Made by a program: the position numbers and the translations under genes | From: Batillaria attramentaria | Taxonomy: Eukaryota > Mollusca > Gastropoda > Batillariidae | Length of the DNA stretch: 64,000 bases | Assembly (NCBI GenBank): GCA_018292915.2 | Contig: JACVVK020000323.1 | Location: forward strand, 271,001-335,000 | Reading direction: 5' to 3' | Notes under the pieces: generated by a model | The model's input: only the letters and a program-made list of their open reading frames with translations | What the model was told of the DNA's origin: nothing | Database searches by the model: none | Shown: positions 1 through 64,000 of the stretch, in pieces | Layout: each line of letters begins with the position of its first letter | Numbering within the stretch: the stretch's first letter is position 1

Positions 1-79
1 TCGACGGGTATGCCGTTTTGTTGTGTCACTCTCCGCTGACTCACACTACGGAAAATACATAAATGGTACGGTAAATAAA

Positions 80-303
80 TCTGCTTTGGAAATGTTCAGC
101 CCACCAAATTTGAAAAATAAATGCAATTCTAAATTCCGAAATTTAAATAGCTGAGCTGGCCCTTCGCACCACGTGATTGTACTATGTGTATGTAAAGTAT
201 GTGAGAGAATGCGTGTGATTCACGTGAGCGTGCGTGTTGGGTTCAGTTCGCGGCGCTTTGAGCCGATTCATGAAATTGGGTAAAGCGCCTATGCAATACT
301 CAT
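80..303 (+). repeat. tRNA-SINE family 3, 5'-truncated copy
   Basis: Matches the body and tail of the full copy at 40620-41012 but lacks the tRNA-like head. It ends in the tail GGTAAAGCGCCTATGCAATA and runs directly into a T run where the Helentron at 308 starts. The 5' truncation is what reverse transcription normally leaves. Confidence 0.75.
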
Positions 304-307
304 TTTT

Positions 308-1754
308 GGCTCACTTGTGTAACAAAGTGAGTCTATGTAATAGCCCTCCGTCCTCTGTCTGTGTGTGAGTGTGTGTGTGTGTGTGTGTGTCTGTCTGTCT
401 GTGTGTCCACAGTAAACCTTAACATTGGCTTTTTCTCAGAATCTACAAATAGCAGAGGCACCAAACTTGGCCTGCTGATAGACAGCCATGAGACCTTTCA
501 AAACATACCATATTGATTGACCTTGACCCAAGGTCAAGGCCACTAAAGCTGTCTGTCTGCTAGTTTTCATTGGCATTTTCTCAGAATCTAGAAAAGCCAG
601 AGACGTCAAACTTTGCATGATGATAGACATTGACAACACCTTTACTGACATACCTGTATTCAGTGACTTTGAGTCAAGGTCAAGGCCATAAAAGCTCTTT
701 AGCGGAAACCTTCCAAAACCTTAACATTGGCATTTTCTCAGAAACAATGAATAGCAGAGGCACCTAACTTGGCATGCTGATACACAGCCGTAAGACCTTT
801 CAAAACATACCATATTGACTGACCTTGATCCAAGGTCAAGGTCACCAAAGCTGTCTGTTTGGAAATTTTACATTGGCATTTTCTCAGAATCTAGAAAAGC
901 CAGAGACATCAAACTTGCATGATGATAGACATTGACAACAACTTTACTGACATACCTGTATTCAGTGACTTTGAGTCAAGGTCAAGGCCATACAAGCTGT
1001 TTGCGGAAATGCTTTCAATACCTTAACATTGGCATTTTCTCAGAAACAATAAATGGTAGAAGCATCAAACCTGGTTTGCTGATAGACAGCAGTAAGACCT
1101 TCCAAGACGTACCGTTTGAATGACCTTGACCTTCAGTCAAGGTCACTAAATCTGTCTCACTGGAAATTTACAATTGCTATTTTCTCAAAATCTAGGGACA
1201 CCAGAGGCATCAAACTTTGCATGATGATAGACATTGACAAAACCTGTACTGGCATACTTGTATTCAATTTCCTTGAGTCAAGGTCAAGGCCACTCAAATT
1301 GTTTTGCGGAGACTTTAACGTTAGCATTTTCCCGGAAACAACAAATAGCAGAGGCACCAAACAAGGCACAATGATAGGCAGCAATGAGACCTATGCAGAC
1401 ATAGCCTTTTGAATGACCTTGACTCAAGGTCAAGGTCAATACAGCTGTCTGTTGTGAATTTTACATTACCATTTGTACAGAAGCTGCAAAAACCAGAGCT
1501 ATCAAACATGGCATAAAGATAGTCATTGATAAGCTCTTCACTTACAGATCTCATTTGAATGACCTTGACCCAAAGTCAAGGTGATACAAAACTGTCCTGG
1601 GAAAATTGTTATGTTGCCATTAACCATTTTCTTAGGAACTATGAACACAAGAGACATCTTACTTCAGGACAGACAGTGATAACTTTACAAACATACTCTT
1701 TTGAATGACCTTGACCCATCTCACAAGTGAGCCAAGGAGGCTTTGCCCCTCTAG
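308..1754 (+). mobile_element. Helentron-like non-autonomous element, copy H1 (ACT subfamily)
   Basis: It begins after a T run with GGCTCACTTGTG and carries a GT-rich microsatellite near the 5' end. About seven to eight degenerate core units of roughly 130-190 bp follow, each with TGACCTTGA...TCAAGGTCA. It ends with the inverted subterminal repeat CACAAGTGAGCC, a short hairpin, then CTAG followed by T. This layout matches Helentron-associated (DINE/pearl-type) elements: subterminal repeats, microsatellite, tandem cores, 3' stem-loop, T|T target. No protein is encoded; the open frames are read-through of the core units. Family assignment is inference from structure. Confidence 0.75.
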
Positions 1755-2478
1755 TTATTATTATTATTATATAAAACTAGACACAAACCGCTGGCTTGTC
1801 AGTCACTGATCTCTCATCGTCTACGATATCATTCTACAGCAAAGCCGGGTTTGTTGTAGCTAAATTCTATCAAGTTATCATGGCCTCGATCACCATTCTC
1901 TATTCAGACTGCGAGCAATGAGCCTGAAGTTTATGATACGTTTCAGATCCCTAATTTCGCATTCCATCGCACACTCAGAAGCACTGACTCGTGGCGAGAT
2001 CTCCGAAGCAGCACGCGGCGCGCGTTACCTCCACGTGTGAGAGCCCCACCATGCGTGCAGCATGCAAGGCGCGACACGCGTGCGTGCGTGCGATGTAGCA
2101 CCGACGCTAGTGTGCACCGGCCCTTAGACGGTCCGGTTACAGTGCGCTGACGGGACTGCAAACTCTGCCCGGCTGCGATGGTACTGTGGATGATGAGCGC
2201 ATGGCCAGTGGTGATTTTAAACTTTGTTCAAGAGTAGTGGCAGACTCCATGGGATGCCCTCCCGGAGAACACACTCAACATTGTTTTATCAAATATCTGT
2301 GATAGTCTCCCGTGTTGCCGACTTAACCGACATCGACATTACGTATTCACATCTTTTGAAAGGGGAAGATCCCCCCGGTGCGTACCATGTGTTTACAGTC
2401 GCACATTTCTCAATCTCGTGCGTGGATTTTGCCGAGATTTGCGTAAAACATTACTGCGCAGATTTTTTTGAAGGTGTT
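1755..2478. other. Unassigned intronic sequence
   Basis: After a short ATT microsatellite (about 1757-1773) I see no gene, recognisable transposon end or long repeat. Confidence 0.5.
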
Positions 2479-2668
2479 GTTCTCAGGATGTTCTCCCTGA
2501 CAGCATCTTTACCTTCTTGAAAGAGTCAAATCTGTTCTATAAAATTTAGACACCTCAAGTAATTCAGGGGTGGGTGGGTGTTTGGGGGTTTAACGTCTCA
2601 AGTAATTCAGACTATCCTCGAACTCTGCATGTTCGATGTACAAAGAAGTGAAACGCGTTTATTATTTA
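2479..2668 (+). repeat. Dispersed repeat, inverted relative to 12790-12925
   Basis: The segment with GACACCTCAAGTAATTCAG and CGATGTACAAAGAAGTGAAA reappears as reverse complement at 12790-12925. In this copy a 29-bp SINE scrap interrupts it. Family unknown. Confidence 0.65.
2568..2596 (-). mobile_element. 29-bp SINE-2 tail insertion with 14-bp TSD
   Basis: The insert matches only the terminal tail of SINE family 2 (…GTTTAAC… with the GGGTGGGT stretch, reverse orientation). It is flanked on both sides by CTCAAGTAATTCAG (2554-2567 and 2597-2610). The related locus at 12790-12925 has no such insert. It is an extreme 5' truncation. Confidence 0.8.
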
Positions 2669-2751
2669 AACTGGACATATTTTTAAAACATATATTTACA
2701 CCTTGTTTTATTGTCTTCCTTTTTCTTTACGTCTGGCGAAGAAGAACCTTG

Positions 2752-2802
2752 ATTAGCCGCGAAATAGTCTTTGTTGCTTGGGCGGCGTTAAGTCCTAAAT
2801 AA
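2752..2802 (+). repeat. Retroelement 3' tail (AGCCGCGAA...TTAAG-CCTAA type)
   Basis: AGCCGCGAAATAGTCTTTGT followed by a GC-rich stem and AAGTCCTAA. Very similar tails end at 48455 (plus strand) and about 34484-34513 (minus strand), so this is the conserved 3' end of a SINE or LINE family whose body is lost here. Confidence 0.6.
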
Positions 2803-2805
2803 CTA

Positions 2806-3532
2806 GCTGTCTATCATCAACCCGAGTTGGCTGCCTCTGCTGTTTTTAGTTTCTGAGAAATTGGCAACGTTATGTTTTTAAAGTTTTCGGCAAACAGCTT
2901 GTATGGCCTTGACCTTGACTCAAGGTCACTGAGTACAGGTATGTCAGTAAATGTCTGTCAGTGTGTATCATCATGCAAAGTGTGATGCCATTGGTGTTTC
3001 TAGATTCTGAGAAAATGCCAATGTTGAAATTCCAAACAGCTTTAATTACCTTGACCTTGAGTGAAGGTCATTTAACAGGTTTGTTTTCAAAGGTCTTGTC
3101 GCTGTCTGTCAGTAAGCCAAGTTTGGTGCCTCTGCTGTTTTTTTGTTTCTGAAATGCCAACGTAATTTTTTTCCCACAAACAGCTTGTATGGCCTTGACT
3201 TTGACTCCAGTCATTGAATACAGATACGCCAGTAAAGGTCATATCAATGTCTGTCAACATGCCAAGTTTCATGCCTCTGGTCTTTGTAGATTCTGAGAAA
3301 ATGCCCATATTCCTTTTTCCAGACAGATTTCATGACCTTGATCTCTAGTCAAGATCATTGAAAAGGCTATTTTTTAAAAAGAGCTTATTGCTTTCTATCA
3401 GCATGCCAAGTTTGGTGCCTTGGCTGTTTGTAAAAATTAATGACAATGTTCAAGTTGGGGGGGGGGGGGCACACATACACACACACACACAACGACTGAC
3501 AGACAGACGGCGGAGGGTTAATACATAGACAA
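2806..3532 (-). mobile_element. Helentron-like element, truncated copy H2
   Basis: Core units in reverse orientation, each with the GAGAAAATGCCAATGTT motif and a CCTTGACCTTGA/TCAAGG pair. They run to a G-run/CA microsatellite and the 5' end signature CGGAGGGTTAATACATAGAC. The subterminal repeat beyond that is lost, and the CTAG end is missing. Confidence 0.65.
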
Positions 3533-3990
3533 TAAAGTCTAACCTTTGCCCTACATCCCCGGATAAATTTTACGTCAAACTGTGATGTCATTCAATAGTT
3601 ATGACGTCATGCTGCACCCGATCATTCCCTTTGTACCTAAAAAGATTGATCCGAAAATTCAACATTTTTAACTGATTCATACTTCGATGAAATCAACACA
3701 CTTAAATCTGATTTGACCAAAGTGTACGGCAAGTCTTCCGTATCAAGTTGTAGGGAGTTCAAGTGTACAGATAGTATCAAATATTGAGAGGGAGGCACGG
3801 CTGATGACCATATGAACAAAACAAAATTTAACAGTTACGGACGAACAAATAAACGTCTCTGACCGGCTATAGACAAGCAACTTTATGGGATGGTGCAGAT
3901 TTCGCTGCGCGCAGCAGCAATTTTTTTTTTTTTTTTTTTTTGGTGGCCATTTTTTTTTTAAATTCTGTTTTTGTCACATAATTATATATA
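3533..3990. other. Unassigned sequence with poly(T)
   Basis: No gene or recognised element; a long T run lies at about 3921-3941. Confidence 0.4.
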
Positions 3991-4482
3991 CAGGGGCGCC
4001 GGGGGGGGGGGGGGGGCAGCTGCCCCCCCCCCGTACCCAAGCAGGGGGGGCAAGAGTATCCTTTTGCCCCCCCTCCCCCCCCCCCCTGGAAAATCAGGTG
4101 ACTATGGCAAGAGGAGGGGCAAAGCCATGGTCTTGCCTCCCCTCCCCCCCCCCCCCTCTTCCTGCTCTCTCCCTCATGCCACCCAACAGAGAACTCAGTT
4201 TAGCCGTTGCATGAAATATCAAAATGATTTGACAGAAAGTCGGTCTCTGATAATCCCCCACCCCCCACCCCCGCTTTTCACTTACTTCGGGCAACGTCCT
4301 TCCTTTCACTGGCTCACTGGTTCGGAAAGGTTTTTGTCTGTGCAGCATCTGAACGCCGTCCCCCCCCCCCCCCCCCTCCGCTTTTCACTTTCTCCGGACA
4401 AACGTCCTTCCTTTCAGTGGCTCCTGGCGGTTCCCCCCTCTGAGATTCTGCCCCCTCCCCCCAACATCTTCCGGCGCCCCTG
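3991..4482. mobile_element. hAT-like MITE with poly-C tracts inside a TA repeat
   Basis: Perfect 12-bp ends CAGGGGCGCCGG and CCGGCGCCCCTG face each other, flanked by TA-repeat on both sides. CAGGGGCG-type ends and an 8-bp target would suit hAT, but the TA flanks make the TSD ambiguous. The interior is dominated by C and G runs. The frames reading as proline-rich proteins are low-complexity artefacts. Confidence 0.65.
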
Positions 4483-4483
4483 C

Positions 4484-4514
<31 letters not shown>

Positions 4515-4903
4515 ACAAAGACATTACAATACAGCACATAACTAAACGAACCAAGACAGTGGTAAGTGTGCATTCCATGCTTAACAGTAACACAGTATAG
4601 TTACATTATAGAGACCTGGATACAGTCTAATGTATTACTAGTGATGTGTTATTTAGCATGTACAACAGAAAGTCGCATATATGATTGACAGACCGAGATA
4701 ATAATGACACTACTGACTATTCAATATTCTTTTTTAATTTTTTTTTTATTTTCTTCTTTTTGGTTGGGCACATGGCTGCATAGCATCAAAATATACGACT
4801 ATACGACTGTACCAATATAGGCAAATTTATCTACTCTTAACATATGGATGTATGTTTACACTGGCACCTGTAAGGACACAGACAAATGTATACCTGTCTC
4901 TAC

Positions 4904-5404
4904 CGGCCCCCGTAGTGTAGTGGTTAGCACTTCGGATCATGGACCGGGAGACCCGGGTTCGAATCCCAGCCGAGGCAAGCGGGATTTTTCCTACCTAGGT
5001 CGGCTCCTACCCAGAGCGGGGTGTTGCTATGGGCCCAATGGGGAGGCTGTTGCCACACAGCCGAGCTTCACCCACTTCACGGGTGCGGACTTTGGGGGTG
5101 TGCTATCCCTTGTATGACACGTCTTATGATGTGGATGATTACACGGCCGGCACCGCAGGTGCCGTAGTTCCCGGGCCTGGTTAATGCCGGGATATTTATG
5201 ACAGGAAGCGTGGAATGCGGCCCTGTCCCGCAGTCCCAAAACCACATGGACCTCCATAGCATCATCTTACTATCATCCCTCATCTCCATCATCATGCATA
5301 ATAATAAAATTTGTCCCAGCTTCCGAGTCCTCCGTGGGTTCCACCCATGACCTGGGAGGAGCTGGAAAAAGAGTTGGGGCAGCAAAAAAAAAAAAAAAAA
5401 AAAA
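4904..5404 (+). mobile_element. tRNA-SINE family 1, full copy with 14-bp TSD
   Basis: The head is tRNA-like: a box A region (TAGTGTAGTGGTTAGCAC) and box B (GGTTCGAATCC), resembling Asp/Glu-type tRNAs. A conserved body with several GC-rich inverted stretches follows, then GGGGCAGC and a poly(A) tail. ATGTATACCTGTCT stands on both sides (4886-4899 and 5405-5418), a clean TSD. Other copies lie at 39007, 61616 and 63247. It is not a functional tRNA gene. Transcription by RNA polymerase III from the internal boxes is family knowledge. Confidence 0.9.
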
Positions 5405-5584
5405 ATGTATACCTGTCTATATGCTTACATACAGCACATACGCATACACACACCTCTATACATTCACATACCATACGTACACAGACGTGCATACACATAC
5501 ATTTATGTCTAGCATAAGTGGTCTAATTCTCTATTCTATTTATACTATTTTTTTTAAAGAAACATGCCAGTATAGTAAGTCCAG

Positions 5585-6245
5585 TTGGTGAAAAATCTCA
5601 TATACTCCATTTTCATATTTGCGCTCATTTTTTTCAACTTCATACCTCTCTTTCAATGCTTTTTTAAACCAATTGCAATATTAAGATCTCGTTTCTGTGT
5701 TTTACATTTGAAAATGAAGGAATTTTGTGCCAGAAGTATTAATAAGGTCCAATACCTGATCAGTTTTAAAATTGGCATCACATCCAAACAGTACATTTTT
5801 TTTCATTAAAAGTAAAAGCTTGTACGTGTCCACATTTCTCATGGATTATATTTTCTAATTCTTTCCAAAAAGCGTTTGTGTCCTATGACAGTACCAGAAT
5901 AGGTGTTCAATTGTTTCTCTATGTTGTTACAAATGTACACATTTCACTATTTTTCTACCCCCATCCCTTTCAATACAATATTTGTCCCTAAATACGATGG
6001 ACAATTCTTAACTGGAGCCATTTTAACTTAATATCTTGAATTTTTTGTACTTTTCGTAAAATTACTATCCAGTCTAGTTGGGAGTTGAGTTTTGTCTGCC
6101 ATTTGGTGCAAAACTTTGGGATTTTGTGGTCTTCCATAAATGTTTCATAGTACAGCTTTGATCCTTTGCATACAGAGTAAATTCTTTTCAAAGATTTTGG
6201 TATATCTGTAACAATTTTGTTTTCAATATTTACATTTAGTGAGTG
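5585..6245 (-). pseudogene. L1/Tx1-like LINE, 3' end of ORF2 (relic)
   Basis: Read on the minus strand, 6191-5988 gives a Trp/Lys-rich helix ending in LVHRI-like residues (LKWLQLRIVHRI). This is the typical segment between the RT/thumb and the C-terminal zinc knuckle of L1/Tx1 elements. Further down another frame gives TIEHLFWYCHRTQ, the expected cysteine knuckle (…EHLFWYC). Stops and frame changes separate the pieces, so it is dead. An AT-rich 3' part follows toward 5585. Only the 3' end survives, a 5' truncation. Confidence 0.65.
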
Positions 6246-6625
6246 TATGTATTTTCTAACTGCATATATACATCCTGTGTATGTTGTGAGTTGGTGTTCA
6301 CTCGCCTGACAGGCTAGAGTGTGCCTCTCTCCTGATCTTTTGTTTTTTTCTGTTTAATTGTGCCTTTTTTCACTGGAATAATTTACACCACTGGGTTCCT
6401 GATGTTCTGGGCTTCGTTTTGGTGTGCTTTTTGTGCACTTTTGCCATCAGATATGAGAACTTTATGGATTTTTCTGTCCCTGAGGCTGTTTGTGATTGCA
6501 GTTCATAGCCAGAGTTACAGGCAGAGTCAGTCATGCTTGGCTGACCCCAGCTGGCCTGTCTTTTCACAGGCTTTGCACAACTGTACCTTGCTTCACTTGA
6601 GACCACCTGCGGTTACTCACACGCT

Positions 6626-9600
6626 GTGTTGGATACCAGTGAACTTGAACCTGGCATATACAACAAACTTACACATGCCGGCTCCAGTGCTTCTGCACCG
6701 GGCCTACAAAATGTTCCTACACTTACCTGCCTCGGTGCACCGGTACCTGTTGGACAACGGATTAAATACTCAAGCTCTACACTGCATGGGCTTAGACATA
6801 CCAGTGTGTCTCATCCTGATCCAGACTTGTGTAGAACCCTACGTTCTCTACACATACACACCAGTGCACCCACTCTGTGCATACAGAAGAGGAGCAAACA
6901 GCGCCCCTTCCGAAGTGGTCGCAGAAAGAAGAGAGAGTCTCAAGCGGTCCCAGTACTTGGTTCTTCACCTTTAGGAAGTTTTGCAAGTCAGCCTATTCCT
7001 GTGCGTGTCTCATCTACCAGAATCAGGTCAGTCAGACATGAACAGACAAACGGTGTTTCAGTCCGCCATCAGAACCTAACACCTATTGCCATCTCTCCAC
7101 TGAACAGTGAGCGCACAGTTCCAACTGTGTCACTGGCATATTTCAACAGCCAGTCCTGTAGGCAGAAGACTACTGAGATTCATGATTTCATCGTTGATCA
7201 CAACATTGACATTCTTCTCTTGACTGAGACATGGTTACAGGCTCAAGGTGACGAACCACACATGGCAGCAATGACTCCTGCGGATTACAGCATGAAATCT
7301 TTTCCTCGTCTAGGACGGAGGGGTGGTGGAATTGCCGCACTTGCCAGAAACTCTATCATGAGCAACATGAGCTTCAAGTGTCTGTCATACAGTTCCTTTG
7401 AGGCAGTTGAAGTGCACACCAACCTCCACCAGCCTGTCTGTCTCACATGCATCTACCGCCCCCCTCCTAGTAAGAAAAACAAACTAACAAATCGGATGTT
7501 TCTCACTGATTTCCAGGATCTCCTTGATGTGCATCTCAGCAAGAGACGCCAACATGTCCTAGTGGGCGATTTCAACCTTCATTTTGACACTTCCTCTGAC
7601 AGTGATGTTAGAGCTGTTTGCTCAATGTTAGCCGATCACCATCTTCAGCAGTTAATAACCGAGGCAACACACAGGCGTGGACACATCCTGGACTGGCTCA
7701 TAACCAGAGAGGACTCTGATCTTCTTCACAAGGTCAGTGTTTCAGACTTTGATATCTCTGACCACAAGACGGTTTTCTTTGATTTGAAGTTGGTGAGGCC
7801 ACAACGTCCCAAACGGACTGTTACATCTAGAAACTTAAGGCAGATCAACATTGAAGTGTTTCATACTGACATGAAAACCATCATAGACACTGTGCTCACT
7901 GACTGCGGTGATGACCAGCTCCTGGACTTCTACAATTCTTCAATGAAGCAGCTTCTAGATCAGCATGCTCCATGCGTGACGAGGCGCCTCACGTCACGTC
8001 CTTCAGCGCCTTGGATTACTGACGATGTGCGTGATGCCAAGCGGACACTTCGACAAGCGGAAAGGCGGTGGCGATCAAGTGGCCTTACTGTTCATCGTCA
8101 GATCTTCACTAAGGAGCGCATGGGGCTGAAGTCTGTCCAGAAACATGCTATGAGAGAGTACTACTGTACTAAGCTGGAGGACTGCAAGTCTAGCAGACAG
8201 GTGTTTTCCATCACAAATGAACTACTTGGCAAGAAGAAAGAGTGTGTTTTACCTAATAATGTTCCCTTGTCAGAGCTTCCAGACAGGTTTGTGTATTTCT
8301 TTGAGAGCAAAATCTCAGACATTCGCAGCGAACTCGACACCTGTACTACTGATGCCACATTCCTTCCTTTTTCAGGGGTTGAGCTTAGTGACTTTACACC
8401 TGTCACGGAGGATTTCATTAGAGAACTTGTTCGTGCCTCCCCAAACAAAAGCTGTACCCTAGACCCTCTGCCTACATCATTTGTGAAGGAGTTTCAGTGC
8501 GAAATGATCCCTGTCATCACACGCATTGTCAACGCTTCGTTGTCGTCAGACTCTGTTCCACAGCACTTCAAACATGCAGTGGTATCGCCTCTTTTAAAGA
8601 AACCCAGTCTTGACCAGAATGTTCTTAAGAATTACAGACCAGTCTCAAACCTCCCCTTTCTCTCTAAAATCCTTGAGAAAGCTGTCCTCTCCCAGCTCCA
8701 GACTCACTTGCATCAAAATGGTCTTCTTGACACCTACCAGTCTGCGTACCGCAGACATCACAGCACCGAAACAGCACTCCTGCATGTGACCAACTGCCTG
8801 CTGGGTCATGCTGACCAGGGTAAAGTCTCCATACAGTCCCTGCTGGATCTTTCCGCCGCGTTTGACACGCTGGATCATGGCATTTTGCTGAAACGTCTGC
8901 AGATCACCTTTGGTATCACTGGTTCCGCTCTTGATTGGTTCAGGTCTTACCTCTCCAGCAGATCACAGTCTGTTCTAGTTCAGAACCGATCATCTCAGCC
9001 TGTGCAGCTGAGGTATGGTGTGCCGCAGGGGTCAGTGCTCGGCCCTATTCTGTTCAGCCTGTACACACAGCCTCTGTCTCAAATCATCAGCCAGAATGAG
9101 TGCATATTCCATAAGTACGCTGATGACACCCAGCTTGGTACTTCAGGCAAGCCACATGAGTTCTCTGGCTCTGTCAAGAGAATGGAGGGGTGTATTGAGG
9201 AAGTGAAGCAATGGATGTCATGTAATAAGCTCAAGCTTAATCATGACAAGACTGAAGCCATGATTGTTGGGTCTCGCTCAAGAGTGTCTGCTTCTGGTAA
9301 AGAACATCTGCGGGTGGGTGACAGCCAGATCTCTTTTCAGTCTGAGGTTAAGAATCTCGGGGTCATCCTCGATTCCAGTCTCACAATATCACAGCAAATC
9401 AGCTTTGTCTGCCGTGCAGTATATCTTGAACTCCGTCGACTGGGCATTATTAGACCATTTCTGACCGAGAAGGTTTCAGCACAGTTAGCCTGCTCACGCA
9501 TTCTCACACGCCTGGATTACTGCAACTCTCTGTTAGCTGGAGTCACCGCTGAGCAAACATCTCGTCTGCAGCGTATACAGAATCATGCTTCTAAGATTGT

Positions 9601-9965
9601 CCTTCAGAAGAAACGCAGAGATCATGCTACCCAACTTCTGAAGCATTTGCATTGGCTCCCTGTAAAACTGCGCATTGAGTTTAAACTCGCAACCCTTGCC
9701 TGTCGCTTCTTCGATTGTACACTGCCAGCATACTTGTCATCTTGTCTGGCCGCGTACGACCCACCAAGAACTCTCCGGTCCAGTTCAGAAAAAACTTCTC
9801 ACCATCCCCCGTGTGAAACTTACATTTGGCAGGAGGTCCTTTCAGTATCAGGTCCCGAGAGTTTGGAATTCACTTCCTCTACATGTCCGTCAGTCTCCAT
9901 CTTTCACAGTTTTTAAAAACAAACTAAAAACCCACTTCTTCCAGTCAGCCTTCTCTCCCTCTTAG
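6626..9965 (+). pseudogene. LINE ORF2: endonuclease-reverse transcriptase with one C-terminal frameshift
   Basis: Would nick target DNA and copy the element RNA in the nucleus. Residues counted from 6626: N-terminal basic region (about 88-108), apurinic-type endonuclease (about 168-390; ETW at 201, GDFN at 314, SDH at 378), then reverse transcriptase (NYRPVS 669, STETALL 713, DLSAAFDTLDH 741 with the motif A aspartates, GVPQGSVLGP 798, YADDTQ 831). All catalytic signatures are intact. After about residue 1055 the frame fails at an A6 run (9789-9794). The expected ending (RVWNSLP..., FKNKLKTHFF) continues in the neighbouring frame to a stop at 9965. The first codon here is not ATG and the true start is not determined. 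It resembles L2/CR1-clade elements. A one-base error in the A run could explain the break. Confidence 0.85.
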
Positions 9966-10076
9966 TTAATTAGCTGCGAATTGGTCTTTGTTGCCTGCAC
10001 AACTCCTTCCATCTGTAAATACTACCCCCCCCCCCCAGCTCATTTTACCAAGATCCCAGCTGTATTTTATGAACGT

Positions 10077-10077
10077 G

Positions 10078-10116
<39 letters not shown>

Positions 10117-10132
10117 TTTTCCTCTGTGTGTG
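10077..10132 (+). repeat. GT microsatellite in the LINE 3' UTR
   Basis: About 28 GT dinucleotides with minor interruption, inside the LINE 3' UTR. Confidence 0.85.
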
Positions 10133-10341
10133 TGTAATTGTAGAGCGCTCTGAGCCAGCATCTGCTGGGATACTGCGCTTATAAAAGCAATTTATTATTA
10201 TTATTATTATGTCAAAAAGTCTGTACTAAGTGAGTATTTTGTTTTGAACTGCGCACAAGACAAAAAGCTTCCACCCTCCTCAAGTAAATGTCCAATCTTC
10301 CACACACCTTTCTCCATCCAGCTAGCAAGTTTTAGTGATAA

Positions 10342-10466
10342 ACAAGATGGTCAAGAGCCCAAAAGTTGTTTCCATTCAATGACCTGCTGTCGTCACTGTC
10401 GTTCTCGTGTAATACCATGTATCGGGGAGCAATACTCACACATTATCTCTCTCTCTCTCTCTCTCT
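10342..10466 (+). repeat. Family R terminal fragment (copy D)
   Basis: Begins ACAAGATGGTCAAGAGCCC and continues TTGTTTCCATTCAATGACCTG with a CTGTCGTC stretch, matching the family R termini at 48456 and 52088 over about 110 bp before a CT run. Confidence 0.7.
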
Positions 10467-10496
10467 GCCACCATATCTGGAAACCCTTTTCAATTT

Positions 10497-10690
10497 AAAT
10501 CAACCGCATGAGAGGACCTCGAGGAATGGCATCCTGCGTTTACCATTACCTCGTATTGATTTATTCAAAACGCCTTTCCTTCGCTGGAGCATTACAATGG
10601 AAATCTCTCCCTTCACACCTGAAACAAAATATATCTACTTCTACGTTTAAGCGTACGCTGAAACAGTACCTGACGGACCGCATGTAACGT
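10497..10690 (+). pseudogene. LINE ORF2 C-terminal scrap
   Basis: Frames give LPRIDLFK followed, after a frame change, by the common LINE ending (Trp-Asn-Ser-Leu-Pro region, then TFKRTLKQYLTDRM and a stop near 10686). Only the last roughly 60 codons remain. Confidence 0.6.
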
Positions 10691-10962
10691 ACATTACACG
10701 GCAACCAGTCATTTTAACTTTTCAATGCCATTTCATTATATGATTTGTGTTTGCAAAGGTCAGACGTGTGTGTGAATGCGTTTCACCTGGACCTGATGGA
10801 CGATTTTCTGTTTTGATTTATCGTTGTTTAACCTTTTTTATATTTTAATATTACTATTCTTTTTTTTAAATTGTTTTAGTAAATAGTCTCTATAGCATTA
10901 GCAACGGCAAGTTTGCAAACTGGCGAACTTCTGTCAAAACTTTCACCGTTGATAAAGAAAGT

Positions 10963-11060
10963 TTCATCATCATCATCATCATCATCATCATCTCTCTCTC
11001 TCTGTAAATGTGTACAACTGACACTGGACTTGTCGACCAATTCTCTCTCTCTCTCTCTCT
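10963..11060 (+). repeat. ATC and CT microsatellites
   Basis: About nine ATC triplets at 10966-10992, followed by CT runs at 10992-11001 and 11043-11060. Confidence 0.8.
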
Positions 11061-11160
11061 TGCAACATCCACGTCGAGGAAACTTTATACCGGTTTGTCA
11101 TCTTCCCTTCATCATTCCTTTCTTAACGGTCAGGATCAAAGGGTAATCATGAAAGTTACA

Positions 11161-12668
11161 AGTAGAGAGGGAAAAGCCTCCATGGCTCCCTTGTGACATG
11201 GGCCAAGGTCATTCAAAAGAGTATGTTTGTAAAAAATCTTATCAATATCTATCATCATGCCAAGTAAGGTGTCAAGGTCATTCAAATAAGATCTCATCAA
11301 TGTCTATCATTATGCCATGGTGGACGCCTCTAGTATTTGTAATATCTCCCAAAACAGTAATATGGAATTTCACAACAGACAGCTTTAACGATCTTGACCT
11401 TGAGTACTTGAAATCAGATAAACCTGCATCTCCGGAACGTAGACGGCTAGAATCGCAGTTCTTGTTTTATTGTAATCGAAAAGAAAAACGTAATGTAACC
11501 GTACTATTTAGAATTTTTTTCTGTTTTCAAAGTTGTCTTAGCATTTTTCGTCTTTTTATGGCGATTTGCATGTAATTATTTTCGGGTGAACGGCAGGCTA
11601 GAAACACATTAACCCTCTGTATCGTCTGATTAAACATTGATCCAGGTGTATGACCCCCCACCCTCCTAGGGTCAAGGTCATTCAAATGAGATCTGTAAGA
11701 GCTTATCAATGCCTATCATTATGGCAAGTTTGACAGCTATAGTTTTTGTAGTTTCTGTACAAAATTAATGGTAATGTAAATTGCACAACAGACAGCTGTA
11801 ATGACCTTGATCTTGAGTCAAGGTCATTCAAAAGAGTATGTCTGCATAGGCCTCGTTTCTGTCTATCATTGTGCCTTGTTTGGCGCCTCTGCTGTTTGTT
11901 GTTTCCAAGAAAATGTTAACGTTAAATTCTCCGCAAAACATCTTGAATGGCCTTGACCTTGACTCAAGGAAATTGAATACAACTTTATACAAGTATGCCA
12001 GTACAGGTTTTGTCAATGTCTATCACTATGCATAGTTTGATGCCTCTGGTGCCCCTAGATTCTGAGAAAATGGCAATTTCCAATGAGACAGCTTTAATGA
12101 CCTTGACTTTCAGTCAGGGTCACTCAAAATGGTATGTCTATCAGCAAGCGAGGATTGGTGCTTCTGCTGTTTATTGTTTCTGAGAAAATGCTAATGTTAA
12201 GGTTTTGTAAGCTTTTCTGCAAACAGCTTGTATGGCCTTGACCTTGGGTCAAGGTCAATCAATATGACATGTTTTTAAAGTTCTTATGGCTGTCTATCAG
12301 AATGCCAAGTTTGATGCCTCTGCTGTTCATTGTTTCTGAGAAAATGCCAATGTTAAGGTTTTTGGAAGGTTTTCCGCAAAACAGCTTGTATGGCCTTAAC
12401 CTTGACTCAAAGTCACTGAATACAGGTATGTCAGTAAAGGTGTTGTCAATGTCTATCACCATGCAAAGTTTGATGTCTCTGGCTTTTCTACATTCTGAGA
12501 AATTGCCAATGTAAAATTTCCAGACAGCTTTAGTGGCCTTGACCTTGGGTCAAGGTCAATCAATATGGTATGTTTTGAGAGGTCTTATGGCTGTCTATCA
12601 GCATGCCAAGTTTGGTGCCTCTGCTATTTGTAGATTCTGAGAAAAGGCCAATATTAAGGTTTACTGAA

Positions 12669-12715
<47 letters not shown>

Positions 12716-12761
12716 GACGGAGGGTTATTACACAGACTCACTTTGTTACACAAGCAAGCCC
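11161..12761 (-). mobile_element. Helentron-like element(s), mosaic copy H3
   Basis: The low end has the 3' hairpin and GGCTCCCTTGTG-type repeat of the CCC subfamily. The high end has the ACT-subfamily 5' end (TAGACTCACTTTGTTACACA) and a CA microsatellite (12668-12712). Core units are interrupted at about 11412-11660 by unrelated sequence. The mismatched ends suggest two different elements joined by deletion rather than one insertion. Confidence 0.7.
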
Positions 12762-12789
12762 AAAAAAAATCTATCCGGTATAAATAATA

Positions 12790-12925
12790 AACACGTTTCA
12801 CTTCTTTGTACATCGAACATTAGAGGTCGAGGATAGTCCGCATACTTGAGGTGTCTAAATTTTATAGAACATGTTTGACTCTCTCAAGAAGCTAAAGATG
12901 CTGTCAGACGGAACATCCCGGAACA
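12790..12925 (-). repeat. Dispersed repeat, partner of 2479-2668
   Basis: Inverted relative to the copy near the window start, without the SINE scrap. It contains TTTCACTTCTTTGTACATCG and ACTTGAGGTGTCTAAATTTT. A GA run follows at about 12930-12950. Confidence 0.65.
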
Positions 12926-13098
12926 AGAGAGAGAGAGAGAGAGAGAGAGATGGGTGTTACTTAGACTTTAAGGACAAACAGACAACGGTAGACAGTAGAT
13001 TGTCACAGTCTCCCCTGCTTTTCAAATGTCACCCAAGAGGTGTCTCCAGCGTGACTTTTTTTTTTGTTTCTAAGCAGATTCACCAAACTCCTTTTTAC

Positions 13099-13282
13099 CT
13101 ATACAGTTTGTGTGTGGACATGAAGGTGCCCCAGACACTGAACTCCGCCAGTGCGAATAGGGTGACGAACAGAGCGACGATTTCTATCACCGGCGTTACA
13201 ACAAAGGGAAGAGCTTTTTTGTCCTCCGCCTTCACTGCCCAGGTAACCTCAAGCAGATCGGTAGCGCTGAGCCGGTAGTTCC
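13099..13282 (-). CDS. Host gene exon 8 (membrane-helix exon)
   Basis: The acceptor is a pyrimidine stretch ending TATTCAG before 13282. The exon begins with two bases that complete the Gly codon left by exon 7, then NYRLSATDLLEVTW. A long hydrophobic run (PFVVTPVIEIVALFVTLFAL, then AEFSVW) is a likely transmembrane helix. It ends STHKLY before TAG|GTAAAA. If not spliced there, translation stops one codon later (Arg, TAA), so this may be either the last coding exon or an internal one. Confidence 0.7.
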
Positions 13283-13353
13283 CTGAATAGCAATGAAAAT
13301 AAAATCCAACCACCATAAAAGTTCCACTAGTGCTACAACGATCACTGAGGAGA

Positions 13354-13548
13354 CTAGAGAGACAGAAGCCTACTTGGCTCACCTGTGAAATGGGTCACGG
13401 TCGTTTAAAGGAGTATGTAAAGGAGGTCTCATCTCTGTCTATCATCACGCCGTGGTTTTTTTTTTATCTCTGGTGTTCGTAGTTTCTGAGAAAATTACAA
13501 TGTTACAGTTTTCCATGGACAACTTGTATGGCCTTAACCTTTAGATAT
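13354..13548 (-). mobile_element. Helentron-like element, 3' end fragment
   Basis: Starts CTAGAGAGACAGAAGCCTAC followed by TTGGCTCACCTGTG and one core unit, then decays. This is a 3'-end remnant. Confidence 0.7.
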
Positions 13549-13970
13549 TATGGGTGCGTTTACATTATAACTGAGCCAGAACCGACCTCCGAACCGAACC
13601 GCACCAGGCCCACTTTCTTGTGTTTACTCCATTGTTGAATACTACAGTTCTGTGGCAGACGCGCTGACCTTTGGCATGGAGGAATGAAATATGTGCTTTT
13701 GCATGTGGTTTAAGAAGAGACGTATTCGACGCAACGGGAGAATAACATCACTTCATACACGATCATAAAACTTGCATTGATACTGCATTGGAAGATTGAC
13801 AGTGAGCGTTCACATGTCAAAGGTGCTCTTTTTTCAGAAGAATATTCATGGAGAGCCGTTCTGAAACGCCGTTTGAAGCATGTTTCACAAGGATTAGCAT
13901 TTGTTTAAATCAGGCTAACTTACCATTTCCGGATTCTGGAATCAAGAGGCAATTCTGCTCTAGGACAGGG
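13549..13970. other. Unassigned intronic sequence
   Basis: No gene, recognised repeat or RNA seen. Confidence 0.4.
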
Positions 13971-13973
13971 GTG

Positions 13974-14172
13974 CTATGACACAGCGGCGCGTTCACACAG
14001 CGGCGCGTTCACACAGCGGTGCTATGACACAGCGGCGCGTTCACACAGCGGTGCTACGACACAGCGGTGAGTTCACACAGCGGTGCTACGACACAGCGGT
14101 GCGTTCACCCAGCGGTGCTATGACACAGCGGTGCGTTCACCCAGCGGTGCTATATGACACAGCGGTGCGTGT
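13974..14172 (+). repeat. Short tandem repeat built on ACACAGCGG
   Basis: ACACAGCGGTGCGTTCAC and ACACAGCGGTGCTATGAC alternate about a dozen times with small changes (some CCCAGCGG). The open frame across it is repeat read-through. Confidence 0.8.
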
Positions 14173-15217
14173 CACGGACGCGCTGCAGAGATCTAGTCCG
14201 TGCTACTGCGTGAATTGTTTAGTTCTAGCCAGTTATCTTGAGGTAGCCCGTGCTTCTGGTCAACAGCATGACGGTTATGAGTTTAGCTCGAACAGTATCT
14301 CGCTCGTGCAGTAGTTGTGACTCGGTAACTCCCGTGTCTCTCGGGCTGCATGGGCGTTTCTAGAACGTTCCCGTCAGGAACTGTTAAACTGACAGTTTTT
14401 ACCAGGCTCGGTGCATTTTGCCCGGAGCTGGTGGGACTAACGGCCGGACATCTTCCTGAGGCCCGTCCGTCATTGCGTGTAGGAGACCGCACTTGTATTC
14501 TGATGCCAGGTCCTACCCTCCGTTGTTGTCAACCCCTTGTACTGACCTAGCGTTGAGGTACGTTCTCTTTTCATATTCCAAGTCATAGGTTTTCTAATCG
14601 TGTTGTAGTGTTGTTGGTGCCGTTAGGTTAGTGGAATTACGGCTTGGACTCTGTAGATTGTTTATTGTGATGTGCCCTAGACTTATGGTAGGTTTCTGCT
14701 ATGCAGGTGTGTGACAAACCGCATTTATGGGGTTTTCATTGATTATGTGTTTGCCGTTTTCAAAGTGTATTTTCATGTGTAGTGTTAACTAGTGTTTTAG
14801 ACAGGTAGTACTGTACTGGAGTTTATCCCAGTCTACCTAACGTTTTCACGTGCGGGAAAATGCCTATGCACGGCTATAGCGGTTGCTTGAGTTTTACTCT
14901 GTACGAGAGACTGTTGTAACACAAGTAGACCTGAGTTGTTGTCAGCTTACGAAGTGAGCAATTGCGACAAAGATTGTGCGCAGTCCTACTATTGACCGGT
15001 GGAGGGAACAGGTCTTTTTTTTCCCCCACCCGGCTTCTTTGTGTTCCGTATGCCATAGCGCTACAGGTATGTTTGAATTTTGAATATTGTTTGTCTATTT
15101 CAAGACCAAGTGGATTGTTTGATAACCCTAACTTGATGCTATTATGATGTATATCTGATTTAGTTCTGAATGTTGGACTTCTCAAATGGTTATTCAAATG
15201 AGAGAATCTGAATTTTT
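14173..15217. other. Unassigned sequence containing one minisatellite monomer
   Basis: At about 14665-14708 there is a single copy of the 55-bp unit that is amplified at 17349-18164 (GTGATGTGCC...AGACTTATGGTAGGTTTCTG). Nothing else is recognised. Confidence 0.6.
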
Positions 15218-15264
15218 GGCTCCCTTGTGTAACAATGGGAGTCTATGTATTAACCCTCCGTCGT

Positions 15265-15300
<36 letters not shown>

Positions 15301-16289
15301 AGAAAACTTTAACATTGTCATTTTCTCAGAATCTACAAACAGCAGAGGCACCAAACTTGGCATGTTGATAGACAACCAAAAGACCTTTCAAAACATTTCA
15401 GTTTGAATGACCTTGACTCAAGGTCAAGGTCACTAAAGTTCTCTGTTTGAACATTTTACATTGGCATTTTCTCGCAATCTACAAACACCAGAGGTTTTAA
15501 ACTTTGTATGGTGATAGACGTTGATAAGAACTTTACAGATATACATGTAGTCAGTGGCCTTATGTCAAGGTCAAGGCCGTACAAGCTATTTTTGTGAAAC
15601 CTTAACATTGGCATTTTCTCAGAAACAACAAACAGCAGAGGCGCCAAACCTGGCGTGCTGATAGACAGTGATAAGACCTATGCACACATACCACCTTAAA
15701 TGACCTTGACTCAAGGTCAAGGTCATTAAAACAGTCTGTTGGGAAAATTTACATTTGCATTTTCTCAGAAGAATCAGAAGCATCAAACTATATGTGCAAT
15801 GATTGACATTTGCAGCACCTTTACAGACATACCTGTGTTCAGTGACTTTTATTCAAGGTCAAGGTCATGCAAGCGTTTTTGGAGAAACTTTAACCTTGGC
15901 ATTTTCTCCAAAACAACAAACACCAAACGAGGCATGATGATAGACAGCAATGAAACCTACCTTTCTGAATGACCTTGACTGAAGGTCAAGGTCATAAAAG
16001 CTGTCTGTTGTGAATTTTAACATTGCTGTTTTCGGAGGAACTACAAATACTAGAGGCATCAAACTTGGCATAATGATAGACATTGATGAGGTCTCATTTG
16101 AATGACCTTGACCAAAGGTCAAGGCCATACAAACTGTTTCGGGGAAAATTTTAATATTGCCTGAACTCTGAGCGCCAGAGACATTTACTTGGCATGATAA
16201 CGGATAGTGATAAGAGCTTTACAAACATACTCTTGTGAATAACCTTGACCTGTGTCACAAGGGAGCCATTGAGGCTTTTGCCTCTCTAG
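15218..16289 (+). mobile_element. Helentron-like element, copy H5 (CCC subfamily)
   Basis: Starts after a T run with GGCTCCCTTGTGTAACAATG, then a GT microsatellite and about six core units. It ends CACAAGGGAGCC, a hairpin (GAGGC-TTTT-GCCTC), then TCTAG followed by T. Both boundaries are clean, making it the best reference copy of the CCC subfamily. Confidence 0.8.
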
Positions 16290-17348
16290 TTGGTAGGATG
16301 TTTTGAACTTCATTCTTGTGAGGAATCAGTTGTGAGAATATGGTTTGAGGTTGATGATGAGGATATAAGTTTGAACTGTTTGATATTGTATGGGTACTTG
16401 GTAACTGGAAGGTGAATTTGTTGAGAATTTCTGATATCAATTCATAACTGGAACTTTCGAGATCGATGTCAGATGTTATTGTTGTTGAAATGGAACTTTG
16501 TTCAGGATCAAAGTTAGTTTATGGAGAAGAAATACTATCCGAGATAGTGGTAGTAATTACGGGTTAATATTGTACAGGAACGACGCCGGAGACCCGGTGA
16601 GCTGACCGCATAGTAGTATGTCCGCCTGATCAGCGTACACAACACCATGTTTGTCTACCATTGTCTGCCCCGTCGTTGTGGAGCTTGAAGCCAGCGACGT
16701 GTGTTTGTCTCCCTTGAGATCACGTGCAGCCATCCAGTCGAGCGCCGTGTCAAGGTGGAGCTATCCCTGAGTGTGATGGGGTACACCATCCTCAGCGTAT
16801 TATTTGTGAAGGTGTCTGCGGTCCAGCATTGTTAAAGTCACTTCCAGAAGTGCTTCCATTCACTCATTCCAGGAGAAGGTGAAAAGATTTGAATCGCCCG
16901 GAATTCCCAGAGGAATCGTCTGGCTCAAGTGTATATTTTTCTATCCAAGATCAACAAGTCTTCACCCAGTCTGCAGCATCGTTTTGACTAAGCTTGTTGA
17001 GTTCATCGTGTTTATTTCACTTTATTCATTTCACATCTAATTGTGTATAGTCAGTGGTTTTGTCCGCGTGGTAGTACATTTTGTATTCAGGCACATATCC
17101 TGAGAATAACCGATGTGCTGGTGAAATTGGAGGCTTCTGTTTTTCAGCTGTGAACGTAATTAAGTCTTAAAACTACTTATTAATTCGTGTGATTGTCTCA
17201 TAGTTTTTGTGTTTAAAAGGTCTCAGTCAAAAGAATAACTATTTGCTTGTGTGTATGAAAGGGAGTGGATGACGTTTGCATGCGTGCCTTTCTGAATGTC
17301 TGTGATTTGAAAGCGGAGTGAAAGTGTGAGACCGCCTTACGTTACAAG
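16290..17348. other. Unassigned intronic sequence
   Basis: No long frame, repeat terminus or RNA gene recognised. Confidence 0.4.
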
Positions 17349-18164
17349 GTGGGCCTGTAGGTTGTGATGTGCCATAGACTTATGGTAGGTTTCTGCTATG
17401 TAGGGGCCTGTAGGTTGTGATGTGCCATAGACTTATGGTAGGTTTCTGCTATGTAGGTGGACCTGTAGGTTGTGATGTGCCATAGACTTATGGTAGGTTT
17501 CTGCTATGCAGGTGGGCCTGTAGGTTGTGATGTGCCTCAGACTTATGGTAGGTTTCTTCTATGCAGGTGGGCCTGTAGGTTGTGATGTGCCATAGACTTA
17601 TGGTAGGTTTCTGCTATGCAGGTGGGCCTGTAGGTTGTGATGTGCCATAGACTTATGGTAGGTTTCTGCTATGCAGGTGGGCCTGTAGGTTGTGATGTGC
17701 CATAGACTTATGGTAACTTTCTGCTATGCAGGTGGGCCTGTAGGTTGTGATGTGCCATAGACTTATGGTAGGTTTCTGCTATGCAGGTGGGCCTGTAGGT
17801 TGTGATGTGCCATAGACTTATGGTAGGTTTCTGCTATGTAGGTGGGCCTGTAGGTTGTGATGTGCCATAGACTTATGGTAGGTTTCTGCTATGTAGGTGG
17901 GCCTGTAGGTTGTGATGTGCCATAGACTTATGGTAGGTTTCTGCTATGCAGGTGGGCCTGTAGGTTGTGATGTGCCATAGACTTATGGTAGGTTTCTGCT
18001 ATGCAGGTGGGCCTGTTTGGTTGTGATAGACTTATGGTAGGTTTCTGCTATGCAGGTGGGCCTGTAGGTTGTGATGTGCCATAGACTTATGGTAACTTTC
18101 TGCTATGCAGGTGGGCCTGTAGGTTGTGATGTGCCATAGACTTATGGTAACTTTCTGCTATGCT
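17349..18164 (+). repeat. 55-bp minisatellite, about 15 units
   Basis: Unit GTGGGCCTGTAGGTTGTGAT + GTGCCATAGACTTATGGTAG + GTTTCTGCTATGCAG. Units are nearly identical apart from a few substitutions (GTAACTTTC variants) and one shortened unit near 18010. It lies in an intron of the host gene. Confidence 0.95.
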
Positions 18165-18324
18165 TGGGTTTTCCCCGTTGGTTTGGTCCCGTCCCGGGAG
18201 AGGCAAGTTCCCCGATGTTGGTCTTCGCCAGCCTGGAGGTGTCCGCGGCACCGGACGCGTCAGCTCGGATGGGAATACACTTTTTGGAACCCTTGGTCCT
18301 AGAACCCGCGTCCGCTGTTCTACG

Positions 18325-18486
18325 GGGAGCCGGGATGGTCGAATGGTAGAGCGTTGGACTTCCAATGCTCGGGTCGTGAGTTCGACCCCGGCTGGGGCCA
18401 AATATTTGTGCTGGCTTTTTCATCGTTACCCCGTCTTTGATATCACCCTATGTGGTGGAAAAGGACGTTAAACACCCACCCCACCC
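18325..18486 (+). mobile_element. tRNA-SINE family 2
   Basis: tRNA-like head with box A-like TGGTCGAATGGTAGAGCG and box B GAGTTCGACCCC, then a short body (TTTGTGCTGGCTTTTTCATC) and the tail GGACGTTAAACACCCACCCC. Copies at 34591, 38081 and 62225 share it, and short scraps lie at 2568 and 44033. TSD not clear here. It can be mistaken for a tRNA gene. Confidence 0.85.
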
Positions 18487-18984
18487 TCCGCTATTCTATG
18501 TTGATTGTTCTCTCGTTTACCCGGAGCCGACTATGAGCCTAGACACTGAATCCCGGGAACGAGGACCAGCTGTTCATATTGTGTCCTACGTTGTTTCTAA
18601 GACTGTGACTTGTTTTGCAGGCCCAGCAATTGTGTGATAATTATTGCCTTCAATTGTCAGACTATGTTGTGGTGAATGCTACCACTTGTACTTGCATTGA
18701 TATATTGCACCGATACCCATTCGTGTTTGAATTAGTGTACGTATCCAATACAGTTCCTTGGTGGCGTACACTTTGTGTTTTGTGCGGAGTGAGTGCTTTG
18801 TGTGTGAGGGCCACTCGGAACACGCACGTATTTGATGCTTCTGGTGTTTGTAAACTCACAGGCAAAAGAAACGCAAAAGCACAACTGAGACTTCCATGTG
18901 GTAAATTCTTAAAAAATATTTTATGTTTTTTCCAGAAAACAAAATCATCCGATATGAAATTCGTCTAGTAGAGTTCCGAAAAAC
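18487..18984. other. Unassigned intronic sequence
   Basis: No supported gene or repeat end seen. Confidence 0.35.
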
Positions 18985-20420
18985 AATATGACTTGTGTGA
19001 GTGAGTGGCTTTCAACCCTTTTGGTTCAGGTCGTGCTGAAAGTCAGTACCGTGTTGATCCTCCACGGTCAGCAATCACCGCCCTGCACCTCCGGTACATG
19101 TAGCGAACCAGATTGTTGGTTTGCTGCTGGGGAACCTGGGCCCACACTTGTGCAATGGCTGCACGCAACTCAGCTGCCTTACGAGGCCTGGAAACGAGAG
19201 CATTGAGCTTACTCTGAAGGGCATCCCAAAAATGCTCTGTTGGGTTAAGATCCGGGCAGGATTGGGCAAGAGTGGTGTTGATGCGATGCAGGAAGTCCTG
19301 GGTAACACGTGCTGTGTGGGGTCGGGCATTATCCTGCTGGAACAGGAAGTTACGGTGCTGTGTGTGTGAGGGCGGGCATTATCCTGCTGGAACAGGAAGT
19401 TACGGTGCTGTGTGTGGGGGGTGGGCATTATCCTGCTGGAACAGGAAGTTACGGTGCTGTGTGTGTGGGGGCGGGCATTATCCTGCTGAAACAGGAAGTT
19501 ACGGTGCTGTGTGTGTGGGGGCGGGCATTATCCTGCTGAAACAGGAAGTTACGGTGCGTATGGAAATATGGCACCACGTGGGACTCGGTGGAGGATTTGG
19601 GCGATATAGCGGTCAGCATTGACGCCATTCCCACGACCTTGACCCACATTCTGGAAGAACACTGGGCCAACTCGCTGATTCTGGCCGATTGCGCCCCAAA
19701 TCATGACGCTTACACCTCCCCATCTGTTGTGTTGCATGGTGTTGGCCTCAGCAAACCGCTCTCTGCGCCTTCTCCAGATGTTTATTCGGCCATCCGAGTG
19801 ATCCAGAAAAACGCTTCTCGTCTGAGAATAGCACCCTCCTCCACTTCCTAAGACGCCAGTTAACGTGCTGCTGGGCTCATGCCAGACGGTGACGGCGATG
19901 CTGAACTATGACGGCAGGACGTCTTGCGGGAACATGGTTTTCCACGTGTGCAGCAGCCAGACGCCGGCGCACGGTTCGATCACTGACTGGCCTCCCATGC
20001 ACACTTTTGATGTTTCTGGCTGTGTTAGCGGCGGTTTCACGGTTGTCCCGTAGTGCTGGCGCCGAAGTCGGCGATCTTGGGCAGCTGTGGTGACCCTTGG
20101 CCTGCCGCTCCTGGGTAAGTCCTCAGTACCGTTGGGGGCATAAAAACGGCGCTGAACGCGATAGACTGTCGTGACATTCACACCAAAAGTCAGGCAACTT
20201 GCTGCGGCGTCTCGCCAGCATCCAGACGACCAATAGCTTGTTGGTGCTGGGCTTCCAACAATCTTGGCATCGTGACTAGGCAAGAGCTGTGCGAGTTATG
20301 GCCAAACAGTGGCCAGTTTTTATAACCTGACTGAGTGCACTGAACAATACTCATGATATGTCCAGTTTCTGCACGTGCAGCAAGTGCCCGACACTGCAGA
20401 CCGTAACCCACTTTCTTCTT
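18985..20420 (-). pseudogene. Tc1-like transposase relic
   Basis: On the minus strand 20385-19906 gives a paired helix-turn-helix region (…VNVTTVYRVQRRF) and the RSGRPRVTT hinge typical of Tc1-like transposases. Lower down come WGGVSVMIWGAI and LFQQDNARPH, the region around the second catalytic Asp of the DDE domain, then the C-terminal part. Frameshifts, stops and an internal tandem expansion make it inactive. Boundaries are approximate because I did not find matching terminal repeats. Confidence 0.75.
19320..19560 (-). repeat. Five ~50-bp tandem units inside the Tc1 catalytic motif
   Basis: GGCATTATCCTGCTGGAACA + GGAAGTTACGGTGCTGTGTG recurs at about 50-bp spacing. Read on the minus strand it encodes LFQQDNARPHTH each time, so the catalytic-Asp segment has been multiplied. 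Confidence 0.85.
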
Positions 20421-20515
20421 CTTTTACCTGCTCACAATCAACTGGTTGATTATTATAGCAGGGTGGGGGTCTGCGCTAATAAGAAAACGGGGGGTGTGGG
20501 GGGGGGGGGAGGTGT

Positions 20516-21365
20516 GTTATTACTGAACTCTTGACACTTTTGTGTCAAGAATGCTGGCCGTTGCTACCTCTACAGGTAGACTGTTCCAGTCCCGAATGGT
20601 TTTGGGGAAGAACGAGGACTGGCGGTGGATGGTGCGGCATTGCATTTGTTGGAACTGTAGATGATGTCCTCTTCTCTGCCTCTGTGGCGCTGGAATGAGA
20701 CTGGTTTTGTCCACGCAGACCTTGTCATGTACGATCTTGTATAGCATGGTCAGTCTTGCTGATTTACGGCGTTGTTGTAGAGTGGGCCATTTTAGCCTGT
20801 CCAGCATGTCCATCACACTCAAGGTGTTGTGGTACCTATTTACTACGAATCGGGCCGGGCTGCCCAACGTTGCACGGCTTCCAGTTTGTCTATGTTCTGC
20901 TTAGAGTGTGGGTCCCATACTGTGCATGCATACTCCAAGATCGGACGCACCAAGGATTTGCATGATGTCTCCTTAAGTTTAGTGGCGCTCACTTTTATGT
21001 TGCGTCTTAGGAAGCCCAGCGTCTTATTTGCCTCAGCACAAATGCTGTCTATATGAATGTCCCAGCCCAAGTCGTGCTGGATTGTTAATCCTAAATGATG
21101 ACACCGTTTGAAGTGTATGACCATGAAGACAGTAGGTGCTATCGAAGGGGGATCTCTTACGCGTCCCCGGAAGTGTAGAGCACTTCCCTGGGTGGAATGA
21201 CATGTCCCAGCTGTGCTCCCACTGCTGGAGGCGGTGCAGGTCTTCCTGTAGCTGAGCCTTGTCCTGTACCGATGTCCTGATCATGTAGACTGCTGTGTCG
21301 TCAGCGAAAAGTCTGGTGCACGCAGTGAGTTGTTCACTCTCAACTCGGCACTGACCAGGCGTGTG
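20516..21365 (-). pseudogene. LINE relic (CR1/Jockey-type RT C-terminal half)
   Basis: On the minus strand: LFADDTAVYMI (RT motif C), then LQQWEHSWDMSFHPGKC. In other frames come LGWDIHIDSICAEANKTLGF, LVRPILEYACTVWDPH and, at the end, FFPKTIRDWNSLPVEV. Two or more frame changes (around 21120 and 20860) interrupt it. The endonuclease and front of the RT are missing, a 5' truncation. Confidence 0.8.
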
Positions 21366-21524
21366 GACAAGAAAAACATGTGTTGCGGGAGCTGATAGCA
21401 TTTTCCCGTTTATTGATATGTATGTTGGCATTTTTTTTCCAGCGATAAAACTTTTTGTGTTTCTTTTGCCTGCGAGTTTAGTTTTTGAGAAAATGCCAAT
21501 GTTCAAATTTACAGAGAGATTTAA

Positions 21525-22502
21525 AGGGTACGGCAAGTCAAGAGCACTATTGGGTTTAAATGACAGATATTGAGGTCCTAAGCTGTTAGACAGCAAAAGT
21601 TTTCGTGAACAAAGTACCATTTACTCAAAAATGCGCCGAAAACACCCTCTGCTTTCGGTTCCTGGGCTGCGCCATGTTGCCGCGCTCTTTCGTGAATGAG
21701 ACGGGAAAGGTACTGACGGTGACGTCACTCCACCACCACTGTCGGCAGTGCCCGCTTTGAGCGGGTTGTTCCAGAGTATTTTGTGTTCGAGATGCCACAG
21801 TGCAAAGCGTTTGGTTGTTTCAGCAAACAAGGCACATGTAAGAATGCAGGTGGAAGCCACAAAAGCTTTTTTTGAATTTCCGAATCTTAACAAATCGAAG
21901 GAAAAACGGAGGTTGTGTGCGAAATGGTTGGAGACCTTGAAGAACGGCTCGCTTGCCCCGAGTGCAGGAATACGCCTGGAACAATCGAGACCTCGTTCGT
22001 GGAGATCATTTTACCTCGGATTGTTTCACTGGCGCTTTTGCGAACGATGTTGTTGCTTCACTTGTCAAACACGCATCTCCCACTATTGCACTCGTTCTCA
22101 TCAATCGGCTCTTCCCGGGCCATCGGCGTCCACACTGTTTTCTGCCTGACCCCTTACTGAGCTCTTCCTCAGAATATTCTGGCTCGAAATTATAGGGAAC
22201 TATCCCCAAATCCATTCTAGCTTTCAGGAAATAAGCAAAGTGTGTATACGAGCCAGAAATAGCACGCCTAAAACGTGTAGCAGGCACACCTGCACGCAGT
22301 GTCAGAATCTCGCCTGCTGCTGAGTGGTGGAGTGACGTCACTGCTAGGATCAACATGGCAGCCTCCATGGCATCGCATTTCGGCTGCTTGGTGTGAAAAA
22401 TGCTGAATGGTGTATTCGTGTTCAAATCTTTCGGGCTGCAGCCGTCTAGGACCTCAATGTCTGTCATTTAAACCCAATAGTGCTCTTGACTTGCCGTACC
22501 CT
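21525..22502. mobile_element. Kolobok-like DNA transposon: TTAA TSD, ~57-bp TIRs, THAP fragment
   Basis: The outer sequence AGGGTACGGCAAGTCAAGAG continues for about 57 bp and is mirrored at the other end. TTAA flanks both sides (21521-21524 and 22503-22506). Outside, the sequence is a Helentron core unit that would read across a single TTAA. TTAA targets plus a THAP domain are features of Kolobok. At 978 bp it is too short to encode a full transposase. Confidence 0.8.
21792..22050 (+). pseudogene. THAP-domain fragment (broken)
   Basis: From an ATG: MPQCKAFGCF..., a basic stretch, FFEFPN, then RRLCAKWLETLKN, matching the order of a THAP zinc finger (N-terminal Met-Pro-x-Cys, the F-x-P segment, the Trp). 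After a frame change GDHFTSDCF supplies the expected …HF..DCF end. The third zinc-binding Cys (before GDHF) reads as Arg. THAP domains bind transposon ends in P and Kolobok transposases; here it is a relic. Confidence 0.65.
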
Positions 22503-22568
22503 TTAAATGACCTTGGCCTTAAGTCCGGTTCATTGAAATGGGTATAATAACTAGTTAACTGCGTATTT

Positions 22569-22831
22569 GGTAGGCGCTTTACCCAATTTCCTGTACTGGC
22601 TCAAAGCGCTGCGAGCTGAACCCAACACGCATGCTCACGTGAATCACGCGCATTCTTTCACACACTGGACATGAACACATTACAATCACGTGGTGCGAAG
22701 GATCAGCTTAGGTATTAAGTTTCGGAATTTAGAATTACATTTATTTCAAATGTCGAGAGCTGAACATCTTCCAAAGCAGAGGTGAGAGAGAGTGAGTACC
22801 CGGAGAGAACCCCCCGAAGATCGGCCCGAAT
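22569..22831 (-). mobile_element. tRNA-SINE family 3, 5'-truncated copy
   Basis: Begins with the reverse of the tail (TAGGCGCTTTACCCAATTTC) and extends to the GGTTCTCTCCGGGTACTC region, lacking the tRNA head. More diverged than the copies at 80 and 40620. Confidence 0.75.
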
Positions 22832-23522
22832 TAAGTCTTGAAAGGCCCTATCCTTGTTTATGATTATGTCAAATATGATGCCTCGGGTGTTTTTAATTTC
22901 TGAGAAAATGCCCATGTTAATTTTTTTTCTTTGTCTTTGACGAGCTGGTGGTATGACCTTGACCTTCAGATGAAGTTATGCAAAGAGGTATGTCGGCAAA
23001 GGTCTTGAGCTTTGATGCCTCCGGTGTTTGTATTTTCTGAGACACGTCAATGTCAAAATTCAAAACAGACAGCATTAATGACCTTGACCTTGACATTCAA
23101 AAGGATACGTCTTGAAAGGTTTCATCGCTGTGTATCGGCATGCCAAGTTTGGTGACTCGGCTGTGTGTACATTCTGCGGAAATGACAATGTTAAAGTTTT
23201 TGCGGACACAAACACAGACAGGCAGATACACAGACAGGCGACGGAGGATCATTATATAGACTCACTTTGTTTCACACCTTACCAACACAGGGCAGATTGC
23301 AACTGTAGACACAATAAAACTGCTGAAATGTGACAATGATCCGAGAGACCAGAAAATCGTCTCTGCAAGTGCCCGTCATCTCCAGTGAAATCGCCCAGAA
23401 CTGATTTCCAATAAAACTGACCGGCAGATCATTTTTCGAGAACTGATAACAGAAAACTGCCGTATGATGACGCTGTTAACTTTTCAACCTCGCATTATGT
23501 AAGTAGAAGTAAATGTACTTGC

Positions 23523-23574
23523 CCCATTCGTCATAACACGGGAGCTGTTTCAAGGTTGTGAGATTGTGATGGAC
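23523..23574 (-). CDS. Host gene exon 7
   Basis: Acceptor ATTATTTCAG, then VHHNLTTLKQLPCYDEW plus one base. The donor is GC (GGG|GCAAGTA), matching the GC-donor consensus. Using it makes the phase agree with exon 8. The alternative GT two bases on (GGCAA|GTACAT) gives a stop in exon 8. Length 52 bp. Confidence 0.65.
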
Positions 23575-23723
23575 CTGAAATAATGTAAAAAAAAGAAGAA
23601 GAAAAAAAAGGTCATTTGTCTGCTGTTTGTCTTGATTTTGGTCATAATGTCATGTAGTTCCAGATTGCACAGCAAGTGTGATTCTGTCTAGGAATCAAAC
23701 GTGGACTTAATGAGGCAAACCCT

Positions 23724-23749
23724 TGTGTGTGTGTGTGCGTGTGTGTGTG

Positions 23750-23782
<33 letters not shown>

Positions 23783-23949
23783 CGTGCGTGTGTGTGTTTT
23801 GCTGCTCCACAAAATTAATATAAACAAAGATTTCAGAACATCCACAGTGCGATTGACAAGTAGAATGAGTAGCGCGGACACCAAACAGGAGAAGCTCAAA
23901 ATGCACTGTGTGTGTGTGTGTGTGCGTGCGTGCGTGTGTGTGTGTGCGC

Positions 23950-23981
<32 letters not shown>

Positions 23982-24040
23982 GCGCGCGTGTGTGTGTGAG
24001 AGAGAGGCGTTCTGTGTGTGTGTGTATGTGTGAGAGAGGC

Positions 24041-24103
<63 letters not shown>

Positions 24104-24104
24104 C

Positions 24105-24146
<42 letters not shown>
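23724..24146 (+). repeat. Compound GT/GC/GA microsatellite
   Basis: Two long GT-rich blocks (23724-23797 and 23905-24146) with GAGAGAGG and GCGT variants. Frames reading as Cys/Val or His/Thr repeats are artefacts. Confidence 0.9.
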
Positions 24147-24149
<3 letters not shown>

Positions 24150-24203
24150 TAGGGAGCCTGTTCACTAGGGGAGGATGAATTTGAAGAGAAGAGAGGTACC
24201 TAC

Positions 24204-24316
24204 AATATTCTTCTGGCCTGTGGATGTTTTTCGAAAGTATTGCAAGATCTCCTCAGCGTGGTAGATACTCCACTGGCGACGGATCGTGTCCACACATTTT
24301 CTCCCCTCATATATCC
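24204..24316 (-). CDS. Host gene exon 6
   Basis: The acceptor CTGTTCCAG precedes two bases that complete the Gly codon of exon 5, then IYEGRKCVDTIRRQWSIYHA, an amphipathic-looking helix, to STGQKNI. The donor is ATT|GTAGGT. Length 113 bp keeps phase 0 at its end. Confidence 0.75.
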
Positions 24317-24409
24317 CTGGAACAGTTTCAGAGCGAGTAAATGAGTGAAACTGCTAGAAAGCAATTTTGGTCTATATGTAGAATAATTATTACTTTTAAA
24401 AACAAGGTG

Positions 24410-24509
24410 CCCCCCCCCCCCAAAAAAAAAAAAAAAACAACAAAAAAACAACAAACAAACAAACAAACAAAAAAAACCCAAAAAACCCACAAACAAACAA
24501 AAGAACACA

Positions 24510-24552
<43 letters not shown>
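24410..24552 (+). repeat. Poly-C/poly-A tract and CA microsatellite
   Basis: A C run, an A-rich AAAC stretch and about 22 CA repeats. Confidence 0.85.
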
Positions 24553-24553
<1 letters not shown>

Positions 24554-24732
24554 TTTATTCAAGATTAACCTTATACAATACCGGTCCCGAATTCCCTCTT
24601 GACAGAAAAGTCTCTCTCTCTTTCTCTCGTGTTTGCCATTCTATAATCATTAATGGATAAAATCTATGTATATCTGTTTAAAAAAAAAAAAAATGACAGC
24701 TGGAATGATATTCCAGAAAGCTGCACGTTTTT

Positions 24733-26371
24733 ATGTTGTTTCCATAGTAATGGAAACAACATAATAGGACGGGCTAAAATTTCCACGTTCATGGGCAAGC
24801 ATCTGTGGTACAAACGCACGTCACTGCCGATCTCCCGCAGAGACGATTATGCAAGTGTAACTCTGACAATGACGTAAGAAAACGTACGTCATCGATGCTG
24901 GCATGTATAGTGCGCCGAACGCACTTCTCCTCCTCAGTGAGTGCCGTCTGTGTGGATGTGTGTGCGTGTGTGTGTGAATTGTGTCCGGGCCCGTTTCTTC
25001 GAAAATACTTAACCGAATGGCTTCAAATTTGGGGTATCCAAATATATCAAAATGTTACATTAGACGATTCAAGCGTGTGATGATTGCTTAAGTGATTTGG
25101 GAGTTATCGCCCTTTTGAGACAAGTTGGTTGTCTTTCGTGTACAGGCGTAATATTTATTTAAATCACTCAATTTTTTGGCAGTAGATAGCTTGAATACGG
25201 ACTCTGAACAGAGTCACTACTAGAAAATGGTCGCTCTTATAGTTTTCATGTAAACCGAGCCTGAGTTGACATTGCATGTGAACCCAGTTCAGATGCCTAT
25301 TTCTCCGAAAATACTGAACCGATCGATTTCAAATTTGGGGTTTCTAAATGAATCAAGATTGTTGAATAGAAGGCCCGATCCAGGGTACGATTGCACACAT
25401 GATTTGCGAGTTATCGCCCTTTTCAAAAAAAAGTGGCTTTCTGGCGTTTAAAGGCGTAATATTTACCTAAACCACTCCATTTTTGGGACATAGATAGCGT
25501 GAGTACGGACTCTCAACTGAGTGAATTTTGGAGGTTGTCGCTTTTATACTTTTGGCGTAAGCCGTACCTGATGAAAGTGCTGGTGAACACACTTTAGATC
25601 TCAAAATTGCTCCTACTATACATAGATAATGAGCCTGGGGTGCCATAAAAAAATATACAAAAAAATTAGAAAAATTCACTGCAGCCGTTGTCAGTTGACT
25701 CGAAAATTTGTACTCGAAGCACATTTCCTTTACACAAGCCACACGCCTCACAAACATCGCAGAAAAGGCACACGCGCACTGACGCAAAACTGTATCAGCG
25801 TCAGTTTGCCGACGTCATGTTTGATTGACGTGGGGGTGTGTCGTCACTTTTCGGAAGTTCTCTATTTGTAGACGGGGAAAGCGGGAGTTTCATTGATGTA
25901 GTGAGCTTTGTTTTTCCCACTGACTCTCACTCAATAGCATAGTAGAGTGAGAGAACACCACATAGGTCTCAATGGAGCACATGCACAAACGCGGCTCGCG
26001 CAAGTCTGCGTGCGTGCGTGCGTGCGTGCGCGCGCGCGTATGTCTGTGTGTGTCTGTGTGCGCGCGCGCGCAGCAGACATAACACATAGTGAAAAAACGT
26101 TCGCCGCGCAGACTTGTCTGTTAAACACACTGAGCCGGTATAAATTCGATCTTTACACTGCGCAGCAGCAACACTTCAATTTTCATAGGGCTGCTTTCAT
26201 TGCAAGAATTGTATCCGAGTCAAAGTTATTACGTCAAATGTATTATGCGTCATCCCAATGAGGAAAACGTCATAGATTTCAAAGAAAACAACTTGACTCT
26301 CTCTTCCAAAACCAAGATTGGTCTGACAAGCCCGGTCAGTTGTTTCCATTCAGAGAGAGAGAGAGAGAGAG

Positions 26372-26428
<57 letters not shown>

Positions 26429-26520
26429 TCCCGAATACATGGCATTACAAAAGAACGACCGTGACGACAGCAGGTGATTAAATGGAAACAACATATTGGG
26501 CTGGTCAGTGGCCATCTTGT
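24733..26520. mobile_element. Family R repeat, copy A
   Basis: Left end is the palindrome ATGTTGTTTCCAT...ATGGAAACAACAT; right end ATGGAAACAACATATTGGGC...GGCCATCTTGT. The middle (24760-25975) holds two diverged ~300-bp direct repeats with GAGTTATCGCCCTTTT and GGCGTAATATTTA, and matches 50568-52024 and, in pieces, 53280-61615. No coding frame; probably a non-autonomous DNA transposon. It sits 43 bp from host exon 5. Confidence 0.7.
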
Positions 26521-26563
26521 CTTTTAGATAAAAGGAAGAGAGAGGGAGAGTCTGGTAACTCAC

Positions 26564-26648
26564 CATTTAACACTGTTTCCATGTCGCTCTTCGTCTTAGC
26601 CTTTAATTGTTTCACATCCTTTTTCTTCTCAGTCTCCCGTCTCAACTC
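26564..26648 (-). CDS. Host gene exon 5
   Basis: Acceptor GGTCTTCTAAG, then ELRRETEKKKDVKQLKAKTK and SDMETVLN plus one base; donor G|GTGAGT. A highly charged 28-residue segment, probably coiled coil or linker. Phase agrees with both neighbours. Confidence 0.7.
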
Positions 26649-27428
26649 CTTAGAAGACCAAAATCACCGGGAATTAGCTGTGGTATGTCATGCAGGCAAG
26701 TATCGTAATATAGTTTAGTCGAGACTGTCGTGTAAATGATATCGATTTCTAGTCTCGCAACTCTCGGAATTTCGCCATTTTGCAGATGTTTGGGGGGCTG
26801 TGGGACATATAAAAATGTCAGAGAGCATTGGAAATTGCAATCTATCATCGGACAAACTGATCTCATACACACCTTTGTTGAAATTTGAAACTGCTTGCTA
26901 CTGAAATGTAAACAAAAAGAGTCCGATTCTAATTCTGACATTTGACTAGCTATGAAACGGAAATCATGTCAATGCAATGATTGACTGTTACACCATATGA
27001 TTTGCTTGAATACCAACGAATATTTGCTCCATGACGGAGATCCGTCCATGAGCTTTAGCGAAGGGACGGATCGCGTCATGGATCAAATCCGAGTCGGTAA
27101 TCAACCAAGGTATGTGGTGTAATGGCTTTATCATCCTTTTTCTCTCAGTTATGGGACATTTTGAACGCTTATCCGACTAAAAATTGCTCTACTTGCTATT
27201 TTTTTTGTAGTCGAATCTAGCAGCGCATAACATGAGTGGTCAGGAGATCATTACGCCGGCGAAGGAGTAAAGTGTCGCCTTCTTCCGCTAGCAATACAAT
27301 GTCAGTTCACTCAAACCCAAATAAAAACACAAGCTCTAAACTTCGACTGAAGCACATGCAAACCTGGTAACACGGTGAAGGAAACAACTGTGCAAAGTCA
27401 ACGCAAAACCGGAACATGCGCAGCTCTG
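26649..27428. other. Unassigned intronic sequence
   Basis: Nothing recognised. ACGGAGATCCGTCCATGA (from about 27034) and GGGACGGATCGCGTCATGGA (27063) form a short imperfect inverted pair. Confidence 0.35.
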
Positions 27429-28083
27429 TTTAGGTTGTGAGAGCCTGACAGCGTGATGTAGCGGCGGGGTTTAGGTTGTGAGAGCCTGACAGCGTGATGT
27501 AGCGGCGGGGTTTAGGTTGTGAGAGCCTGACAGCGTGATGTAGCGGCGGGGTTTAGGTTGTGAGAGCCTGACAGCGTGATGTAGCGGCGGGGTTTAGGTT
27601 GTGAGAGCCTGACAGCGTGATGTAGCGGCGGGGTTTAGGTTGTGAGAGCCTGACAGCGTGATGTAGCGGCGGGGTTTAGGTTGTGAGAGCCTGACAGCGT
27701 GATGTAGCGGCGGGGTTTAGGTTGTGAGAGCCTGATAGCGTGATGTAGCGGCGGGGTTTAGGTTGTGAGAGCCTGACAGCGTGATGTAGCGGCGGGGTTT
27801 AGGTTGTGAGAGCCTGACAGCGTGATGTAGCGGCGGGGTTTAGGTTGTGAGAGCCTGACAGCGTGATGTAGCGGCGGGGTTTAGGTTGTGAGAGCCTGAC
27901 AGCGTGACGTAGCGGCGGGGTTTAGGTTGTGAGAGCCTGACAGCGTGACGTAGCGGCGGGGTTTAGGTTGTGAGAGCCTGACAGCGTGACGTAGCGGCGG
28001 GGTTTAGGTTGTGAGAGCCTGACAGCGTGACGTAGCGGCGGGGTTTAGGTTGTGAGAGCCAGACAGCGTGATGTAGCGGTGGG
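27429..28083 (+). repeat. 41-bp minisatellite, about 16 units
   Basis: Unit GGGGTTTAGGTTGTGAGAGC + CTGACAGCGTGATGTAGCGGC, almost invariant. GATGTAG changes to GACGTAG in the four consecutive units from about 27905, a local spread of one variant. Confidence 0.95.
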
Positions 28084-29074
28084 GTTTTTGTGCAAGTCTT
28101 GCATCTTGCCACCTCGGGTCTTTGCGAAATATGGAGATTCGTGAGTGTTGCGTCTAGTTCATATTTCGAGTACATGTACTAGGATGAACGTGTCCTTCCA
28201 CCAACAGCTACATTTTATGCCTGCATGGTTCGAACGATTCAAGGAGCTTCGGTTGAATCAGATAACTAGACTGACAAGGAATACGCTTGCCTTCACAGCG
28301 GATAGCAGACGACTGCAGTGAATAGACTCGATTTAGCTTTATGTCACAGTTGTTGTTGTTGGTTTTTTTGTTGTTGTGTTTTTTTTTGTTGTTTTTTTTG
28401 TTTTTTGTTTTTTTTTTTGGGGGGGGGGGGGTGTTTTGTTAGGAAACGTTGAAACAGTGCTTTTAAGGTAAAGTCTCCTGTCGTTTTGAACTTCAACAGC
28501 GTTATTTGCACCTCGCTTGCCACGGCCAGTCAAGTCAGCGAATTAGTCCGGTGCCGGATCGGCCAGCTTCGAGTGAACTTTTTGAGAATGGATTTTGGTT
28601 AGTGTTCGTTGAAACTGTCAATGATCTGAGTAAGCAGTGCTTATTAGGTATCGGGGGGAGTCATTTTTGTTCCTTGAACAACTACAGTAGTTGATGAAGT
28701 TGGAAACACCGATACCGAGTAAAACTGTTTCGATTTTGCCGACCGTGCTGATACAGGAGGATCGGGGTGCGCGCGCACCAGGTGTAGTAATACTTTCTTC
28801 TATGATTCTCTTTCAAAAGGTTCTATCTGTGTTCTTTCCATTTATACAAATAAAACCTTGGCAGGGAACTAATGGAAATAGTCATGTGACATGTCACATG
28901 AGTTATCTCACTAGAGGAATACCCGCACTTATACAACGAGAGAGATCACATGGAAAAGCCACTAATGGATGATTACAATTTTCTCGAATCCCACGACTTT
29001 CAAATAATTCCAAGCACGAAGTGGGCACCTGCAGCCCCAAACAGACAATAGAAAGCTTATGGAGGGAGTCTTGC
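28084..29074. other. Unassigned intronic sequence
   Basis: T-rich and G-run tract at about 28350-28432; otherwise nothing recognised. Confidence 0.4.
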
Positions 29075-29233
29075 CTTTGACACGTCCTCCTGCCTGTAAA
29101 CGTGTTCCCTCCAGTAGGCCAACTCAAACATCATCTCTTGCACGATTCTGGTGGCGGTTTTATTGATTCTGCGTGACAGGCCTGGCATCACCTGGATAGC
29201 CATAACCTCAAGTGTCTCCACCAGGTAGTCTGG
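29075..29233 (-). CDS. Host gene exon 4
   Basis: Acceptor GTGTATCACAG, then PDYLVETLEVMAIQVMPGLS, basic residues and a helix with ELAYWREHVYRQEDVSK. The donor is GC (AAAG|GCAAGA), a second GC-AG intron. 159 bp, exactly 53 codons, phase 0 at both ends. The other two frames are closed. Confidence 0.75.
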
Positions 29234-29912
29234 CTGTGATACACGAGCATGAAATTATTTATTTACTTTTTTATTTGAAAAATATGAAATTAAGTAGATA
29301 AATCGAAGTGCTCTCAATATGGCGATCCGAGAAATCGGACCTCCCAAGCAAAGCGTTGTAATCGTCATGACCGAGAAATAGCATAGAGAGAGGAAATACG
29401 TTCATTTCTCTGCGATATAGGGGCTAATGATACCATGTTTATCCTCACAGATCGTTCTGAGATGTTTTCATGGATCTATCATCACACCACAGACACATGT
29501 GCAGTGACGTCTGTAATGCTCATGATTTCGTTTCCGCATAATACATTGTTCATGGGTGGTTTGTCAGGCATGGGACACAATGTAGCCAGTCATCAAGTAC
29601 GTGCAGTGTTGCGGTGCCTGTCTCGCCTTCGTGTACACACGCACGCACAAATATCAAGTGTGCACGCTAAAAATCCAACGTTCATCTTTCGAAGAAGAGT
29701 AGGCTGTGGCCGGTGGCGTTGTAAAACAGAAATACTGTTGCACGCACCAGAGTGAATAGCAAGGTGGACGTTTGCACACAAAGTAGCGCCTAGCGGCAGC
29801 AGGCTTTCCCTGCTTCATCCTCCAGCCTTGCGGCGCCCAGAGCATCTCATTAGAGATGGTTACGTTCGCCGAGGAGAGGTCTACCATACCACACCATAGC
29901 ATACCATACCAG
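29234..29912. other. Unassigned intronic sequence
   Basis: A short CATAC-rich stretch at 29881-29912 leads into the 23-bp minisatellite. No gene seen. Confidence 0.4.
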
Positions 29913-30372
29913 TATCAGTCATCAAGTACGTGCAGTATCAGTCATCACGTACGTGCGGTATCAGTCATCAAGTACGTGCAGTATCAGTCATCACGTACGT
30001 GCGGTATCAATCATCACGTACGGGCGGTATCAGTCGTCAGGTACGTGCGGTCTCAGTCGTCAGGTACGTGCGGTCTCAGTCGTCAGGTACGTGCGGTATC
30101 AGTCGTCAGGTGCGGGCGGTCTCAGTCGTCAGGTGCGGGCGGTCTCAGTCGTCAGGTGCGGGCGGTCTCAGTCGTCAGGTGCGGGCGGTCTCAGTCGTCA
30201 GGTGCGGGCGGTCTCAGTCGTCAGGTGCGGGCGGTCTCAGTCGTCAGGTGCGGGCGGTCTCAGTCGTCAGGTGCGGGCGGTCTCAGTCGTCAGGTGCGGG
30301 CGGTCTCAGTCGTCACGTGCGGGCGGTCTCAGTCATCACGTGCGGGCGGTCTCAGTCATCACGTGCGGGCAG
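29913..30372 (+). repeat. 23-bp minisatellite, about 20 units
   Basis: Unit CAGTCGTCAGGTGCGGGCGG with TCT, grading from AT-richer units (CAGTCATCAAGTACGTG...) on the left to GC-richer units in the middle. The unit is not a multiple of three and lacks stops, so all three plus-strand frames stay open; these are not genes. Confidence 0.95.
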
Positions 30373-30384
30373 TAGCTCTGTGTG

Positions 30385-32617
30385 ATAAAAAGGCGTTTGA
30401 TTTCCATAAATATGCGGATGATACAGAACAGTCAACAAGTTGTTCACCCAGCAATGTCAGCTCCGCTAAACTAACCATTCAGTCTTGCATAGAAGATGTT
30501 TTAGGATGGATGACTAGCAACAAACTGAAACTTAACACTGACAAAACTTAAGTCATGCCTGTAGGCTCGCAGTCTCGTCTTAGTGTGATTGACAGCGAGT
30601 TCGTGAACATTGGCGGCTCGTGCGTTTCTTTCCAAAACTGTGTGAGGTATCTAGGTGTAAGGATAGATCGCACGTTTTCATGATCAGATCAGCAGCGTCT
30701 GTCGCGCGGCTTTTCTCGAGCTTCACATGATCTCGGCACTTAGACCGTATGACGGTATCTGTCATACCTGCTTGTGAAAGCACTGGTCACCTCTAGGCTG
30801 GATTATTGCAACTCTGTGTTCGCAAGTTTTACGCTTGCAAATGATACAGAACAACGCGGCGCGTCTCGTCCTTAGGAAGCGCAAGAGAGACCACGTCACG
30901 CCTCTGTTGAAACAAGTCCACTGGCTCCCCGTGAAGTTCCGCTGCAACGTTAAGATTGCAACCTTTGCGTACCGGTTCTTTGAGGGCTTTCTTCCTCCAT
31001 ATCTGTCTGCCTCGCTGTGCGCTTACCACCCGTCTCGCACACTTCGTTCCGCCGACGAAAAAGCGCCTTAAAGATCTAAGCTCCCAACAAAAAGCTTTCC
31101 GAAGTGTGAAATATTTTTTACAGAGTCCACCGTGCAAGCACAGTCAACTCTGTCACAGTTGCAGAGTTCACACAGTGTCCAGAAACAGCGACAAAACCGT
31201 GCCGAAAAACTGCCCCCACTTTCTGTTGGAGTCCGCCCACGCTACTGTGCATATCTCTGTGCAGTGGTCATCCGTCCGTGCAGTGGTCATCACAGCATCC
31301 GTGACCGAGTCAGTAGAGAGAGATAGCAAGCGTTCGTCGGCCAACCTTCGTCGGGATTCCCCACAATTTTCGCCGACTGCGCATGCGCGCATATTGAAGA
31401 GCCGACGAGCATCCGTATCTTCGTCGTAAAAACAGGCTGAAATCCGAAGATGAGTTCGTTCGCTATTTCTTGTCTTTTCTTAGAGGTTTGAAGGTTTAAA
31501 CTGAGTTTTACTTTGTTTTGAACATCATATTTATTGACCGATATGATCTTTCGCATCGGTAACGGTACGGCGCTTGTACATTTTGGCCTGTGAAATGGGT
31601 ACCATTTTTGGCAAGTTTGATCTACCATGATGGTAAACATCGCACAAGTGACCTCCCTTGTCTCTCGTCAACCTGTGAAATGTCGGGATTTTTTTTTGCA
31701 GGATAGGTACAAAAAGTATTCGATTCAGTGTGCTCTTACTTTTGCTTCCGGCTGATAAACACTAATGTGTTGATGTAGAAGACACTTGATAGCATGCACG
31801 AGTACAAACAATTTATTGAAAAAACAATGACTCATACAGATCGAGTGAAGGGACACCACTCTGTCGCGAACGCGTACCGCCGACGAAGGCCGCTGCTATG
31901 CTACAGATTTGTGCGCGCGTCTTCGGCTCATGAAACGACGAAGAATGTTAGCCGACGAACGCCTGCTATCTCTCTCTAGTACTGTCTGCAGTGATCCCCA
32001 TACAAGTCGTGTCACTTTTGAATTTGGTCAGTGTCGCTCGTATGCTAGCTGAAATATTTACGCAAGAAACAAAACTGCTTTCAAGCACGCGGACAAATTC
32101 GTGTCACTTTTGAATTTGGTCAGTGTCGCTCGTACGCGAGCTGAAATGTTTACGCAAGAAACAAAACTGCTTTCAAACACGCGGACTTGCCGGTAGTAGC
32201 ATAGATTGCGCCATGTCCGACATCGCTCAGTCGTGTAAACTGACGTATCCGCGGCGTGGTCACATAATGAGCCGGGTTGCACGGGGATGTGCACAGTAGC
32301 GTGGACGTACCCCGAGAGGCACGGTTTTGTCGCTGTTTCTAGACACTGTGTAAACTCTGTAACTGTGACAGAGTTGACTGTGCTTGCACGGTCGACTTTA
32401 TAAAAAATGTTTTCACACTTCGGAAAACCTTTTGTTGACAGATTATATCTTTGAAGTCCCAAAGCGCAACATGAAAACCGCATGCGAACGCTCCTTCAGT
32501 TTCCTTGCCCCCAAATGTTTGGAAACTCGCTGCCGGTCATAATTCTCAATCTTCCCACATTCTCCGAGTTCAAATCGAACCTGAAGACCCACCTCTTTCG
32601 TCAAGCTTTTCACATTT
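30385..32617 (+). pseudogene. L2-like LINE relic split by a foldback element
   Basis: First part (30385-31067): FHKYADDTEQST (RT motif C) and WMTSNKLKLNTDKT then a stop; later NAARLVLRKRKRDHVTPLLK, VHWLPVKFR and PSRTLRSADEKA. The C-terminal end resumes after 32470: FSFLAPK..., then FKSNLKTHLFRQAFHI in another frame with its stop at about 32617. The two parts adjoin if 31068-32470 is removed. The 5' half is absent. Confidence 0.75.
31068..32470. mobile_element. Foldback-type element 1
   Basis: The left end AAAGATCTAAGCTCCCAACA with about 190 bp after it (…CACAGTCAACTCTGTCACAG...) is mirrored at the right end (…CTGTGACAGAGTTGACTGTG... to ATATCTTT). The interior carries a roughly 92-bp tandem duplication at about 32007-32185. 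It interrupts a LINE reading frame. No coding. Confidence 0.7.
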
Positions 32618-33633
32618 AAAGATCCAAGCTCCCATCAAAAAGCTTTCCGAAGCGTGAAAAAATTTAGAGTCCACCGTGCAAGCACAGCCAACTCTGTCAC
32701 AGTTGCAGAGTTCACACAGTGTCCAAACAGCGACAAAACCGTGCCAAAAAACTGCCCCCACTTCCTGTCGGGCTCCATGCTACTGTCCACATGATCCTCG
32801 TGCATCCCGGCTCGTTATGTCATCACGCCGCGGATACGTCAGTTTACACTGAGCGATGTCGGAAATCGCGCAAGCTATGCTACTACCGGTAACGTATTTC
32901 AAAGCAATTTTGTTTCTTGCGGAAACATTTTAGCTCGAGCTTGCAGGACCAAAAGTAATACCGCAAGTTGGAGATGTTGCCGATAAAACGCGCTTGGCAA
33001 ATCCGAGTGCCCGCGAGCTCTTCATTTCTCACAAAATTCCCCCCCCCCCCCACCCCCGAAAAAACAACAACCTTACCTTCAACTTTTGTTGCGCCATGCT
33101 GACGCCGACAGCACGGCATACGAGCGACACTGACCAAATTCAAAAGTGACACGACTTGTATGGGGGTCACTGCAGACAGTACTGACTCGGTCACGGCTGC
33201 TGCCATGACCACTGCATGGACGGATGAACACTGCGCGTTTTATCGGCAACATCTCAAAATTGCGGATTTACTTTTCGTTCTGCAAGCTCGAGTTGAAATG
33301 TTTACGCAAGAAACAAATTTGCTTTCCAATACGTGTACCTACCGGTAGCAGCATAGCTTGCGCCATATCAGTCCAACATCGCTCAGCCGTCTAACTGAGG
33401 TATCCGCGGCGTGGTCACATTATTGTGCCGGGTTGCACGGGAATGTGCACAGTAGCGTGGACGGAGCCCGACAGGAAGTGGGGGCAATTTTTCGGCACGG
33501 TTTTGTCGCTGTATCTGGACACTGTGTGAACTCTGCAACTGTGACAGAGTTGACCGTGCTTGCACGGTCGACTCTGTAAATTTTTTTTCGCACTTGGGAA
33601 AGCTTTTTGTTGCAAGCTTAGATCTTTAAGTAG
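32618..33633. mobile_element. Foldback-type element 2
   Basis: Same family as element 1, with arms 32618-32950 and 33300-33633 in inverted order. It starts right at the stop codon of the LINE relic. The interior includes a C/A-rich stretch (33040-33070). Confidence 0.7.
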
Positions 33634-33896
33634 TCTGCCACTATCTCAGTGCCTCTGTCTGTAATTGTAGATCTGCATCAGGTTGGACCCTCGCCTGTGA
33701 CCTGTATGGGTAACCCTATCCAGCATAGCTCACCGGGACAACGGACTACGTACGCCCCCCCACCACTTGAAGGCGATTACCCCGGGGACCAATGGTGACA
33801 GAGCAGACTGAGCCATGCACACTCGCCAAATTTTGTTGTTGTTGATATTGCAGTTGCCTTAAAGCAGGATATGCATGACTGTAAGAAAACACTTAC
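33634..33896. other. Unassigned sequence between foldback element and exon 3
   Basis: Possibly LINE 3' UTR at its start; nothing else recognised. Confidence 0.35.
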
Positions 33897-34463
33897 TTTT
33901 TGGTAGTCGTGGAGAAAATCTTCCACCCTGTACATGGCTTCACGGGCATAGGGAACGGCCCACATGAGGACATCAGCAGCAGCAATACCAATCGCCGCCC
34001 TCATCTCGTGCCTTACCAACAGCACGTGCGACAGGGAATCAAGCACCAACGCCGGCATGTTATCAGTTTTTCTCTCCAATAGCGTTCTTGGCCAAGTCAT
34101 GAGATTGGCCAGTGTAAGCCCACTAGCAAGAAAACAACTACTCTTCTCGTACGTACTTTCGTCCAAAAACCAACGGTCTGACAGTTTGTATATTGCAGCA
34201 CAAATCAGATCTAGGTCCCAGGGTGATATCGGACATGTGGATGGAGCCACGAATCGTGCATTCAGATCTCTTTTTCTTTTTAGATTGCGCCAGAACATTT
34301 TCTGTAATTTCTTCTTCCCTTTGAGACCAGAGGCTCTCCTGAGAAGCACCACTTTCTTCCCTTTCCTGAGAGTATCCGCAGTAACGATAGTCATTTCGTC
34401 CAGGGGAAGCATGCACTCTAGTAGCGCCAGCATTGTGGCTCTCGTGAACATGAACAGCGCAAC
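33897..34463 (-). CDS. Host gene exon 3
   Basis: Acceptor TGTTTACAG, then VALFMFTRATMLALLECMLP; donor AAAAA|GTAAGT. 567 bp, 189 codons, open throughout, phase 0 at both ends. Contains a basic patch (KGKKVVLLRRASGLKGKKK), a segment with LICAAIYKLSDRWFLDESTY, and predicted helices (VRHEMRAAIGIAAADVLMWA). It reads like a folded helical domain; no family recognised. The mirrored open frame on the plus strand is a shadow. Confidence 0.75.
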
Positions 34464-34483
34464 CTGTAAACAGAGTGAGTGAG

Positions 34484-34513
34484 TGAGTTTTTAGGGCTTA
34501 AAGCCGCGCAACT
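34484..34513 (-). repeat. Retroelement 3' tail scrap
   Basis: GTTTTTAGGGCTTAAAGCCG followed by CGC is the reverse of the AAGCCCTAA-type tail seen at 2752-2802 and 48409-48455. Confidence 0.5.
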
Positions 34514-34590
34514 GTAAACAGACAAAAACACACAGATAAAATAAAACGTCTGTAAAAAGACAGATAAAACCAGCATCAGAGACAGAGAGA

Positions 34591-34763
34591 GGGTGGGTGT
34601 GCGTGTTTTGGAGTTCAACGACCTTTTCCACCACGTAGGGGTGATATCAAACACGGGACAACGAGAAAAAGGCCAGCACAAACATTTGGCCCCAGTCGGG
34701 AATCGAACTCATAACCCGAGCACTGGAAGTCCAACGCTTTACCATTCTGCTATCCCGGCTCAC
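34591..34763 (-). mobile_element. tRNA-SINE family 2
   Basis: Reverse copy with the tail GGGTGGGTGT, the body and the tRNA-like head ending near 34763. Diverged from the other copies (box B region reads GGGAATCGAACTC on the plus strand). Confidence 0.8.
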
Positions 34764-35084
34764 GGAGAGAGAGAGAGAGCATACACACATGAATCGGCAG
34801 CTCCTACCTCAAAACCAAAACCTTGGCCTGGCTACATAATGTAATTTTCACATTCACTGGAATTTAAAAAAAAAAAAACCCATTGTGCTCTATATACCAT
34901 GCGTTTAGAAAACTGATTGCATGAGTGGGCCAGCGAAACCCCTGGTTGTGATACAGAATAAATGTTGCCCTGCCAGGAAATCACTGGTTAAACTAAGGCC
35001 CCAGGCACACGACGTCATCGTGTCGCCTTTTGCTCCCTGCTGCAGGTGAACAGCAAGCATTTCCTTTTATATTGCTGCAGTACA

Positions 35085-37202
35085 GTGCTGCTGTAATGTA
35101 TTTAGCAGGACAGCCCATGAGTTCGTGAGCAACTGGCGATACACTGCTGGATAACTGGCGGTGAACTCCCAGCGTGTACTGTTGGCATACTACTGGTCTG
35201 CTCGCGGTACACTGCAGGATAACTGGCGGTGAACTCCCAGCGTGTACTGTTGGCATACTACTGGTCTGCTCGCGGTACACTGCTGGATAACTGGCGGTGA
35301 ACTCGCAGCGTGTACTGTTGGCATACTACTGGTCTGCTCGCGGTACACTGCAGGATAACTGGCGGTGAACTCCCAGCGTGTACTGTTGGCATACTACTGG
35401 TCTGCTCGCGGTACACTGCTGGATAACTGGCGGTGAACTCCCAGCGTGTACTGTTGGCATACTACTGGTCTGCTCGCGGTACACTGCAGGATAACTGGCG
35501 GTGAACTCCCAGCTAGCCCATGAGTGTGCGTGTACTGTTGGCATACTACTGGTCTGCTCGCGGTACACTGCTGGATAACTGGCGGTGAACTCCCAGCGTG
35601 TACTGTTGGCATACTACTGGTCTGCTCGCGGTACACTGCAGGATAACTGGCGGTGAACTCCCAGCGTGTACTGTTGGCATACTACTGGTCTGCTCGCGGT
35701 ACACTGCTGGATAACTGGCGGTGAACTCCCAGCGTGTACTGTTGGCATACTACTGGTCTGCTCGCGGTACACTGCAGGATAACTGGCCCTGAACTCCCAG
35801 CGTGTACTGTTGGCATACTACTGGTCTGCTCGCGGTACACTGCAGGATAACTGGCGGTGAACTCCCAGCGGGTACTGTTGGCATACTACTGGTCTGCTCG
35901 CGGTACACTGCTGGATAAATGGCGGTGAACTCCCAGCGTGTACTGTTGGCATACTACTGGTCTGCTCGCGGTACACTGCTGGATAACTGGCGGTGAACTC
36001 CCAGCGTGTACTGTTGGCATACTACTGGTCTGCTCGCGGTACACTGCTGGATAACTGGCGGTGAACTCCCAGCGTGTACTGTTGGCATACTACTGGTCTG
36101 CTCGCGGTACACTGCTGGATAACTGGCGGTGAACTCCCAGCGTGTACTGTTGGCATACTACTGGTCTGCTCGCGGTACACTGCAGGATAACTGGCGGTGA
36201 ACTCCCAGCTAGCCCATGAGTGTGCGTGTACTGTTGGCATACTACTGGTCTGCTCGCGGTACACTGCTGGATAACTGGCGGTGAACTCCCAGCGTGTACT
36301 GTTGGCATACTACTGGTCTGCTCGCGGTACACTGCAGGATAACTGGCGGTGAACTCCCAGCGTGTACTGTTGGCATACTACTGGTCTGCTCGCGGTACAC
36401 TGCAGGATAACTGGCGGTGAACTCCCAGCGTGTACTGTTGGCATACTACTGGTCTGCTCGCGGTACACTGCAGGATAACTGGCGGTGAACTCCCAGCTAG
36501 CCCATGAGTGTGCGTGTACTGTTGGCATACTACTGGTCTGCTCGCGGTACACTGCTGGATAACTGGCGGTGAACTCCCAGCGTGTACTGTTGGCATACTA
36601 CTGGTCTGCTCGCGGTACACTGCTGGATAACTGGCGGTGAACTCCCAGCGTGTACTGTTGGCATACTACTGGTCTGCTCGCGGTTCACTGCTGGATAACT
36701 GGCGGTGAACTCCCAGCGTGTACTGTTGGCATACTACTGGTCTGCTCGCGGTACACTGCAGGATAACTGGCGGTGAACTCCCAGCTAGCCCATGAGTGTG
36801 CGTGTACTGTTGGCATACTACTGGTCTGCTCGCGGTACACTGCTGGATAACTGGCGGTGAACTCCCAGCGTGTACTGTTGGCATACTACTGGTCTGCTCG
36901 CGGTACACTGCAGGATAACTGGCGGTGAACTCCCAGCGTGTACTGTTGGCATACTACTGGTCTGCTCGCGGTACACTGCAGGATAACTGGCGGTGAACTC
37001 CCAGCGTGTACTGTTGGCATACTACTGGTCTGCTCGCGGTACACTGCAGGATAACTGGCGGTGAACTCCCAGCTAGCCCATGAGTGTGCGTGTACTGTTG
37101 GCATACTACTGGTCTGCTCGCGGTACACTGCTGGATAACTGGCGGTGAACTCCCAGCGTGTACTGTTGGCATACTACTGGTCTGCTCGCGGTACACTGCA
37201 GG
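35085..37202 (-). repeat. 68-bp satellite with 288-bp higher-order repeats
   Basis: Monomer GTGTACTGTTGGCATACTAC + TGGTCTGCTCGCGGTACACT + GCTGGATAACTGGCGGTGAA + CTCCCAGC, about 30 copies. Variants alternate GCTGGATAA/GCAGGATAA, and a 16-bp insert (TAGCCCATGAGTGTGC) recurs at about 35513, 36209, 36497, 36785 and 37073. The last four are 288 bp apart, i.e. four monomers plus the insert. Repeated minus-strand 80-codon frames are satellite read-through. The array abuts the terminal sequence of another repeat at 37196. Confidence 0.95.
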
Positions 37203-37832
37203 CCACCTTGCCCACCATGCAGGACTCCAAACTATAAGCTGAAACTGTACTAGTCAAGTTGTTAATGGGAATTCTACACATTCCCATTAAAATCTTGACT
37301 GCCACATTTTGAACTTATAATTTGGAGTTGTACATGGTGGGCATAGTGTCCTGCAGTGAAACACCACAACTTAATTTGTTCGGAGTCCTACGTAGGATTC
37401 CTTCACATCATCCGATCTAAACCAATGTACACAATCATTTACAAACATAATTATGTCATAAAATTCAACACTTCATTTATTATCTAGGGGAAGCAAGAAA
37501 CAATAAACCACTCAGACAAAATGACATCCATGGAACAATATGGAGGAATATCATTTGGATCTGCAGTGACCACGAGAGACTGCAGGCACAGGTCTTTTCA
37601 CTAACACATTGTTGCGGCTGCCATCCCTGTGTCTAGCCGACTCCCACCAATTAATCGGCCAGTTTCCTGCACAAGTCTCTTTTGGTTGGAAAAAATATTA
37701 GCTGGATATTGGCTGGAAAAAATATTAGAAATAAGATCGCAACTTAAATCTAATCAGGTTGTTGTTGTTGTTTGTACTGTGGACAAACTAGCCGGGGTAG
37801 CCGATAAAATGATAAAATGCAGCAGCTACGTC
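37196..37832 (-). mobile_element. Repeat family R5, copy X (3' end of an element)
   Basis: Starts CACTGCAGGCCACCTTGCCC, with a hairpin partner at about 37335-37365. It then matches 42150-42700 in inverted order, including a minus-strand polyadenylation signal and a last-exon-like stretch reading LVQETGRLIGGSRLDTGMAA. It is cut at 37832 by a LINE. Confidence 0.65.
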
Positions 37833-38080
37833 ATCCAAACATTCACCCACGTGCAAACGCAGCCCGGGCCACTGAGCACATCGCTCAACATGTACACAAA
37901 CTCGACGCGATTTCGCCCGATGCACCAAAATTCATCCTTGGTGACTTTAACCATTGCACCCTTGACAAAACACTGAAAATGTATCATCAGTATCTGACTT
38001 GCCCCCACTCGCCACAATAAAACAACTGATTTGTGTTATGGTTCGGTACCCTCGGCCTACAAACCAGTCCCATTACCTTC

Positions 38081-38254
38081 TGGGAGCCGGGGTGGTCGAA
38101 TGGTAGAGCGTTGGACTTCTAATGCTCGGGTCGTGAGTTCGATCCCGGCTGAGGCCAAATATTTGTGCTGGCTTTTTCATCGTTGCCTCGTCTTTGATAT
38201 CACCCTATGTGGAGGAAAAGGACGTTAAACCCCCAAACACCCACCCACCCCCCG
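38081..38254 (+). mobile_element. tRNA-SINE family 2 inside LINE endonuclease
   Basis: Flanked by CATTACCTTC (38071-38080) and CATTACCTCC (38255-38264), a 10-bp TSD with one mismatch. Removing SINE and one TSD restores the LINE endonuclease frame. Head, body and tail match 18325-18486 closely. Confidence 0.9.
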
Positions 38255-39006
38255 CATTACCTCCCTTTGGTACAGCGGACCACAACAGCGTACGTCTCGC
38301 CCCTGTGTACAGGCCCGTGTGTCAGCGTGTTCAGCGTGTGAAAACAGTAAAGGTGTGGACAGCCAGTAGTATCGATGTCTACAGGGTTGTTTCGACTGCA
38401 CAGATTGGGACGTGTTTTACGATGCGTGCAGGACACTGGACGAGCTTGTTGATACCGTCACGCCATACATTCCGTTCTGTGTTGACTCTGTGATACCGAC
38501 GAAACAAGTCACTATTTACCCTAACAATAAGCCTTGGATAACTAAGAGCGTGAAAGATGTACTTAATAAAAAGAAAAGGGTCTTTTTCAGGGCACTGCAG
38601 ACGGAGGGGGAAAAAGCAAGTGAACAAAGAGGTAAAAGCAGCTGTCAGACTTGCACAAAGAACATACAAAAACAAAGTAGAGACAAAGTTTGCTGGTGGA
38701 AACTTCCGAGCTGCCTTGCGAGGTATAAAAAAACATGGCAGCAGTGAACGTGGTTACCGATCCCGGTAAATCACGGATTAGACTTGATGGTGTACACGAT
38801 AATGATCTGCCTGATGAATTGAACACGTTTTTCACTCGTTTTGAGAAGCACGACTTTTTATCCGATATTTCCGAACTCATATCGTCTCTTGTGTTTGATC
38901 CTTCTATTGTTATTGACCAGGAGAGTGTAGTTAAGCTTCTCAGGACGATCAACATGAACAAAAGTCCAGGTCCCGATGGTATAGGCGGCAGGACATTGAA
39001 GTATTA

Positions 39007-39281
39007 ACCAGGCCCGGGAACTACGGCACATGCGGTGCCGGCCGTGTAATCATCCACATCATAAGACGTGTCATACCAAGGGAAGCACCCCCAAAGTCGC
39101 ACCCGTGAAGTGGGTGAAGCTCGGCTGTGTGGCAACATCCCTCCCCATTGGGCCCATAGCACACCCGCTCTGGGTAGGAGCCGACCTAGGTAGGAAAAAT
39201 CCCGCTTGCCTCGGCTGGGACTCGAACCCGGGTCTCCCGGTCCATAGTCCGAAGTGCTAACCACTACACTACGGGGGCCGG
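39007..39281 (-). mobile_element. tRNA-SINE family 1, 3'-truncated copy inside LINE
   Basis: The tRNA-like head lies at 39281 and the body runs down to the GGCCCGGGAACTACGGCAC region, but the poly(A) end is missing. No clear TSD, so a deletion at its low end may also have removed LINE RT sequence. Confidence 0.8.
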
Positions 39282-40194
39282 TTTTTCCTCATCCTTTAAT
39301 TTTATGCAACCCCACATTTCAGCTCGTAGCCAACTGGTAGCCTGGATTCTTGACTTTCTTTCTGCACGTCCCAGAGTGTTTAGTGAACGGAAACGTGTCC
39401 AAACTGACGCTTACACACACGGGCTCGGCCCAGGGTGCTGTCTCTCACCTCTCCTATACATTTTGTACACTGACAGCTGCAGAAGAAGGCATGATGACAG
39501 CTTTTTAGTGAAAGTTTCCGACGACAGTGCTCTACTTTCACTCTTTTTTGGTTCTAAGATCACGGACCGGCACTGAGACACTTTGTGGAATGGTATGGCG
39601 ACTCGTATTCAGAATTGAATGTTTCAAAGACTAAAGACCTCATTGTTGATTTCAGGGAAAAAAAAAACAGGCAAAAAGCAGTACAAATTATCATCCATGG
39701 TCAAGAAGTTGAAATTGTCAGTTCCTTTAAATACCTGGGCACAGTCTTTAATGATAAACTTAGATGGGATGAAAACACCGAGGCGGTCGTCATGAAATGC
39801 CAGCAGCGCTTGTATTTTCTCAGACAGTTGAACTCTTTTTCTGTGGACAGAACTATTTTGCAGTTGTTTTACAAGTCCTTTATTGAAAGCGTTCTCTGTT
39901 GTTCGTTCATTTGTTGTTATTTTAATCTTAGCACAGGCAACAAGAACAGCCCCCAGAAAGTAGTTAAGATAACCTCAAAGATCATTCGCTAGCAGCAAAG
40001 GGACATTGCTTCTTTTTGTGAACAACACGTGTTTCGGAAGGCACGTTCCATTCTCGCTCTTGACAATCACATTCTGTATCCACTATTTGATGTTTTACCC
40101 TCGGGTCGACGCTTTAGGTGCCCCCCGTGTGCAAGACAAACCGGCGGAAGTTTTCTTTCGGGCCCGTGCCCATCCGACTCCTGAACAAATTGTG

Positions 40195-40239
40195 ATGTGG
40201 TGTGGTGTGGTGTGGTGTGTGTGTGTGTGTGTAACAGTT

Positions 40240-40320
<81 letters not shown>
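40195..40320 (+). repeat. GT/GA microsatellite
   Basis: GGTGT repeats, then about 25 GT and 12 GA dinucleotides. Confidence 0.9.
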
Positions 40321-40619
40321 GTATAAGAATGCCTTAATTCTTGATTAATTTTAAATCAATATAATTAGTTGAGTCTGTGATTAATATTGATTGTTCTTGA
40401 TCATTTAGATGATTTATACTGAGCCTTATATCTCAACTGCCCGTTTCGAGATAAATAAAGTGCATTTGAATTGAACTGAAAGTCAAACAAAAGCATCGGG
40501 TCACTCTGAACAAGGTGAGACATTTCTCTAAAAATATCTGCATACTCTTACTTTCATTCACATTTTAATTCTTAGCGTTCATTAACAAATTAACCTGGTG
40601 ATGCTATTATCATAGCATA

Positions 40620-41012
40620 GGGGCGGTCGGTGGTCTAGTGGTTAAGAGACCTGTCACCAATGCGAGAGGTCAGGGGTTCGAGTCCCACTCGGGGCAAAGA
40701 ATTTTTCCTTCTCGTATGTGGCACCGTTCATTCGGGCCGATCGTCGGGGGTTCTCTCCGGGTACTCCGGCTTCCTCCCCCTCTGCTTTGGAAATGTTCAG
40801 CCCACCAAATTTGAAAAATAAATGCAATTCTAAATTCCGAAATTTAAATAGCTGAGCTGACCCTTCGCACCACGTGATTGTAATGTGTTTATGTCCGGTG
40901 TGTGAGAGAATGTGTGATTCACGTGTGCGTGTGTGTTGGGTTCAGTTCGCGGCGCTTTGAGCCGATTCATGAAATTGGGTAAAGCGCCTATATAATACTC
41001 ATTATTATATTA
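40620..41012 (+). mobile_element. tRNA-SINE family 3, full copy
   Basis: tRNA-like head with GGTCTAGTGGTTAAGAGACC (box A) and GGGGTTCGAGTCCC (box B). The body includes GGGTTCTCTCCGGGTACTCC and TTTGAAAAATAAATGCAATT. The tail GCGCTTTGAGCC...GGTAAAGCGCCTATATAATA ends in ATT repeats. The tail mirrors the LINE tail at 10142-10209. Confidence 0.85.
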
Positions 41013-41834
41013 TTATATGCTAATTATCAACCCCCCCCCCCCCCACACACACACACACATATTTTTGAGCAGCTTCGTTTCTCCCTGTCTAGACCTAACG
41101 AAACGTCATGATAGTTTTCACTACAGTTTGCACAAGTCTATGTTTAGCAATGGATAGATGAGAGATCTATACATAATGTCAATGTTTTCTGGCACATCAC
41201 AATCAAAGCAGTAACGCTGTACTGTAACTGCCTACGGTCAAAGTCAGTAGGAGATTTTTTTTTTAAATTTTGTTTTTATATTTTACGATTTCCAGCCTTG
41301 TCAATGACTTGTTTGATTCAGCTTTCACATAGCCTATTTCAGTTCTTACTTATCTCCGCAGAAAAGAGAGAGAGAGAGAGATGATGATGATGATGATGAG
41401 AGAGAGAGAGAGAGGTCGCCGGCATTGTGCGATTCTTCAACGTCAAGCTGCCAACACCTGCGTCCAGCCAGCATTGCTGGAAGGAAATTTCAAGTACAAT
41501 CGGCCGCACACATCATAAACCACGAAAGTCTTATCAAAGACGAACACAAAGCAGAAAGAATGGTAATTACTTTGATGCATGTGTACTTTTTGCTGTGGCA
41601 ATAGCTGTTCTGATTATTACACAGGATAATTCTGCATGTGTGTCCCAAACTAGGGGCTGTCTTCGTGTATGCTTGTGTACATGAGGGCGAGACATACACC
41701 GTAAACACATGTACACACATGCAGAAGTCAAAATACTATTCTAGAGACCCATTACCTGTCACGATAATTATGCATTATGACGTTTGCTGTCTTTGTCAGC
41801 TTGTATACTGTCATTTGTTTTCATTTTCACTCAG
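41013..41834. other. Mostly unassigned; C run and GA/ATG microsatellites
   Basis: A C run at 41031-41044 and a GAGA/ATG tract at 41367-41414. A short open stretch before GTAATT at 41567 could be an exon of the R5 element gene, but its phase does not fit the next exon. Confidence 0.3.
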
Positions 41835-42350
41835 ATAAACATTTTGGGTGCCACGGGCGGCAATTCAGTTCAGTGGACATGACGAGGAGGGACTGTAGAA
41901 AGGTGGTGTCAACTGAAGTTGCCCTTTTGTACAACAATCACGGGCAGCGTGGAAAACGAGGCTTTAGATCTCTGAAGCTAAATATTCGGTAAGCCGATGC
42001 TCCTACAAACATAACTAAAATTGCCGGACATTTGCCGATGATAACTGTTGTTTTTGTTATTGTTATAGGGGGCTGACCAGTCGTGCTTGGCCGGCATTCA
42101 ACCTTGAGGACAGCTTCTGCATTTTATCATGAAATATGTTTGACATGTTTAAATAAGGCTACCCAGCTAATTAGTCCACTGCGCAAACAACAACAACCTG
42201 ATGAGATTTAAGTTGCGATCTTATTTCTAGTGAGTGGGATTTTTTTTTTTTTTCAGACACCATCGAAAACGATTTGGGCAGGAAACTCGCCGATTAATTG
42301 GTGGTGCTCTGCTAGACACAGGGATGGCAGCCGCAAAAAAGTGTCCGTGA
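41835..42350 (+). CDS. Two-exon 3' gene fragment inside repeat R5 (unrecognised)
   Basis: Exon 41835-41988 follows TTCACTCAG and ends at ATTCG|GTAAGC. Exon 42257-42350 follows a long T run ending CAG and stops at TGA. Joined, the frame reads …TRRDCRKVVSTEVALLY... into RHHRKRFGQETRRLIGGALL and DTGMAAAKK, then stop. Polyadenylation signals AATAAA follow near 42480. The second exon has a homologue in copy X (VQETGRLIGGSRLDTGMAA), so the reading frame was shared by the family. Probably the 3' end of a transposase or accessory gene; identity unknown. Confidence 0.5.
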
Positions 42351-42700
42351 AACCTGCGCCGTCAAGTCTCTCGCGGTCACTACAGATCCCAACCAATACG
42401 CTGAAATTCTTGGACATTCCTCCATGTCGTTCCAGCCATGTCATTGTATATGAGGGGTTTACTGTTTCTTGTTAGCTAATAAATAAAGTGTTGAATTTTA
42501 TGATATGTGTTTGTAAATGATTGTGTACACTGTGTTCAGATCGGATGGTGTGGAGGAATCCTACGTAGGACTCCAAAACAAATGAAGTTGTGGTGGTATA
42601 CTGCAGGCCACCTTGCCTTCCATGTAGAATTCGAAACTATAATTTCAAATTGTGGGAGTTTGAACTTACATGGTGGGCAAGGTGGCCCGCAGAGTGCCGC
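42351..42700 (+). repeat. Repeat family R5, copy Y terminal part
   Basis: 3' UTR-like sequence shared with copy X, then a hairpin. CTGCAGGCCACCTTGCC at 42602 pairs with GGGCAAGGTGGCCCGCAG ending near 42692. The same terminal sequence stands at 37196 in the opposite direction. Confidence 0.65.
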
Positions 42701-42885
42701 GATTAGACCAAGGCCCGTATTTAGAACTCGAGGTTAATTTAAACCACGGCTACGGGCCTACCCCAGACTAGGAGAAAAGAAACCCCAAAACAAAATTAAA
42801 TGAAAAAGGAAGCAAAGAAAAGAAAGACAAAAATCTTCCTATAACGGCATAGGCACCTTGCTGGAATGGACCCGCTTCCTGATTT

Positions 42886-42916
<31 letters not shown>

Positions 42917-42984
42917 AACAGAAAATTTAACCCGGAGCTAAACTTCCTAACCCCGACTTTTACATGCGGGCCCAGCATCATACC
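42701..42984. other. Unassigned; CAA repeat
   Basis: (CAA)n at about 42887-42915. No gene seen. Confidence 0.4.
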
Positions 42985-43141
42985 AGCGGTACACGCACAC
43001 CAATGGGCTAGCCCAGTTACCCAGCAGTGTACCGCCCGTTGCCCACGAACTCAGGGGCTGCCCTGCAGGTACTCCTGAGTTTACCGCCAATTATACGCAC
43101 ACTCGCAGGTACCCCTGAGTTTACCGCCAGTTGCCCAGCGG
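42985..43141 (+). repeat. Diverged satellite-like units
   Basis: CCCAGTTACCCAGCAGTGTA-CCGC and two copies of a CTGAGTTTACCGCCA unit resemble the reverse complement of the 68-bp satellite (…TTCACCGCCAGTTATCCAGC...). They lie beyond R5 copy Y, as the large array lies beyond copy X. Confidence 0.55.
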
Positions 43142-44386
43142 CAAACAATGGGGGCCGCACGTGGTGCCCGGATGCAAATCCAAAGGGTGCCTCCCAGTTT
43201 TTCCAAGTTGCCCATGGGTTTAGATCATATGGGCACCATATGAGAGCCCGAAAGTGGTTGGCTGGGTCCGCTTTTGTCTGCACTGCTGCCCACCTTTGGA
43301 TATCTCCGCCTTTTCCGGCTGTTTCTATTCAGGCGCACATGCGCCGACACTTTGCAAATGGCTGTCAAAGCAGACGAACCTCAACTCGAAGTGTCAGAGT
43401 TGGGCATTTTCCACTGTGTCACGCACGCACTGTAGCTTGTAAGGGTGAATTGTATATTTTCATGGAGCGTTATTCAGCGTCGGTTGTGTCCTATTTTATA
43501 TAAATATTCGTCCAGTCACCACAGAGATATTAATGTGTTGTATCTTTTTCCTATGGTTGGATCCCTGACCCACAGTTACAGGAGAGGGGCACCATGACTA
43601 CATGAACGAAAGCCATTGATGTAGTACAGAGTAGTAGAACAAAACAAATGACACCATTGACCAAAGTACAATGACAAGGGATGACAACTTGCCAAATTAG
43701 GTCTCGTATTCCCTATGGCTCAGTTGAAACAAAGCCCATGGGTGTAATTCTTTGAGGTGATGTTAGAAATAGTCAGATTCTCTATTCTCAGATTTTAGCC
43801 AGTTATATGTATATAATAAATGCAACGTACCCACACCTTAAGACACGCTTACCGACAATTCAAGTGTCTAAATACAGCAGTTCAAAAATAATCGCCTGCC
43901 TCACTTTAAACATACAACACACAAATTTAAAGATCGTATGTATATCTTCTTGGAGTATTTCAAACAGTTTGACTAAAAACAGCAACAGTTTTTGCATTTT
44001 CAAGGATATTTATTTTTTCTACTCTGAACACAGGGTGGGTGGGTGGGTGTTTAACGTCCTTTTGCACCACATACCTCAGAACAGATCTTTTGCCACTAGC
44101 TTACACAGAGTACATCGTGTTGCCAGATGCATGAACTATACTTTCAAACCTGCTCTTGTCACAGTCTTCTCAGAGGCTGTGAAAGGGACGGGCAACCTTT
44201 ACTGTGTTTGAATTAGACGCATCCGTGCGTATTATCAAAGTGAGTGACTGCGCAACCAGAAAAAAGCTCTTTCTGGTTTGTAGTGTAATTACATAATTAT
44301 CAGGGATAGGGAAGAAATCACGTGAACGTGAAGTCTTTAGTTATATCAGTCTTCCAAGACCCAGTCTAAATATCTAAGTTACTCAC
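43142..44386. other. Intronic sequence; small SINE-2 scrap
   Basis: A 40-bp SINE-2 tail fragment at about 44033-44072 (GGGTGGGTGTTTAACGTCC). Otherwise nothing recognised. Confidence 0.45.
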
Positions 44387-47292
44387 GTGCATTCCATCCT
44401 CCATTTCTCGCTCGACTTCTGTTGTTGCCAGAACTGTGATCTGCGCCACGGTCTTTTTCAAGCTCAAAATTGTATCGGCTTCTTTCTTCATCTCTTCTTC
44501 AGCTTTGTCTATAAACACTTTTGTCACAATGTCTACTGCCATTTCCAGGTCAAGGTTCCCAGTGTCAACGTCAGACTGCGCCCAGCCATAGTAGGTAAGC
44601 CACGGATTCCAGTCTAACTCAATTTTAGAGATCATTGACCTAGAGAAGGGATACTCAGGGAGCAACCAGTCCATCTCAAATGTGTCGTTCATCCAGGGTG
44701 TAAATCTGTACGGTCGTTTGTCATCTTTCGTAATCGGCAGCTGAGTGAGAGAAGCCCCTGCAGCAGTCAGTGGCTCAAGCCTTTCGTTCAGGATAGGTCC
44801 ACCATTTTTATTTATGAGAAGGCGATCCCCGTGCCTATCAACAAGCAAGGGTAAATTGGTAGTATCGCCATGTATATCTACTTTGTCATAGCCATAAATT
44901 AGTTCAGGGAAAATCCGAACGGCTGCACCATCTTTTCTGTGTATATACTTAACACCAATCGAATCGAATCCAATTCCAGCTTCCTTAACGTACGTCGCAC
45001 GTCTACGAGTATAGCCGTACACTTCAGCACGGATTGAATCTTCAAATTCGTCCTCAAATTTTATCCAATCTATCTTTCTGGCATACGGATTCTTCAGCAC
45101 TTTCAAAATTACTGGCACATAGTAGGCGAGAAGAGAAACTGCATGCGGGCCGATCTGGCTGAACACAACAGCGTAAACCTGACAAATCCTTTGGTCACAA
45201 CTGTAACAGTCCCCATCACCAAGCGAATTCTTTGTTTTGACAGACACAGTATCAGCACAGTCTTTAAAAGTTTCACACAGCGTAGTGATTACTTCTGTGT
45301 TTAAGAGTCCCCTGACTTTGGTAAAGTGTGACTGTTCCCTAGATCTGTGAGATGTCCAAAAAAATGCATTCTCCAGTGTTGCATGTAACTGACTGTACGG
45401 AGGCTCTCCTTTTTTACCCTTTCCCCCCTTCTTTATCTTTTTAGACCCTTCTACTTCACTGCCGCTTGACGAGTCTGTTTCACTTGTTTTCCCAGATGCT
45501 CCTTTCCCCTTCTTTTTCTTCTTTTTTTGTTCCTTTTTTCCCTTCTTTTTCTTTCCCTTTTTAGAACCTTCTCCTTCACTTCCGCCTGACGAGTCTGTTC
45601 CACTTGCTTTCCCAGATGCTCCTTTCGCCTTCTTCTTTTTCTTCTCCTCTTTTTGTTCCTTTTTTCCCTTCTTTTTCTTTCCCTTTTTAGACCTTCTCCT
45701 TCGCTGCCGCCTGACGAGTCTGTTCCACTTGCTTTCCCAGATGCTCCTTTCCCCTTCTTTTTTTTCTTCTCCTTTTTTCCCTTCTTTTCCTTTCCCTTTT
45801 TAGGCCCCTCTCCTTCACTGCCGCCTGACGAGTCTGTTCCACTTGCTTTCCCAGATGCTCCTTTCCCCTTCTTTTTTTTCTTCTCCTTTTTTCCCTTCTT
45901 TTCCTTTCCCTTTTTAGGCCCCTCTCCTTCACTGCCGCCTGACGAGTCTGTTCCTCCTGCTTCTCCAGTTGTTCCTTTCTCCTCCTCCTTTGTGTTCTTT
46001 TCCTTTTTCCCCCCCTTTTTCTTTGATTTGCCCGCGGACATATTCCGGTCTTGTTCTTCATTCTCTTGGACAGAGTAGACAGAGGAGTTGCAGATGTTAA
46101 TCTCCAACGCACTTTTTTGAAAGAACTGACGTCTTCCAACAGGTGGTTGGGGATGGTCGTATTCTTCTTGCGCAGTTGCTTTAGACGGCCTTTCATGCAT
46201 GCCAACTGTGCAAGCAACAGTCGGCTGAGTATCAAACGATCCCATTGCTGTGTTCTCGGAAAAGCTGTGCTGAAACTGGTCACCTAAAACTGTCAACGAT
46301 GAGAATATAGAGGTGCTGTTCCAAGAAAGTATCTTCTGTCTACAGCTGGTTTCAAGGCTCGCTTGAATTGAAGCAGCAGATCGAATGCTTCTACCAAGGA
46401 CAGAATCAGACAGATTTCTGACAATATCAGAATCACACACCAGAGGATGGCCTTGGTGGAACTCTCTCGTCTCCTTCTGTCGACTGAAATCTGAAGGACC
46501 AATCAGTGAACTGTTGCACTTGTCTCGATCTGAAGACAAACCTGAATAACTGACCAGCAGAGCTGAATTGGAAGCGTTTTTAGTCGTGTTTTTTCCTTTT
46601 TTTTTCGTCTTCTTTTTCTTGGTTCCCGTTTTTGATTCTTCTCTTTTCTTGTCCTTTTTAGACCCCCCCTTTTTTTTAGAACCTTTTAGTTCACTGCTGC
46701 CTGACGACTCTGTGCCTCCTGCTCCTTTCTCCTTTTTCTTCTTGTTTTGTTTCTTTCCCTCTCTAAACCCTTTTCCTTCACTGCTGCCTGACGAGTCTGT
46801 TCTTCCTGCTTCCTCAGATGTTCCTTTCTTTTTCTTCTTCTGTTTCTTTCCCTTCTTGTTTTTCTTTAGCTTCTTAGACCCTTTTCCTTCACTGCTGCCT
46901 GACGAGTCTGTGCCACCTGCTTTCCCAGTTGCTCCTTTCTTTTTCTTCTTCTGTTTCTTTCCCTTCTTAGGCCCCTCTCCTTCACTGCCGCCTGACGAGT
47001 CTGTTCCTTCTGGTTTGTCTGCATCTGGTGGTCTTCCTTTTCTTGGTTTAGCCGAACGTGCACGACTGAAATTCACTGTTCGTTTAACCTTACCTTTGCC
47101 TCCCCAGTCAGCTTCGAAGCTCCCGCGCCTACTTTGGACACCCGAGGCAGATTCAGTAATGTGGCGTATGATTGTATTGAAGATGTTGCTCTCAAACGAA
47201 GGTCTCCTTTTCGCCCTCGGTAACTGTTCTTGTTCTACCAACTTGGCTTTCAGATCTTGAATAGATGGAAGCCGTGTGTCCTTGTACCCTGC
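44387..47292 (-). CDS. Host gene exon 2: long Lys/Ser-repeat exon with one-base deletion
   Basis: Acceptor TTGTACAG|GCAGGG (a second AG four bases on breaks the phase); donor ATGCAC|GTGAGT. The N-terminal part has KRRPSFESNIFNTIIRHITE. About nine repeats follow, of the type TDSSGGSEGEGPKKGK plus Lys runs, split four and five around a 150-residue unique segment. The C-terminal part is compact, with WIKFEDEFEDSIRAEVYGYT, DRHGDRLLINKNGG and PYRFTPWMNDTFEMDW, then a helix with EEEMKKEADTILSLKKTVAQ. At 45691-45693 the TTAG-ACC-TTCTCC unit is one base shorter than its sister units. Restoring it gives 2907 bp (969 codons) and an open frame from end to end. Very low-complexity basic repeats suggest a disordered, perhaps nucleic-acid or scaffold-binding tail. 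Confidence 0.8.
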
Positions 47293-48408
47293 CTGTACAA
47301 ATCAGCCACCAACCAAGCGATCAGTCAGTGTTTAGACCATTGTACCTAGACTACAACGTTTTCCCCTAAAACAATATATATCTGGGTTTCCCCATGAGAG
47401 ACAGTAATTGCAAGACATTCCCTTACAGATAATTCCAACGAGCTACCTCTTATCACACATGCCTGTGAGAAGTACCGCTAAAGCATCCACCCCGAAATGA
47501 ACATTCAACCCCTTAAACCAACGGCCCCACGGGCTCGCCTTCACGCGGTGGGGCTGATTTTGCTGAGTTTGCCCACCCCTTTTTCTCTTCCCTCTGTTTT
47601 ATTTCTGTCTCCATTGGTCCATTCACCTGTCTTTTGCTCTCTTAACTCTCCACTGGGGGGGGGGGGGGGGGGGGGGTGTCAGTAAGTGGGTGTCTCTGCT
47701 GATCCTTGGTCAACTGAGGCATCTGAGGGTGGTTTCTGAAGGCCGACCACGGAATTTCCCCCACCTGGTCGTCGTCCTGGCGGGCTTTGTTCGCAGCGCC
47801 TTGCTGGTGCTGCTGAACACCTGCCACGGGAAGACCTTCAGAACGCACCCCTCTCAGGTGTGTTGTTTTCCCAAACTGCCTCACCGCGGGGAGGTTCCGT
47901 GTTGGTGCGGTCTTTTCTCCTACTGCATCCCAGGCATGTTGTCTTCATTGGCAAGTACGGAACTTTCCTCTCTACCTCTCTCGGTCTATCCCTCACCAGC
48001 CCATTCGCCCCTCTCTTTCTCTTTGAAACCTCCCGAATTTAGCCGCCCTGTCCTTCCTCTCATCTCTCATCAGATTTTTTAAGTTTGACCCTTTCATCTA
48101 TATTTCTTCTTTTTGACCCCTCAGTCACGTCTGCACTACCACTGGTTAGGGATACGTAATGCTGAGTATGAGCTGAGAACTGGTTTATTGCACTGGGAGA
48201 TGATAACTTGCAATATTTGCGCTTAGTATTTACGTTTCATTTACCTAGTTTGTTATTTGTTTTCTACGCCTTTTGTAGTCGGGAATTCGAGAAATTAGCA
48301 TGAAGGTGCAGCGTCTCCTGCATGTCCTAGGTTTAGTTTATACTGCCCCGTAGACCAGTTTGCATCATTTGTCCAACGGTACAATTTTTTTTCAAGTATT
48401 GCAGGCAC
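47293..48408. other. Unassigned; long G run
   Basis: A G tract at 47656-47677. A plus-strand frame at 47690-48082 and its antisense have no supporting features. Nothing else recognised. Confidence 0.4.
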
Positions 48409-48455
48409 ACTCAGCCGCGAATTAGTCTTTGTGATTTGCGCGGCTTTAAGCCCTA
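48409..48455 (+). repeat. Retroelement 3' tail
   Basis: CAGCCGCGAATTAGTCTTTG...GCGCGGCTTTAAGCCCTAA, same tail type as 2752-2802, directly before family R copy B. Confidence 0.6.
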
Positions 48456-48904
48456 ACAAGATGGCCACCAGCCCAATATGTTGTTTCCATTCAATGACAT
48501 GCTGTAGTCACAGTCGTAGTCGTTGTGTCATGTATGCAGCCCGCGCGCACACGCCGGAACGCAAGCTCTCTGACATCAAGCATGCTGACATAAAGAAAGT
48601 ACTGAAAACCCTTATCGTGCCTCTATGCACTTGCAAAAACCCAAACACATGAGGTCGTGTGAGCTCGCCTAGCTGGTTGACGTCACAACTTTTTGGCGTA
48701 TGCGAGGTTCTACATGGGTGAATGAATTCTTGTAATAAAGTCGTTCCCCTTTGACAGAGTTACTTCCCGCAGACCTGACTGACAGACGATTGCTTACTGG
48801 TTTCGGAGAAGAGACCCTCTCTCTCTCTCTCTCGCCTTAGACGCGCAAGCGCGCGCGCACGCATGCACCCCCCCCCCCCTACACACACACACACACACAT
48901 TATG

Positions 48905-49342
48905 CAAAGACCTTGGAATCAGAAAGACGCGTCACTCCTGCCCTCGTAAGAGAGACATATAGCGGGACAACGCGAAGAGTTGTCTGCCCGCATTAGCGCG
49001 CATCCTAGATCTGGCCCCTATAGTGACAGCATGGCGGAAAGTGGAAAGCGATCACAAAAGCCGGGCATGCAATTGTGTTCTGCGCCGAATTGTTCAAATA
49101 ACAGACAAATATAAACGGGGAAATACTTCTTTTGGTATTCCTGTTGAAAAACAAACATTTTTTTTTTCGCTTTCTTGTCAAAAAAAAAAAAAAGACCTCA
49201 AGTGGTACGTGTGCATGCAGTGTAAACAAACAGTAAACACACGCGGCTGACGCAGATACAGCGTAATTTTTTTTCCCCTGACAACTTTACAAATCACGGT
49301 GGACTTAAATTGTGCTAGCGTCTACCCTGCATCTAAATTCAG

Positions 49343-49384
<42 letters not shown>

Positions 49385-49690
49385 TGTCACTCATACGGCG
49401 GCAGGTACGTTCATCGGCACTTGTTCCAGTCATCGACGTATAGATCTAGATCTATACGTCTGTGGTTCCAGTTCACATACTGTTGGGGGGAAATCTGTAG
49501 GTATGTACAGAACTCTTTTCTTAAAAATCAAGAGGTTTGCATGCAGTGTAAACAAACAGCAGTAAACACACGTGGCAGGCGCAGACATCAGGTTTTGGTG
49601 TTGTTTTTGTTGTTTTGTTGGCGGTGGTGTTTTTTTTTTAAAACTTACAAATAACGTTGACTTGAACTGTGCTAGCGGCACGTTGCACTG

Positions 49691-49738
<48 letters not shown>

Positions 49739-50560
49739 CAAAATCATCCGGCTGAACTTCATTCTAACCATTGTAAAACCATATCACAACATAGAATCTG
49801 CTGGATCGTCGGTCGCAGATATGATTAATGCTGAGTTAGCAGGAAGTATTCAGCGGATGCGTCCATCTTTGGATCTCTCCGCACATTCGATCTTTCTGTG
49901 TTCCGTACTAGTTTTACTTGAACACATCGAACGAAATGCACTGCGTAGCCTACGTACAGCAGTGAAAGCCAAACTAGATCTTTCGTTCGTCCTCCGGAAC
50001 TTTGAGAGTACTGTCTTATGTTATTTCCATAGGCCCTAAAACACATGCGAAATATATGGGGGGAGACCACCTGTCAGTCGCTGACATCTTCGTTTTTGCC
50101 GTTTATTTTGTTAAAATGTTTTACGGCGGCTAGTGTAGGGTTGGGTCAAAAAAACAGACTTTTTACAAGCATGCGGATTCTATACTAAATTTACGCCAGT
50201 CCACACGTCGTGGATGCGGCGATTTTGGTTTCACGTGTGATGCTATGTGTTATGTTTGGGAAAAAACATAATCTTGGCTCCAACTTCGATACCGATCTTG
50301 GCTCCAACTTCGATATCGTAGGCATACCTACCTCTATTTTTCAAGGGGGAAATCTACAGAAAGGTTTTCCCCGTTCCTGGTGTTCGCTTCTGACAGCAAT
50401 TCGGCGCTCCACACCATTGCACGCGTGGTTTCTGGCTTTCTGCCATACTGCCATTACTGCGTAGATCTGCGGGATGCGCGCTAATGCGCGCAGGACAACT
50501 CTTACGCGTTGTCCCTCAAAGGGAGGTAAGTGAACTATCTTTATGTTTCCAAGATCTTTG
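48905..50560. mobile_element. P-like DNA transposon remnant: 7-bp TSD, THAP start
   Basis: Ends CAAAGACCTTGGAA and TTCCAAGATCTTTG. CATTATG flanks both sides (48898-48904 and 50561-50567). Copy C has a single ATTATG there. A second inverted block (GGGACAACGCG...AGAGTTGTC...ATTAGCGCGCATCC) lies inside both ends at 48977 and 50463. CA...TG ends, 7-8 bp TSD and a THAP domain suit the P superfamily. It contains CA microsatellites (49345, 49693). Confidence 0.6.
49031..49230 (+). pseudogene. Possible THAP-finger start (broken)
   Basis: ATG then MAESGKRSQKPGMQLCSAPN-C-SNNRQ; the C-x4-C spacing and the following RGNTSFGIPV in another frame match the front of THAP fingers. Stop and frame changes break it. 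Only the first pair of ligands is visible, so this is tentative. Confidence 0.4.
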
Positions 50561-52363
50561 CATTATGCTTCTGAGTGTGAGTCAGTGGCAAAAACGAAAC
50601 CCACTGAAATTCCCGATTTCCACATGTCAAGTTGTAGAGATCGCGAAAAGATACTGCATTTCGATGCAAAATAATTTCTAGACCATCCCAGAACATGCTG
50701 TCGCAGTAACGTCAGTAGATTACGTCACCTTGGAAAGATATCGAACCTTCCAGTAAGTTGAGAAATGTTCTAGATCTGACCTGTTCAGTACGTAAGCAGC
50801 CCTGCACAGCGTTCTGGGTTCTTCTTCTTTCATGAATTTGTTCTCCGTGCATATTCTGTTCATAAAGTATAGTTGTATTCTGTTGTATCCCGTGTCTTCT
50901 CTGCGATTGCACGAAGATGGCGACATAGTAGAAGTAAAATACACCACGTCTCCAAACAGAGGAATTCGGAAAGAAAGTGGCGAGACACCCCCAAGAAAAA
51001 ACAGCATCACGTCAATCAAACATGACGCACTTACTTTACGTCAGTGCGCGTGCGTCTCTTCTTCGATGTTTGTGAGGCGTGTGGCTTGTAGAGGAAATGT
51101 GCTGTGAGTACAAATTTTCGGGTCAACTGACGATAACGGCTGCAGTGAATTTTTCTATTTTTTTGTATATTTTTTATGGCACCCCAGGCTCATTATCTAT
51201 GTATAGTAGGAGCGATTTTGAGATGTAAAGTGTGTTCACCAGCACTTTCATCAGGTACGGCTTACGCCAAAAGTATAAAAGCGACAACCTCCAAAATTCA
51301 CTTAGTTGAGAGTCCGTATTCATGCTATCTATGTCCAAAAAAATGGAGTGGTTTAGGTAAATATTACGCCTTTAAACGCCAGAAAGCCACTTTTTTCTGA
51401 AAAGGGCGATAACTCGCAAATCATGTGTGCAATCGTACCTGGATCGGGCCTTCTATTCAACAATCTTGATTCATGTCAACTCAGGCTCGGTTTACATGAA
51501 AACTATAAGAGCGACCATTTTCTAGTAGTGACTCTGTTCAGAGTCCGTATTCAAGCTATCTACTGCCAAAAAATTGAGTGATTTAAATAAATATTACGCC
51601 TGTACACGAAAGACAACCAACTTGTCTCAAAAGGGCGATAACTCCCAAATCACTTAAGCAATCATCACACGCTTGAATCGTCTAATGTAACATTTTGATA
51701 TATTTGGATACCCCAAATTTGAAGCTATTCGGTTGAGTATTTTCGAAGAAACGGGCCCGGACACAATTCACACACACACAAACACACACACACACGCACA
51801 TCCACACAGACGGCACTCACTGAGGAGGAGAAGTGCGTTCGGAACACCATACGCGTCAGCATCGATGACGCAAGTTTTCTTACGTCATTGTCAGAGTTAC
51901 ACTTGCAAAATCGTCTCTGCGGGAGATCGGCAGTGACGTGCGTTTGTACCACAGATGCTTGCCTATGAACGTGGAAATTTTAGCCCGTCCTATTATGTTG
52001 TTTCCATTACTATGGAAACAACATAAAAACTCACTCACTCACCCTAAAACTAACCAGTCCAGACAGCAAAATCAAACACGTTATCTAACAAGATGGCCAC
52101 CAGACCAATAATATTATGTTGTTTCCATTCAGTGACCTGATGTCGTCGTGGTCGTTGTGTCATGTATGCTGCCCGCGCTCTCGGACATCAAACATGCTGA
52201 CATAAAGAAAGTACTGGAAGCCCTTTTCGTGCCTCTTTGCGCCCGCAAAACCCCAAACACATGAGGTCGTGTTAGCTCGCCTAGCTGGTTGACGTAACTA
52301 ACTTTTTGACGTATGCGAAGTTCTACATGGATGAATGAATTCTTGTAACAAAGTCGTTCCCCT

Positions 52364-53030
52364 CACTCTCTGGGGCACAGAGTCTTTCAGTGAAAAGTAC
52401 CTCTGTGCACGGTGGGGAAATGGCGCTCACTGCGCTACCGTGACGGGCCAAAATTGTCTCGGTGCTCTCAAACACAAGGTCGCGCACTATGTCATCCTTG
52501 ACCAGCTTTGAACCCAGAGGGATCCTCAGTGGCGCAAGTGATGGCAGGCTGTCTTCAGAGTGAAAGTAGGCGTGTTTCCGAATCAGAGAAATATATAAAA
52601 TGTCTCTGTCTGAATGGACAGATCTATTATTACATTCAGTCCTAGAGCACGGGTGTGTATGCTTTTGTAATCGTCTCTTATTCCACCACAAGGCAGGTAC
52701 GTGATCGTCTGCACCGTGCAATAATACATGCCTGTAGAGTGCAACACCCTTGCCTGTCAGAGTGCAACCCCCTTGCCGTTTACTCACATCCTGTTGGATC
52801 AGTGTACCACGTAAACAGTGCCATCAAAGCGCAACAATAATTGTCCGCTGGCAAAGATTTTGCCCAAACGAAAAGTGGTCGGATATTCAAGACTTTCTTT
52901 TCAAATCGAATCATATGACACACAAGTCTCTGCTTTTCTAAAAAAAAAATCGCCATTTTTAAAAATGGCGCTGGGTGTAAGCAGTCACATTTTCACGCCC
53001 CGCCGAAAAAGGACTGCACTCTGGAGTCTA
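52364..53030. mobile_element. 667-bp non-autonomous element with 9-bp TSD (copy 1)
   Basis: CGTTCCCCT stands at both sides (52355-52363, 53031-53039). Copy B at 48748-48756 has one copy, the empty site. The element starts CACTCTCTGGGGCACAGAGT and ends GGACTGCACTCTGGAGTCTA. Terminal inverted repeats are weak. A 9-bp TSD is typical of Mutator-like elements. A minus-strand open frame of about 140 codons is not recognised and is broken in the second copy. Confidence 0.8.
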
Positions 53031-53390
53031 CGTTCCCCTTTGACAGAGTTACTTCCCGCAGGCGTGATTGACGGGTGACAGACGATTGCTTACTGGTGTC
53101 GGAGAAGAGACACACCCACTCTCTCTCTCCCTCTCTCGCTTTCTCAATTAGACGCTCGCTTTTGCACACACACAATCACACACACACAATCACACACACA
53201 CACACACACACACACAATCTCTCCTTCACACACACAATCTCTTTTTCACAAACACACACAATCTCTCTCTCTCTCTTAGTCTCCATTGAGACCTCTGTGA
53301 TGTGCTCTCACACTATTATGCTGCTGAGTGAGAGTCAGTGGCAAAAACAAAACCCAGTACAGAAATTCCCGCTTTCCACGTCTCCAAATA

Positions 53391-54497
53391 AGGTGGGTTG
53401 GGGGAACTTCGGCACTGCGTGCATGCGTCCACTAGCGTGTTGACTTAACATGCTGCCCGCCTTTTCGTGTTCACGTGAGAGAAACATGCTTAATGCCAAC
53501 AGATACTTTAACCAATCGCAGACCTGCTTTCAATGAAACTGCGACTTTAACCTCATAAATGTGCATTGAAAATCGTTCTGAGAACAAGTGAGTGTGTTTG
53601 GGGGAACTTCGACACCTTCGGGGGAACTTCGTCACCCCCTTCGGGGGAACTTCGGCACCACCTGGGGAACTTCGTCACTAGGCTTGAGAGTATTTGTTTT
53701 CATGGTTTCAGTGCCTTAAATGTGATGTGCTACAAACTGTAGGTCAGATTTCTTCTTTATTTTTATCTAACATGTGTGATTAAACAACTCTCTCTCTCTC
53801 TCTCTCTCTCTGTGAATGAAGAAGACTGTTTCAGGCAAAACTGAGCTTAAAACAAGAGGTTATTTTTGTGTGTATTCATTAAGCTAAGCAAATCGACCAG
53901 TCTGGGAATGTGAGTGTGTCTATGGTAGAACCATCCTGGAAGGCTATTTTAGTGTTAGAATATTTCAACTTCTTAGCTTACTCTTAAAACGAATTTCCCC
54001 TGTTGATGGTGACGGATTTCCCCCATGTACATTTTTGGTCGGGGGAACTTCGTCACCCTCAGTAATTTCGTGTTTATGCAGTGTTTTGATGTGTGCCATC
54101 GCTAAAGAAACATTTAAACTTTAAAATAAAGTCATGTTTATGTTTAAGACCCTTAATATATTTGATTTCATTCAAAAACATAAAAATAAGACTATACAAA
54201 GACAGTTGGGACTTTACCGGCAAAAGACACGTGAAGTTATGAAGCAGACGAGAAAAGACACGTGAAGTTATGAAGCAGACGAGAAAAGCAGTCAAGTCAG
54301 AATGCGATCATTTGACGCGTCTGGCTGTACCAAGTATTTTCACTGGTCGTTCCATCTATCGTTTGGAATCTTGTAGTTACTTGGGAGAGCCTATTTGGAG
54401 GGATGAAAGCTTAGTAAGTGCATTGAATTATAGAAGAAACTTGGGGTGACGAATTTCCCCCGAACCGCAAGGGTGCCGAAGTTCCCCCAACCCACCT
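53391..54497. mobile_element. 1,107-bp TIR element with TA TSD and internal GGGGGAACTTCG motifs
   Basis: Perfect 25-bp TIRs beginning AGGTGGGTTGGGGGAACTTC, flanked by TA on both sides (53389-53390, 54498-54499). The empty site in copy B at about 50964 reads CAAACAGAGGAATTC. Inside, GGGGGAACTTCG(T/G/A)CACC occurs at least five more times: a cluster at about 53599-53680, singles near 54040 and, inverted, near 54450. No coding capacity. TA targets suit the Tc1/mariner or related groups, but these ends are unfamiliar to me. Confidence 0.85.
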
Positions 54498-54511
54498 TAG
54501 AGGAATTCGAA

Positions 54512-55953
54512 CTAGAGGAGCAAAGCCTCCTTGGCTCACTTGTGAGATGGGTCAAGGTCATTCAAAAGAGTATGTTTCTAAAGCTCTTATCACTATCTTT
54601 CACGAAATAAGGTGTCTTGTGTTCATAGTTCCTAAGAAAACAGCAAATGGCAACATAACAGTTTTCCCAGGTCAAGGTCATTCAAATGAGATCTGTAAGT
54701 GAAGAGCTTATCAGTGACTATCATTATGCCAAATTTGATAACTCTAATTTTTGTAGTTTCTGTACAAATGGTAATGTAAAATTTCACAACAGACAGCTGT
54801 AATGACCTTGACCTTGAGTCAAGGTCACTCAAATGGGTATGTCTGCATAGGTCTCTTTGCTGCCTATCATTGTGCCTTGCTGCTGTTTGTTGTTTCCAAG
54901 GAAATGCTAACGTTAAAGTCTCCACAAAACATCTTGAATGGCCTTGACCTTGACCCAAGGAAATTGAATACAAGTATGCCAATACAGGTTATGCCAGTAC
55001 AGGTTTTGTCAATGTCTATCATGCCATGCAAAGTTTGATGCCTCTGGTACCACTACATTCTGAGAAAATGGCAATTTTAAATTTCCAATTACACATCTTT
55101 GACGACCTTGACCTTCAGTCAAGGTCATTCAAAATGGTAAGTCTTGAAAGGTCTTGCTGCTGTTTATCAGCAAGCCAGGTTTGGTGCTTCTGCTGTTTAT
55201 TGTTTCTGAGAAAATGCCAATGTTAAGGTTTTGGAAGGTTTTCCGCAAAACAGCTTGTATGGCCTTGACCTTGATACAAACTCACTTAATACAGGTATGT
55301 CAGTAAATGTGTTGTCAATGTCTATCATCATGCAAAGTTTGATGTCTCTGGCTTTTCTAGATTCTGAGGAAAATGCCAATGTAAATTTCCAAACAGACAG
55401 CTTTAGTGACCCTGACCTTCGGTCAAGGTCAGTCATTATGGTATGTTTTTGAAAGGTCTTATGGCTGTCTATCAGCTTGCCAAGTTGGGTGCCTCTGCTG
55501 TTCATTGTTTCTGAGAAAATGCCCATGTTAAGGTTTGGAAGGTTTTCCGCAAAACAGCTTGTATGGCCTTGACCTTGATTCAAAGTCACTTAATACAGGT
55601 ATGTCAGTAAAGGTGTTGTCAATATCCATCGCCATGCTAAGTTTGATGTCTCTGGCTTTCCTAAATTCTGAGAAAATGCCAATGTAAAATTTCCAAACAG
55701 ACAGCTTTAGTGACCTTGATCTTGGGTCAAGGTCAATCATTATAGTATGTTGTGAAAGGTCTTATGGCTGTCTATCAGCTTGCCAAGTTTGGTGCCTCTG
55801 CTGCTCATAGTTTCTGAGAAAATGCCAGTGTTAAGGTTTACTGCGGACACACAGACAGACAGACAGACACACAGACAGACAGACAGACAGACAGACACAC
55901 AGACAGACGACGGAGGGTTATTACATAGACTCACTTTGTTACACAAGTGAGCC
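54512..55953 (-). mobile_element. Helentron-like element, copy H7 (ACT subfamily)
   Basis: Starts CTAGAGGAGCAAAGCCTCC, TTGGCTCACTTGTG; seven or so core units; CAGACA microsatellite at 55847-55905; ends ACTCACTTTGTTACACAAGT-GAGCC before an A run. The empty site at 50964-50985 in copy B shows insertion between two Ts (minus sense) without TSD. Confidence 0.85.
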
Positions 55954-56136
55954 AAAAAAGTGGCGAGACATCCCCAAGAAAATCCAGCATCACGTCAATC
56001 AAACATGACGCTCATACTTTGCGTCAGTGCGCGTGCGTCTCTTCTTCGATGTTTGTGTGGAGTGTGGCTTGTAGAGGAAATGTGCTTTGAGTACAAATTT
56101 TCGAGTCAACTGACGATAAAGGCTGCAGTGTTTTTT

Positions 56137-56181
56137 GGCTCACTTGTGTAACAAAGTGAGTCTATGTAATAACCCTCCGTC

Positions 56182-56231
<50 letters not shown>

Positions 56232-57562
56232 GCAGTAAACCTTAACATTGGAATCTACAAACAGCAGAGACACCAAAATTGGCCTGCTGATAGACAGCCA
56301 TAAGACCTTTCAAAAAAATACCATAATGATTGACCTTGGCCCAAGGTCAAGGTCACTAAAGCTGTCTGTTTGGAAATGTTACATTGGCATTTTCTCAGAA
56401 TCTAGAAAAGCCAGAGATATCAAACTTTGCAAGATGATGGACATTGACAACATCTTTACTGACATACCTGTATTCAGTGACTTTGAGTCAAGGTCAAGGC
56501 CAGGCAAGCAGTTTTGCGGAACACCTTCCGAAACTTTAACATTGGCATTTTCTCAGAAACAATGAACAGCAGAGGGACTAAACTCGGCACGCTGATAGAC
56601 AGCCGTAAGACCTTTCAAAACATACCAAGGTCAAGGTCACTAAAGCTGTCTGTTTGGAAATTTTACATTGGCATTTTCTCAGAATCTGGAAAAGCCAGAG
56701 ACATCAAACTTTGCATGATGATAGACATTGACAACACATTTACTGATACACTGTATTCAGTAAATTTGAGTCAAGGTCAAGGCCATACAGGCAGTTTTGC
56801 GGAAAACCTTCCAAAACCTTAACATTGGCATTCCCTCAGAAACAGTAAACAGCAGAAGCACCAAACCTGGCTTGCTGATAAACAGTAGTAAGACCTTTCA
56901 AGAAATACCATTTTGAGTGACCTTGACAGAAGGTCAAGGTCATCAAAGCTGTCTCACTGGAAATTTAAAATCGCCGTTTTCTCAGAATGTAGGGGTACCA
57001 GAGGCATTACACTTTGCATGATGATAGATATTGCCAAAACCTGTACTGACATACTTGTGTTCAATTTCCTTGAGTCAAGGTCAAGGCCATTTAACATGTT
57101 TTGCGGAGACTTTAACGTTAGCATTTTCTTGGAAATAACAAACAGCAGAGGCACCAAACAAGGCACAATGATAGACAGCATCGAAACCTATGCAGCCATA
57201 CCCATTTGAATGACCTTGACTTATCGTCAGTTGACTCAAGGTCAAGGTCATTACAGCTGTCTGTTGTGAAATTTTACATCACCATTTGTACAGAAACTAC
57301 AAAAACTAGAGCTATCAAACTTGGTATAATGATAGTCACTGATAAGCTCTTCACTTACAGGTCTCATTTGAATGACCTTGGTGCAAGGTCAAGGTCATAG
57401 AAGATGTCTCGGGAAAACTGTTATATTGCCGTTTTCTTACGAACTATGAATACAAGAGACACCTTACTTCAGGATAGCTAGTGATAAGAGCTTTACAAAC
57501 ATACTCTTTTGAATGAACTTGACCCATCTCACAAGTGAGCCAAGGAAGCTTTGCTCCTCTAG
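56137..57562 (+). mobile_element. Helentron-like element, copy H8 (ACT subfamily)
   Basis: Complete: T run, GGCTCACTTGTGTAACAAAG, GT microsatellite, cores, CACAAGTGAGCC, hairpin and CTCTAG before TTTT. Inserted in the T-rich stretch that is intact at about 51150-51175 in copy B. Confidence 0.85.
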
Positions 57563-57754
57563 TTTTCTAATTTTTTACCCTGGGGGGGGGGGGGGTATAT
57601 TTTTATGGTACCCCAGACACATTAGGTGCGATTTTGAGATCTAAACTGGGTTCTCCAGCACTTGAATGAAGTACGGCTAACGTTAAAATATAAGAGCGAC
57701 TATCTCCCAAATTCACCCTGTTTAAAGTCCGTATTCATGCTATCTATTTACAGC

Positions 57755-59419
57755 TAGAGAGGCAGCAGCCTCCATGGCTCCCTTGTGACATGGGTCAAGA
57801 TCATTCAAAAGAGCATGTTTGTAAAAAATCTTATCAATATCTATCATCATGCCAAGTAAGGCGTCTCTGGCGTTTCTTAGTTCCTGGAAATATTACAGTT
57901 TCCCCCAAAACTGTTTGTATGGCCTTGGCCTAGGGTCACGATCATTCAAATGAGATCTCCTAAATGTCTATCATTATGCCAAGTTTGACGCCTCTAGTAT
58001 TTGTAGTTTCTCCGAAAACGGTATATTGAAATTCACAACAGACAGCTTTCAAAGTGGTATGTATGCATAGGTGTTATTAATGTCTATTAGCACGCCAGGT
58101 TTGGCTCTTCTGCTGTTTGTAGATTCTGAGAAAATGCCAATGTCATGATTTCACAAAAATAGCTTGTTCGGCCTTGACTTTGACAAAAGGCCACTGGATA
58201 CATGTGTATCTGTAAAGTTCTTGTCAATGTCTATCATCAAGCAAAGTTTCAAATCTATGGTATTTGTAGATTCCAAGAAAATGCCAATATAACATTTTTA
58301 AAACAAACAGCTTTAGTGACCTTGACCTTAAGTCAAGGTCATTGAAAAGTATATACTTTGAAAGATCTTATGGCTGTCTATCAGCACTCCAAGTTTGGTG
58401 CCTCTGCTGTTTGTAGATCCTGAGAAAATGCCAATGTTAAGGTTTACTACAGAAATGTGGAAACTAGCTTGTACGGCCTTGACCTTGACACAAGGCCATT
58501 GAATACATGCATATCTGTAAAGTTCTTATCAATGTCTATCATCATGCAAACTTTAAAATCTCTGGTTTATGTAGATTCCAAGAAAATGCCAATGTAATAT
58601 TTTCAAACAGACCGCATAAGTGACCTTGACCTTGAGTCCAGGTCATTCAAAATCATATACTTTGAAAGGTCTTATGGCTGTCTATCAGCATGCCACGTCT
58701 GGTGCCTCTACTGTTTGTAGATTCTGAGAAAATGCCAATGTTAAGGTTTACTGCAGAAACGCGGAAAATAGCTTGTACAACCTTGACCTTGACACAAGGC
58801 CATTGAATACATGTATATCTGTAAAGTTCCAATTAATGTCTATAATCATGCAAAGTTTAAAATCTCTGGTATTTGTAAATTCCAAGAAAATGCCAATGTA
58901 AAATTTTCAGACTGCTTTAGTGACCTTGACCTTGAGTAAAGGTCATTCAACATGATATATTTTGAAAGATCTTAGGACTTTCTATCAGCAAGCCAAGTTT
59001 GGTGCCTCTGCTGTTTGCACTGCTGAATGATATGTTTTGAAAGGTCTTACTATCAGTACTCCAAGTTTGGTTTTTCTGAGAAAATGCCAGTGTTAAGGTT
59101 TATGCGGAAATGCGGAAAATTGCTTGTACGGCCTTGACCTTGAAACAAGGCCATTGAATACATGTATATCTGTAAAGTTCTTATCAATGCCTATCAGCAC
59201 GCAAAGTTTAAAATCTCTGGTATTTATAGATTCCAAGACAATGCCAATGTAAAATTTTCAAACAGACCGCTTTAGTGACCTTGACCTTGAGTAAAGATCA
59301 TTCAAAAGTATATATTTTAAAAGGTCTTAGGACTCACTATCAGCAAGCCAAGTTTGGTGCCTCTGCTGTTTGTACATTCTGAGAAAATGCCAATGTTAGG
59401 TTTTCTATACATTTACTGC

Positions 59420-59475
<56 letters not shown>

Positions 59476-59516
59476 CGGAGGGTTAGTACACAGACTCCCT
59501 TTGTTACACAAGGGAG
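57755..59516 (-). mobile_element. Helentron-like element, copy H9 (CCC subfamily)
   Basis: Starts CTAGAGAGGCAGCAGCCTCC, ATGGCTCCCTTGTG; about nine core units; CA microsatellite at 59425-59474; ends ACTCCCTTTGTTACACAAGG-GAG then A run. Longest copy in the window, with one partly collapsed unit near 59030-59100. Confidence 0.85.
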
Positions 59517-59608
59517 AAAAAAAGAGCTGATTTAGATAAATATTACGCCTTTAAACGCCAGAAAGCCAACTTTTCTGAAAAGGGCGATAACTCGTAAATC
59601 ATCTGTGC

Positions 59609-61227
59609 CACTCTTTGGGGCACAGAGTCTTTCAGTGGAAAGTACCTCTGTGCACGGTGGGGAAATGGCGCTCACTGCGCTACCGTGACGGGCCTAAATT
59701 GTCTCGGTGCTCTCAAACACAAGGTCGCGCACTATGTCATCCTTGACCAGTTTTGAACCCAGAGGGATCCTCAATGGCGCAAATGATGGCAGGCTGTCTT
59801 CAGAGTGAAAGTAGGCGTGTTTCTGAATCAGAGACATACATAACATGTCTCTGTCTGAATGGACAGATCTATATTACATTCTGTCCTAGAGCACGGGTGT
59901 GTATGCTTTTGTAATCGTCTCTTATTCCACCACAAGGCAGGTACGTGATCGTCTGCACCGCGCAATAATACTTGACTGTAGAGTGCAACACCTTTGCCTG
60001 TTAGAGTGCAACCCCCTTGCCGTTTACTCACATCCTGTTGGATCAGTGTACCACGTAAACATCAAAGCGCAACAATAATTGTCAGCTGACAAAGTTTTTA
60101 CCCAAACGAAAAGTGATCGGATATTCAAGACTTCGTTTTAAATCGAATCATATGACGTACAAGTCTTCGCTTTTCCTTAAAAAAAAATTCGCCATTTTTG
60201 AAAATGGCGCTGGCTGTAAGCAGTCAGAGAGGCAAACTAGAGAGGCAAAAGCCTCCATGGCTCCCTTGTGACAAGGGTCAAGGTCATTCACAAGTGTATG
60301 TTTGTAAAGCTCTTATCACTATCATCACGGCAAGTAAAGTGTCTCTGGTGTTCCAAGTTCCTGGCAATATAACAATTTTCCCCCCAAACAGTTTGCATGG
60401 CCTTGACAATCAAATGAGATCACATCAATGTCTATTATTATGCCAAGTTTGACGCCTCTAGTATTTGTAGTTCCTCCGAAAACGGTAATGTTAAAATCCA
60501 CAACAGACAGCGTTAATGACCTTGACCTTCAGTCAAGGTCATTCAAAAAGGTAGGTCTCATTGCAGTCTATCATCATGCCCTATTTGGTGCCTCAACTGT
60601 TTGTTGTTTCAGAGAAAATGCCAAGGTTAAAGCTTCCCCAAAACAGCTTGCATGGCCTTGACCTTGACTAAAAGTCACTGAACACAGGTATGTCAGTGAA
60701 GGTGTTGCCAATGTCTATCATCATGCAAAGTTTGATACTTCTGGTTCTTCCAGATTCCGAAAAAAATGCAAATGTAAAAATTTCCAAACAGACTGCTTTA
60801 ATGACCTTGACCCTTGGGTCAAGGTCATTTAAAATGGTATGTGTGCATAGGTCTTATTACTGTCTATCAGCACGCCAAGTTTGGCGCCTCTGCTGTTTGT
60901 TATTTCTGAGAAAATGCGAATGTTAAGGTTTCACAAAAATAGCTTGTATGGCCTTGACCTTGACACAAGGCCATTGCATACATGTATATCTGTAACGTTC
61001 TGATCAATGTCTATCATCATGCAAAGTTTCAAACCTCTGGTCTTTGTAGATTCCGTGAAAATGCCAATGTAAAATTTTCAAACAGACAGCGTTAGTGACC
61101 TTGACCTTGAGTCAAGGTCATTCAAAATGATATGTTTTGAAAGGTCTTATGGTTGTCTATCAGCATGCCATGTTTGGTGTCTCTGCTGTTTGTAGTTTCT
61201 GACAAAACGACAACGTTAGAGTTTTCT

Positions 61228-61273
<46 letters not shown>

Positions 61274-61405
61274 GACGGAGGGCTGTTACATAGACTCCCA
61301 TTGTTACACAAGGGAGCCAAAAATTCGCCATTTTTGAAAATGGCGCTGGCTGTAAGCAGTCACATTTTCACGCCCCGCCGAAAAGGGACTGCACTTTGGA
61401 GTCTA
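59609..61405. mobile_element. Non-autonomous element with 9-bp TSD (copy 2), split by Helentron H10
   Basis: CATCTGTGC on both sides (59600-59608, 61406-61414). The corresponding site in copy B (about 51423) has a single copy. It starts CACTCTTTGGGGCACAGAGT and ends GCACTTTGGAGTCTA, as copy 1 at 52364. Helentron H10 sits inside with a 44-bp duplication. Confidence 0.8.
60237..61318 (-). mobile_element. Helentron-like element, copy H10 (CCC subfamily)
   Basis: Starts CTAGAGAGGCAAAAGCCTCC, ATGGCTCCCTTGTG; about five core units; CA microsatellite at 61230-61270; ends ACTCCCATTGTTACACAAGG-GAGCC. Ten extra bases (GAGAGGCAAA) before CTAG repeat the hairpin arm. Confidence 0.85.
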
Positions 61406-61615
61406 CATCTGTGCAATCATACCTGGATCGGGCCCTGTATTCGGAGATCTTGATTCATTAGTAAACCCCAAATTTGAAATCGATCGGTTGAGTATTTTCG
61501 GAGATACAGGCATCTAAACTGGGTTCACATGCGATGTCAACTGAGGTACGGTTTACATCAAAAATATAAGAGCGACCATTTCCTGATAGTCACTCTGTTC
61601 TGAGTCCGTATTCAT

Positions 61616-62030
61616 TCCTACCTATGTCGGCTCCTACCCAGAGAGGGTGTACTATGGACCCAGTGGAATGGCTGTTGCCACACAGCCGAGATTCACCCAC
61701 TTCACGGGTGCGACTTTGGGGGCGCTTCCTTTAAGGCATGACACGTCTTATGATGTGGATGATTACACAACCGACACCGCAGGTGCCGTAGTTCCCGAGC
61801 CTGGTTAATGCCGGGATATTTATGACAGGAAGCGTGGATTACGGCCCTGTCCCGCAGTCCCAAACCACACGCACCTCCATAGCATCATCTTACAATCATC
61901 CTCATCTCCATCATCATGCATAATAAAAATTGCCCCAGCTTCCGAGCCCTCCGTGGATTCCACCCATGACCTGGGAGGAACACCACTGGAACTGGCAAAA
62001 AGAGTTGGGGCAGCAAAAAAAACAAAAACA
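61616..62030 (+). mobile_element. tRNA-SINE family 1, 5'-truncated copy
   Basis: Begins in the body (CCTACCTATGTCGGCTCCTA) and ends GGGGCAGCAAAAAAAACAAA with an AC-rich tail. The tRNA head is absent. Inserted in family R copy C. Confidence 0.8.
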
Positions 62031-62224
62031 AACGAACACACACACACAAAAAATCAGTCTTCGGGAACTAACTCTGTCTAAGGAAAACGACTTTGTTAGG
62101 TTTCATTCCAACGAAACTGATTGTACCCATGTAGAACCTCGCATATGTCAAAAGGTTAGTGACGTCAGTTAGCTAGGCGAGCTAACACGATCTCATGTGT
62201 TTCGGGTTTTGCAAGCGCAAAGAG

Positions 62225-62389
62225 TGGGTAGGGTGTTTAACGTCCTTTTCCATCACATACGTGTGATACCAAAGACGGGGCAACGATGAAAAAGCCAGCA
62301 CAAGTATTTGGCCCCAGCCGGGATACGAACTCACGGCCCGAACATTAGAAGTCCAACGCTCTACCATTCGGCCACCCCGGGTCCCCGCG
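62225..62389 (-). mobile_element. tRNA-SINE family 2 with 11-bp TSD
   Basis: AGCGCAAAGAG flanks it (62214-62224, 62390-62400). The matching arm of copy C near 52243 has a single TTTGCGCCCGCAAAA-like site. Tail at the low end, tRNA-like head at the high end. Confidence 0.85.
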
Positions 62390-62762
62390 AGCGCAAAGAG
62401 GTAGGAAAAGGGTTTCCAGTACTTTCTTCAGTCAACATGCTTGATGTCAGAGAGCGTGTGTGTGCGCACAGAGATACATGACACAACGACCACGACGACA
62501 GCGGGTCACTGAATGGAAACAACATATTGGGCTGATGGCCATCTTGTTCTACTTATGATATTCTTGTTGAAAATGCTGTATGAAGCGCTGAAACTTGAGG
62601 TTCTGGGTCATGTCGACGCGTCATTTGATGTCACAGATTACAATGATATTCACATCTCTTTAGCTAAGCGTATGTTCTAACTGCTGTATTCATCACCGCA
62701 GACATGCCAATTTAATCATACAGAAACAGTCCATCACTATCTAAAACAGCTTTGAAACCTAC

Positions 62763-63021
62763 CTGTGCGTACCAAAGGTTACTACCCAAGTGCATGAGCT
62801 GATTGATGACGACCTCAAGATCACTAACAATCCGACCGTTTGCCTTGAGAAGAGTAAACGCCTCCCACAGGATATGAACACACAGGGACCCTGTCCACTG
62901 GTGCACGCATAAAGTCAGTACTTGGAACACAACGTCTCCGTCGCGGCAATGGCAGAGTGGTCGAAGTGTTCGTCGGATGTGAGTCACAAGTCTAAACACG
63001 TACTCGTGTAGAGTTTTGCCC
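62763..63021 (-). CDS. Host gene exon 1 of those seen
   Basis: Acceptor CTCATGTTGCAG; one base completes an upstream codon, then GKTLHEYVFRLVTHIRRTLR, a helical segment with FQVLTLCVHQWTGSLCVHIL, to HLGSNLWYAQ; donor CAG|GTAGGT. 259 bp, ending in phase 0 to match exon 2. The upstream exon is not in the window or not recognised. Confidence 0.7.
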
Positions 63022-63246
63022 CTGCAACATGAGAGTTAGGTAAGTGACATATTCACAGGGGTTAACCACGTGAATCCTCGTGAATCAGAAGACAGATGGT
63101 GATCACGAGGAAATACGATGATCAGACATTGAGGGTTCGTCCAAATTGTGCCGAGAAACGTGAGGATGTGTGAGTGAGGATGTGCGAGGAAGTGCAGACG
63201 TCTGCGAGGAAAAGCCAAAACATCCAAAATCACTGACAGAAATACC

Positions 63247-63444
63247 GGCCCCCGTGGTGTAGTGGTTAGCACTTCGGACTATGGACCGGGAGACCCGGGT
63301 TCGATCCCCAGCCGAGGCAAGCGGGATTTTTTTCCTACCTAGGTCGGCTCCTACCCAGAGCGGGTGTGCTATGGGCCCAATGGGGAGGCTGTTGCCACAC
63401 AGCCGAGCTTCACCCACTTCACGGGTGCGACTTGGTATGACACG
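63247..63444 (+). mobile_element. tRNA-SINE family 1, 3'-truncated copy
   Basis: Head and early body nearly identical to 4904-5404, including box B (GGTTCGATCCC). Ends within the body near GGTATGACACG, where other repeat-like sequence begins. Confidence 0.8.
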
Positions 63445-64000
63445 CCGGCACAGTGCACTTATCTTGACGCGGTGTGCTGGCTTGCGATCCCTGATGACCC
63501 CTAGAGCTATGTCAGTGGGAGCGTATTGCTCCCGGCAGGTTCAACCAAGCTGAACAGGTCTGTGTTGGGTAGGGGACTGACCAAAAGTGCAAACTGGGTT
63601 AGGGTAGCTGGAGCTCATTAGCTGTGGCAGGCAATCCAGCTAAGTGAAGGGAAAACACTGACAGAAAACCCGGACAGGATATAGTCGTCAGCCGTGGCAG
63701 GCAAGTGTCCTAGGAAAAGGAAAATTCCAAACAAACACCCCCTGTCTCCCAGCAGGGTCACCTGAGGGCAGGAGGGGCTCTCTACATCCAGGCGAAGGAA
63801 GCCCTCCTAGGAGAAGGAAAACTCCAAACTCAAACCAAGCCAACGAAGTCGGAGTGTCGCTGTCCCAGGACGACATAGTGTGGCAACCCGTCAGGGAGAC
63901 GAGCACACACGCAACCCAGAAAAATGGACTATGCCTCAGATGGATATATCGTTATGGTGTCGTCCCCGTGGACCAAAGCCAGGCGGGGACGGTGCCGGGC
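63445..64000. repeat. Unclassified repeat-like sequence at the window edge
   Basis: Contains paired internal motifs: TGTGGCAGGCAATCC and CGTGGCAGGCAAGTG; GGAAAAGGAAAATTCCAAAC and GGAGAAGGAAAACTCCAAAC. Probably part of an interspersed element continuing past the window; family not recognised. Confidence 0.4.

Follow-up and report, generated by a model that had tools for sequence, protein, structure and literature searches.

The slowest-evolving part of the central tandem repeat in a family of non-autonomous Helentron (HINE) elements of Batillaria attramentaria resembled a nuclear-receptor site, which suggests that these elements may rely on a host gene-control protein. The analysis covered one window, a stretch of 64,000 nt, and all counts, alignments and trees were made from the copies located there.

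HINE copies and their ends

The window contained nine HINE copies and one fragment of about one unit (Table 1); the initial annotation had spoken of about ten copies, which was right for nine elements, the tenth being the fragment. The elements were non-coding with central tandem repeats. Their strand was set by the layout described for HINEs, in which the microsatellite end is the 5' end (PMC7492417).

Table 1. Positions of the HINE copies and of example features in the window.
Feature	Position	Strand	Description
E1	308..1754	+	complete HINE, subfamily F1; ends GGCTCACTTGTG / CACAAGTGAGCC
E1 array			8 long units and one partial unit
E2	2804..3530	-	HINE without either end structure; 4 long units
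E3	11162..12760	-	HINE with mosaic ends: 5' F1-like, 3' F2-like
E3x	13354..13553	-	fragment of about one unit with the HINE 3' end; nhmmer hits
E4	15218..16289	+	complete HINE, subfamily F2; ends GGCTCCCTTGTG / CACAAGGGAGCC
E5	22501..23278	-	broken, diverged HINE copy; coordinates approximate
E6	54512..55953	-	complete HINE, subfamily F1
E7	56137..57562	+	complete HINE, subfamily F1
E8	57754..59516	-	HINE, subfamily F2; 5' GG lost
E9	60237..61318	-	complete HINE, subfamily F2
5' subTIR, E1 example	308..333	+	GGCTCACTTGTG and complementary IR (hairpin)
3' subTIR, E9 example	60237..60280	-	3' subTIR, palindrome GAGGCTTTTGCCTC, CTAG end
Class-B receptor-site block, example	54801..54827	-	pair and inverted partner; AATGACCTTGACCTTGAGTCAAGGTCA on +
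Class-A receptor-site block, example	58473..58500	-	ACGGCCTTGACCTTGACACAAGGCCATT on +; outer site TCAAGGCCG

The description of the copies as Helentron-like was borne out by the terminal hallmarks of HINEs, which were checked in seven copies (E1, E3, E4, E6, E7, E8 and E9). Matching subTIRs GGCTCMCTTGTG / CACAAGKGAGCC were exact in five of them (E1, E4, E6, E7 and E9), while E8 was without the GG and E3 was mosaic. Six or seven bases beyond the 5' subTIR, all seven had the IR GTGAGTC or GGGAGTC, followed by a microsatellite of TG or GTCT repeats; the altered subTIR of E3 had lost its match to the IR. DNA folding of the 5' end produced z scores of -3.13 for E1 (308-345), -3.3 for E7 and -2.3 for E9. 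The 3' palindrome, GAGGCTTTTGCCTC in E4 and E9 (end fold z -2.76 in E9), was weak in F1, with an end fold z of -0.55 for E1. At least five T preceded the 5' end in all seven copies, although some of these T may be the element's own, and the 3' flank was TT in six copies and CT in E8.

Outside the family, a LINE with RVT_1 and Exo_endo_phos domains was located at 6545-9916. Five of its 120 listed matches were named by organism (Littorina three, catfish one and coral one), of which the best was Littorina saxatilis with 58% identity, while other listed rows scored higher. The frame at 44366-45799 had no homologue at E 0.001 among 7980 candidates scored. A search of the family patterns against viral contigs produced no match, and the single pattern match among prokaryotic genome contigs, in a Chloroflexi MAG, was taken as chance; neither collection says much about animals.

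Receptor-site sequence in the tandem units

The central units were mostly about 146 or 154-158 bp long and belonged to two alternating classes (A and B), with a dimer of about 302 bp. From 74 non-overlapping unit hits, 58 were long enough to align and 57 were analysed, E8_57766p being left out because its unit window overran the element end. Removal of alignment columns with letters in less than 60% of the units reduced the alignment from 218 to 146 columns.

A total of 85 exact TCAAGGTCA were counted on both strands of the window against 0.77 expected (100 dinucleotide shuffles, maximum 3), and all 85 fell within the nine HINE copies. The pattern YCAAGGYCR occurred 122 times, with 120 occurrences within the ten element intervals (11.4 kb in total) and 2 elsewhere. 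The estimate of a dozen sites per insertion was correct for the long copies (13 exact sites in E1 and 12 in E6). However, the claim that nearly every unit carries both orientations did not stand for exact sites, which were found in both orientations in only 16 of 58 units. Exact TGACCTTGA was present in 44 of 58 units and exact TCAAGGTCA, in unit orientation, in 23 of 58. The consistent feature of the unit was the overlapping same-strand pair TCAAGGTCAAGGYCA, adjoined by a looser, less conserved inverted partner. The pair YCAAGGYCAAGGYCR was found 33 times exactly, always inside elements and on one element strand. The outer site read TGGCC instead of TGACC in 25 of 56 units (column 43: G 25, A 31), and the commonest 15-mer was TCAAGGTCAAGGCCA (13 units). 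In an alignment-free count of 13-letter words, the GAAAATGCCAATG box and TGACCTTGACCTT tied with 20 of 58 units each; this count gave no lead to the receptor motif because the variable position splits it. In one unit, E8_58014p, the whole receptor-site block was lost.

Conservation within the unit

The outer half of the pair was the slowest-evolving stretch of the unit. Among 146 circular windows, the mean IQ-TREE rate was lowest in the 15-column pair, with a column permutation p of 2e-5 if columns are taken to be exchangeable. Whether all 57 units, the 27 of class A or the 30 of class B were scored, the 9-column window lowest by parsimony fell inside the pair, and it stayed there in three element groups and in nine leave-one-element-out sets. 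A second box, TGTCTATCA, was likewise conserved and therefore the receptor site was not the sole constrained part of the unit.

Each unit has the pentamer CAAGG at three places. The outer one changed 2 times, the inner one 19 times and the inverted one 18 times (binomial p 2e-4 and 4e-4), compared with 27.1 changes per average five columns elsewhere in the unit. The outer pentamer is not a mutational cold spot, because the identical inner and inverted pentamers change far more. Among the copies of the window, the expectation that the nonamer is more conserved than its neighbours was upheld chiefly for the outer half-site, the inner and inverted sites being only mildly conserved.

The site may also be under no selection, a passenger in repeats that were recently amplified, homogenised by gene conversion or by recombination restarting at this point, which we consider unlikely. 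The units are related and the arrays expand, and non-allelic gene conversion has been reported among ISX insertions (PMC4384637). The 11-column core showed 15 changes on terminal branches (1.36 vs 3.57 per column); this constraint fits homogenisation and counts against receptor selection, since copies that are dead after insertion should drift. The contrast between internal and terminal branches was in the expected direction and not significant (Fisher p 0.11). However, the tree-based counts score changes and not copies, the neighbouring columns of the same units vary freely (the above 27.1 changes per five columns), and it is hard to see why conversion tracts should stop at CCTTGA and leave out the inner copy, which is identical.

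A structural role, in which a hairpin or cruciform made by the inverted pair serves the rolling-circle machinery or array growth, would require the arms to pair. Two units folded as DNA both formed a hairpin (z -4.43 and -3.92), and the right arm of class B tied for the third-slowest window. Watson-Crick pairs were counted in 403 of 480 cells, where shuffling gave a mean of 397.2 (sd 2.7; 56 of 2000 shuffles reached 403), and the column pair 43/63 was A-T in 28 units and G-C in 5. However, a perfect 9-bp dyad was present in only 15 of 57 units, and in the 24 units with G in column 43 and a partner letter present, the partner was C in 5, T in 15 and A in 4. Pairing does not predict that the same pentamer should change 2 times in one arm but 18 times in the opposite one, and the units E5_23044p, E7_56555m and E9_60362p kept the outer site with the inverted arm mostly deleted. 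The evidence for hairpin pairing was weak, and a structural role is decidedly unlikely.

Class of the putative receptor site

The outer site of 56 units read T55 C55 A56 A55 G56 G56 (T31/C25) C53 (A50/G6). This variation fits the published NR5A/SF-1 site, given as YCAAGGYCR (PMC3861103), with CAAGG nearly fixed. Inferred changes at positions 7 and 9 of the outer site were transitions in nine of nine cases compared with 51% overall (p 0.0025). The NR5A pattern was matched by the outer site in 51 of 57 units, by the inner in 34 and by the inverted in 25. The degenerate position 1 is a misfit, being almost invariant in the outer site (T55, C1); in the inner site, only four of six changes at this position were transitions. 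Both observations count against an NR5A assignment. The ERR consensus, given as TNAAGGTCA (PMC3121748), was matched by the outer site in 26, the inner in 33 and the inverted in 25 of 57 units, and the slowest (outer) site had C at position 7 in 25 of 56. For the slowest site, the class first proposed, ERR/FTZ-F1, shifts towards its FTZ-F1 side. The published survey lists FTZ-F1, HR39, ERR and HR4/GCNF in the gastropods Biomphalaria and Lottia, and no group 6 receptor was found in the oyster (PMC4388693). The best reading of these patterns is that an NR5A (FTZ-F1)-type extended half-site, with ERR or NR6 less likely, was kept by the family in units of nucleosome length, much as NR5A2 sites are found in mouse SINE B1.

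An NR6/GCNF (HR4)-type dimer, with the unit acting as a DR0 element AGGTCAAGGYCA read by a germ-cell receptor, appears very unlikely. The conserved DR0 of Oct4 is given as AGGTCAAGGCT(C)A (PMC4861434), and the commonest 15-mer contains AGGTCAAGGCCA; HR4 is reported in the two gastropods, and both AAGGYCR halves were kept in 40 of 57 units. A dimer site should hold both halves, however, and the inner half changed 19 times against 2 for the outer.

The site could instead be bound by the trans-acting machinery of the element itself (Rep/helicase, RPA or endonuclease of an autonomous Helentron), the receptor resemblance being accidental. The constraint is a property of the element family and is polar relative to the ends, and a site adjoins the 3' subTIR, where TGACCTTGA was exact in three of seven copies and one letter off in the others. 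However, the ends are the presumed recognition sites of Helentrons, no autonomous Helentron partner was seen among the five frames scanned in the window, and NR5A accounts for the degenerate positions, a fit that is not required of an unrelated protein. In addition, oyster HINEs with related ends are described as able to carry divergent repeat monomers (PMC7492417). Binding by this machinery is improbable. A protein of the transposon, or a host protein not yet known, could prefer the same sequence, which counts against the receptor reading.

Comparison with known systems

The described HINE/DINE-1-like elements include Cg_HINE of Crassostrea gigas, Drosophila DINE-1 and HINE-Mo of a mite (PMC7492417; PMC4067079). 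According to these descriptions, they share with the window family subTIRs of about 11-15 bp, a complementary IR by the 5' subTIR, a microsatellite near the 5' end, central tandem repeats, a 3' palindrome, a T-rich or TT target and the lack of coding sequence. A receptor-site array is not among the features these descriptions give.

Mouse SINE B1 is likewise a transposon with an NR5A motif, TCAAGGCCA, to which B1 adds partial GATA motifs; 73.6% of 2-cell NR5A2 peaks are reported to overlap B1/Alu, and the B1 nucleosome fragment of 149 bp is near the unit length found here (PMC12848575). B1 differs in being a retrotransposon of an unrelated class with one NR5A2 motif in the published fragment, and its binding has been shown, whereas that of the HINE units is predicted. 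ISX of Drosophila miranda is a helitron-type element with an MSL recognition motif that spreads sites for a host regulator; it differs in serving a dosage-compensation complex and in that its site arose when 10 bp of the parent element ISY were deleted and was then refined by selection (PMC4384637). The open-licence literature searched produced no paper joining a helitron with a nuclear receptor half-site.

Proposed role of the repeat

We give about an even chance to the explanation that HINE units each keep TCAAGGYCR, that a host receptor binds it, and that copies keeping the site mobilise more. Each unit carries one strongly kept TCAAGGYCR, a second half-site that overlaps it and a looser one in inverted orientation. 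An NR5A (FTZ-F1/HR39)-type receptor of the host, or an ERR/NR6 relative sharing the site, would bind the units in the germline or early embryo and open or transcribe the element chromatin. Mobilisation would then favour copies keeping the site, and new insertions would scatter ready-made receptor sites.

A wider proposal is rather doubtful: that this is a molluscan rolling-circle family whose nucleosome-length repeats each carry an NR5A-type pioneer site and a GATA-like box, independently of SINE B1, so that insertions would be arrays for a host receptor, accessible in the germline or embryo and seeding regulation genome-wide.

The resemblance of the slowest repeat bases to a receptor-type site offers a testable answer to the question of what role the central repeats play in Helentrons, and the same pentamer at two other places per unit serves as an internal control that speaks against mutation as the cause. 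Should a host receptor bind the units, the family would parallel NR5A2 on SINE B1 in an invertebrate and would supply many receptor sites close to genes.

Structure of the elements

A LINE and microsatellites mark the window as animal DNA. Tandem units were common to nine non-autonomous Helentron (HINE) copies (E1-E9) and one fragment in the window. The long units were 114-163 bp, mostly ~146 or 154-158 bp, and alternated between two classes (A and B) with a dimer of ~302-304 bp. When oriented like published HINEs, the seven copies that have both ends showed a T-run followed by the 5' subTIR GGCTCMCTTGTG and its complementary inverted repeat; next came a CCCTCCGT stretch, a microsatellite of TG or GTCT and then an array of 6 to 11 long units, with partial units in addition. 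Their 3' part consisted of the 3' subTIR CACAAGKGAGCC, a palindrome, CTAG and host TT. The terminal CTAG was found in six of the seven copies (E3 ends in CTAC) and the TT flank also in six (CT for E8). Excerpts of PMC4067079 and PMC7492417 describe the same layout for non-autonomous Helentrons, the known class to which these elements belong.

The ends of the two subfamilies, F1 (E1, E6, E7) and F2 (E4, E8, E9), differed by a matched change from CTCAC/GTGAG to CTCCC/GGGAG in the 5' subTIR, the inverted repeat and the 3' subTIR, which suggests that pairing at the element ends matters. E3 (11162-12760) was a mosaic of the two subfamilies: its 5' end was of type F1 and its 3' end of type F2, which suggests that copies recombined or that a template switch took place between them. 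In addition, E9 lay between two identical 44-bp stretches of host DNA in direct orientation (60183-60226 and 61319-61362), and a 10-base partial repeat of the element 3' end (TTTGCCTCTC) was located beyond its CTAG. Target duplications of this length are not known for Helentrons, and the flanking repeat may have arisen by an accident during insertion or by tandem duplication.

Receptor-type site and its conservation

The units carried a receptor-type site that had one polarity and was under constraint. The initial annotation had described arrays of ERR/FTZ-F1-type half-sites, and the counts agreed: TCAAGGTCA was observed 85 times in the window against 0.77 expected, and 120 of the 122 matches to the degenerate YCAAGGYCR in the window were inside elements. 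It had also stressed inverted pairs, but exact copies in both orientations were present in only 16 of 58 units; the recurrent feature was an overlapping same-strand pair, YCAAGGYCAAGGYCR, with 33 exact copies that were all in elements, with none elsewhere in the window, and all on one and the same element strand.

A total of 74 unit hits gave 58 aligned and 57 analysed units, and the minimum of variation among these window copies fell in the same-strand pair. The most informative nine columns were located there (1.86 bits vs a mean of 1.23, sd 0.21; 57 units). Tree-based site rates placed the 15-column pair first among 146 circular windows (column permutation p 2e-5) and the adjacent inverted copy 12th (p 0.05), while parsimony gave 40 changes over the 15 columns of the pair (2.67 per column) vs 5.28 per column elsewhere (p 2e-4), with p 0.04 for the inverted copy. 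The minimum stayed in the pair when the alignment setting and the tree program were changed, when each unit class and three groups of elements were taken separately, and in nine sets that each left out one element. In an alignment-free count, TGACCTTGA was the commonest shared 9-mer (44 of 58 units) and TGTCTATCA the best outside the motif (32); at 13 letters another box tied with the motif. With three positions free to vary by transition, the outer of the two overlapping half-sites was intact in 51 of 57 units, compared with an all-window median of 10.5 and a best outside value of 36.

The pentamer CAAGG occurs three times per unit (outer, inner and inverted), and over one tree these copies changed 2, 19 and 18 times, respectively, whereas five columns elsewhere averaged 27.1 changes; the 52 units ungapped there gave 2, 18 and 17. 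If the sequence were itself a mutational cold spot, all three copies should be protected, which argues against this cause. CpG decay of neighbouring columns is an unlikely source of the contrast because the majority string of the unit has no CG.

As an alternative, hairpin pairing could conserve the two arms of the dyad. Both units tested were able to fold and the paired cells showed a small excess (403 vs a shuffle mean of 397.2, sd 2.7; 56 of 2000 shuffles reach 403), but a perfect dyad was present in only 15 of 57 units and the unequal rates of the two arms argue against pairing as the main cause. The inverted arm was better kept in class B, so that a subsidiary pairing role is possible, or the arm is possibly a third candidate receptor site. 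An insertion of ~15 bases was found in the loop of one dyad (unit 57132-57288) and deletions extended into the inverted arm in units 56555-56679, 60362-60474 and 23044-23175; these might be products of hairpin slippage.

Candidate receptors

The outer site, read along the HINE sense strand, was T C A A G G (T31/C25) C (A50/G6). Its two most variable positions are degenerate positions of YCAAGGYCR, the SF-1/NHR-25 site in an excerpt of PMC3861103, and all nine changes inferred there were transitions (p 0.0025). The first position, the third degenerate one, was a nearly fixed T in the outer site, overlapping the inner half-site; in the inner site it showed transitions in four of six changes. Of the 57 units, 26 had an outer site that matched the ERR site TNAAGGTCA, as quoted from PMC3121748. 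The pair is a DR0, as is the GCNF-bound Oct4 element AGGTCAAGGCT(C)A in an excerpt of PMC4861434, but the inner half, judged by its variation, seems too poorly kept for a site that needs a dimer. In 4 units the inner half was TGAAGGTCA, which served as an Ftz-F1 site in PMC3861103 (same excerpt). From the outer-site variation, the ERR fit, the loose inner half and the TGAAGGTCA form, NR5A would rank first among the candidates, with ERR and NR6 behind.

The next slowest stretch after the pair was TGTCTATCA (complement TGATAGACA), a box chosen post hoc, with 3 internal (p 0.0015) and 24 terminal changes (p 0.15) in 9 columns; its TGATAG matches WGATAR, the consensus of GATA factors. The outer site was TCAAGGCCA in 19 units and TCAAGGCCG in 4 more. 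A 149-bp mouse SINE B1 nucleosome fragment, in an excerpt of PMC12848575, has the NR5A2 motif TCAAGGCCA together with partial GATA6 motifs; the HINE units share TCAAGGCCA and a GATA-like box with it, a parallel that is suggestive only.

Other sequences in the window

Among the matches listed for the LINE, the best organism-named one was Littorina saxatilis. Neither a family nor a homologue was found for the frame at 44366-45799 (E 0.001, among 7980 candidates scored).

Other features of the window
Feature	Position	Strand	Remark
LINE	6545-9916		Long open frame with endonuclease and reverse transcriptase domains
Minisatellite, 55 bp	17347-18163		95-99% matches across the 55-, 41- and 23-bp minisatellites
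Minisatellite, 41 bp	27428-28087		As for 55 bp
Minisatellite, 23 bp	29915-30370		As for 55 bp
Higher-order tandem array	35136-37202		68-bp units within 288-bp repeats
Overlapping open frames	44366-47301	minus	Many lysine repeats

Proposed mechanism

Overall, the receptor-type site is real, departs strongly from random expectation and belongs to a known class of element, and there is evidence for selection on this candidate site. Constraint on terminal branches too, and an internal/terminal contrast that was not significant (p 0.11), count against the proposed mechanism, for which the evidence is drawn from one 64-kb window. In this mechanism, a host NR5A-type receptor would bind the site, binding would help mobilisation in the germline or embryo, and the insertions may affect host genes.
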